The translations under genes and the position numbers were made by a program. Positions 1 to 64,000 of a stretch of 64,000 nucleotides of DNA are shown here, piece by piece (the stretch's first letter is position 1; every line of letters starts with the position of its first letter). This DNA is from Lamellibrachia satsuma (lineage: Eukaryota > Annelida > Polychaeta > Sabellida > Siboglinidae): assembly GCA_033239005.1 (NCBI GenBank), contig BSQZ01000060.1, positions 795,001-859,000 on the forward strand. Reading direction: 5' to 3'. A model generated the notes under the pieces. The model did no database searches. It worked only from the letters and a program-made list of their open reading frames with translations, and was not told the origin of the DNA.

Positions 1-240
1 CCTGACTGGTGCACAGCTGTAAAACTGCTTACAAAAATCCGCAAGATCGCAAACGAACCCGTAAGATAACCTAGTATATCCGCGACGGACACCTGTTCCG
101 CGACGGACGGACATTGGTGTATAACTGACATAATATATTATGCGCATATGCCTGTAGAGTCTAACTGATATACGTGTGTAACGGAGATACGTGTATAACG
201 GAGACATGTGTATAACGGAGATATGTGTATAGCGTGCATG
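1..240. other. Non-coding DNA with short 17-bp tandem repeat
   Basis: No gene is visible. About three and a half copies of a 17-bp unit (gtgtataacggagatac and variants) lie at roughly 173-232. The rest is AT-rich unique sequence. Confidence 0.5.
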
Positions 241-715
241 TTTAAAACTCCATCCTCGACTGATGTATCCTATCGCAAATACGATTCGTTAGTGTACAAA
301 TATGTAGTGTGTGAATAATTTATGCAATATCCGCAGTCGGTTTAATTAAAAATGCCTATTTTTGTTCAAATCATCGAAATAATTTATTTTAGTCGTTAGA
401 TTTTGTAAATGTTCAAAATAGTGGATATCTAAAAGGTAAACACTGTGCCGCCGATAACATGACAAAGTTACACACTTTCACAAACTGTGAAAGTTTTCAG
501 CGTTTCCATTTTCACTTAACTCAATGTTTGAAACATTAAGTAATTTAACAGTTTGGCTGATGGTTTCACATAAATGACGTGCAACAGTTGACAAACGAGC
601 TAGCACGTTGCAGTAAATACTAGGTAGGTTTAATTTTTAGTAAAATAAATTTGAAATGAGACCAGCAAAAAAATCAAATTGAGGAGGGACCTATAAACGT
701 GTCAGCATTGTAAGA
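241..715 (+). pseudogene. Relic of a subtype-B cysteine-rich peptide gene (intron only)
   Basis: This stretch resembles by eye the introns of the two subtype-B genes, about 44145-44600 and 22010-22340. Shared blocks include the 'caaaatagtggatatc', 'gtttccatttt' and 'actaggtaggttt' segments. The 15-nt first exon is absent upstream. Near 715 the similarity stops before the point where the acceptor and second exon should be. It is therefore a remnant with both coding exons lost. Its position left of the subtype-A gene of unit 1 fits the end of an earlier tandem unit. Confidence 0.6.
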
Positions 716-938
716 TATAAAGAACCGTAGCGTGTCCGATCGTGCTCGCAACTGGACGATGTTACGTGTGTACAGTGTTGGGTCATTGACCACGGTTGAG
801 TGCGCATGTACTGGTATAAAATAACGGTTTGTGTTTACGACGTTCGCTGTTGACTGCGTGCGTCATAAACCCAGTGCACTGGTTGGTTGAGTGCAATAGG
901 GGCTTTCATGTTTACCAACACGTGACGTCACTTTCGCA

Positions 939-1117
939 CATGCGCAGCACACTGGCTGGAAAAAGCCACAAACCAGCTGAGCTTTCTTTAACAAATGCCT
1001 TTCGGCCTTGCGATGCTCCAGCAAACATGAATGACTACTGGGCTAAGTACACCAATGTTTTAGATCCCAGTGCGAAGGAATGTTACACTAAGAAACTAGA
1101 GCATGGTGATGGCTTTA
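939..1117 (+). CDS. Possible first coding exon of an unrecognised gene
   Basis: An open frame from an ATG at 939 runs to a GTAAGT donor at 1118-1123, and the frame stays open past it to a stop at 1153-1155. A TATA-like tataaaat lies at about 815. The predicted peptide has a soluble, non-repetitive composition near its end (NMNDYWAKYTNVLDPSAKEC), unlike the low-complexity frames elsewhere. I do not recognise the family and see no second exon nearby. A transposon-derived or decayed exon is equally possible. The start codon is uncertain, because the frame is open upstream to about 829. Confidence 0.3.
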
Positions 1118-1155
1118 GTAAGTTACTAAATCTGTATGTTGTTCAAAACGGCTGA

Positions 1156-1559
1156 TAGAACGACCCATGCAGCCTCTGACCCGATTAAGTGTTCGGCATT
1201 ACGCGATCAACAAGCCAGAAATGTTCAGACGAGAGTCTGTGAAAGCTTATAAATCACTCACTAGCACATTTGTATGGTAAATATTAAACTTAGTTTTATT
1301 AACGATTTTGTTATCCAGAAATCATTCATGTATTACCCATGAATGACAGCGCCAGAGGCAGAGGCAGTGCCGCGGGCGTGGGTCTAGACAAGGGCAAGGT
1401 GAGGCCGGCTGTGCAGGCCGGCTATGGTTGTAGGGTTCAGATTACAAATTACATTTCCTTTTTCAGTGTTCATTCTGCTTTAAGTTTATATAACAGCTGC
1501 CAACAGTCATAAATTGAATGTATCCATTGGTAATATTAGCCGTTAATTGCGACGCCAAA
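1156..1559. other. Non-coding, no recognised feature
   Basis: I see no gene. A short GC-rich patch (1350-1425, with 'ggccggctgtgcaggccggc') can form a small hairpin. The rest is AT-rich. Confidence 0.4.
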
Positions 1560-2095
1560 AGGTTTGACCCCATGGACTAAAGTGACCACCTCCCGACAAC
1601 CCAAAAATGCGTTGCTACCGGGTCTAGTTTGGGGGTTGCTCCTGAAACCACCCTTCAAAGAGGGCAAAAAAAGTACATTTATTTATGGGAATGGCGCCAA
1701 GGCTAAAAACAGTGCCAAATGTTCCCTGACTATGGAATAACTAATGTCAACAATTTTAGGTGATGGGAGGTTCTCCCTGCCAGCAACCCCAAATGGTGAA
1801 AAAAAAGGTAATTATTTAATGGAATGACGCTTATTTAATGGAAAGATGCGAAGGATTAAAAAGGCGTCTAATGTTCCTGCGGGGTTCCCTGAGTATGGAT
1901 GCCAACAACCCCCAAAGGGTGAAAAGGGGGGCATTTATTTATAGGAATGATGCCAAGGCTAAAAACAATGTCAACTCTTCCTTTAGGGTCCCCTGATTAC
2001 GAAAGGACCAGTGCCCGCAATTTTAGGTGGGGCTTCCCCCTGCCAGCAACCCCCAAAGGGTTACAAAATGGGTATTAATTTAATGGAATGACGCG
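1560..2095. repeat. Degenerate tandem repeat, units about 120-160 bp
   Basis: Three to four diverged units are recognisable. Each carries a 'ccagcaacccccaaaggg' block, a run of A or G, 'atttatttatgggaatg', 'gccaaggctaaaaaca', and 'ttccctga'. Block starts are near 1625, 1780, 1915 and 2045. No coding potential is seen. Confidence 0.6.
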
Positions 2096-2162
2096 ATGCA
2101 TAATAAAACAGTAATTGATGGCGCCAGCCTCCTACATGAAACTGTGTAGCAAGTCAGCTTGT

Positions 2163-2244
2163 GCAGGCCAGGCCAGGCCAGGCCAGGCCAGGCCAGGCCA
2201 GGCATCGTTTGGTGAAGATAATAATAATAATAATAATAATAAAA
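2163..2244. repeat. (AGGCC)n and (AAT)n microsatellites
   Basis: A pentanucleotide AGGCC run of about eight copies (2165-2203) is followed within 20 bp by an AAT/ATA trinucleotide run (2218-2243). Confidence 0.9.
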
Positions 2245-2424
2245 TGCCTTCTTTGGCGCCAATATCCTCGGAAAATCCGAGCTCAGTGACGCAACAAAAC
2301 CAAAGCATTAGACATTCTCTTAACCATGCACAATGTACTAAGTCGCCAACCGATGGATGGAGGTGCCAAGAAGCTAAGGAGGATAGGCAATTTTGAAAAG
2401 ATAGGTTTTCAGATTACGGCGAAA

Positions 2425-2690
2425 CTAAACTATATTTCTTGCTGATTTTACGCTGTTGGGGATTGAATTCCGCATAGTTGGTGCGGCAACCGAGAAAGCT
2501 CGAGTTCCAGCGTTTGTCTTAACTCTGGGAACAAAAAATAAAACATAATCAGACGACCGAAGCTGTCTTGCTGGAGTGAGCATTGAATGTAAATATGCAG
2601 GTTGTTTGGTTGAAAGGGCTTGATAGGTAATTGTACAGATGTTACAAATAATGCGATATCGCACAGGGATACGTGTCGGGAAAAAACCAT
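2425..2690 (-). mobile_element. 3' fragment of an L2/CR1-like LINE
   Basis: The minus-strand translation gives a run typical of the C-terminal end of L2-like LINE ORF2. It contains ICTITYQALSTKQPAYLHSM, then FVPRVKTNAGTRAFSVAAPT and a short tail. The upstream reverse transcriptase is missing and stops interrupt the frame. Short pieces of the same segment ('gttggtgcggcaaccgagaaagctc'-like) recur near 7100, 8293, 35855 and 37262. Confidence 0.7.
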
Positions 2691-2841
2691 CAAGTTTGCC
2701 ACACTGCTTTGGAGTGTGTGTGTGTGGCGTGCGTGTGTCTATGCATTAATACAACCTTAGGGCAACGTGCTGTTATTGATTGAAATGGTTTCTAGTGAGA
2801 TGCATGATAACGCAGGACCAAATATTATATTCTGGCGACAC

Positions 2842-3072
<231 letters not shown>

Positions 3073-3075
3073 GCC

Positions 3076-3734
<659 letters not shown>

Positions 3735-4262
3735 CGGAGTTAATTACTGGCCTAAAACTGTGCATTTACAAAAGTATATTGTTGTGTGCATTCAGCAGAT
3801 TATTCTATTCAACCAAACCGTAGAATGACGACGATTCGTCAAACGTAGCCTATTCCGGTCTGAGTGGCGCCTTCGCCAGAACGACTGCGACACACGGTGG
3901 GCCGGGAACCAGTCAACCAAGCTGTCGGGCTAGTTGTGTGTGTTCTTAGTGATTACCTCTACAGCCGCTACGATCATAACACACACCAGGTCAATGTATG
4001 CCATGTAAGCCTCATGATAATGTTTAAATTAATATTTGTAATGTGCACGAGCACCCTGCACAGTTGTTGACACAGGCGACCCTAGTTAGTAAGATAAGTT
4101 TAAAGGTTGACACTTGCAGGTATCGAGTATTCATTTGGAATGCTTACTTAGGTGTTAAGTAAACCTAAAGTTTGATGCGGTCCCTGCAAGATTCACTTGA
4201 CAATCATCTGGGTACGAGCAAGCCGATAAGCAGGATTGACATTCAGGACGCAATCAATCACA

Positions 4263-5927
4263 ATGAAAAGCTCTGTTGTAAGTACATGCAATCGTATTGT
4301 TCGTTTGGTTTCTCACAGACACATGTTAACATTGTAGCGTTATGTTCTCAACAATTATTGTCCTTATTCAGCATGCATAATTAATTAACTTTACCAAAAG
4401 GGTTTAATTTATTTTAATTTAGTTGACACATTCTATGCATAGTTCACCGCCACGTTACCCAGACCTTTCCAGAAGGCATGTAGTCACTATTCTAGTTCAG
4501 GCATGTGGGAATGGGACGGAGAGCGTAGACACTACCAACTGGGGTGAGCAGGAATAGGAGAAAATGCCTAATTTATTTTAATTAAGTTGACAAATCAATT
4601 AATTCTTAATTAAGTGCTCATTTAACAGTTGGTATTAATGCACAGTTCACCGCCATGTTACCCAGGTGTTTCTAGAAGGCATGCAGTTACTATTCTAGTC
4701 ACTAGACTGAGAGAGATCAGGTTCAGGCATGTGGGAATAGGACGGAGAGCGTCGCCACTACCAACTGGGGCAAGCTGATCATTCAGGCAGCAGGCAGGAA
4801 TTGGAGGAAATGCCTAGACACTGGCATGTCCTTTGATTATGGCTAATCATGGCTTCTGCAAATCGCTGTCTAAGGTAAACATGTGTTGATGTGATAGCAA
4901 CATGCAGCCAAGTGAACAGCTGGGGTCATCAGACCTATGCATCTATAATGTTGTTTTCTGTAATGTAATAGAAAGGTAACATAGCTTCTGTCTGGGGGCT
5001 TGTTAGATTGCCAACTTGAAACAAAAGCTAGCCAGGTCTAACCAAGCTTAATGATCTAGTATAAAACACTGCATAACTATCAAAATAGAATTATATGTTT
5101 ATCGGTTTTAATCTTATTCAATAGTTATTATTATTATTATTTTGTCTTATTTAATTCCTTGTATACCTTAATTTATTATTTTACTATTTTAATCCCATTT
5201 GATACTTACGTAATTTTATTGCTCTTAATGTAATTTATCATTTCAATTATTTTATTCCATGTATCCATTTTAATTGTACTGCCCTTAAATGTCATCCTGG
5301 AAATCATCAGCCACAACTTTACAATCAATTCGAAATAATTAATTTCAACAAGCATCTACCACTTTTAAGATGTAACAATATGCCCCATGAACACATGTCT
5401 TGGTGTGGAAATATTGTATGAGCAAATCTCTTCAACAAAACACATTTCTGTTGTAAATCAACAATACTGTTTAGAATAGAGTACATATAATAATGTTTGT
5501 CAGATGCAAACAGTTAAGTAATTCCGTCAATGTAACCACGTCGTGTCCACCCATGTAACCACGTCGTGTCCACCCATGTAACCATGTCGTGTCCACCCAT
5601 GTAACCATGTCGTGTCCACCCATGTAACCACATCGTGTCCACCCATGCTAAGAAAACATTCACATGCAAAGATTAACAATGTCCTATTTTTTTCAGATTG
5701 TGATCCTTCTCGCAACAGCCTTGCTGGTGATATCGTGCGACGGCTCTAAAGTTGCTCCAATCCACACTTACCGATTGTGCCTGAAAATGTGTTGGAAAAT
5801 ACATAGCAGATGCAAAATGCAATGCCTCGGTCGAAGTCGAGATTCTCGCATGGAAAGGTGCAATCGCAAATTGAAGAAGTGCAATGCCAAATGCGAGAAA
5901 ATACTCAACTCCAGCAATACTGAGTAA
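4263..5927 (+). CDS. Secreted basic cysteine-rich peptide, subtype A (gene 1)
   Basis: Two coding exons: 4263-4277 (ATG plus four codons, followed by GTAAGT at 4278) and 5697-5927 (acceptor tttttttcag, stop TAA). The intron is phase 0, about 1419 nt. An ATG at 5679 lies inside the intron and is not the start. Exon 2 opens with a hydrophobic run that completes a signal peptide ending near a Ser-Cys. The mature region is about 62 residues, rich in Lys and Arg (net charge about +11), with spacing C-x3-C-x6-C-x3-C-x11-C-x6-C-x3-C plus one Cys at the signal-peptide end. This symmetric pattern suggests a disulfide-stapled helical hairpin, as in the nemertean B-type neurotoxins, or a cationic antimicrobial peptide. 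The function is inferred only. ATTAAA at about 6038 could serve as the polyadenylation signal. The closest relative is the gene at 34050-35580. Confidence 0.8.
4440..4960. repeat. Intronic interspersed repeat
   Basis: Two tandemly related blocks, about 4440-4560 and 4640-4760, share 'agttcaccgccatgttaccca', 'ttctagaaggcatg' and 'gtgggaatgggacggagagc'. A diverged copy of this segment occurs outside the duplication at about 60285-60575. It is thus an interspersed element inside the intron of gene 1, also present in unit 2. Its class is unknown. Confidence 0.5.
5531..5645. repeat. 23-bp minisatellite, 5 copies
   Basis: The unit is 'tgtaaccacgtcgtgtccac' plus three bases, repeated five times in the intron of gene 1, ending about 50 bp before the splice acceptor. 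Unit 2 has a single diverged unit at about 35272-35295. Confidence 0.85.
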
Positions 5928-6145
5928 GCCGTACAGTTAAATATGCTTGTATGAACTGATGCTGGTAATCGATGTTTCTGGTAGCCGTTCTCTAGCCTCC
6001 ATTCTTGACGAACGTCAAGACTCTTTGCGTTATGCAATTAAATGTGTCATTACGATTACTGTACCGGATGTGGACAACGTCATTAGCTATTTAGAGCATA
6101 AAAGATTTTAAAAGATTTCGCAAGATCGCAGTCCAAAACTACAAG

Positions 6146-6330
6146 TTCCAGGTGGAAAGTGAACAAGGAAGCAACTGGCTTATCGAGAGTCCAACATTTT
6201 TTTATCTACGCCCTTATCATATATCTGTCAATTTAATGTTTTTTAATATCTTCTCAGTACTAGCATTAACACAACCATTTGACAGTTTTTTCCTTTCCTT
6301 TATCACCTTCTATGAGAATTAGTCAATTGT
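6146..6330 (-). mobile_element. CR1-type LINE, decayed 3' end
   Basis: On the minus strand this matches the 3' end of the CR1 family seen elsewhere in the window, with 'ggcttatcgagagtccaaca' and the codons for the SSVNMFKN-like C-terminus degraded. It is absent from the matching place in unit 2 (near 35755). Confidence 0.65.
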
Positions 6331-6680
6331 TCAAGCACCAGTGAGTTCATTTACTCCATGGTGATGCTATTTTGTTTCCATATACATATATGTATATGCG
6401 CATGTAGAATCTATTTTCCTTGGAATTGTTGTATGCTGTCCTCTTTATCTTGATTCAGTTATTCAACTCAGCACAGGAACATCACTCAACTTTTTGTGGA
6501 AGTACGCTTAACATCTAGGTAAATTTCAGATATCCCACACCCTATATTACAAAGTTGATAGTTGATCTCCCTTTATCCCTGTCTCACCGCGCCTAAATAA
6601 TCGGAAACCCGAACTCAGAGGCACATCAAACCGTACGGGTTAGGCAGTCTCAGTGTAAGTATATAAGTTGTCAACAGATG
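6331..6680. other. Non-coding, no recognised feature
   Basis: I see no gene. Part of this stretch (about 6470-6640, 'cagcacaggaacatcactc') resembles about 36885-37105 in unit 2. Confidence 0.4.
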
Positions 6681-7062
6681 GATGAAGTCTCCAGATGACG
6701 GCTAAATGTCGTTATATGTCATGATGAAGTCTCCAGATGATGGCCAAATATCGTTATATGACATCATGAAGTCTCCAGATGATGGCCAAATGTCGTTATA
6801 TGTCATGATGAAGTCTCCAGATGACGGTCAAATGTCGTTATATGTCATGATGAAGTCTCCAGATGACCGTCAAATGTCGTTATATGTCATGATGACGTCT
6901 AAAGATGACGATCAAATGTCGTTATATGTCATGACGAAGTCTCCAGATGACGGTCAAATGTCGTTATATGTCATGATGAAGTCTCCAGATGACGGTCAGG
7001 TGTCGTTATATGTTATGATGAAGTCTCCAGATGACGTTCAAATGTTCAAATTATATGTCAAG
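6681..7062. repeat. 42-bp minisatellite, about 9 copies
   Basis: The unit contains gatgaagtctccagatgacg, then gtcaaatgtcgttatatgtc. The 42-nt length is a multiple of three, so a spurious 123-codon frame stays open. The matching site in unit 2 (about 35755-35850) has two units. Confidence 0.9.
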
Positions 7063-7949
7063 CTGCCGTACCACTAACAAGGACTGAGTTCCAAAGAGTT
7101 GGTGCGGCAACCGATAAAGCTCTAGTTCATACAACTATTTCATAACATGAGTCAAGGTCAGAAGGGTGTTACCGCTACCTGACCAAACCTCTTGACAATG
7201 ACACGTTTAAACTGGAAACAGCGTACCTGTTGAATTTAAAGAGGACGTCCATTTTTAACTACACACCAATGCATTTATATTAAAATTTTATAATTGTATT
7301 GTGAGATTACCTACAACTAGGTTTCCTTGAATTTCGCAGTCACCATTGAAACCACCCGTGATGTCACCATTCATCGCTATAATCATCACGGGTAACATAA
7401 CATAATCTGCAATAATTACTTCTGTTAGGGACCGTTCACAATTGTCAACATTTCCTGCCCGTACAAAGCGTAAAAAATAGTGATAGGGGCCAACGCCCGC
7501 GTACTAATTTTTGTAATGTCGGTCGCACAAAAAATTTCACCACCGTTGAGGGTCATAGAGCGGCGCTGCTACAGAACCACACCGCGTAACCTTTCACGGC
7601 GCTTCACTGTCAGACACTCCTTCATCTTGGACATTCACAACTTCGTGGAAAACAATTGTCAATATATGACATCATGGAGTTGTCAAAAAAACACATGATA
7701 ATTGGAGATAAATGTTTGTAAACATAGTCTGACGGTTATTATTGTGTGATAACATTGTTACATCAATATATATTTTTAATGTGGAAATTTTTCAACATTT
7801 CAAAGTACTAATTCGGGGAGGGGCGGGAAATATGAGGATTAGTACAAACAGGTAAATATCGTCAGTCGTGAACGGCCCTTAACCTGCGTCACAAAAACGA
7901 CGACGACAAGTGATATAATCTCACAGTCGCCAAATTGTTTTATTTTCAG
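7063..7949. other. Intron-like flank of truncated exon copy P1
   Basis: This sequence recurs before the other truncated exon copies, for example 36000-36690 in unit 2. Shared words include 'ggtttccttgaatttcgcag', 'gaaaccacccgtgat' and 'aacataacataatctgc'. It appears to be the 3' part of the family's intron. A scrap of L2-like LINE lies near 7100. No 15-nt first exon was found. Confidence 0.5.
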
Positions 7950-8060
7950 ATCGTGATCCATTTCGCAACAACCTCGGTGACAATATTGTACTCAGACGCC
8001 ACCGTTTCTACAATGATGCAATATCGGTTCTGCATAGACGTTGACATTGTTTCTGCATGA
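7950..8060 (+). pseudogene. Truncated exon-2 copy P1 of the cysteine-rich peptide family
   Basis: After a good acceptor (tattttcag), 36 codons and a TGA follow. The first 15 or so codons match the signal-peptide part of exon 2 of the intact genes, and a Tyr-Arg-Phe-Cys corresponds to the first mature cysteine. The frame then ends eight residues later, so no cysteine scaffold remains. No first exon is visible. It is either a dead partial duplicate or, less likely, a very short secreted peptide exon. Confidence 0.65.
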
Positions 8061-8626
8061 CATATTTTGTATTGTTGTCTTTGTAAGTAAATAAACGTTT
8101 CGAATTCCTCTTACGTTGGAAATAACGCGTGCTTCGCAAAACGTAAGGGTTAGTTAATTTCAATGTAATTATACAATGTTGAAGTGGTCAACATATGGAT
8201 GAATACTACAAGGCACTCAGCACTTTTAAAACGTCTTCAGATGAGGGCCAAGTGTTATTATATGTCATACTGTCACTGACATGGAATGAAAGAGTTGGTG
8301 CGGCAACCGAGAAAGCTCTACTTCATACAACTATTTCTTAAAATGGATCAAGGTCAGAAAGGTATTCCTGTTACCAGACCAAACCTCTTATCTATACCAC
8401 AAACGCAACGACACTTTCAAACAGACAACAGCGTACCTGTTGAATCTAAAGGGGACGACCACTTCCAACTAGGTTTCCTTGAACTTCGCAATCACAATTG
8501 AAACCACTCGTGATTTCACCATAATCATCACGGGAAACAAAACATAATCTGCTATAATCACGTACGTTACCCCAGCACTAAAACGACGACAATCTCACGT
8601 ATGCCAAATTGTTGTTTTATTTTCAG

Positions 8627-8734
8627 ATCGCGATCCGTTTCGCAACAACCTTTCTGGCGTTATGGTATTCAGGCGCCAACGTTACAATAATGCGATATCG
8701 GTTCTGCATAGACGTTGACGTTGTTTCTGCATGA
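8627..8734 (+). pseudogene. Truncated exon-2 copy P2
   Basis: Acceptor tattttcag is followed by 35 codons and TGA. It is like P1 but one codon shorter and with an internal Trp. It keeps the same ending after the Tyr-Arg-Phe-Cys motif. The flank before it (about 8150-8626) repeats that of P1 in shortened form. The counterpart in unit 2 is 37667-37777. Confidence 0.65.
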
Positions 8735-9012
8735 AATATTTTGCGATATTGCTTTTGTAATAAATAAACATTTTCTTATTCCAGATTCCTCCTACGTTGG
8801 AAATAATACGTGCTTTGGTAGCAATTTAAGGCTGCTTAGTTTAGCGGTGTTGACTAATATTAACATTTCCATGGAATTCTGACTATTTAAATTAGTCTTG
8901 CGGTTTTATATATTTAGCATCATTTGTATAACTAAACATATTGGAAGGTTAACTATTAGCAAACGAATTTGTAACAACCAGATTAAAGATTATTTGTTGA
9001 GAGTGTAAGCGG
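8735..9012. other. Non-coding, shared with unit 2
   Basis: I see no gene. It corresponds to 37778-38057 in unit 2, with only scattered differences. It ends at 'gtgtaagcg', where unit 1 carries an insertion. Confidence 0.5.
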
Positions 9013-10076
9013 TCGATTAATAACATTATCACCATAGAGATATATAGTAGCTTGGGGTATAACGCTCAGTTTTGGGGCATAACGCCCACCCCCAACTAGT
9101 TACACGGGTCGAAAATTACAATTTCGAGATCGCCAGATGAAGCTACATATCGACATTCGCATCTGGTGCATCGGAGATTGTCGCAGAAGTAAAACGCGCA
9201 GTAAGCTGTTCATATTAAAATTTGGCTTTATAATTATAACAATTGTCCTTGCCAAACTAGGACTTTGTACAGTAACCACGAGAGACTGTGACAAAGAACT
9301 AAATGTATAGTATAGACATATATGCATATAATAGTTTTATAAATGAATAGGTTACGGGCGATATATGAGAATAATATTGAAATTAAGACATTAAAATATT
9401 GCACATGTGGGGTAAAAAGGCCTACACACAGTAGGAGCAAAACGCACAGATGGCAAGTGGTCAAGGAAGCCATTGGCTTATCGAGAGTCCAACAATGTTC
9501 ATCTACTTATAACTCGCCCTCCTGAGATATGTGTCAACCTTGTTTTTAAACATATTCACGCTGCTAGCAGTTACACAATCTGTAGACAATTTGTTCCATT
9601 CATTTATTTTCCTCTGTGAGAACGAGTGCTTCCTGATGTCCAATCTACATTGATCCTTTACTAATTTTACCTCATGTCCTCTAGTTCTGCTATCCTTCTT
9701 GAGTGAGAAAAACATATTTCTATCAATATTTTCATACCCATTCAATATCTTAAAAACTTCAATCTGATCTCCTCTTAACCTCCATGCCTCTAGAGTTGTT
9801 AAATTACATTCTTTCAGGCGTTCTTCATAACTAAGGTCTCTAAGTTCTGGAATCAGCATGATCTCGCTTTAAGGAATCCATGTTGAGATGAATTTAATAA
9901 TTTATGCTTAACGAGGAAGTCCACCATATGGTCTTTAATTAACCTTTCTAATAGTTTACAAATCACTGACGTTAAACTCACTGGTCTGTAATTCTCTGAC
10001 TTATTTCTCGAACCCTTTTTAAATAATGGTATGATGTTTGCCGAGTTCAACCCGTATTGCGGCCGAGTTCAACCCG
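9013..10076. mobile_element. Insertion in unit 1 (CR1 plus unknown DNA)
   Basis: Unit 2 reads straight from 'gtgtaagcg' into 'tacttgggcgagttc' at about 38057. Unit 1 has about 1064 bp between these words. About 9013-9430 is unrecognised sequence; the rest is the CR1 listed separately. The right edge has a short duplication of 'ccgagttcaacccgta'. Confidence 0.65.
9430..10050 (-). mobile_element. CR1 LINE with an internal deletion
   Basis: The minus strand encodes part of the reverse transcriptase start ([20 protein letters not shown]) down to FLKARS (10050-9862). It then jumps directly to the C-terminal segment beginning LIPELRDLSYEERLKEC and ending TYLRRASYK (9859-9503). The catalytic core between them is missing. 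The 3' end lies at about 9430. It is non-functional. Confidence 0.85.
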
Positions 10077-10356
10077 TACTTGGGCGAGTTCATCAAGAAC
10101 GTTCGATTATGACGTTTGAATAATTTTAAACTCCATCACGCGTTGGCACAAATGAGCGATTGTTTCGTCGCACGGAAAAACGATCACAGGAATTTCTAGG
10201 TATAATCAGAGACAACCTCGGCTTGGACCTCGTATGTTCCAATGCTCATTGTCAGTTCTAAACTCCCCGACAGTGGCGCCACTCAGCATATCACCACTGC
10301 CACACTTCACCTCTCCTCACCTATTCTCTTCGGTTCCAATGGCCCATAAGGCTTAA
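10077..10356. other. Shared non-coding block with 'cagtggcgccact' repeat
   Basis: It matches 38058-38340. It includes one of six copies of an interspersed repeat ('acagtggcgccactcagcat', here at about 10271). No gene is seen. Confidence 0.5.
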
Positions 10357-11945
<1,589 letters not shown>

Positions 11946-12344
11946 AATTCCCGCACTCTGTAAGACTGTGAAAATACTTGTTAGTTGCTGTTTATTTTGT
12001 TGCAATGCTAAATGGTTGGATGCCAGAGGTTTCTACTCTTAATCACTCATGTCTTCTCACGTTCCCTTTATGCGCACACACGCACACGCACACTCACTGT
12101 ATGTTATAATAGAGCCTAACCGAACTAACCAGTGCTGCCTCTGGTGGAGCATGCGGAGGCAGTGCCCACGAGTCCCACGGCATCCTGTTGGCAGCAGTAC
12201 TGTTGATGGATCGTGCCACTATGCAATGTACGGAAACATATGATTATTTTACTTTTGGGTTGATGATTTACGAACAAAATGCAAAATCCCTTTCCGTTGC
12301 TTTTAACGCAGATCGCTACTAACAATAACAGAATGTCCGAAAAA
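11946..12344. other. Non-coding, partly shared with unit 2
   Basis: About 12214-12320 ('tacggaaacatatgattatt') matches 40545-40645 in unit 2. No gene is visible. The stretch ends where a CR1 has inserted. Confidence 0.5.
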
Positions 12345-14190
12345 CATGTCTGAATCAGGTTTTGGATGCGTGAGTTTAAATGCTAGGAGTACAGTAAATA
12401 AGAAAAACGAATTAAACAGTATGGTAGAAGATATTGACCCTCACATAATTGGAATTACCGCATCATGGGCCAAGACAGACATAACAGATGCTGAATTAGG
12501 ATTGACAGGATACGTAATGTTTATGAGAGATCGAATAGGAGGGGGGCGTTATTTTATATGTAAAATAATCTATTCAGGCTTATGAAATAAAATTAGAAAG
12601 GGAAGCAGATTACGATGAAGCTGCTTGGTGCAAAATAGTTTCAGGAAACTATTGGATTACTTTACCGAAGTCCAAACATAAACGAAGAGGATAATACAAA
12701 AATACAAAATGCTATAAAGGAAGTTAGTAAAGGGGAATGTATCATAATGGGAGATTTTAACCATGGACACATACAATGGAAATCTCTAGAGAGTACAGGG
12801 GGTGAGGACTAACAATTAATTTCTATTTTTAATTCAGGATAGCTTCCTTACTCAGCACGTGCTAGAATCAACCAGAGGACAAAATGTATTAGATATAAAT
12901 TTATTAGTGGACAATGTAAAAATACATGATCCATTGGGTAACAGTGACCATAATCAAATACATTTTGACATCAATGTAAAATCAGAAAGTAAAAATAAGA
13001 AAACGTACAAGAGAAACTTCCACAAAGGTAACTACAAAGATATGAGAAAATACTTAGCAAAGCTAGATTGGAATAACATGCTGATGAATAAGACCGCAAT
13101 TGAATGTTGGAATATTCTAAAATATGATGAAATTGAGAGTATCATCGATAAATTTGTTCCCTTGAAAAAACAAAGAACACGGTCTAGAAAGAAACACTTG
13201 TCAAAAGAAACTATTAAAAACCCTGTTTAAGCAAACTATGTGGAGGGTTTATAGGCGTACCAGAAGGGATGAAGACTATGCAAATTACAAAGGGGCACTT
13301 AAGAAGATGACATATCTAGCAAAGTACTCAAATTTGCAGATGACACAAAAGTATTCAGCAAGGTTACTAATGATACAGATAAACAAAGTTTACAGGATGA
13401 TCTAGATAAATTAATTAAATGGTCGAAAAAATGGCAAATGTTATTCAATTTTGGGAAGTGTAAATGTATACACATAGGACATGGAAACATGGACGAAGAA
13501 TATAAAATGGGGGATGCTGTACTAGGTAGAACCACACAAGAAAAGTACTTAGGAGTAACATTTAGTGCTGACATGAACGTTTCAGAGCAATGTGGGATTG
13601 CTGCTTCGAAAGGAAATCAAATTCTAGGGCTAATTAGGAGAACTATCACGTATAAGGAGAAACAGCTAATTGTACCCCTGTACAAAGCAATAGTTAGACC
13701 ACATTTGGAATATTGTATTCAAGCATGGAGGCCGTATCATAAAAAGGACATAGACAAGCTAGAAAGAATACAACAAAGAGCAACTAAAATGATTCCATAA
13801 TTGAGAGACCTTAGTTACAAAAATCGCTTAGTAAAATGTGGTTTGACAACACTAGAGACCAGGAGACTAAGAGGAGACCAAATTGAAATGTTTAAAACGG
13901 TTATGAGGATGTTGATAGGATTATGTTCTTCAAACTTAAAGAAGGCAGTAGAACCAGAGGACACAAAGCAGCAGTAGTTAAGGAGCAGTGTAGGTTGGAC
14001 ATGAGAGATGATTGTGTTAATGCTAGTAGTGTGAATATGTTTAAAAATAGAAACGACAGATATTTGATAAGGGCGGGCTACACATAGATGAGAAAATTGT
14101 TGGACTCTGGATAAGCCAATGGCTTCCTTGTCCACTTGCCATCTGGAACTTGTTGTTTGGGATGGCAATCTTGTTAAATCTTGTTAAATA
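12345..14190 (+). mobile_element. CR1 LINE, internally deleted, unit-1-specific insertion
   Basis: The 5' part is the endonuclease: SLNARSTVNKKNELN near 12370, GITASWAKTDITDAELGLTG near 12450, MGDFNHGHIQW near 12750 and the conserved NSDHNQIHFDI near 12940. It then jumps at about 13305 from the inter-domain linker to [20 protein letters not shown], so the first half of the reverse transcriptase is missing. The C-terminal segment runs to about 14085, and the 3' end carries cttgttaaat twice (about 14165-14190). The flanks 'cgctactaac' and 'aacggcgttg' are adjacent in unit 2 (about 40695), which gives the empty site. Confidence 0.9.
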
Positions 14191-14533
14191 TAACGGCGTT
14201 GGTAAACTCTCCGAATGACTCGTCACATGCGGCTAGTGGTTCGAAATAATTTTATATATTCAGTGGCGTAGTTTTCGCCTCACCCCAGATTTTTCCTCAT
14301 TTGTGATCTCGCAGGATCTTACATTATACATGTCATTAGCCCGATATCAAATTATATCGGTCAATGGGAATATGAAAGTTAATTTTTTCGAAGAAACATG
14401 ATGATGAAACATATTTATGAGACTATGTTCGTATATCTAGTTCGGCATTAATTGCCAGGTGGCCTTACTGGTACAACACGTTTGGGCATTTTGTAAATAC
14501 GCCATGTTTCACTTCATCGGACGAAAATGTAAG
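14191..14533. other. Shared non-coding block
   Basis: It matches 40705-41055 in unit 2 ('ggcgtagttttcgcctcac', 'attgccaggtggccttac'). No gene is recognised. Confidence 0.5.
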
Positions 14534-15767
14534 CAACTCTTGTTGTCAACCCTTTTAACACACTCCCTGACCGTTTGTTGTCAACCCCTTTAACACACTC
14601 CCTGACCGTTTGTTGTCAACCCCTTTAACACACTCCCTGACCGTTTGTTGTCAACCCTTTTAACACACTCCCTGACCGTTTGTTGTCAACCCCTTTAACA
14701 CACTCCCTGACCGTTTGTTGTCAACCCCTTTAACAGACTCCCTGACCGTTTGTTGTCAAACCCTTTAACACACTCCCTGACCGTTTGTTGTCAACCCCTT
14801 TAACACACTCCCTGACCGTTTGTTGTCAACCCCTTTAACACACTCCCTGACCGTTTGTTGTCAACCCCTTTAACACACTCCCTGACCGTTTGTTGTCAAA
14901 CCCTTTAACACACTCCCTGACCGTTTGTTGTCAACCCTTTAACACACTCCCTGACCGTTTGTTGTCAAACCCTTTAACACACTCCTGACCGTTTGTTGTC
15001 AACCCCTTTAACACACTCCCTGACCGTTTGTTGTCAACCCTTTTAACACACTCCCTGACCGTTTGTTGTCAACCCCTTTAACACACTCCCTGACCGTTTG
15101 TTGTCAACCCCTTTAACACACTCCCTGACCGTTTGTTGTCAACCCCTTTAACACACTCCCTGACCGTTTGTTGTCAACCCCTTTAACACACTCCCTGACC
15201 GTTTGTTGTCAACCCCTTTAACACACTCCCTGACCGTTTGTTGTCAACCCCTTTAACACACTCCCTGACCGTTTGTTGTCAAACCCTTTAACACACTCCC
15301 TGACCGTTTGTTGTCAACCCCTTTAACACACTCCCTGACCGTTTGTTGTCAACCCCTTTAACACACTCCCTGACCGTTTGTTGTCAACCCCTTTAACACA
15401 CTCCCTGACCGTTTGTTGTCAACCCCTTTAACACACTCCCTGACCGTTTGTTGTCAACCCTTTTAACACACTCCCTGACCGTTTGTTGTCAACCCCTTTA
15501 ACACACTCCCTGACCGTTTGTTGTCAACCCCTTTAACACACTCCCTGACCGTTTGTTGTCAACCCCTTTAACACACTCCCTGACCGTTTGTTGTCAACCC
15601 TTTTAACACACTCCCTGACCGTTTGTTGTCAACCCCTTTAACACACTCCCTGACCGTTTGTTGTCAACCCCTTTAACACACTCCCTGACCGTTTGTTGTC
15701 AACCCCTTTAACACACTCCCTGACCGTTTGTTGTCAAACCCTTTAACACACTCCCTGACCGTTTGAC
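14534..15767. repeat. 35-bp minisatellite, about 35 copies
   Basis: The unit is gtttgttgtcaacccctttaacacactccctgacc, given in two parts: gtttgttgtcaacccc and tttaacacactccctgacc. Copies are nearly identical; C/T and A/C variants are interspersed and a few copies lack one base. Unit 2 has a single unit at about 41688-41722, followed by the same 'gactccataggagtgttgg'. Confidence 0.95.
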
Positions 15768-16490
15768 TCCATAGGAGTGTTGGCCAGTATCACTACAAGA
15801 CAAGACAAGACAATACAAACAGTGGCGTTACTCAGCGCATAGCCACTGTCACAACTTTATTATACATTCAAAATGAACGGCTGTTGAATTGGTATAAACG
15901 ATTGGTTGGCTAGGCAACGCCGTTATTGTTTAAGCATTGTTATGACATTACAACTGTGCACTTGAGTGACGTAACATAATTTCTTAGGACAACGAAGCTT
16001 ATTGTGTTTCTATGCAAATACTGTCCGCAGTGGTGTGTAATTGAAACTGAGAGATGTATTAACAAACAATTGGAATTTATACCAAATGAAATAAAGAATT
16101 CTGCACATCAAATGTAAGTTGTGGCAGGGATGATTTGATCGCTATCATAGGAGATGGGGTCATTTTCCAAGAGAACATGCTCCAAATGCCAAATTATGGA
16201 AATCGTTTAACAATCTCACCCATTACGCAGCTGTCCGTTTTTTGTTCTCACTTGAATGCAGAGGAGATTCGTAGATGCACTTAATGTAGCAAAATAATAA
16301 ACTGTAGCTCTTATGCAAAGGAACCACCGCTATAAATTCACGTCTTCATAAATGTCCACCATGATAAATGCAACACCAGTTCACACAATACGCAGTTAAT
16401 CTCTGTTATGGATTGTTGACATATTTTCATCGAATTATGCTCATTCAACATAGTATTTCTTTTGTTTAATTCAGCACCTGTCAACATGAA
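15768..16490. other. Shared non-coding block with interspersed repeat copy
   Basis: It matches 41723-42345 in unit 2. At about 15818 it carries another copy of the 'acagtggcg..actcag' repeat. No gene is seen. Confidence 0.5.
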
Positions 16491-16526
16491 ATGTGGTTCG
16501 CCAAGGAAAATCTTGTAAGTTTGGCT

Positions 16527-16622
16527 TCAGACGTCCATGCAGAAAACATTTCGGAGCATGGTAGAAACGTTGGCAACTGGATACGATATCGTCAGCGAGG
16601 TTGTTGCGAAACGGATCATGAT
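16527..16622 (-). pseudogene. Truncated exon-2 copy P7, inverted
   Basis: On the minus strand an acceptor cattttcag (ending at 16623) is followed by 31 codons and TGA. The start matches the signal-peptide codons of P1-P6. The copy has a single cysteine three residues before its stop. It lies in opposite orientation to the four intact genes of the two units. The counterpart in unit 2 is 42453-42386. No first exon was found. Confidence 0.6.
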
Positions 16623-16639
16623 CTGAAAATGACACAACA

Positions 16640-17985
<1,346 letters not shown>

Positions 17986-18114
17986 ACTATAGCAGGCCAG
18001 CATGAATGTGTGATCAAAAAGTAATTGTGCGCCGGTGTTGCCAAATACACTCAGAGCTGTAATCAAATGTGACTACCTTGTCAATACCTAAGTAAGACAA
18101 CAAGTAGTAATCAA

Positions 18115-19158
18115 AACCTGTGCGGCCGTGAGCCTAGACGTATGGAACGATGCATGGAGCTAATATACTATGCAGTATCACAACCTGTAAGACCGTGAGC
18201 CTAGACGTATGGAACGATGCATGGAGCTAATATACTATGCAGTATCACAACCTGTAAGACCGTGAGCCTAGACGTATGGAACGATGCATGGAGCTAATAT
18301 ACTATGCAGTATCACAACCTGTAAGACCGTGAGCCTAGACGTATGGAACGATGCATGGAGCTAATATACTATGCAGTATCACAACCTGTAAGACCGTGAG
18401 CCTAGACGTATGGGACGATGCATGGAGCTAAGATACTATGCAGTATCACAACCTGTAAGACCGTGAGCCTAGACGTATGGGACGATGCATGGAGCTAAGA
18501 TACTATGCAGTATAACAACCTGTAAGACCGTGAGCCTAGACGTCTGGAACGATGCATGGAGTTAAGATATATGCAGTATAACAACATGTAAGACCGTGAG
18601 CCTAGACGTATGGGACGATGCATGGAGTTAAGATACTATGCAGTGTAACAACCTGTAAGACCGTGAACCTAGACGTCTGGGACGATGCATGGAGTTAAGA
18701 TATATGCAGTATAACAACCGGTAAGACCGTGAGCCTAGACGTATGGGACGACGCATGGAGGTAAGATACTATGCAGTATAACAACCTGTAAGACCGTGAG
18801 CCTAGACGTCTGGGACGATGCATGGAGTTAAGATATATGCAGTATAACAACCTGTAAGACCGTGAGCCTAGACGTATGGGACGATGCATGGAGTTAAGAT
18901 AATATGCAGTATAACAACCTGTAAGACCGTGAGCCTAGACGTCTGGGATGATGCATGTAGCTAAGATACTATGCAGTATAACAACTTGTAATACCGTGAA
19001 CCTAGAAGTCTGGAACGATGCATGGAGTTAAGATATATGCAGTATCACAACCTGTAAGACCGTGAACCTAGACGTCTGGGACGATGCATGGAGCTAAGAT
19101 ACTATGCAGTATCACAACCTGCAAGACCGTGAGCCTAGACGTCTGGGACGATGCATGA
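18115..19158. repeat. 67-bp minisatellite, about 15 copies
   Basis: The unit starts aacctgtaagaccgtgagcc, then tagacgtatggaacgatgca, then tggagctaatatactatgca. Later copies lose 1-2 bp and swap 'tatg' for 'tctg'. No array is seen at the matching place in unit 2 (after about 43735). A lone piece, 'cgatgcatggagctaa', recurs at 20628-20643 after another TA array. Confidence 0.95.
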
Positions 19159-21440
<2,282 letters not shown>

Positions 21441-21542
21441 TGTCTAAAATTATTATATGGGAAACATAATCACCAAGGAACCAATGAACCAACTAGTACA
21501 TGCATATGCGAAACAGAGCCAATTACATTATAAACTTCCGTA

Positions 21543-21635
21543 ACAGTGTTAACAATTGATGACACTATCGACAGTGTTAACAATTGATGACACTATCGAC
21601 AGTGTTAACAATTGATGACACTATCGACAGTGTTA
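21543..21635. repeat. 28-bp tandem repeat, 3 copies
   Basis: The unit is cagtgttaacaattgatgac then actatcga. It lies about 340 bp upstream of the subtype-B gene. Confidence 0.85.
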
Positions 21636-21811
21636 CGCAACGCGAAGTAAACAAAGCAAATACCATTCCTTCCCAATTGTCTTTGATTTATTTCCAATCT
21701 GCGTTAATCTTTCATCAATATATTATTGTGACAAGTTTGTATGCTAACTGTTGACCGTTGTTGCATGCAACTTAGAGTAAACACGTAATAGTGTTTACAC
21801 AATCTGTCTTA

Positions 21812-21969
21812 CGTATATAATTTTGCACCAATGGTAATTCAAAGTCCATTCATTGTATGGTAAGTGTTCATTGACTGTCAGGTCGTTGCGATAGGTGGCC
21901 GTGTTTCAACGCTCACCATCAACGTCAATATATGATCTTACAAGCTGCGCTGGAAAGTGTTCTGATAAC
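21812..21969 (+). promoter_or_regulatory. Putative promoter/5' UTR of gene 2
   Basis: A TATA-like tatataatt lies at about 21814. The rest is a well-conserved block with unit 2 ('gtcaggtcgttgcgataggt'), ending at the ATG of exon 1. In unit 2 the block is duplicated in tandem. The transcription start is not known. Confidence 0.35.
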
Positions 21970-22708
21970 ATGAAAGGCTGCATCGTAAGTAAATAGAAGT
22001 TTGTTGCTAGATCTGGTACGGCTCAAAATAGTGGATATCCCAACTGGTAAACACTGTGCGGGACAGTACCGATCATGGGCGTGACTTCCGTTTTCTCGCC
22101 GATCACGTGACAAACATGCGACATTTCACCAATTGTGAAATTCGTGCGTTTTTATCGTTTCCATTTAACTTCAATTAATGTTTGAGCAAACATTAAGTAA
22201 TTTTTTATTTTTTCTGATGATTTCACAAACACTACATACAAAAGTTACCATGTTGCAATGGATACTAGGTAGGTTTGATTTTTCATAAAATGAACTTGAA
22301 ACAATACTAGCGAAAAATCGAATTCAGAAGGGACCTTTAGTCATGTTAGTTTGTTCTGAAGACTTCATCACTGATTATCTTATAGTTTATGCGACGTTGT
22401 TATAAAATCATATCATGCTATAACAATGTCCAATTATCGATATAATTTTTACTGTCCACGATTAGAAGCATGTTTTATTTCAGATCGTGTTCCTGTTGGT
22501 AGCAGGGCTGTTGGCTCGGCTGGGTTTCGGCGAAGACAGTGTTCCTGATTACTCTGAGTTTCAAACATGTGCGAGAAAGTGCTGGGACGATTACAAGAAA
22601 TGCATCGCATCCATCCTTGATGGGAAATATGCAGACCGCACCCCGCCGTGTTGGAGAGTGCTCAAAGTCTGTGACAAGGCTTGTGAGAAATCAACCGTAT
22701 CTGAGTAA
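21970..22708 (+). CDS. Secreted cysteine-rich peptide, subtype B (gene 2)
   Basis: Exon 1 is 21970-21984 (ATG plus four codons, donor GTAAGT). Exon 2 is 22484-22708 (acceptor ttttatttcag, stop TAA). The phase-0 intron is about 499 nt. The signal peptide spans the splice and ends near a Gly-Phe-Gly. The mature part is about 58 residues with six cysteines in the symmetric pattern C-x3-C-x6-C-x15-C-x6-C-x3-C. This fits two helices joined by three nested disulfides (1-6, 2-5, 3-4, inferred) around a loop with Pro-Pro. It is near neutral, unlike subtype A. The pattern recalls helical-hairpin toxins and similar defence peptides, but the target is unknown. The paralogue at 44101-44966 differs at about 21 of 58 mature residues, with all cysteines kept. 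Confidence 0.8.
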
Positions 22709-23931
22709 AACCCGCTTATCGCTGAATACATCAACAGGTATTGTATATAACTCAAGAATGTGGCAAATCGTGTGACCAATTGTTCTGGTTTTAAGGAACA
22801 TGAGTTCTCCCAGATTGTCATAAATATACCTTACCATTGAAACTGTCAGCATTACCTTCTATATTTAACAATGAAATTGTCGGAATTACTTTCTATATTT
22901 AACAAAGAGTTTCTTCCTCCGCTAGCTTTATTTAATTGTAACCGCAACAGCTGTTTGAATTAAAATGTTTGGAAACAGTTCACCGTATGACTCGTCAATT
23001 AGTGTTCTTGTGAATGAGTCTGCGGTGACATTTATCTGTGTCAAGGACATCCGGCCTAATATCATTGAAAGCCTACGGAGCACTTCGCGTTTCGTCTCAC
23101 AGTCAACGTTTACCCTTAGATGTGTGCGCACTTTTGTTTACGTAGAATTTGCACATTTAGTGAAACCCGTCAGTGATATTTATATCCCGGTTACACTTGA
23201 AACACCAACGGATCGTGATCCAACACTGAACAAGAAGACAAACAAGAAGAAAAGGAGACATATTAATGACAACCTGGGGTAATTATGTATCCCAGGCTAG
23301 ATAGCCATCAAGAAACCACAGAAAATAAAATTTGAGATTGTATGCATTGCCAAAGCTCTGTATATGTTATGTGATGTTCAACAATTACCCATAGAAGTAT
23401 ATACTGAAAATATAATGCAGAACACATATATTGTATAGTTACGACAGTAATACCCTGAATCCAGAAACGTAATGGCTGACCTTGAAGCTGAAATACAAGA
23501 TAACCATAATATCTATATCGGTCTTTTATACTATAGATTAAATTAAACTGAAAACAAATAAATGGAAGAATATAAAGTTGGAATAATACTAGAAAGTATT
23601 GCAAAAAAATAAAGAACTGGGGTATAAAATTAAGGCGTAATACTGCTACACAATCCAACATTGTCGTTGGCCATGCAAGCGTGCACTAATTGGTTCCTTG
23701 GTAATGGTGTTTTACAATATGTAGCTCACAACAGGCTTGGGTTCAATTACATGTGTCTATTACAATAACAATTACATAGCATCATGAACAATAGGCCTGA
23801 AATTAAACCAATCACAATTTCATTTATGGCGCAGTTACATTGCTACGTAATTACATCTACAGTTCTAATTATTCAAATATAATGTAATTGTAATCAGCTA
23901 CTAATTACGCCACAACCCTGGCGCAAATAAG
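22709..23931. other. Shared non-coding block after gene 2
   Basis: 22709-23290 and 23300-23900 match 44967-45140 and about 46220-47470 in unit 2. Frames here, for example 22965-23282, are not conserved with unit 2 and are probably chance. No gene is supported. Confidence 0.5.
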
Positions 23932-24400
23932 TCTATTTTATGTGGAATTTTCTGTGTTACATGTGTCAATCTTGATTAAAGTAATCAACTCCGTGCTGGA
24001 TCATCGCTCTATTTTATGTGGAATTGTCGTGTGTTACATGTGTCAATCTTGATTACAGTAATCAACTCCGTGCTGGATCATCGCTCTATTTTATGTGGAA
24101 TTGTCGTGTTTTAAATGTGTCAATCTTGATTAAAGTAATTAACTCCGTGCTGGATCATCGCTCTATTTTATGTGGAATTGTCGTGTGTTACATGTGTCAA
24201 TCTTGATTAAAGTAATCAACTCCGTGCTGGATCATCGCTCTATTTTATGTGGAATTGTCGTGTGTTACATGTGTCAATCTTGATTAAAGTAATCAACTCC
24301 GTGCTGGATCATCGCTCTATTTTATGTGGAATTGTCGTGTGTTACATGTGTCAATCTTGATTAAAGTAATCAACTACGTGCTGGATCATCGCTCTATTTT
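23932..24400. repeat. 77-bp minisatellite, 6 copies
   Basis: The unit contains tctattttatgtggaattgt, cgtgtgttacatgtgtcaat, cttgattaaagtaatcaact and ccgtgctggatcatcgc. Copies are nearly identical. Unit 2 has exactly one unit at about 47498-47575, with the same flanks ('gcgca.ataag' and 'attaaaaccgttttgttttt'). Confidence 0.95.
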
Positions 24401-24692
24401 CGTGGAAGAATTAAAACCGTTTTGTTTTTCAAATGATATGTATAATTAAGTCATATAACATTAGACAAGGGTTCACCTCACATTATCTGTTTTGTTTTTG
24501 CATTCGAAATCATCTTCAAATCAAACCAATAATGTCTAAGCATATCTATGATTTCCTACACACCGTGTTTATAATTTAATATTGGTAAATAAGATTTTTC
24601 ATCCATTAATGCATTCACCTTTTCACTAGTACGCGTTGCATAAAGCGGATAACGCAAGTATTGACCAAACATTCTTATCTAGCCCGCATGCA

Positions 24693-27680
24693 TAACTTTG
24701 TTCAGTGTTTACGCTTCGTGAATGGAGTCACTGGAGTGTGTTTTGGTTGTGATAAACCGGCTTTGAAAATGGCGGCTCTCGATGCCGACCATGACACTGC
24801 AGTATCGGCGGGCGATAATGAGGTGTGTACCGGCGGGCGATAATGAGGTGTGTACCGGTAAACGACTCGTCGTCGACGAACTGTTGAGCTTTGTGGCATA
24901 CAAACTAAACTGGATGGCACCTGACACGGTAATACAATTGTGCGCGAGCTTCTATAGCGATGAAGCTGTCGATAGTGCAAAGACGAATCTGTACGAACTG
25001 TGTGCCGATAGTTCAGATCGCCAGGATCGCTACATCACGATCGGGGATCAACAAGAAGAACAATCTGGAGGACATTGTTTCCTTTATGATGCGAAAGAAT
25101 GGATCGTTGCCCATAACCTTTGTGGCCAAAGTTCTGGCCAATCTACCTGCTGTCACATTCAATAGCATTGATGTGTCGACTCTTTTTGCACGAATGGAAA
25201 ATGCAACTGTGGAAATAGCAATGCTGAAATCGACCGTGTAGGCACAACCTGTCATATGTGGCGATATGCAGTCTATGATGTCTACTCAGTTGAAAGTGCA
25301 TGATAATCTGTAGCAGACGGTCAGTGTGATGGCTGCATCTCATCATGATCATGCTGGTGTAATTGAAGCATCCAGTACAACCAGTACAACAAAACGTGGC
25401 ATGACTGGAGCATAGAGGAAATCTTCACCAAAACGTACAATGATTGGGGTATCCATTGCGGCAAAACATATCATGCCTGGGGTGTCCAGTACGACAACAC
25501 GTGATTTGACTGGGTCAGGTAAGATTGACACTGTGAATGCGGCCTCACCGTGTGTTTTCCCTGCCTCGATGAACCAGTCAGTCTATGGCAATGATGGACA
25601 GCAGCAAACGAATGAGTGTGTTACGGTGACAACAAAACCATCAGCTGTGACAGAGATACCAAGCAAGGAACCTGTGATGGCAGATGATGACAGTAATGAC
25701 AGGAAGATTACGTATGCAGCACCTGTGAACCACTGGAAAACAGTTCGTAAGAAACACAGAACTGTGCCTACCAAGTCAGTGCAGAAAGGTTCAGCAATCG
25801 TTGGCAGTGCAAGGAATGTGACGATACGAGCTGCTAAACTGTCAGATCTCCGCCAAATAATGCTTCAAAATTACATTACAGACCGTATGTGCTGGACATA
25901 TTGAATAATGATGACATTGATATTGTATGCCTCCAAGAAATTGGTTTAGTAAACAAGATCTTTGATCTTTAAACACTCTGCACTAAAATTTTCACCGCAC
26001 AGGGGCAGCTACCGTATATTATAGAGATCGCCTATGTAGGGGCCATAACCCATGAGGAGTGGCCACATTGTGGCGCACTTGCCTTGTTATGCATGTTACA
26101 TGTTTAAATCTGGATATTGACTAGCTAACTGGCATATAAATTAATTATAATAACCGGAAATATGTTTTACTATGTGTATTCATGCCCTATGAATCTAATG
26201 ATCATGAAGACCTCTTTTCAGAACATCTTGGTACTTTAAAAGCAGTATTAGAGGACTTGAACACTACATGCATTTCTATAGTGGGGGACTGGAACTCGGA
26301 TATAAATGACTATGAATCAGTTTTCTGTAAACACAGTTCTGTGCTGAGAATAGCTGGTTATTGTCTAGTGAGCTGTTATTGCCTGCCAATACGTTTACTT
26401 ATTTGAGTGACAGATGGGATTTAACCTCATAGTTGGATCATTGTGCGTCAACTAGTGACGGTCATAATATGATTCAAAATATAAATGTTTTGTACAACCT
26501 GTGTACATCAGACCACATTCCTATGTGCATTGAAGTTTCCCTGGAGCTAGTGCCCCAGCTTGGGGGTTCCCCAATCCATGAATGTAAAAAAAAATCAGCT
26601 GGGGCCAATTTAGAGACGAATGTATCAAAATGTATGATACAAAAATGTATCAAAGATAAATGTGGCAAGATTAGCAGTAAAAATAATTATCGACCTATTG
26701 CATTAGCAAGTATTATGTCAAACGTTTTTGAAAATATATTGTTTGATAGAATGTCGATTATACTATCTACTATGTCCAATCAGTTTGGTTTTAAAAAACA
26801 TGTGACAGACATGTGTATTTATATCTTAAAGGAAGTTATTGACAGGCACAGATAAAACTAAATGGGTCAATATTTATGTGTTTTCTAGATGCCGCTAAGA
26901 CTTTTGATAGAGTGAAACACTATATTATTCCAGAAGTTGATTGACAGGGGTGTGCCTGGATACATTGTTAGACTGCTTATATATTGGTATTCAAATCAGA
27001 CTATGTGTACAAGATGGTCAGGCAACTTGTTTGAACATTTTGATGTTACGAATGGTGTGAGGCAAGGAGGTATACTATCACCGTACCTTTTTAATATATA
27101 TATATATATATAATAATACGTTACGAGATCGCAATGCCGACAACTATATGCTAGGGGCAATATGCTATTGAGAAAATGTTATGTGTGTTCTACAGAAGTG
27201 AAACTGACTTTACTTAAAACTTTCTGCTCACCAATGTATACTGCCCAACTTTGGTGGAATTACACAGCAGCAAGAATACATCAGCTCCATGTTGCATGCA
27301 ATGATGTTTTTTGATTATTACTAAGACAGCCTAAATATTGCAATGCCTCTAAAATGTTTGTAGAGAACCGTGTACCCAATACTAAAGCTGCGATTAGAAA
27401 TATTGTGTATAAATTCATGCTGAGACTCGATGCCTCTTATAATAAGCTGGTGATTGCAATAGTGAACAGTCATTTAAAATGGCTTTCGAGAATACGATGA
27501 CATTGGATAAAGATGTTGTATATACATAATAGTTTTGTTTGAGTCTACTTTTGGTAGGCCCCATTGTGCAATACTCTTATATTTTGTCTACTTTATTTGT
27601 ATGTGTGTTTTTTTTATATGGACATATGTACATGCTGCACAGTTGAGTCTGCAATAAAGATATTGAATTGAAAAAAAATT
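24693..27680 (+). mobile_element. Non-LTR retrotransposon (ORF1, endonuclease and RT fragments), unit-1-specific
   Basis: ORF1 starts at about 24769 (ATGGCGGCTCTCGATGCC). It encodes a region with VVDELLSFVAYKLNWMAPDT and LCASFYSDEAVDSAKTNLYE, broken by a 25-bp tandem duplication (24806-24855) and a frameshift near 25040. ORF2 pieces follow: DIDIVCLQEIGL near 25915; VGDWNSDINDYESVF near 26285; NNYRPIALASIMSNVFENIL near 26680 and FGFKKHVTDMCIYILKEVID near 26785; NGVRQGGILSPYLFN near 27052. The last breaks into a short TA run. The C-terminal part continues to about 27500, and the tail is 'gatattgaattgaa' plus A-rich sequence. Many stops make it dead. The clade is uncertain and it is not the CR1 family seen elsewhere. 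Unit 2 lacks it (about 47990-48150). Confidence 0.85.
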
Positions 27681-27918
27681 GAACAGTGACATTTACTCAT
27701 TATATTGTGAAATAAAAAAAAACACATTTCACGTTTTGTACGTAATCGCCATAGAAACCATACGTTGTGTAACAGTTCATCAACATAATCATCACGAGAT
27801 ACATAACATCGGCGATAATCACTTATACTACCTCCAATACCATTATTATCATTGCCACTACTATATCGTCATCACGATGATATAATCTCACAGTCAACAC
27901 ATTTTTATTAATTTTCAG

Positions 27919-28118
27919 ATCATGATCCGCTTACCAACAACATCGTTGGTCATACCGCATTCAGCCGCAAGCCCGCCCTCGGGGTTTTGAAAAGAGGGGT
28001 TCGCGCATACACAATAAGCCGGCGATTTCTGCGATGATTTGTCGAACCCCACAGGGACAGGCAAGAGGAGCCAACGATTCTACTATGCTCTGATATCGGT
28101 TCTGCATGGACGTCTTGA
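27919..28118 (+). pseudogene. Truncated exon-2 copy P3, split by a MITE
   Basis: Acceptor aattttcag is followed by signal-peptide-like codons. An insert of about 97 bp (27969-28065) then interrupts the exon. After the insert come 'agccaacgattctac', a piece like 'atatcggttctgcatgga' and TGA. The same disruption is present in unit 2 (48374-48604), so it predates the duplication. Confidence 0.65.
27969..28065. mobile_element. Small MITE inside truncated exon P3
   Basis: It begins aagcccgccctcgggg and ends with a degraded inverse (acagggacaggcaag). In the unit-2 copy the inverted ends are clearer (gcccgtccc...gggacgggc). Flanking 'agccgc' and 'aggagcc' are diverged copies of a target duplication of the exon word 'aggcgcc'. 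Confidence 0.6.
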
Positions 28119-28217
28119 GAAGAATTTTAATTTGAGCTATCAGACATTTTAAAATTAAACGTATATCCATGTTAAAGTATAATGTTACATAGCATAGTAA
28201 AACATGCAATAAACATG

Positions 28218-28221
<4 letters not shown>

Positions 28222-28278
<57 letters not shown>
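28222..28278. repeat. (TA)n microsatellite
   Basis: About 28 TA units. The matching place in unit 2 (48732-48943) has about 106 units. Confidence 0.95.
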
Positions 28279-28282
<4 letters not shown>

Positions 28283-28332
28283 TATTTATATTTATAGTTT
28301 TCCAATATTTGAATTGATAAAACATACAAATA

Positions 28333-28620
28333 TTATTTTTTTCCCATACGTGTTTTTAGATTAATCATTAATACTTCACACTCCGAAGATTCAGTATTTG
28401 TTAATTTTAATTGTTTGAAAAGTTTATCTTGGATTCTTATTGATGCTGACAAACCTTGAATTATCCATTTATACTTTTTATGATTGTACTGGCTGAATTT
28501 CACAAATGTACTAGTCATATATTTATTTTTAACTTGATTTATTTCATTGAGGATAATGTTATAACTGTGTCAGCAGTTGGGTTTATATCTACTTTCTTAT
28601 ATATTTCGGCAGATATTAAA
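28333..28620 (-). mobile_element. LINE fragment (endonuclease-RT linker)
   Basis: The minus-strand translation contains KFSQYNHKKYKWIIQGLSAS and IRIQDKLFKQLKLTNTESSE. This resembles the linker between endonuclease and reverse transcriptase of several non-LTR elements (KWIT.G...SI...DKLYK.LK). A copy shared with unit 2 lies at about 49950-50250. Nothing else of the element is recognisable. Confidence 0.6.
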
Positions 28621-28984
28621 TGATTTTTGACTTTTAAAATATGTTAACAAACCAGGCGATTGCTTGAGTCTTGTGTGAAATTGTTGTTGCTTATATCATG
28701 ATTTATATTGAAATAAACAATCATTTATTTTGTCCCTTTGTCTTTACCTTTGTCCTTATATACGAGAACATCAACTCTGCTCGCAAGTGTGTAAGAATAG
28801 GCATTAACAGAGGACATATGCATATTCGGAGGGATGGTCAACCAGTTTCTACAGACTGACCCTTAGAACATTACATCTTGTAATATGCCCCATAAAGTGT
28901 CTCATTGGACCGCAATCAAATTGATCTTAGCATGAGTATTCCGTACACTAAATGATGCCAATGTGTTAAATATCTTAAACATTC
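28621..28984. other. Shared non-coding block
   Basis: It matches about 50255-50640 in unit 2 ('gggatggt.aa.c.gtttct', 'acagactgacccttgga'). No gene is seen. Confidence 0.45.
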
Positions 28985-29176
28985 CGCTTAACTTCCTTAA
29001 GTCTCTAGGGTTGTTAAACCACATTCTTTCAGGCTTTCCACGAAACTAAGGTCTCTCAGTTCTGGAAGCATCTTCGTTGCTTTCCTCTGGGTTCATTCTA
29101 GCGTATCAATATCCTTGTTACAACATGGTATCCAAGCTTATATACAATATTCTAAATGAGGCCTAACTATTGCTTT
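28985..29176 (-). mobile_element. Older CR1 fragment interrupted by a younger CR1
   Basis: The minus strand reads VRPHLEYCIQAW-like, then ATKMLPELRDLSFVESLKEC and GLTTLET. It stops abruptly at 29176, where the 3' end of the next CR1 begins. An older CR1 at a similar place in unit 2 (51640-52530) may be the same insertion. Confidence 0.7.
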
Positions 29177-29849
29177 ATTTAACAAGATTGCCATCCCAAA
29201 CAACAAGCTCTAGATGTCAAAGTGGACAAGGAAGGCATTGGTTTATCGAGAGCCCAACAATTTTCTCATCTATGTGTAGCCCGCCCTTATCAAATATCTG
29301 TCAATTCTATTTTTAAACATATTCACACTACTAGCATTAACACAATCATTTGGCAGTTTATTCCATTCATTTATCACCCTCTGTGAGAAAGAGTACTTTC
29401 TCATGTCCAACCTACACTGCTCCTTAACTAACGCTGCTTTGTGTCCTCTGGTTCTACTGCCTTCTTTAAGTTTAAAGAACATATTCCTGTCAACATCCTC
29501 ATAACCATTCACTATTTTAAACATTTCTATTTGGTCTCCTCTTAGTCTCCTGGTCTCTAGTGTTGTCAAACCACATTGTAATAAGCGGCTTTCATAACTA
29601 AGGTCTCTCAATTCTGGAATCATTTTAGTTGCTCTTCGTTGTATCCTTTTTAGGATATGGCCTCCATACTTGAATACAATATTCCAAATGTGGTCTAACT
29701 GTGGCTTTGTACAGGGGTACAATTAGATGTTTCTCCATATACACCATAGTTCTCCTACTTAGCCCTAGAATTTGATTTCCTTTCCCACATTGCTCTGAAA
29801 CTTTCATGTTAGCACTAAATGTTACTCCTAAGTCCTTTTCTTGTGTGGT

Positions 29850-30974
<1,125 letters not shown>

Positions 30975-31010
30975 TTGAAACCCCTCAGAAAGCCTTTGTG
31001 AGAGTCTCCT

Positions 31011-31261
31011 GGCAGTTTTTCATGTTCAAAATAAATATTGTATGCATTTACTTTTGTCGAATCAACAAATCCCAGTTCCAGTTCAAGTATTTTTCGTATG
31101 CAGATACATTTGTGCCAACCACGAATGGTGTACGTCTGCATGCTTGGTAAAAAAATCCCCAAGATGGGACAAGAATCTGCATGAATATGGGTCCGCTGAT
31201 TTGCTGAGCATCTTCAAAAGGAGCTCTTCGTGTCAACAGGGATATATTGATTGGATCTCTC
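31011..31261. other. Shared non-coding block
   Basis: It matches 52700-52900 in unit 2 ('gccaaccacgaatggtgtac', 'gctgagcatcttcaaaagga'). Frames are not conserved. No gene is supported. Confidence 0.5.
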
Positions 31262-31463
31262 GAGACTTCCGTGCAGCTAACTGCACACAGGTAAACTATT
31301 CGCGAGATTGACTGCGCACAGGTAAACTATTCGCGAGACTGACTGCGCACAGGTAAACTATTCGCGAGACTGACTGCGCACATTTAACTATTCGCGAGAC
31401 TGACGGCGCACAGGTAAACTATTCACGAGACTGACTGCGCACAGGTAAACTATTCGCGAGAGT
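31262..31463. repeat. 31-bp minisatellite, 6-7 copies
   Basis: The unit is cgcgagactgactgcgcaca then ggtaaactatt. Unit 2 has a much shorter version at 52905-52970. Confidence 0.9.
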
Positions 31464-31848
31464 CGCTCTCAGAACATAATTTGAAATGATGATTAATTGT
31501 TCGCCATTTGACAAACGTGGGTCATGTTTGGTAACACACAAGAACACCTTGTTCAAAACGTACACAACCGTAAGGACCACCCTTAGGATCGTCACATATC
31601 CGAAAAGTATTACGAGTATCGGGTAAACCGTATGAATTGGTCAATCCGATATACACAAATAATGCAGTCACAAAAGGCCCATTAACCTCAACAATTATAC
31701 TATTTATTATCAACTGTGTAGTATTGCCTACACGTAAATGCACATTTGCAAATATCAATAGCTAAAACTTTGGAGGGGCAAATTGCTGCTAGATTACTGA
31801 TTACCAGAAACACTTCCAAATCACGTATAGTGGAAGACCGTCTTAATT
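31464..31848. other. Non-coding, no recognised feature
   Basis: AT-rich sequence without a convincing frame. Unit 2 appears to lack most of it, since its 31-bp and 17-bp repeats are nearly adjacent. Confidence 0.4.
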
Positions 31849-31990
31849 GAGCCACTGGGTTAGTTGAGCCACTGGGTTAGTTGAGCCACTGGGTTAGTTG
31901 AGCCACTGAGTTAGTTGAGCCACTGGGTTAGTTGAGCCACTGGGTTAGTTGAGCCACTGGGTTAGTTGAGCCACTGGGTTAGTTGAGCTA
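31849..31990. repeat. 17-bp minisatellite, about 8 copies
   Basis: The unit is tgagccactgggttagt. Unit 2 has about four more diverged units at 52990-53080. Confidence 0.9.
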
Positions 31991-32069
31991 CTCTAGTGGT
32001 TTATGTTTCTTTTGATGTTTTGGAAGCCATAGCAATACGAATTTTCACCATAGTGTAGAAAAGGGTCGT

Positions 32070-33529
32070 TGTGCACCCCGGGGGGGTTTACTCCCTATAC
32101 TGAGGTATACATATAACTGCCGCGCAAATGCCTCTATTTTTGGGAATTTTTCTCTCTCTGTCCGTACAAAAACATTTAAACTTTCTCTCTTTGTGCCCCA
32201 ATTAAATCTGATAATTCTTTATTTCATCGAAGAGGAAATTTCTCAATCAAAATGTTCCGCCCGGGCTTACCTTACACTTATAGATATTAGATAAATTGTT
32301 AAATAATTCTCTCTTGGTGACCCTAAATTTCTTGATTTCTCTCTCTCTCCGTGTGCTCCATGGGGCTCTGGTGGCATACTCCAGCGTTTTGGTATGGCAG
32401 TATCCCCCCCAGGGCGTGTACTTCGTACGTTTTAATGCTCATTGTCAGTTCTAAATGCAAACTCCCCAACAGTGGCGCCACTCAGCGTATAACCACTGCT
32501 ACAACTTGATTATAAAATGTACAGTGCGGCGTGGTGTGTTGGCAGGGCAACGCCTGGTGACGCCACTGCAACTGTGCATTGAGTATACGTAACATAGTTC
32601 CACTAAAAACGAACGTTATTTTGTTCTGTGCACAATTTCAAAGCAAACACTACCCACAATTGTATGCAATTGAAAATGAGAGATTTATTGAAAAAATTTG
32701 GAGTTGACCAACAAAAATTACGATGTACATAATCTGCCAAAGTTGTGGCTGTCGTGAAATCGTAACTTACATTGCATTCACTATGTTGCGCCACTTGTGG
32801 GGAGTTTGTTCTAAAAGTTGAAGTTCGACGATAAAGCGAAAAATATTGTCAATTAATATGTTTTATGAATTGTTCGTGTTCGTGTTGCTTTGGTATTGAC
32901 CACGCGGCAGTGGACCAACACGACTATGCCATAAGGCCAATACCATAGCAACATAAAAGCGAACAGTTAATAACATGCACAACTGCGATCTCAAGTATCA
33001 AGCTGCGAACGGCTGGTTGACGAGGAAAGATTGATTCACCAAGAGTCAATCAAGGTTACACCTTTGTGCTTACGTAATTTGGTTGGTCCGTGGAAGAATA
33101 GTCAATTTAATTTTTTATGAACTTGTTGGTATCAGAAATACCATTAGGTAAATGTAAATGTATGCATTTTGCTGTTTGCAAAACCTCTTATTTGCACCAC
33201 ACGAACATATTGCACCAGTGTTGGCGATATTGTGCATATCTCAACTGAACACATATAAGTTGCCTACATTGTATTTGCTCAAATAATGTTTTTTTCAGTA
33301 GCACATTTATGCATGGTTTGACTACATGGTGTAACTTTTTCCTGCGAACCAAAAATAATTAATTTATTTCTGCACAGGTTTGACACATACCTATTAACAC
33401 AAATGTCTTAACATATTGTTTATTCGATTTCATGCACGTTCACATTGCTAGCATCCTCACAAAGAGTAAACACTTTAATCGTTTACTTACTGAGAATGAA
33501 TACATTCTACACAGTTATTTTACAAAATA
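32070..33529. other. Spacer between the two duplication units
   Basis: It is mostly unrecognised. A CT-rich stretch and a C/G run lie at 32075-32410. About 32400-32720 is a diverged copy of the 'cagtggcgccact' repeat and its following sequence, like 15818-16090. No gene is visible. Confidence 0.5.
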
Positions 33530-34049
33530 ACTGGCCTAAAACTGTGCATTTGTAAAAGTATATTGTTGTGTGCATTCAGCAGACTATTCTATTCAACCAA
33601 ACCGTACAATGACGAAGATTCATCAAACGTAGCCTATTCCGGTCTGAGCGGCGCCTTCGCCAGAACGACTGCGCCACAAGGTGGGCCTGGAACCAGTCAA
33701 CCAAGCTGTCGGGCTAGTTGTGAGTGTGTTCTTAGTGACTACATCTAGTAGTTAGCTGCCACGATCATAACACACACCGGGCCAATTTATGCCATGTAAA
33801 CGTCATTATACGTAAATTAATATTTGTAATGTGCACGAGCACATTGCACTGTTGTTGCACAGTGGACCCTAGTTAATAAGATGGGTTTAAAGGTTGACAC
33901 ATACAGGTATCGAGTATAAATTTGGAATGCTTACTTAGGTGTTAAGTAAACCTAACGTTTGATGCGGTCCCTGCAAGATTCACTTGACAATCATCTGGGT
34001 ACGAGCAAGCCGATAAGCAGGATTGACATTCAGGACGCAATCAATCACA

Positions 34050-35580
34050 ATGAAAAGCTCTGTTGTAAGTACATGCAATCGTATTGTTCGTTTGGTTTCT
34101 CACAGACACATGTTAACATTGTAGCGTTATGTTCTCAACAATTATTGTCCTTATTCTGCATGCATAATTAACTTTACCAAAAGGGTTTAATTTATTTTAA
34201 TTTAGTTGACACATTCCATGCATAGTTCACGGCCATGTTACCCAGGCGTTTCCAGAAGGCATGTAGTCACTATTCTAGTTCAGGCATGTGGGAATGCGAC
34301 GGAGAGCGTAGACACTACCAACTGGGGTGAGCAGGAATAGGAGAAAATGCCTAATTTATTTTAATTAAGTTGACAAATCAATTAATTCTTAATTAAGTGC
34401 TCATTTAACAGTTGGTATTAATGCACAGTTCACCGCCATGTTACCCAGGTGTTTCTAGAAGGCATGCAGTTACTATTCTAGTCACTAGACTGAGAGAGAT
34501 CAGGTTCAGGCATGTGGGAATAGGACGGAGAGCGTCGCCACTACCAACTGGGGCAAGCTGATCATTCAGGCAGCAGGCAGGAATTGGAGGAAATGCCTAG
34601 ACACTGGCATGTCCTCTGATTATGGCTAATCGTGGTTTCTGCAAATTGCTGTCTAATGTAAACGTGGGGATGTGATGGCAACTTGCCGCCATGTCAACAG
34701 CTGGGGTCATCAGACCTATGCATCTATAATGGTTTTTTTTTTATGTAATAGAAAGGTCAAATAGCTTCTGTCTGGGGGCTTGTTAGATTGCCAACTTGAA
34801 ACAAAAGCTAGCCAGGTCTAACCAAGCTTAATGATCTAGTACACTGCATAACTAACAAGATAGAATTATATGTTTACCGGTTTTAATCTTATTCAATAGT
34901 TATAATTATTATTTTGTCTTATTTAATTCCTTGTATACCTTAATTTATTATTTTACTATTTTAATCCCATTTGATGTATTTTATGTATTTGCCTGGTTTT
35001 TTTAGTTGTGTTTTAATATATGATGAAGCCCCACATCCTGGAAATCCTCAGCCACAACTTTACAATACAATCAAAATAAATACTTTCAACAAGCATCTAC
35101 CACTTTTAAAATGTGATAAAATGCCCCATGAACACATCTCTTGGCGTGTAAGTATTCTATGAGCACATCTCTTCAACAAAACACATTTCTCTTGTAAATC
35201 AATAATACTGTTCAAAATTGACTGCATATAATAATGTTTGTCAGATGCAAAACGTAAAGTAATTCCACCAACGTAACTACGTATTGTCCACCCATGTTAA
35301 GAAAACATTCACATGCAATGATTAACAATGTCCTATCTTTTTTCAGATTGTGACCCTTCTCGCAACAGCCTTGCTAGTGGTATCGTGCTACGGCTCCAAA
35401 AAGGCTCCAATCCACATTTACAGATTGTGCCTGAAAACGTGTTGGAAAATACACAGCAGATGCAAAATGCAATGCCTCGGTCGAAGTCGAGATTCGACTC
35501 GCATGGAAAGGTGCAATCGCAAATTGAAGAAGTGCAATGCCAAATGCGAAAAAATACTTAACTCCAGCAATACTGAGTAA
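34050..35580 (+). CDS. Secreted basic cysteine-rich peptide, subtype A (gene 3)
   Basis: Exon 1 is 34050-34064 (same five codons as gene 1, donor GTAAGT). Exon 2 is 35347-35580 (acceptor ttttttcag, TAA stop). The intron is phase 0, about 1282 nt. The encoded peptide is close to that of gene 1. Changes cluster in the stretch between the signal peptide and the second cysteine, while the second half differs only by silent changes and one extra codon, so the loop is x12 instead of x11. All eight cysteines are kept and the charge is strongly positive. It is a tandem-duplicate paralogue of gene 1, and a secreted toxin-like or defence peptide is inferred. ATTAAA at about 35647 could serve as the polyadenylation signal. 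Confidence 0.8.
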
Positions 35581-35754
35581 GTCATACATTCTGTAGCCGT
35601 TCTCTGACCTCCATTCTTGACGAACGTCACCTCTTTACGTTATACAATTAAACGTGTCATTACATGTACTGTACCGGGTGTAGACAATGTCATCAGCTAT
35701 TTAGAGCATACAATATTTTATTTAATTTCGCAAGATCGCCATCCAAAACTACAA

Positions 35755-35850
35755 GTCTCCAGATGATGGCCAAATTTCATTATATGTCGTGATGAAGTCT
35801 CCAGATGACGGCCAAATGTCAGTATATGTCATGATGCCATAACACTAACA
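35755..35850. repeat. Two units of the 42-bp repeat (short allele of 6681-7062)
   Basis: Two copies of 'gtctccagatga.ggccaaat' spaced 42-43 bp, at the position where unit 1 has about nine. Confidence 0.8.
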
Positions 35851-36690
35851 AGGAAAACGTTGGTGTGGCAACCGAGAAAGTTCATACAACTATTTCATAA
35901 AATGGGTCAAGGTCAGAAGTGTGTTCCTGTTACCTGATCAAACATCTTATCTATACCGTAAACACAATGGCACTTTTAAACTGACAACAGCGTACCTGTT
36001 AAGTCTAAAGAGGACGACCACTTTCACCTATACACCAGTGCGTTTATATTAACAGTTTATCATTGTATTGTGAGATAACCTACAACTAGGTTTCCTTGAA
36101 TTTCGCAATCACTATTGAAACCACCCGTGATATCACCATTCATCGCCATAATCACCAAGGGAAACATAACATAATCTGATATAACCACTTCTGTTAGCAA
36201 CCGTTCACAGGTGCCAATATTTCCTATTCGTACAAAGCGCACAAAATGGGGGTGGGGTGGGGTGGGGGTCAACGCTCGCGTACTAATTTTAAAATATTTT
36301 TTTCACCACCGATGAGTCATGGAGCGGCGCTGCTACAGAACACTTCGTAGAAAACAATTGTCAATATGACACCATAGAGTTGTTAGAAAGAAACACAATG
36401 TTTTAACATGATTACTGGAGTAAATGTTTGTAAACATAGTATGACGGTTATTACTGTATGTCCTATACATATGCAATGCGTCGTAACATTGTTACATCGA
36501 TATATATATTTTTTTTTCAATGTGCAAAATTATCAACATTTCAAAGTACTAATTCGACGAGGGACATTAGTAGGCTTTGCACGAATAAGGAAATGTCGAT
36601 AATTGTGAACGGCCCTTAACCTGCGTCACAAAAAACGACGACGACAAGTGATATAATCTCACAGTCGTCAAATGTTTGCTTTATTTTCAG
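35851..36690. other. Intron-like flank of truncated exon P4
   Basis: Counterpart of 7080-7949. A G-rich run lies at about 36245-36268. No gene is seen. Confidence 0.45.
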
Positions 36691-36801
36691 ATCTTGATCC
36701 GTTTCGCAACAACCTCGGTGACAATATCGTATTCAGACGCCACCGTTTCTACAATGATGCTAAATCGGTTCTGCATAGACGTTAACATTGTTTCTGAATG
36801 A
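36691..36801 (+). pseudogene. Truncated exon-2 copy P4
   Basis: Acceptor ttattttcag, then 36 codons and TGA. It has the same length and ending as P1, with about seven residue changes and no stop gained. No first exon is visible. Confidence 0.65.
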
Positions 36802-37666
36802 CATATTTTGTATTGTTGTCTTTGTAAGAAAATAAACGTTTCCTAATTCCTCTTACGTTGGAAATAACGCGTGTTTCGTCTAGCAACTGAGCGCTGGAAC
36901 ATCACTCTACCGTTTGTGACAGTACGCATAACATCTAGGTAAATGTCTGATTTCCCACTTCCTGTGTGACTATTTTAACATAGGTAATACGATCTGTCTT
37001 TATTTCTGTTTCACCTTGCATTATGGTCCACCACAAATAATAATCATAGTTACGCTTCTATTGTGCTTAAATCCTCGGAAACTCGATGTCAGAGGCACCT
37101 CAAAACGTTAGGGCCAGGTCATTTCAATGTCATTATACAATGTTGAAGTGGTCACCATGTGGATGGATACTACAAGGAACTCAGCACTTTTAAAACGTCT
37201 TCAGATGACGGCCAAGTGTTATTATATGTCATACTGTCACTGACATGGAATGAATTCCAAAGAGTTGGTGCGGCAACCGAGAAAGTTCTACTTCATACAA
37301 CTATTTCTTAAAATGGATCAAGGTCAGAAAGGTATTCCTGTTACCAGACCAAACCTTTTATCTATACCGTAAACACAATGACACTTTCAAACTGACAACA
37401 GCGTACCTGTTGAATCTAAAGAGGACGGCCACTTTCAACTACACATTATATATATTTACATTAACATGTTATCATTGTATTGTGAGATCAACAACAAAGA
37501 GTTTTCCTTGAATTTCGCAGTCACCATGGAAACCACCCGTGATATCAACATTCGTCAGCATAATCATCACGGGAAACAAAACATAATCTGCTATAATCAC
37601 GTATGTTACCCCCATCACTAAAACGATGACAATCTCACATATGCCAAATTGTTGTGTTATTTTCAT
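36802..37666. other. Non-coding flank shared with unit 1
   Basis: Counterpart of about 8061-8626 plus part of 6470-6640. It carries an L2-like scrap near 37262 and the intron-like words before P5. No gene is seen. Confidence 0.45.
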
Positions 37667-37777
37667 ATAACGATCCGTTTCGCAACAATCTTTCTGGCGT
37701 TATTTTATTCAGGCGCCAACGTTTCTACAATAATGCGATATCGGTTCTGCATAGACGTTGACGTTGTTTCTGCATGA
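37667..37777 (+). pseudogene. Truncated exon-2 copy P5 with broken acceptor
   Basis: Like P2, but the acceptor reads tttcat instead of tttcag, so it could not be spliced in the same way. It still has 36 open codons and TGA. Confidence 0.65.
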
Positions 37778-38344
37778 AATATTTTGCGATATTGTTTTTG
37801 TAATAAATAAACATTTTCTTATTCCAGATTCCTCCTACGTTGGAAATAATACGTGCTCTGTGTAGCAATTTAAGACTGATTAGTTTAGCGGTGTTGATTA
37901 ATATTATCATTTCCATGGAATTCTGACTGGTTAAATTAGTCTTGCGGTTTTATATACTCAGCATCATTTGTATGACTAAACATATTGGAAGGTTAACTCT
38001 TAAAAAAAACATGTTTAACAATTGGAATAAACAATATTATTAATTGACTGTGTAAGCGTACTTGGGCGAGTTCATCAAGAACGTTCGATTATGACGTTTG
38101 AATAATTTCAAACTCCATCACTCGTCGGCACAAATGAGCGATTGTTTCGTCGCACGGAAAAACGATCGCAGGAATTTCTAGGTATAATCAGAGACAACCT
38201 CGGCTTGGACCTCGTATGTTCCAATGCTCATTGTCAGTTCTAAACTCTCCGACAGTGGCGCCACTCAGCATATCACCACTGTCACACCTCACCTCACCTC
38301 ACCTATTCTCTTCGGTTCCAATGGCCCAGGCTTAAGGGATCATG
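37778..38344. other. Shared non-coding block
   Basis: Counterpart of 8735-9012 joined directly to 10077-10356. It provides the empty site of the unit-1 insertion at about 38057. The 'cagtggcgccact' repeat lies at about 38252. Confidence 0.55.
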
Positions 38345-40530
38345 TGTTACAACCAGTAATGTAATAGTCGACCGGTAATGTAATAATCGACCACTAATGT
38401 AATAAATCGACCAGTGATGTAATAATCGAACGGTAATTTAATACATCGACATGTAATGTAATAAATCGACCGGTAATGTAATACATCGACCTGTAATGTA
38501 ATACATCGACCAGTAATGTAATAAAAATGATGATGATAATCATTACGATGGTGATGATGATGATGATGTTAATCATGATGATGTAGAAGGTGATTATGAT
38601 GAAGGTGATAAACGATTATGATGATGATGACAATTAAGGGGTCATCTTAGTGATGATGATAATTATGACGATGATGGTGATGATAAAGATTATGATGATG
38701 ATGGTAATGATGATGTTGATAACGATGGTGATGATGAGGGTGATAAATGGTTATGATGATGAGAGGAAGACGTCATCGTCATCATCATCCTCGTGCTCAC
38801 CCTTATAATGGCTAGCCATCCTGACACCCGCTCGACGTTCACAAACGTATGATTAACATAGGAATCTCAGAACGAGTGAGCCGCATGTTTTCTGGGAGGA
38901 CATATGGACGCCGTTCAAATAACCTCCCAGGCAACACACGGCAATAACTATATGTTGGCAAAAAATCGGACCGAGTCAGACAGAGTGGTAAGGAAGAAGG
39001 GGGGTCATTAAAAGGGTCACTTCAATACATGAGAGAGGTAATCTACCCTCAATTAAGGGATCATCTCAAACAATTATTTAAGGGATGATTTAAAATGCTT
39101 AATAACTGATCATCATTTGAACAAATTAAGGGGTCATATCAAACAAGTTAGGGGAAATCTCAAAATGAAGCTAGTTAACTTGTTGATTACTTCTTACATG
39201 ACGATCCTTTAACGGTTTTTGAGAAGACCCATTCATTTTATGAGATGACCCCTTATTGTATTTATCTTTTATCGACCACTTGACTTGATGAGATGATCTC
39301 ATAATGTTTTGAGATGATCAGCTAGTTAAATTAAATTAAATTATCCTTTAACTTGTTTTTGATAAAATCCCTTAATTTTAGTCATATTTAAAAATACTTT
39401 GGGTGCCCTTTAATCGTTTAGATGAACATTTAGTTGACTGAAATTACCCTTAACTTTATTTTTTTAGATAACCCCTTAATTGTTTCAGCTGGTTCCTTAT
39501 TTTATTATTTTTGCAGTTAAACTCTAGTTTCTAATATAATATCATATGTTTCATGTGTTGAGGTGACCCTTTTTAATGACACCCCCTTCCTTACCACTCT
39601 GACTGACTGACTGACTCGGTCCTCTTGTTCGCCAACATGTAGTTACTGCCGTGCGTTAACTGGGAGGTTATATGAACGGCATTCCATATGTGCTCCCAGA
39701 AAACATGCGGTTCCTATGTTAATCAAACGTTTGTGAACGTCGAGTGGTTTTCAGCATGGCTACCCGTTATAAGGGTGAACACGAGGATGATAATGACGAT
39801 GAGGAGGAGGAGTAGGATGATGAGGCTGAAGGTGTCATTGTCTTCGTCCTCATAATCGTAATAATGATCACCCTCATTGTCATCATCTTTGTCATCATCA
39901 TCATCATCATCATTAAGACCGCTTAATTGTCTTAATCTTCTTCCTGTCATCATCATAACCAATTATCACCATCATCATCACCATCGTTATCATCATTATC
40001 ATCATCAATATTAATATATCATCATCATAATCGATATCATCATCATCATCGTCATAATCATCATCATCATCACTAAGACCGCTTAATTGCCTTCATCTTC
40101 TTCCTCATCATCATCATAACAATTTATCTCCCTCATCATCACCATCGTTATCATCATCATCATCATTATCATCATAATAACAATAATAATCTTTACCATC
40201 ATCGTCATAATCATCATCATCATTATCATCGTCACTAAGATGACCCCTTAATTGTCATCATCATCTTAATCGTTTATAACATTCATCATCACCTTCTACA
40301 TCATCATTATTAACATCATCATCATAACCATCATAATGACCATTATCGTAATTTTTATTACATTACTGGTCGATTTATTAAATTACCGGTTGATTATTAC
40401 ATTACCGGTCGATTTATTACATTACTTGTCGATAATTACATTACCGGTCGATAATTACATTACCGGTCGATTTATTACATTACCGGTCGATAATTACATT
40501 ACCGGTCGATAATTACATTACTGGTTATAA
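38345..40530. mobile_element. Foldback-type element with long inverted repeats
   Basis: The left end (tgttacaaccagtaatgtaa) is the inverse of the right end (ttacattactggttataaca). Each end carries tandem units of about 19-20 bp ('gtaatgtaataatcgaccg' and inverse; 38352-38523 and 40355-40525), then a GAT/ATC-rich stretch, then a unique segment (about 38770-39030 versus 39550-39790, for example 'ataacctcccag' versus 'ctgggaggttat'). The loop (about 39031-39550) is AT-rich with 'aaggggtcat' words. Flanks 'atcatg' and 'atcgtg' may be a diverged target duplication. No transposase frame is present, so it is non-autonomous. It is absent from unit 1. Confidence 0.8.
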
Positions 40531-41228
40531 CAATCGTGTCACTGTGCAACGTACGGAAACATATGATTATTTTACTTCCGGGTTGATGATCTACGAGCAA
40601 AGTGCCAGTGCAAAATCCCTTTCCCTTGTTTTTAACGCAGATTCGATCCCAAGAATTCCATGAGTGACTAGCCAGGCCAGCAGCGTTATGTCAATCGCTA
40701 CTAACGGCGTTGTTAAACTGCTCCGAATGACTCGCAGATGATTGTGCTGTGTCACTTGCGGCTAGTGGTCCGAAATCATTTTAAAGTCACCGGCGTAGTT
40801 TTCGCCTCACGCCAGATTCTGCCTCATTTTGTGATCTCGCAGGATCTCACATATATCATAACCATTAGCCCGACATCAAATCATATCGGGAGTATGAAAG
40901 TAATTTTTTTCGCAGAAAATTATGCATAAACAGATTGTTGAGACATGTTTTCTTATATCTTTTTCAGCATTAATTGCCAGGTGGCCTTACAGGTACAACA
41001 CATTTGGACATTTTGTAAATACGCCATGTTTCACTTCATCGGACAAAATGTACGCAACTGTTCGTAATAATCACTACAGGAAAGTAATCGGACGGCCCTT
41101 TGATTTTTATACATTTAACGCGTTGCATATTACCGTACAGTGAGGCTTTTTCGAAGTTTACGTATACGTCCATATTCTGTGAATTGTTCGCATATGTTGC
41201 ATACATGCATATGTTGCATACATGCATA
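40531..41228. other. Shared non-coding block
   Basis: It matches 12214-12320 joined to about 14191-14533, and so shows the empty site of the unit-1 CR1. Frames here are not conserved. No gene is supported. Confidence 0.5.
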
Positions 41229-41630
41229 TTACAATGTGGTTTGACAAAACTAGAGACCAGGAGACTAAGAGGAGACCAAATAGAAGTGTTTAAAATAGTG
41301 AACTCTTATGAGGATGTTGATAGGAATATGTTCTTCAAACTTAAAGAAGGCAGTAGAACCAGAGGACACAAAGCAGCATTAGTTAAGGAGCAGTGTAGGA
41401 TGGACATGAGAAAGTACTCTTTCTCACAGAGGGTGATAACTGAATGGAACAAACTGCCAAATGGTTGTGTTAATGCTAGTAGTGTGAATATGTTTAAAAA
41501 TAGAATTGACAGATATCTGATAAGGGCGGGCGACACATAGATGAGAAAATTGTTGGACTCTCGATAAGCCAATGGCTTCCTTGTCCACTTGCCATTTGGA
41601 ACTTGTTGTATGGGATGGCAATCTTGTTAA
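41229..41630 (+). mobile_element. 5'-truncated CR1, 3' end
   Basis: The translation reads LQCGLTKLETRRLRGDQIEV through RYLIRAGDT (stop at 41540). It is followed by the 3' UTR 'ccttgtccacttgccatttg' and a tail with a single cttgttaaat. It belongs to the same subfamily as the copy at 29177. It is specific to unit 2. Confidence 0.9.
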
Positions 41631-41687
41631 ATCATACAGTGTTAAAAGTTGTGTACACACAGGGAATGCAGTTTAGCTATTGTCGTG

Positions 41688-41722
41688 TTGTCAATCCCTT
41701 TAACACACTCGCTGACCGTTTG
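41688..41722. repeat. Single 35-bp unit (unexpanded form of 14534-15767)
   Basis: One unit, 'gttgtcaatccctttaacac' then 'actcgctgaccg', is followed by 'tttgactccataggagtg' as at the end of the unit-1 array. Confidence 0.85.
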
Positions 41723-42385
41723 ACTCCATAGGAGTGTTGGCCAGTATTACTACAAGAAAAGACAAGACAATACAAACAGTGGCGTCACTTAGTTCATAGC
41801 CACTGCAACAACTTTATTATACATTCAAAATGACCGGCTGGTGAATTGGTATAAACGATTGGTTGGCTAGGCAACGCCGTTATTGTTTACGCCTTGTTAT
41901 GACATTACAACTGTGCACTTGTGTAACGTAACATAATGTCTGACAACAACAAAACTTATTGTGTTTCTATGCAAATACTGTCCGCAATGGTGTGTAATTG
42001 AAACTGAGAGATTTGGTTGGGTTGTAGCAGGGATGACTTGATCGCTGTCATAGGAAATGGGGTAATTTTCCAAGAGATCATGCTCCAAATGCCAAATTAT
42101 GAAAATCGATTGACAATCTCACCCATCACACAGCTGTCCGTTTTTTTTCTCACTTGAATGCTGAGGAGATAGATTCTTAGATGCACTTAATGTAGCAACA
42201 TAATAAACTCCACCATGATAAAAGTAACATCAGTTCAGTTCACACAATACGCAGTGAATCTCTGTTATGGATTGTTCACATATTTTCATCGAATTATGCT
42301 CATTCAACATAGTATTTCTTTTGTTTAATTCAACACCTGTCAACATGAAATGTGGTTCGCCAAGGAAAATATTGAAAGTTTGGCT
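41723..42385. other. Shared non-coding block
   Basis: Counterpart of 15768-16490, with the 'acagtggcg' repeat copy at about 41777. No gene is seen. Confidence 0.45.
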
Positions 42386-42453
42386 TCAGGCTTCCATGCA
42401 GAAAACATTTCGGAGCATAACCCCAGAGAGGTTGTTGCGAAACGGATCATGAT
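42386..42453 (-). pseudogene. Truncated exon-2 copy P8, inverted and deleted
   Basis: Counterpart of P7. After the minus-strand acceptor it has the signal-like codons, but about 28 bp are missing and the frame is shifted relative to P7. Confidence 0.6.
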
Positions 42454-43924
42454 CTGAAAATTACACAAAAATCAGTCACATTTGGGATTATACTTGTTGT
42501 CGCCGTGAAGAAGACGTAGTAGTGGTAATGTCAGCAATAGTTATTATCATCGATGTTATGCATTTCATGGTGATGATAGTAATGAATAGTGGTATAACTT
42601 ATGGTTATATTAGTGTAACGTCGTTGTTGGTAATCTCACAGTACAATAATAAAATGTTAATGGAGGGAACCAAAGGAATAATACGATTATATAAATGTAT
42701 TATTGTGCAGTTGAAAGTGGTCCACCTTATATCAGCAGGTACGTGTACATTTCACTTGTAAGTTTGAACGTGCCGCAATGTATGTCGTGTAGAGAAGATA
42801 TTTGCACAGATGTCAAGTAAATACTTCCGACTAAGTTTATGCAACAGTTGTACGAACACGTAGTCACTATTGGGTGATCGAAACTATAGTGTTGTTATTA
42901 ATAATACTAGATTATTAACACAGGATATGGGAAATCATAGATTTATACAGAAAGCATGCGTGCGTCCACGACGGCATGATGATGGGATCGATTACTTTCA
43001 TTAGTCGGGCAGCTCTTTTTATTAGACCAACTGCTAATCTTATTTGATTAATTGATAACGCTTTTGTACTGTTGACTATTCACATCTAGTGTATGCATAT
43101 CAATATATTGGTGGGTGTGGAGTTGTTACCCTTGGGAAAATTAAAAAAACTGAGAAAAACCATATTGCATAAACACACAAAATGACTATTCACAAAATGG
43201 TATTTATTATATAATGATGTTTTGGTCATTTTATTATTGATCTTAATTGCATCATTTTTACATTGTCTGTTAAGCTTGCATGCACCAGTCTTCATCTTCA
43301 TCGACTTAATTTCTTTACTCCTCTTATTTAGGCATGTCCACCGTGGTAGGAGCAACGTATGTTTCATGCCACGTCGGAACTGTTGCAATTGCATCGTTGC
43401 GTGTTGCACGGCATCTGGCTTTGACTTGAATGCCGTATCAGCTTGATTAACCATGTTGGGGATAGCAATATGTCAGCAGGGACAACACTGGGGTGCATTG
43501 GATCCCTGTTCCTGCGACCAACCCTAGGCAGTTGGTTCTAACAGTGGCGGGTTTGTCTTAAATGAATGCAGACAAATTATTATTATTTACTGATAAGCCC
43601 TGACCACATTTCACCGTTGGGAGGGGGTTCAGCGGCCTTGCTTTTGTCAACTTTGAAAGATCACATGTTTGACTTGTCTCCTCCATTGACTGACATATAA
43701 TACACTATAGCAGGCCAGCATCAATGTTTGATCAAAACATTTATTTCCAATCTGCATTAATCTTTCACCAGGACGTGATCGTGACAAGTTTGTACGCTAA
43801 CAGTTGACCGCTGCACGCACCATAGTGTAAACACTCATAGGTGTGTTAACACTCATAGGTATGTTTACACAGTCGGCATTACATATACACTGTTGAACCT
43901 ATGGTGATGCAGAGTACATTCAAT
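42454..43924. other. Shared non-coding block
   Basis: 42454-43145 matches 16640-17420. About 43330-43520 resembles 19680-19830. 43690-43900 matches 17985-18030 and 21655-21830. No gene is supported. Confidence 0.45.
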
Positions 43925-44060
43925 GTATGGTAATTGTTCATGAACTGTCAGGTCGTTGCGATAGGTGACTGTGTTTCAACGCTCAGCACCAACATTGTTC
44001 ATTAACTGCCAGGTCGTTGCGATAGGTGACTGTGTTTCAACGCTCAGCACCAACGTCAAC
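43925..44060. repeat. 61-bp duplication in the 5' flank of gene 4
   Basis: Two near-identical copies of the segment running from 'tgttcat' through 'gtcaggtcgttgcgataggt' to 'cagcaccaac'. Gene 2 has one copy at this place (about 21870-21925). Confidence 0.85.
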
Positions 44061-44100
44061 ACATTATTTTACAAGCTGCGGTGGAAAGTGATCCGATAAC

Positions 44101-44966
44101 ATGAAAGGCTGCCTCGTAAGTAAACATACTCGCCGCATTCATTAAAAGTCCATCCTCAACTATTGAAGCCTATCGCAAATCCGTTGAAGTCCAAATATAT
44201 AGTGTGTGAATAGTTTATGTAACATCCGGGGTCAATTTAATATAAAATGCCTATTTGTGTTCAAATTATCATAACAATTTAATTTAGTCGTTAGATCTGG
44301 TAGGGCTCAAAATAGTGGATATCCAAACTGATAAACATTGTGCAGGTCAATGCTGATCATAGGCGTGACTTCCATCCTCTCGCCGATCACATGACAAAGT
44401 TGCGCGATATTTTACTAAGGGCGAAATACGTGAGTTTTCATCGTTTCCATTTTCAATTCACTTAATATTTGACAAAACATTAAATAATTTAATAGTTTGT
44501 CTGATGATTTCACAAATACTACGTACAATTGTTTTCACAAAATGAATTTGAAACGAGACTAGCAAACTAATCGAATTGAGGAGGGATCTTTAAATATGTT
44601 AGTTTGTTCTGACGACTTCATCACTAATTGTTTTACAGTTTATGCGTCGTTGCTTCAAAATCACATCCTGCTATAACAATATCCAATTATCGATGTACTT
44701 TTTACTGTCCACGATTAGAAGCATTGTGTGTTTTATTTCAGATCGTGTTCCTGTTGGTAGCGGGGGTGTTGGCTCGGCTGGGTTTCGGCGAAGAGGCTGT
44801 TCCGGTTTCCACTGAGCTTCAAACATGCAAGAAAAAGTGCTGGGACGAATACAAGAAATGCATTGCATCCCTCCCGGGTGGGAGATCTGCAGCCCGCAAC
44901 CCGCCCTGTTGGACAGTGCTTGAAGTCTGTGACAAGGCCTGTGCGGAATCAACCGTGTCTGATTAA
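44101..44966 (+). CDS. Secreted cysteine-rich peptide, subtype B (gene 4)
   Basis: Exon 1 is 44101-44115 with donor GTAAGT. Exon 2 is 44742-44966 with acceptor tttatttcag and stop TAA. The intron is phase 0, about 626 nt. The signal peptide is almost identical to that of gene 2 (one conservative change in exon 2). The six-cysteine pattern C-x3-C-x6-C-x15-C-x6-C-x3-C is kept exactly. About a third of the mature residues differ, including charge changes such as Lys to Glu and Asp to Ala. A conserved signal peptide with a fast-changing mature region between fixed cysteines is typical of venom and immune peptide families. The function is inferred only. The intron is the best match to the relic at 241-715. 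Confidence 0.8.
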
Positions 44967-45578
44967 AAAAACGCCTTTCGCTGCGTGCATCAACAGGTAT
45001 TGTATATAACTCAAGTATGGGGCAAGTCGTGTGACCAATATTTATGGCTATAAGGAACATGCATTCTCCCGGATTGTCATAAAGATGCCAAACCTATGAA
45101 ATCGTCAGCATTACCTATCTATATTTAACAATGGAATTGTCAGAATTAGTTTCTGTATTTAACAATTATATGCACATTAGTTTCTTCCTCTACTAGTACC
45201 TCCCCGCTATCTACTCGTATGCTAGTCTGGTTTATGTCATGTTAGTCACATTGAAAAGCATCATGATGCATTGATCGCTTAATTTAAACATGGTATTTAT
45301 ATGTATGACGGAGGATACAGCACTAAACACAGAAACATCCCCTGCTTTAATGTACTGTATAATATTATGTTATACTGTGTATAATTTTCCTATAGCTAGT
45401 GAATATTTGGTTGTACATTGGTTTGATTTGCAGCTGTTTTAGTGAAGGTCGTATGCACAAATATTACGCCGTCGCATCTATTTCGAACATCACTGACTAC
45501 TGCATTGTGCAATACGCATAACACAAAAATATATAATATAAAGTAGTTTGTGACTCTACAAAGTAGTTTGTGACTCTG
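44967..45578. other. Non-coding after gene 4
   Basis: 44967-45180 matches 22709-22915. The rest is unrecognised and AT-rich. Confidence 0.45.
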
Positions 45579-45785
45579 TATGTATGTATGTATGTATGTA
45601 TGTATGTATGCATGTATGTATGCATGTATGGATGTATGTATGTATGTATGTATGTATGTATGTATGTATGTATGTATGTATGTATGTATGTATGTATGTA
45701 TGTATGTATGTATGCATGTACGCATGCATGCATGCATACATGTATGTGTATGTGTGTATGTGTATGTATATGTGTATGTATGTAT
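45579..45785. repeat. (ATGT)n tetranucleotide array
   Basis: About 50 units with interruptions (gcatg, ggatg) and a final mixed TG/TATG part. Frames of Met-Tyr-Val-Cys or His-Thr-Tyr-Ile repeats here are artefacts. Confidence 0.95.
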
Positions 45786-46445
<660 letters not shown>

Positions 46446-47497
46446 CTTTTTCAATGAGGACGAGGCGAAAATGTTCTCCAAATGGCTCATATTACATTAC
46501 ACGTTGGAAATATGAGCATCGCCCATGACACACAGGCTGAGAGAATAATGAACTCATAAAAAAACGCAATTTATGTGGATGTAGATTACAAATATATGAA
46601 TGTATGATGTATGTGATGTATGTGATGTATGTGATGTATGTGATGTATGTGTATTCACCCAACATGCGGAAATCGTAAGAAATGTTATTCATTGTTGTTC
46701 ACGAACATATTTCTAAATTGTGTAGTTTTACCATTGCAAATAGTGCTGCGTGGTCTGCCACACTCTGTACCCCAGCAAGTAGTCGCCAGACGACAACATA
46801 TGTTACCATATGGCCCATATTAACAGTATGCTCATATTATCGAACCATCCCATATGTTCTATACTGTTCAACATTAATCATACATTGAAGTTTATACTGA
46901 ACATATAAAGGAGTACACATTTATTGCAAACCTTAAATCCCCAAAACGTAAGCTTTGACTTTCAGCCTGAAATACAAGGTAACCATAACACCTATATTGG
47001 TCTTCTACATAGTAAATTAAATTCAGTGCACCAGGAACCAAATAAATGGAAAGATATAAAGTTGGGGATAATACCAAAAAAAATATTTCGAAAAACGAGG
47101 AGCTGGGGTATAAAATTACCCCCAGATATGCATATGAGGGTTAATACTCTTAGACAATCCGACACTGTGGTGTGCACGCATGCATTAATTGGTTCCTTGG
47201 TAGTGATGTTTTACAATACGTAGCTCACAACAGGGTTGGGTTCAATTACAACTGTCAATTACAATAACAATTACATAGCATCATAACAACTCACAGTTTC
47301 AATAACAAATTAAATAATAAATTATAGCTACAATTACATCGCATGAAATGAAACCAATCATAATTACAATTATGGCACAATTACACTGCTGCATAATTAC
47401 ATTTATAGTGTTCTAATTATTCAATTACAATATAATTGTAATCAGCTAAAAATTAAGCATTTAAAATTGCAATTAAACACAACCCTGGCGCACATAA
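46446..47497. other. Shared non-coding block
   Basis: 46880-47470 matches 23320-23900 of unit 1. A (ATGTATGTG)n-like run lies at 46603-46652. No gene is supported. Confidence 0.45.
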
Positions 47498-47575
47498 GTC
47501 TATTTTATGTGGAATTGTTGTGTACTACATGTGTCAATCTTGATTAAAGTAATTAACTCCGTGCTGGAACATCGC
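47498..47575. repeat. Single 77-bp unit (unexpanded form of 23932-24400)
   Basis: One copy with a few substitutions and the same flanks as the six-copy array of unit 1. Confidence 0.85.
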
Positions 47576-47624
47576 TCTATTTTCGTCTAAGTATTAAAAC
47601 CGTTTTGTTTTTCACATAATGTAT

Positions 47625-47700
47625 GTCAGCCAGTGGCTTCCATGTTCACTTGCGATCTAGGCCTTTGGCTTGGGTGGCAAATCTTGTTAAATCTTGTTAA
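47625..47700 (+). mobile_element. CR1 tail insertion (3' UTR only)
   Basis: About 75 bp: 'gtggcttccatgttcacttg' to 'cttgttaaatcttgttaaaa', the extreme 3' end of a CR1. Unit 1 lacks it at about 24440, where 'atgtataattaagt' is continuous. Confidence 0.8.
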
Positions 47701-48373
47701 AATTAAGTTATATAACATTAGACAATGGGTCACCTCACACTATCTATTTTGTTTTTGTAATCGAAATAAAAGCGACGGCTTCATAAAGAAACGTGCGCAC
47801 TTCACTAATGTAAACATACGTAAATCAAACCAATAATGTCTAAGTCAGTCTATGATTTCATACACACTGTGTTTATAATTTAGTATTAGTAAACAAGATT
47901 TCCTTTAAGCGAGCTTTCACCTCATCCATTAATGAGTTCACCTTTTCACTTGTACGTGTTGCATAAAGCGGATAACGATTTAAACTTCGGACGTGCCGAC
48001 CAAGTCGCTTATCTACACAGCACACATAATGGTAGTTTCAAGCTTACAACAAGTGTAATGCACACAATGCTGTCGAATCTAAAGACGATCGCTTTCAACA
48101 CCCCATTAATACATTTACACAATCACATTATTATCTTGGTTCACCACAATACCATTTGATCATTACATTATGAAATTACCAAACAAACACGTTTCGCGCT
48201 ATGTTCGCATTAGAAACTATAAGTTATGTCACCATTCATCATTCACCATTCATTCAACATTGGCGATACTTATACTACCTCCATTACTAATATTATCATT
48301 ACCACTACTACACCGTCACCACGATGATAAGTGATATAATCTCACATTCGACAAATTGTTGTTTCATTTTCAG
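47701..48373. other. Shared non-coding block
   Basis: 47701-47980 matches 24445-24690, and 48140-48373 matches 27690-27918, the intron-like flank of P6. No gene is seen. Confidence 0.45.
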
Positions 48374-48604
48374 ATCATGATCCGCATCGCAACAACCTCG
48401 CTGGTCAGTCCGTGTTCAGGCGCAGGCCCGTCCCTGGGGTTTTGAAAAGGGGGATCCGGGCGTACACAATAAGCCGCCGATTTATGTGATGATTTGTGGA
48501 AAGTGTTACAGTTAAACAATTTCTCTCCAAAAGGTGGTTCGACCCCCCTCCCCGGGGACGGGCACGAGGCGCCAACTGATATTAGTTCTACACGGACGTC
48601 TTGA
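48374..48604 (+). pseudogene. Truncated exon-2 copy P6, split by a MITE
   Basis: Acceptor tcattttcag is followed by signal-like codons. A MITE then interrupts it within the word 'caggcgccaac' at 48423-48566. The end of the truncated frame follows, with TGA at 48602. It is the counterpart of P3. Confidence 0.65.
48423..48566. mobile_element. MITE of about 144 bp with GC-rich terminal inverted repeats
   Basis: The ends are aggcccgtccctgggg and ccccggggacgggcacg (inverse, two or three mismatches). Flanking 'aggcgc' on the left and 'aggcgc' on the right form a target-site duplication. The uninterrupted exon word 'tcaggcgccaac' in P2 and P5 shows the empty site. Confidence 0.7.
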
Positions 48605-48729
48605 GACAACATTACAAGAACCGCATCTCACGATGAAGAAGAATTTTATTTGACACAGCAGACATTATAATTTTACATAGTATGGTATAACTTATGATTT
48701 TACATAGCATGGCATAAGGGTATAAACAT

Positions 48730-49949
<1,220 letters not shown>

Positions 49950-50250
49950 CCTTTGTATTTAATATTGTATTATATTTGATTATCATTAATTTTTCGTATT
50001 CAGAAGAATCATGGTTTGTTAATTTTAATTGTTTGTAAAGTTTATCTTGGTATCTTATTGATGTTTGCAAACCTCGGGTTATCCATTTATACGTGTTAGG
50101 TTTGTATTGACTGAATTTCACTACTTTACTAGTTGTATATTTATTTTTAGCTTGATTTATTTCACTAAGTATCATGATATAATTATAGTTTGTGCCAGCA
50201 TTTGGACTTATATCTAGTTTCTTATATATTTCGGAAGAGATTATAGCACG
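49950..50250 (-). mobile_element. LINE fragment (endonuclease-RT linker)
   Basis: The minus strand reads VVKFSQYKPNTYKWITRGLQ and TSIRYQDKLYKQLKLTNHDS. It is the counterpart of 28333-28620. Confidence 0.6.
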
Positions 50251-50735
50251 TTTGACTTTTTTAATGTTAACAAGCCAGGACAGTGATTACTTGAATCCTG
50301 TGTGAAATTTATTTTGCTTTTATCATGATTTATATTGAAAAAAACGTTCATTTGTGTATGTTTGTACCTTTGTCTTTGCCTTTGTTCTTGCGCATATACG
50401 AATATTTCTATTCAACAAGCAAGGGTGTAAGCGTAAGCATTAACAACGGACATATTCATGTTCGGGGGGATGGTGAATCGGTTTCTACAGACTGACCCTT
50501 GGAACATTACCTCTTGTAATACGCCCCATAAGGTATTTCATCGGACAGCGTTCAAATTGGTCTTAGCAAGTGTCTTCCGTACACTGATTTATTTGTTAAA
50601 CTATATACCGCATAAGCTGTTGTCTACATTTGGTTTAGTGACGTTGTCTTATTTTGGACTCTCAATAAGTTACACATTCCCCAACTCCTGGTTCATCTTA
50701 CGTCGGAAATAACGCTTTTGACATTGGGCCCATAA

Positions 50736-51621
50736 CAATTTAACAAGATGTAACAATGTTAGCTCAGGATATGCCATAAAGAGCAAACAAACAAATGACA
50801 ATTTAACAAGATGTAACAATGTTAGCTCAGGATATGCCATAAAGAGCAAACAAACAAATGACAATTTAACAAGATGTAACAATGTTAGCTCAGGATATGC
50901 CATAAAGAGCAAACAAACAAATGACAATTTAACAAGATGTAACAATGTTAGCTCAGGATATGTCATAAAGAGCAAACAAACAAATGACAATTTAACAAGA
51001 TGTAACAATGTTAGCTCAGGATATGTCATAAAGAGCAAACAAACAAATGACAATTTAACAAGATGTAACAATGTTAGCTCAGGATATGTCATAAAGAGCA
51101 AACAAACAAATGACAATTTAACAAGATGTAACAATGTTAGCTCAGGATATGCCATAAAGAGCAAACAAACAAATGACAATTTAACAAGATGTAACAATGT
51201 TAGCTCAGGATATGTCATAAAGAGCAAACAAACAAATGACAATTTAACAAGATGTAACAATGTTAGCTCAGGATATGTCATAAAGAGCAAACAAACAAAT
51301 GACAATTTAACAAGATGTAACAATGTTAGCTCAGGATATGCCATAAAGAGCAAACAAACAAATGACAATTTAACAAGATGTAACAATGTTAGCTCAGGAT
51401 ATGCCATAAAGAGCAAACAAACAAATGACAATTTAACAAGATGTAACAATGTTAGCTCAGGATATGTCATAAAGAGCAAACAAACAAATGACAATTTAAC
51501 AAGATGTAACAATGTTAGCTCAGGATATGCCATAAAGAGCAAACAAATAAATGACAATTTAACAAGATGTAACAATGTTAGCTCAGGATATGCCATAAAG
51601 AGCAAACAAACAAATGACAAT
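50736..51621. repeat. 63-bp minisatellite, 14 copies
   Basis: The unit is acaatttaacaagatgtaac, aatgttagctcaggatatgc, cataaagagcaaacaaacaa, atg. The only frequent variant is C/T in 'atgcc/atgtc'. The 63-nt length keeps a minus-strand frame open for 316 codons (21-residue repeat), which I regard as spurious. No array occurs at the matching place in unit 1. Confidence 0.95.
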
Positions 51622-51639
51622 TGGAGAGCAATTGTTCAA

Positions 51640-52530
<891 letters not shown>

Positions 52531-52904
52531 AACACATTTTATTTAAAGTAGTGTGGTGACGAATTTGATACATACAATAGATGAGGTATGTTATGTTGAT
52601 TACACCAAAACGGACGCAAACTGTCAGTTATGATACGAGACTAATGACCATACCATTAGAATATATTTCAGGATTATTCGGATTATTTTAAAATCAAAGG
52701 CAATGTCCACCCTATTCATTACCAACAACCACGTTTTTGTTATAAGCAGATGCATTATTGCCAACCGTGAATGGTGACCACCTGTATGCTTGGTAAGAGA
52801 AATTTGCAAGGTCGGACACGAATCTGTATAAATATAGATTCTCTGGTTTGCTAAGCATCTTCAAAAGGAAATCTTCGGGCCAAGTGGGATATACTGAATG
52901 GATC

Positions 52905-52970
52905 TCGCGAGACTGACTGCGAGACTAACTGCGAGACTGACTGCGCACAGGTAAACTACTCGCAAGAGTC
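52905..52970. repeat. Short form of the 31-bp repeat
   Basis: About two partial units of 'gagactgactgcgcacaggt', as against 6-7 at 31262-31463. Confidence 0.75.
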
Positions 52971-52989
52971 GCTCTTAGAACATAATTTG

Positions 52990-53080
52990 AAAAGGCAGTA
53001 TTAGTTGAGCAACTGGGTTAATTGTGCCACTGCGTTAGTTGAGCCACTGGGTTACCTGAGCCACTTGGTTAGATGAGCCA
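52990..53080. repeat. 17-bp repeat, about 4 diverged units
   Basis: 'gttgagccactgggtta' with variants. It matches the array at 31849. Confidence 0.8.
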
Positions 53081-53292
53081 GGAAAATACAATATATATTG
53101 TTATTTGCTACTATGTTATTACACCACTCTATGCAGTACCCGGAATGTCATACTGTTAATCGCCAGATGGCGAACACGTAACATGTTAACAGCTGTTTCA
53201 TCAAATGTTTATGGTTGCCTAGTGGTTTACGTTTCTTTTCATGTTTTGGCCATGACAATACGAATTTTCGCCATAGTGTAGAAAAGGGTCGT

Positions 53293-53639
53293 CCGTTAAG
53301 ATTACGTGTCATGGTATGTCTAAATCAATGATTAGCTGACACAATTTTAATACAGTGAACAATTATATATATCGAAAATTCCAACGCATGCTCGGTTGCG
53401 TTCGAAGTTATTCAAATGTCAGCCGATTTTTGTGTTCTGTGTTAGCGTTGTGATTTCTCAGCAAGTGTTATTGTTGGTACGATGTATTCTGTGCTGAAAT
53501 AATAATTCTGTAAACGTTTGTGCTCTTGTCTTTGTCGTGGATACATCATTGTTCCAACTCTATAATTTAAAACACACAATTACGTGTTGTATTTCCGTCG
53601 ACAATCTCGTGCAATTTCACTGTTCTATTACGCACCAGG
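53293..53639. other. Non-coding, no recognised feature
   Basis: I see no gene in this stretch past the end of unit 2. Confidence 0.35.
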
Positions 53640-53990
53640 GGCGCCACGGATTATTTCGGATAGGTTCTTATGACGTCACGCATCTTATATTTGATGAGCA
53701 GATTCTGCACATATTTATTTATTTATTCATCTCTCAGTTTCAATTGCACACAATTGTGGATAGTGCCTGTATTGAAAAGTGTCTAGAAACACAAAATTAT
53801 TCGTTTTGTTTGAAACTATATTCCTGCTTCTCAATTGCCTGTTGCAATGACGTAACAAGTCGTAAACACAATGACGTTGCCATGCCAACCATTTCTTTAT
53901 ATCATTCCACAACCCTTCATTTTTATTTCATAATCAAGTTGTGGCAGCCACTGATGTTATGCTGAGTGGCGCCAATCAGACAATGTGAGT
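53640..53990 (-). repeat. Inverted copy of the 'cagtggcgccact' interspersed repeat
   Basis: On the minus strand it begins 'ggcgccactcagcat' and continues 'gccacaacttgattatgaaa', then a 'ggcatggcaacgtcattg' block. This matches 32470-32640 and 15818-15960. A plus-strand frame over it is chance. Confidence 0.6.
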
Positions 53991-56529
53991 TAAAACATAT
54001 TTTTTAACCTACGTTAAACCTTTGGTGATTGTATTTCATTTATGCTCGTGTTTAAACTATCAAACACGTGACTAGACTTTATTGTCTGATCAATTACAAA
54101 TGGTTTAACTATACACTGGTAAGGTAGTTTTACATTGCTTGAAAATACATAATTGGGTTCATATTTCCGGACAATTTGGGAAATTTGGACATCAAATAAT
54201 ATGTTTAGCCTGCAACTTGGATGCTCTTTAGTGAATCATTGCAGTGTGCTAGCTAGAAACACCATCAGTCCTTGAATCCACTGCAACTGTCCCCATATGT
54301 GCACTACAGTAATTGTCACGTTGAACCCATTTGTAACTAATATACGTTAGTGTCGCCATCTAGTAGATTATTCATCTACGCGTAACCCGTCCTTCTCACG
54401 TAATTATCAATTTTGCTTTTAAAAATAATCATGCAATTTACACAATCAGCAGATCATTTGCTCCATTCATTCATCGTCCTTTGCGAGATTACTTTTTATA
54501 TCCAATCTATACTATGCGTTTTGGTTTGTCTGCATACCTATGTGTACGTGTGTATATTGTGTGTGCCTACATTATGAGGAGATTATACAGAGTCCACATA
54601 TTCGGTCAATGTTCAACTACACACATGAGTATATGAAACCCATTGGATGGAGGAATTGAAGGCCATATCATATTAATATTACCTTAAGTTCACTTGTAAA
54701 TCAACACATCTCAAGTATTTACTAAGACTTCAGCGAGACATATCGCACATCGCTGTTGATGCGACCGTTTAGTTTGACACTCACAGTCATAAGGAAGATA
54801 GAGGAACCAGAGGACACGAAGTAAAATCAACAGCACACCTAGGAGGTGAACCATCGTCAGATTCTTAATTTCATGGGCCGCGCCATACTGTTAGATAACA
54901 CTACGTCACGAGTGCGGCATTCTGGCAATATCGCTCGCCAAGTGAAAATATATTTATAAACACCTATTCCTATTCTTGCCAATATTATATGGCCATGCTA
55001 TTTGCGTCCAAATTCAACTGATGTAACATGTATTGACCTTTGTTTACTAAACTAGCCTTCTTTCGGACAAAAGAACACGTTTGTTTGAGATTGGTTTGGA
55101 TTTGCATTGGTTCTGTGTATGCCGGCCTCCCTTAATACGTCACTTAAGTCTCGGTTACCCCGATTTCACAGAACTGCGCTTGTGCTTATCGGTCGTGCTG
55201 GTTAACATGTCCGCCCTCGGTCGTTCGGAGAAACTACCAAAATCACCCACTTTCAGAACAGATCTGATTAAACCACTGGCGTGAAATTTTTATTGTAGTT
55301 GGAAATTGTTTGTTTTGATTAACTCTTAGGTGCATAGCCCCGAAAACATGTTCTTGTATCCCTTTAAGTAGTAGACGGGTTAAGCCGGGTACGTCGCAAA
55401 CAGGTGTTTGTTGTTTCGTCTCTCTAAATATAATAACACATTGTTTACGCCAGTAATACTCCTAGTTTATCGATGTATATTTGCAATGCAGTCACTGGTG
55501 CCAGCTGCAAGCTGCAAGACAAGTGAAGACCATCTGCAATCAGATTTCTAATGTTTTCGTTGATAAATATATATTAGATGTATACATAGATTGATATATT
55601 ATTGGTGGTCTTTAGTCCATGTCCAATCGGACTATTAGAAACTGTTTTGACTCTAAGCACGGACAACAGGAACTAGGATATTTATAAATAAACTAACGTA
55701 AAAAAGCTGGTAAAATTATATACAATTCCAGGTTGACTATTAGCAAATTAACAATTAACGATTAACGAAAAGATGGTGACATTAGATACAATTCCAGGTT
55801 GGCAGCAGAGCCAAGGCTGCAGCCAGTTTATGTGTGAAATAACAATGTTAAAATATGTAAATTTCAGTAAACTAGTCGTTGCCAACCCCAGAATAACTTA
55901 TAATGATTGTAAAACTATTATTAACAATAGCATTAATAATAAATAGTTAATGTTCAATTATGCGGTTTAATAAGATATTACATACATGTGATGATATAAA
56001 ACATTGACAAATGGTAGCATATAAATTGATAAAACAATAGATGTGTGCTCACGAAATCAGACGTGGTGAAAGGTATTACTAGTCAGTTAGAACATACGTT
56101 AACTTATACAAGTAAAACGTATATAGCGAAAAGTATTATCAATTCATCAAACCGTACTTGGTAATAAGCCGTTGATCGAAGCATGATTAAATCTGTAAAA
56201 TTAGGGTAAATTGTGAGTACTAAATTTTACAGTGATATCCTTGCATTGACTGCATATGTACTGCATAATATGTACCACATACGTTCATTCGACATATGGA
56301 GTTCTGTTTATCTTTAGCACATATCAACATGATGCGGTCGTCTAGGACAGTTTTGAGAATGTAGAACTGGAGACGGTTGGTTGACGCCGGTATAAGGTTC
56401 CAGAGAGACGGGTCATATTCTGGAAAAGAAATAACAATGTGTAATAATTATCGACCGAGTTTTTGAAGAATTGAGTTCTCATTATCATTAAACAATCTTC
56501 TAATTAATCGTGTGATCTGGACCCATTTC
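53991..56529. other. Largely unrecognised non-coding DNA
   Basis: Two decayed CR1 scraps are recognisable: about 54380-54530 (minus, 3' end) and about 54785-54840 (plus, 'ggaaccagaggacacgaagt'). The remainder, including 55000-56500, shows no frame longer than chance and no repeat I recognise. Confidence 0.45.
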
Positions 56530-56770
56530 CAAAACTTCTACTAAAAAGCACTGGCACAGCTGTTCGGTTGTCCTGGACCCATTTCCAAAAGAATTGTCTG
56601 ACACGTGTGGTACTCAGTACATCTCGTTTTGACCATCCCTATCAATACTTGGACAGTTACACTGGCTTGCTGTTACTATCGATACCAATTTTAAACTGTG
56701 CACCCTTACATATCTTACATATCTTACATATCGTGCTCTGGTTTTTTCATAATCACGTTTACTTAGCAGA
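56530..56770 (+). mobile_element. L2-like LINE C-terminal scrap
   Basis: In mixed frames it reads DPFPKELSDTCGTQ, SRFDHPYQYLDSYTGLLLL and INFKLCTLTY-like, the segment after the reverse transcriptase in L2/CR1-like elements. It lies directly downstream of gene 5. Confidence 0.55.
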
Positions 56771-56791
56771 ACCAGTAGCTGAAACATTCAT

Positions 56792-57885
56792 CTATATCAT
56801 AAACGTCAGTTCAAACAATACATATGAATTCAATATGTGTGTAGCGTACTTGGCTTTTTGCAGTATTCTCGCACATTTGGCTTTGCATTTGTTCCATTTG
56901 TTCAAACATCGTTCACGACGAGCAGGTTTAGGTGGGTTAAAGCATTGTTTCACACAGCTGCTGAATTTCACGTTACACATTTTCTTGCATGCCTTGTAAA
57001 TCTGGACAGGATCAGATTCGCTCTTCCCTCCGTAACACGATGTCGCCAGCAAGATTGTTGCGAACGCGATGACGATCTGAAGTGCGTTCAAAATGCCGTG
57101 TGACACACATTTCTCGATACACTTCACATTGCTTTAATAATTGCAGAATATAAACAAAGCAAATTGTCCTCCACATATCATATCAAGGTACACATGAAAC
57201 TGTTGATTGATATATTTGTACATAAAATGCAAAATAGGTAGGTTTTAAACATTACAAAAACCGTAAGTTACATTTCGTGTCCTGGCTTGCATGTTCCGTT
57301 TACATTTAACTGAAAAAAAATCAAACGTATTCATAACATTATATCTACAAAATAGAAGCAAATAGGGCCAGATGAATGTTTGCTATCGTTGTCACTTCAT
57401 TGTTCGACAACAGCACGGCAGGTAGTGATGTGTTGAAGTAGTTCACCTCTCATATAACCAGGTACCTTAGTTTCCAAACGTTGAACCGAACCGTGTCTGG
57501 TGGCCTCATCGGGTGTGCATCGCAATGAATTGTTGCGTGTTTCACATTGACGTAGTAACGATGAAAACTTCATCTTTTAATCTCATAGTTGGTTGAGACT
57601 AAGTCTTAGCTTCGCTACGAAACCACAGTTGAGTAATTTCCTGGGCTTCTAATGTTGAATGCGTTTATACACATACTGCCCAGTATTATGGAGGCTTGTC
57701 GAGCCAGGGGTGGAGTCGCTACTACATGTTAATGGTGATGGTCTTGGTGGGCGAAATTGACGAATACGAACATAGAAGAACAATACAATCATTATCTAAC
57801 TTATCACGGTACATTGAAGACACTGTTATGCCTGCAACCAAACGAATGTGTAGCATTTGCTTGTACTTACAATGGAACTGTTCAT
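56792..57885 (-). CDS. Secreted basic cysteine-rich peptide, subtype A-like (gene 5)
   Basis: Minus strand. Exon 1 is 57885-57871 (ATG plus four codons, donor GTAAGT). Exon 2 is 57076-56792 (acceptor cacttcag, stop TAG). The intron is phase 0, about 794 nt. The mature region keeps C-x3-C-x6-C-x3-C-x11-C-x6-C-x3-C plus a Cys at the signal-peptide end, and is Lys/Arg-rich. Most other residues differ from genes 1 and 3, so it is an older paralogue. It ends with about 20 extra residues after the last helix, some hydrophobic; either this is a real C-terminal extension or a second intron removes it (a weak GTACGC lies just after the Lys-Ala-Lys). It lies outside the duplicated units and in the opposite direction. 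The role is inferred as for the other subtype-A genes. Confidence 0.75.
57128..57860. other. Intron of gene 5, no repeat recognised
   Basis: AT-rich non-coding sequence between the two exons. No similarity to the introns of genes 1-4 was seen by eye. Confidence 0.5.
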
Positions 57886-58045
57886 GCTGATGCGCGACCT
57901 TGCTGCCAATCTGGTAAATCTGGCTACGTTTGGCATTGACATTTTCGAGTGGTCTTGATGCATACACTCGACTGCCTATTAGTGAAATGACAGGACAAAG
58001 TCTACAACCTAGAGATTCAGAAACGCTGCAATTCAACACCACTGA

Positions 58046-58362
58046 ACTGCTCTCTCAAACAGGAACGCCTACGTTGGCTCGTGCGCCTACAGCGTATGTC
58101 TGGTGACCGCCTCCCGAAGACCATTCCTTATGGGGAAATAATTGAAGACCCAGTCGGCAGACCTAAATTGAGAAACAATGATGTAATCAAAAGAGTTATG
58201 AAAGACTATAGCATGGTCCCTCTGCATCGGCAAACAGTTTCCGAAGATCGGTCTAACTGGCGAGCTAGTCTTAATAGCGGTTCTGCCATGGACATCAAAG
58301 CGTACACGATTAATCAGGAGACAAAGCGTGCGAGGCGTCATGCTGGCAAGTTATTGACATGA
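58046..58362 (+). mobile_element. LINE ORF2 C-terminal end
   Basis: The frame reads LKQERLRWLVRLQRMSGDRL, then PKTIPYGEIIEDPVGRPKLR, then SEDRSNWRAS and a basic end, with a stop at 58362. The order 'LRW..H..RM...RLPK...YGE..GRP.LR..D..KR......W...A.DRS.WR' is typical of the 3' end of many LINE ORF2s. The upstream part is absent or rearranged. Confidence 0.7.
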
Positions 58363-59139
58363 TGTTGAAGCAGCTAAGACAAGCATGATCTCATTCGAGT
58401 CCTAAACACTCACTTTCCACTATATGTGTTTAACCACATAAAGTTAATGCCGGATGCCGGAAAGATGCTTGATTAATTTGAGTTCCATGCAAACTCCAAA
58501 TGTTATGTCAGAATCTGCAGTTTCAAATGTTTCGCAAGGTTGTGTGTGTCAGTGTGTCTAGCAAATCATGTCTTCAACACAATATGCACCAACAGTTTTG
58601 TTGCATCTTGACCATTGTTGTAGTTAAGGACGTCACATCTTTAAAGTTGACATCTATCAATTGGCACGTCTGAGCGAAAACTGTTCCCAGCAATATAAAA
58701 GATGTGTAGCAAATATGCAGGCTGTATAATAATTGGGCATTCACCTGCTACCATAGACTCTTTGGTTTCACAATGCATGTATGCCGCTCTTTCACAAGAA
58801 CTGACCATGCATACTCTATGCAAATAAATTTGGATAGAGTATGATACCTGTTGATAGCTAATGAAACAGCGTCCGATTGGTTGTCGATAAATGTCCTGCT
58901 TGGTTAGACGACCTTACGGTTACTAAAGACAAGGAACGAACCAGATCAGTCAAGTTGATAAATAACTTTGAATGTAATTCGTACGGCTTGACTACGTCCA
59001 GCACTAAGATTCTACATCTGGCCAACCAGCCAAAATCAAGCTTGTCGGGTTATTTAGGCTGTCATCCGCTACGGTTTGTCTCACAATTGCTCACCTATTT
59101 TGCTGTCCAACAGCATTCATTGTCTCTTCCTCATTTCGT
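58363..59139. other. Non-coding, no recognised feature
   Basis: I see no convincing gene. Part may belong to the gypsy remnant that follows. Confidence 0.35.
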
Positions 59140-59690
59140 TTGGCGGAACTGTCATCGCGCGATGTGATAACTGCGACTCAGCGTGTCGGCCTGACTCCTC
59201 TCCAGTGACATCGTACTTTTGTTGTCTCAGTCGCACGTTTTGCAGGCTTTTCTGGACATTTTCAGGGGTTTTATCACGATGCTCTCCGGTGGCTTTGGAT
59301 GTGATTTTACCGTAGTTTGTTTTCCAAAATGGCACTGGTGATACTCAACAGACCACATCACTGCTAGCATTTCCTCTTCAGCAGCTTGATGTAGCTTAAC
59401 TTTCGTTAGTAGATTTCTGCAGACGTTGCCGACAAATGGAAGATGCAGACATCTATTGCGGCCGAAATTGGCTTTGAAAGTCGCCTCGAAGGATGGGTCT
59501 AGCCTCACATGCCAATAGCCCGACTTCATATCAACGAATGTGAACACCTTGGTTCCCTGTAGCATTGGCTAAGAGGGCATCAATGGTGGACGTCAAGTAG
59601 CGTTCCCTCTTGAGAGCATTGTTCAACTGTTGTAGGTCTATACGTACCCTGTCGACGACATATTCTTTTGGATGGAAGAGTTGCACAGCT
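59140..59690 (-). mobile_element. Ty3/gypsy LTR retrotransposon pol remnant
   Basis: The minus strand contains reverse transcriptase motif-A sequence (VFTFVDMKSGYWHVRLDPSF), NLLTKVKLHQAAEEEMLAVM of the RNase H primer-grip side, and 'KPPESI.IKPL', then 'LQNVRLRQQKYDVTGEESGR'. These are collapsed together with large deletions. No LTRs were found. Confidence 0.75.
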
Positions 59691-60284
59691 GAGTATTACG
59701 TGTTCGTGTGATAATTTCAAATATAGTGAATGTAATAAAAACATGTAATTTGTGTTCGTTTGACATAGTGAATATTATGAATACATGTAATTTGTCATTA
59801 CTGAATCACACGTTTATTAATTAAGACCATTTACCTAGGCAATCATTTTATTCATAATAAATGTTAAACAAGCATAATTAAGTAATGTTATTAATATATT
59901 ATAATGATATCTTTACTAATGTCATTCCCAGTGCTATGTAAAAACATATTACCCATACATACCATTGATAACATATGTGGAAGACATACAGACATATTTG
60001 TTAACTTTGGTATAATACACAGTCATATATATGACAATTTACCAATAGTCTGTTTAATTGACAAGAGGAAACCGTCTACCAAATCAAGCCGCTACTTTTC
60101 AGACGCAGGCCCATTGATGATGTGTCCATTCGTCATTTAACTTTTCTCTCCACGGGTCTGGTTTCTTAAGCGCTTAATATGCTACACTTTACCACTGCTT
60201 GATGGCATCATGTGTGTGTATTACCTGATTACTAACCTGATCATAAAATATGTAGCATTAATGTTAGTACAATAAATGGATATT
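59691..60284. other. AT-rich non-coding DNA
   Basis: No gene or repeat recognised. Confidence 0.35.
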
Positions 60285-60575
60285 TCACATCCATGTTACT
60301 CAGGCGTTTCAAGCAGCCCTGCAAGCGTGTGTGAACGGGAGGGAGAATATAGAAAAGGAAAGGCACAGACTCTACCTTTAGAATCAACTAGGGTGGGCTG
60401 GTCATTGAAGCAGATAGTAAATTGGAGTAGGCCTAGACAATATAATGCTAACTGGTAGGGTGATAACTGATGGCCAATCATAGCTTCTGCAAATATCTGT
60501 AAAATGTAAACATTTGGGGCTGGCAACTGGCAGCCAAGTGGACCTATGGAGCCATTGAACCTATACATCTGAAAT
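60285..60575. repeat. Diverged copy of the intronic repeat at 4640-4960
   Basis: Shared words include 'atccatgttactcaggcgtt', 'atagcttctgcaaat' and 'ggcagccaagtg', in the same order and orientation as in the introns of genes 1 and 3. Confidence 0.55.
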
Positions 60576-60749
60576 TTGCATTCTGCACATATGCAAGTGT
60601 ACATATCAAACAGAGAAAGTTGGTATGGCTTCATTTAGTGTATACAAATATTAATTATAAACAGAATAACTAATGATTTAGTACAAAACGCAGAAATGCA
60701 CAATGATAATAACTATACTTATAATAATTAACTTTTTTTTTCGGAAGAT

Positions 60750-61860
60750 AGTTATAGTTTCAGATGTTTTCAAAGTGATGGGAATTCACTCCAGACCCTG
60801 GGCGCAGCGACAGAGACAACACGTTGCCCAAGTTAAGTTTAGTTTATGAACAATAAGTTGTGAAATTGATGATCTGAGCTGCTTAGGGATATTTTAAAGA
60901 TGCAGGAGACTAGCCAAGTAGGGTTGTTGTGTAGATAGAGCACGATATGCAAGAATGGACAGCTGTGTAAGTAATGGTAGTGATGAAGAACACCGAGGCG
61001 ACTTGAGTACCACACGTGCCAGACAATTTTGTACTCTGGAGTCTATCCAAGTATCTTTTAGCAATGTTATTTAGTAGTGAATTACAATAGTCAAGGCGGC
61101 TACTAATTAATGCTGTTGGCATTGTTGGCATAATTCGACGGAGATCACGTATATGATAGAAACAGGATTTACATACTTTAGAAATATGCTGGCAAAAGTT
61201 TAAGTCACTATCAAAGACAACACCTATATTACGAACGGTATCTGGTGGGAATGTATCACTGCCAAGCAGTTTAACTGGAAAATGGCCGATGAACCTATGT
61301 GTTGTTGCTTAGTGTCAATAATAATAATAATACGGTCTATTTTATCTGGATTAAGCTTTAGCTTAATTGATTCCATCCAAAACAAGATATCAGTAAGACA
61401 ATCACTTAAACTCGAAACAGATTCTTTTGCATTTTATTGTGAAAATGTAAACCTGTGTGTCATCAGCATACAGGTGGTGACTGAGATTATGATTAATAAT
61501 GACTTGGCTGAGAGATGTAGTATATAAGCTAAGCAGAATAGCGAAAAGGATGGATCCTTGCGGCACTCTGAATGTGGAAACCGAGGCGACTTGAGTACCA
61601 CACGTGCCAGACTCTGGAGTCTATCCAAGTATCTTTTAGCAATGTTATTTAGTAGTGAATTACAATCGTCAAGGCGGCTACTAATTAATGTGTTGTGGCA
61701 AGATAGTGTGCCAGATATGATAACTCTTTGGTGTTTGTCTGAAAAAAAATATGATTTGAACCACCGAAGCGCTGTACGAGAAATATGTAGATCATTTGAT
61801 AAGTGATGTTTATAAATATGTTCATGAAGGTGAATAGCAACTACGTTTTTTAATATCAAG
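60750..61860 (-). mobile_element. L2/CR1-like LINE remnant with internal duplication
   Basis: The minus strand reads RWFKSYFFSDKHQRVIISGT near 61770; HHLYADD-like catalytic region near 61470; FYHIRDLRRIMP-like near 61150; and SSRLDYCNSLLNNIAKRYLD near 61070. A second copy of the last segment (about 61575-61695) is misplaced upstream, within the RT region. There are stops throughout. Confidence 0.8.
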
Positions 61861-61879
61861 GAAATTTGGAAATTTATCT

Positions 61880-63411
61880 AAAAAATGTGTGCTTACAGGA
61901 GAACGGTAGACAAAGCGCTATAAAGGAAGTGAGTAAATGGGAATGTATCATTTTAACCACGGACACATACAATGGAAATATGTAGACAGTACAGGGGGTG
62001 AGGACCAACAGTTTCTATTTTAATACAATATAGCGTCCTTACTCAACACGTGCTAGAACCAATTAGGGGAGAGAATATATTCGATATGGTTTTGTCTTCA
62101 CGAAATTCATTAGTGGACAATGTCGAAATACATTAGTGGACAATGTCGAAACACATTAGTGGACAATGTCGAAACACATTAGTGGACAATGTCGAAACAC
62201 ATTAGTGGACAATGTCGAAACACATTAGTGGACAATGTCGAAACACATGAGCCATTTCGGTAAAAGTGATCATAATCAAATACATTTTGACATCAAAGCA
62301 AAATCAGAAAGCCAAAATAAAAAATACAGAAGAAACTTCCACAAAGGTAAATATAAAGATATGAGAAGATATTTAGCAAAGCTAGATTGGAATAACATGC
62401 TGAGGAATAAGACAGCAATTGAATGTCGGGACATTCTCTAACCATTAATCAATTTGTTTCCTTAAAAACAGCAGCGAAAACAGTCTTGAAAGAAACAATT
62501 GTCAAAAAATAGTACACAAGCAAACAGTGCGGAGGGTTTATACCAGATGAAGACTATACACATTATAAGGAGGCACTTAATGCAGCTACAACTGAAATTA
62601 TACAATATTAAAGGAGCTATGAGTAAAAATAGGCATGTAACATAATACATGAGAGCAACAGTTTTAATATCAGGAGTAAACAAAACGTACGAGACAAGGT
62701 TGGACCACTAAAAGCCAGAGCTGGAACTATACTGTCGAAAAGATTTTAATGGCGGACGAAATAAATGGATACTTCAGTTCAATGTTTACCAGAGAGGATA
62801 TTAATTCATTACCAATTCCAGACGCTAAACTTCAGGAGGTTAAATCGGAATATTTAGGGCGGTCAATTTTAATTCCAGAAATGGTAGATAAGAGCATTGT
62901 CATTAAAAGAGGGAGTGGTTCCTTTTGAATGGAAACAAGCAAACATCGAACCATTATTTAAAAAGGTTTCGATAAATAAGTCAGATAATTACAGACCAGT
63001 GAGCATAACACCAGTAAGTTATTTGAAAGGTTAATTAAAGAACATATGGTGGAATTCCTTATTAGGCATAAATTATTAAATCCATCTCAACATGGATCCC
63101 TCAAAGCGAGTTCATGCTTAATAAATATATTATGTTGTTTTAGAAAAAAGTGGATAGATGAAGAATCACCACTAGATTTTGTTTACTTAGATTTTCAGAA
63201 AGCTTTCGGCAAAGTGCCACATCAAAGATTACAACTTACATAATCGACTGGATTAAAAAAAAATGGCTGACTGACAGAAGGCAGCGTGTTGTAGTAGATG
63301 GGGGAGATTTCAAACTGGAAATCAGCTTTGCGTGGGGTACCACAAGGATCAGTATTAGGACCCTTATTATTCTTAATATAGATCAACGACTTGAACGATA
63401 ATATAACAACA
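61880..63411 (+). mobile_element. CR1 LINE remnant, endonuclease to mid-RT
   Basis: VLTQHVLEPIRGENIFDMVL near 62040; a minisatellite; SDHNQIHFDIKAKSESQNKK near 62262; EINGYFSSMFTREDINSLPI near 62758; HMVEFLIRHKLLNPSQHGSL near 63040; [20 protein letters not shown] near 63175; [17 protein letters not shown] near 63332. It is cut at about 63411 by another LINE, right after INDLNDNITT. There are many stops. Confidence 0.85.
62104..62250. repeat. 22-bp minisatellite inside the CR1
   Basis: About seven copies of acattagtggacaatgtcga plus two bases, made from the codons for Leu-Val-Asp-Asn-Val of the CR1 linker. The other CR1 at 12902 has one copy. Confidence 0.9.
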
Positions 63412-64000
63412 GACAAGATGGCGCCGGTGTATGGCGACACGTTGTGGCGATGCGTGATTGTATGTGTGATTTCACTTGCTGTTTTGGCGGCTAGAACATC
63501 TACCATGCACAGGTATGAGCGTGAACATTTGCTGAATATTCTGGACTCAATGCATAAGGACTATCGACCTAACTTTGCCTCTGAGAACGTTTTCCCGTCA
63601 TCAATTCTACTCGACCTACTTCTGAAATACAGCACGCCACGCTTCATCGCGCTCGCAAACGGGGCAGACGAGGCGGGGCACTGTGCAGATTTCGTCGGCG
63701 CGGCTCTAGACCACCACTTCCTGCTATTGTTCTCGCTAACGTGCGCTCGCTCAAGAACAAAACAGACGAACTGTTCCACCTATTGTCTTTCAAACGTGAA
63801 TTCAAGGACTCTTCCATTTTGTGCTTCACTGAGACATGGCTTGACCAACTGACACCTGACGCTGCCGTTACTCCACCGGGCCACACTTTGCTTAGAGCCG
63901 ACAGATCAAGCGAACTGTCGGGCAAAGAAAGGGGTGGTGGAATATGCTTCCTTGTCAATCATCGGTGGTGCAATGACTCAACTATTGTGTCCTCTTCCTG
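63412..64000 (+). mobile_element. 5' end of a second LINE (endonuclease), continues past the window
   Basis: It starts at 'caagatggcgccggtgtatg', a common LINE 5' beginning. From about 63722 the frame encodes an apurinic endonuclease start: ANVRSLKNKTDELFHLLSFK, SSILCFTETWLDQLTPDAAV, LLRADRSSELSGKERGGGIC, open to the window end. Conserved N.RSL.NK and ETWL are visible. The 5' leader (63412-63700) is GC-richer than its surroundings. It is probably the youngest insertion here, nested in a CR1. Confidence 0.8.

Follow-up and report, generated by a model that had tools for sequence, protein, structure and literature searches.

Plant alpha-hairpinins fold as a helical hairpin with two C-x3-C motifs, bonded C1-C4 and C2-C3. 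The Aplysia pheromone attractin is a helical hairpin with six cysteines, paired I-VI, II-V and III-IV. The BCR and NCR symbiosis peptides are small, secreted, cysteine-rich and lineage-restricted, and they occur in hosts of bacterial endosymbionts, according to the available parts of the sources (PMC3574423, PMC9604261, PMC7230169); BCR4 is grouped with defensins in the title of one of them (PMC9604261). At the gene level, phase-0 introns within Drosophila signal peptides peak at position 5. Cuticle proteins make up 38 of the 88 proteins in this peak, and the phase-0 intron is the sole intron in 80 of the 88 genes (PMC1626468). A phase-0 intron so early in a signal peptide thus has a precedent in Drosophila.

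We examined 64,000 nt of Lamellibrachia satsuma contig BSQZ01000060.1 (positions 795,001-859,000), referred to as the window. It contains five cysteine-rich genes, A1, B2, A3 and B4 on the plus strand and E5 on the minus strand, whose full proteins have 7 or 8 cysteines. Each gene opened with an ATG and four codons; the GTAAGT donor of a phase-0 intron came next, and the second exon began with Ile-Val. The features are as follows.

3742..31338, plus strand: first A+B copy, as bounded by the outermost collinear matches (repeat-interrupted)
4263..4277, plus strand: A1 exon 1 coding part (MKSSV); no in-frame ATG upstream before a stop
5697..5927, plus strand: A1 exon 2 coding part including stop; mature peptide assumed from 5745
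21970..21984, plus strand: B2 exon 1 coding part (MKGCI), contained in deposited LSAT2_008297
22484..22708, plus strand: B2 exon 2 coding part including stop; spliced product equals LSAT2_008297
33526..52967, plus strand: second copy of the A+B unit, from self-blastn
34050..34064, plus strand: A3 exon 1 coding part (MKSSV), 15/15 nt identical to A1
35347..35580, plus strand: A3 exon 2 coding part including stop; intact frame and splice site
44101..44115, plus strand: B4 exon 1 coding part (MKGCL), 14/15 nt identical to B2
44742..44966, plus strand: B4 exon 2 coding part including stop; intact frame and splice site
57871..57885, minus strand: E5 exon 1 coding part from the M-x4 start (MNSSI); deposited start 17 codons upstream, at 57936
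56850..57076, minus strand: E5 exon 2, ending as in the deposited model (original prediction: 56792)
56413..56419, minus strand: E5 exon 3 coding part including stop, from deposited model LSAT2_008294

All five exon pairs had GTAAGT donors, acceptors ending in CAG and a coding length divisible by 3. The original prediction had listed these pairs, and the coordinates, donors, acceptors and Ile-Val starts could all be read as it gave them; its proposal of a cysteine-rich secreted-peptide family was supported as well, with the intron, as judged from the DNA, in phase 0 behind codon 5. We consider it very probable that this five-gene structure holds. The genes resemble the Drosophila cuticle-type genes in that a phase-0 intron interrupts the signal peptide within its first few codons. 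However, an intron after codon 5 is at position 6 in the counting of PMC1626468, so that the Drosophila peak lies one codon earlier and the window genes lack an intron at position 5; the encoded proteins are also different, and E5 has a second intron in its deposited model.

We compared the five proteins with the window by tblastn. Among the matches listed, the strong ones fell on the five second exons; for A1, these had E values of 2.4e-5 or lower, and the next match had 0.024. A cysteine-pattern scan of all six frames of the 64-kb window indicated no locus beyond the five genes. Seven copies of the motif ATG-N12-GTAAGT were counted in the window, where 0.91 would be expected and 100 shuffles gave at most 5. 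Five of the seven belonged to the five genes, on the same strand and 514-1434 nt upstream of the second exons; for the other two, at 1103 (plus strand) and 33505-33485 (minus strand), the pattern scan revealed no second exon to go with them. The open frame entering exon 2 lacked an ATG in four of the five genes; therefore, an upstream start exon is required. For B2, A3 and B4, other candidate first exons with a GTRAGT donor and an in-frame, phase-0 ATG lie no more than 2 kb away; the five-codon exon was the only one common to all five genes. The 15 nt that had been described as the first exon represent its coding part, not the whole exon, which additionally includes 5' UTR. Because the 15 nt join the 5' UTR, ultrashort-exon (true microexon) splicing is unnecessary. 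The statement that ORF callers start these genes inside the intron was correct for A1, which offers an ATG there; B4 and E5 offer only GTG or TTG, and B2 and A3 have no such start.

Exon 1 had also been thought to escape annotation generally, which the deposited proteins do not support. Spliced B2 was identical to LSAT2_008297 (P0002; 79/79 residues), and the three-exon join of E5 with 51 nt added upstream was identical to LSAT2_008294 (P0003; 99/99 residues). By these identities, the DNA comes from L. satsuma or from a source nearly identical to it. The spliced junction of exons 1 and 2 is thus present in deposited L. satsuma proteins, and exon 1 was already annotated for two of the five genes; the matches of the protein search did not include A1, A3 or B4. 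LSAT2_008294 also corrected the proposed two-exon E5 gene ending at 56792, since its exon 2 ends at 56850 and a third exon follows after a 430-nt intron (GTACGC...CAG). We set the two-exon version aside for the deposited model, which may itself be a prediction. Upstream of its M-x4 start, E5 has in-frame ATGs at distances of 17, 19 and 26 codons. Our literature search found no publication describing the deposited L. satsuma annotation; the available text of PMC8277472 mentions the species once, for a transcriptome.

The protein search returned seven relatives (E 2.0e-8 to 9.4e-35), from Lamellibrachia and Ridgeia only: LSAT2_008290, LSAT2_008292, LSAT2_008294, LSAT2_008297, LSAT2_002468 and LSAT2_002470 of L. 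satsuma, and NP493_719g01003 of Ridgeia piscesae. All seven matched in sequence and in the core spacing C-x3-C-x6-C...C-x6-C-x3-C, and they are labelled hypothetical, with no function assigned. The M-x4-Ile-Val start was found in all six L. satsuma proteins, three of which, as deposited full-length models, begin upstream of it. Together with the core cysteine spacing, it was present in 9/9 distinct full-length members (the five window genes and the deposited proteins P0001, P0004, P0005 and P0006); the intron is visible in the five window genes only, the four further L. satsuma relatives being protein sequences. LSAT2_008290 matched A1 exon 2 over the whole exon with 76% identity and differs by an extra tail bearing three cysteines, and the Ridgeia model is a fragment, 48 residues long, that lacks the signal peptide. 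With lineage restriction judged from one word-based search design, the family appears confined, so far as seen, to vestimentiferan tubeworms. None of the five exon-2 products matched Pfam-A at the curated cut-off; the first member hit no family, and the 7-member alignment gave weak, scattered matches (best E 0.047). No named family was found that the peptides match.

All five proteins have a hydrophobic N-terminal stretch (12-residue Kyte-Doolittle mean 2.9-3.3). The core spacing lies in the mature part. With an assumed cleavage site, the B-type mature peptides have 58 residues, six cysteines and a net charge of -1; the A and E types of the window are at +12 to +14 and carry an extra, seventh cysteine. 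Structure models, each built on 7 sequences, predicted helices at 5-26 and 32-58 for mature A1 (pLDDT 85.7, pTM 0.65) and at 9-27 and 38-56, with moderate confidence, for B2 (pLDDT 73.8, pTM 0.52). The A-type mature peptide is therefore predicted to be a two-helix hairpin. Compared with BCR and NCR peptides, the window products are likewise small, cysteine-rich, lineage-restricted and, as predicted, secreted, but the cysteine spacing and the predicted fold, with two helices, are different.

Self-blastn revealed collinear same-strand blocks of 67-96% identity, with an offset that shrinks from roughly 30 kb to roughly 21 kb; 3742-5556 pairs with 33526-35297 at 90.2%, for instance, and 21997-22905 with 44281-45165 at 80.8%. 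The window genes are two diverged tandem A+B copies and one inverted E gene; therefore, they represent three lineages rather than five independent cases. E5 had been regarded as the most diverged member, a place that belongs to B2 and B4, whose identity with the rest of the compared members is 24-36%, against 45% between E5 and A1. We rejected a sixth gene near the left edge of the window: positions 242-705 matched the B2 and B4 introns at 70-83%, and since no copy of exon 1 or exon 2 was found there, we read this segment as a repeat that also occurs in the two introns.

That some or all of the five loci are duplicated pseudogenes, whose common pattern is merely inherited similarity, is very unlikely in our judgement. 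The A1/A3 and B2/B4 pairs do lie inside a duplicated segment that also contains repeats and insertions, and three of the genes (A1, A3 and B4) are missing from the deposited proteins found. The B2/B4 omega of 0.81 also suits this explanation, with synonymous and nonsynonymous rates not different (p 0.66); as these are alike, constraint on the pair rests on the cysteines only and falls short of the 5% level (21/58 mature residues differ, but 0/6 cysteines; hypergeometric P 0.057). However, frames and splice sites are intact in all five genes, the cysteines are kept, the deposited set includes B2 and E5, and the A1/A3 pair shows purifying selection (dS 0.161, dN 0.041, omega 0.25; Fisher p 0.020).

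Functional peptides could have other roles. By analogy with attractin, they could be water-borne or tissue signals of a pheromone or hormone type. The B type, with six cysteines in a 58-residue mature peptide and two helices predicted at moderate confidence, may resemble attractin, and a set of diverging paralogues would be in keeping with species-specific signalling. The searches revealed no such molecule that matched in sequence or fold, and no link in the literature; the A and E types, being strongly basic, are less typical of signals. We regard this role as unlikely. Somewhat less likely still are structural peptides of tube, cuticle or mucus, released in large amounts and joined by cysteine cross-links. 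The early phase-0 intron, a mark of Drosophila cuticle genes (38/88 peak proteins; PMC1626468), points this way, and one molecule could be joined to another by the odd, seventh cysteine that the A and E types have; but the intron is one codon off, the Drosophila-type peak is known from insects only, no Pfam cuticle or chitin-binding family matched at the cut-off, and the peptides are small, soluble-looking, conserved in cysteine spacing and not repetitive. A venom-type, toxin-like role is suggested by acrorhagin I of the sea anemone Actinia equina (PDB 6ux5), whose first-half C-x3-C-x6-C aligned with that of helix 1 in the profile search and which was also listed in the fold comparison; we regard this role as improbable.

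We lean, by a modest degree, towards a vestimentiferan multigene family of secreted peptides with a predicted hairpin fold, tandem-duplicated and with defence or action on microbes as the leading candidate role. The start exon would encode the first five signal-peptide residues, and the second exon, behind the phase-0 intron, the remaining signal peptide and the entire mature peptide of about 58-61 residues. Upon signal-peptide removal, the mature peptide would fold as two antiparallel helices, with cysteines at i, i+4 and i+11 in helix 1 and at j, j+7 and j+11 in helix 2. This mirror-image spacing would suit three rungs, C1 with the last cysteine, C2 with the second last and C3 with the third last. 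The copies arose through tandem duplication of the A+B unit.

The likeliest role of such a peptide, in a worm that has no gut and houses symbionts, would be host defence or action on microbes, a tentative proposal that we hold at somewhat below even chances. The B type is not basic and is thus a poor fit to a simple cationic antimicrobial. A more specific version, a vestimentiferan counterpart of NCR and BCR in which hairpin peptides are delivered to the trophosome and basic A/E and acidic B peptides, A and B having been duplicated together as one unit, jointly contain or modify the endosymbiont, is decidedly unlikely as it stands.

According to the available text, a Riftia proteome study based its search for antimicrobial peptides on resemblance to known sequences, at >75% identity (PMC6918071); with that requirement, a lineage-specific family such as this one cannot be found. 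The main text of PMC9921365 (Ridgeia), in its available part, names neither L. satsuma nor antimicrobials. Annotators need to heed the few codons of exon 1: the relative from Ridgeia was deposited without its signal peptide. Gutless tubeworms must control a single bacterial partner inside their tissue, and this cluster supplies named, sequence-defined candidate peptides.

All five exon pairs of the original prediction were present in the window. In each of the five cysteine-rich peptide genes (A1, B2, A3, B4 and E5, the letters denoting types), ATG plus four codons was followed by a GTAAGT donor, a phase-0 intron and a second exon starting with Ile-Val.

A1, 4263-5927, plus strand, phase-0 intron of 1419 nt
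B2, 21970-22708, plus strand, phase-0 intron of 499 nt
A3, 34050-35580, plus strand, phase-0 intron of 1282 nt
B4, 44101-44966, plus strand, phase-0 intron of 626 nt
E5 (span as originally predicted), 57885-56792, minus strand, phase-0 first intron of 794 nt

ATG-N12-GTAAGT occurred 7 times in the window versus 0.91 expected, and none of 100 shuffles reached 7; given this expectation, the chance of one lying within 2 kb upstream was about 1.4% per locus. Other candidate ATG exons, in frame, of phase 0 and followed by a GTRAGT donor, were found within 2 kb: two for B4 and one each for B2 and A3. The 5-codon first exon was the only solution common to all five genes. No ATG occurred anywhere in the open frame entering exon 2 in four of the five. 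Upstream of the five-codon start (M-x4), the frame of A1, A3, B2 and B4 reached a stop with no ATG before it, so this start is forced, barring further upstream exons. The spliced B2 product was identical to the deposited LSAT2_008297 (79/79 residues).

The predicted end of E5 at 56792 was not retained. A three-exon E5, extended upstream by 51 nt, reproduced the deposited LSAT2_008294 (99/99 residues identical), which starts 17 codons upstream of M-x4 and has its stop in exon 3; read-through of exon 2 is the alternative.

57076-56850, minus strand, E5 exon 2 (deposited model)
430 nt, minus strand, E5 intron 2, GTACGC...CAG (deposited model)
56419-56413, minus strand, E5 exon 3 with stop (deposited model)

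Six full-length family members are deposited for L. satsuma: LSAT2_008290, 008292 and 008297 begin at M-x4, and the others carry N-terminal extensions of 17 (008294), 14 (002468) and 29 residues (002470). We infer that these extensions are translated 5' UTR, because the other window genes cannot be so extended. The 15 nt proposed as an exon would therefore be only the coding part of a longer 5' exon.

The split of the signal peptide had been called unusual. According to one study, signal-peptide genes prefer phase-1 introns close to the cleavage site, and Drosophila also has a phase-0 peak at position 5, which comprises 88 proteins and includes 38 cuticle proteins (Nielsen and Wernersson, PMC1626468). 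Phase-0 positions are there counted at the residue following the intron, so the Drosophila peak lies one codon earlier than the tubeworm intron. The split is thus uncommon, but it has this precedent and is inherited within the family.

The window contains two diverged tandem copies of a unit (one A and one B gene, same orientation), followed by the inverted E5; self-comparison gave collinear same-strand blocks, 3742-31338 versus 33526-52967. The first copy spans about 28 kb and the second about 19 kb, the difference being due to repeats.

Identity between gene copies
A1/A3: upstream 100 nt, 99/100; exon 1, 15/15; intron, 92.4%; exon 2, 93.9%
B2/B4: upstream 100 nt, 87/100; exon 1, 14/15; intron, 84.3%; exon 2, 85.3%

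For A1/A3, omega was 0.25 (dS 0.161, dN 0.041, Fisher p 0.020); for B2/B4 it was 0.81, indistinguishable from neutrality (p 0.66), with 21 differences in 58 mature residues and none at the 6 cysteines (P 0.057). In a ten-sequence tree, B2/B4 split from the others with full support, E5 grouped with 008292, and the Ridgeia piscesae protein grouped with 008290.

The window is animal DNA (G+C 37%) with abundant AT repeats, minisatellites and reverse-transcriptase fragments; the Pfam scan covered 3 of 10 ORFs. Judged by the B2 and E5 protein identities, it comes from the vestimentiferan tubeworm Lamellibrachia satsuma (Siboglinidae) or a near-identical source.

13303-13797, plus strand, reverse-transcriptase fragment, under Pfam cut-off
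29853-31019, minus strand, reverse-transcriptase fragment, RVT_1 E 2.2e-23
59230-59568, minus strand, reverse-transcriptase fragment, under Pfam cut-off
14540-15765, minisatellite, 35-bp unit, 35 copies, 98%
50735-51622, minisatellite, 63-bp unit, 14 copies, 99%

Both strands of the latter minisatellite hold an open frame of >300 codons. The segment 242-705 resembles the B2 and B4 introns (70-83%), holds no exon and is probably an interspersed repeat.

Protein searches returned seven deposited relatives. Six come from L. satsuma and lie on two contigs, of 475,697 and 691,391 bases; the seventh is from Ridgeia piscesae (NP493_719g01003). The latter, a 48-residue fragment starting inside exon 2 and without a signal peptide, is an example of a missed first exon. 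The best window matches of 008290 and 008292 were 72% and 70%, indicating additional genes, probably located past the right end of the window as judged by locus-tag order (008297 is B2, 008294 is E5). A1, A3 and B4 were absent from the deposited-protein matches, within the limits on length and word that applied to the search. Restriction of the family to vestimentiferans is provisional, because the searched collection may lack other tubeworm proteomes. LSAT2_008290 carries a C-terminal tail with three more cysteines, found in no window gene; this tail could reflect either a genuine additional exon or an error in the gene model.

If the signal peptide is assumed to be cut after residue 21, the mature peptides of the window genes have 58-61 residues. 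A and E types have 7 Cys (spacing 3-6-3-11(12)-6-3), a net charge of +12 to +14 and a pI of about 10; the B type has 6 Cys (3-6-15-6-3), net -1 and pI 5.3. AlphaFold2 models built from 7 sequences predicted a helical hairpin, with helices at 5-26 and 32-58 in A1 (pLDDT 85.7, pTM 0.65) and, less surely, at 9-27 and 38-56 in B2 (pLDDT 73.8, pTM 0.52). A three-disulfide ladder joining antiparallel helices would suit the mirror-image cysteine spacing (i, i+4, i+11 and j, j+7, j+11).

Intact genes, conserved cysteines and deposited protein models are established; the core of the original prediction was sound and useful, although it placed one exon end wrongly and overstated several points. The peptides are presumably secreted. 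Among candidate roles, we rank host defence or action on symbionts first, as the peptides are small, presumably secreted, rich in cysteines and in part strongly basic, and belong to a diversifying, lineage-restricted family of a gutless symbiotic worm; aphid BCR peptides (PMC3574423, PMC9604261) provide a comparison for this candidate role. The acidic B type counts against it, and the peptides may instead serve as signals or as structural components. The genes belong to a lineage-specific secreted peptide family, partly deposited already as hypothetical proteins.
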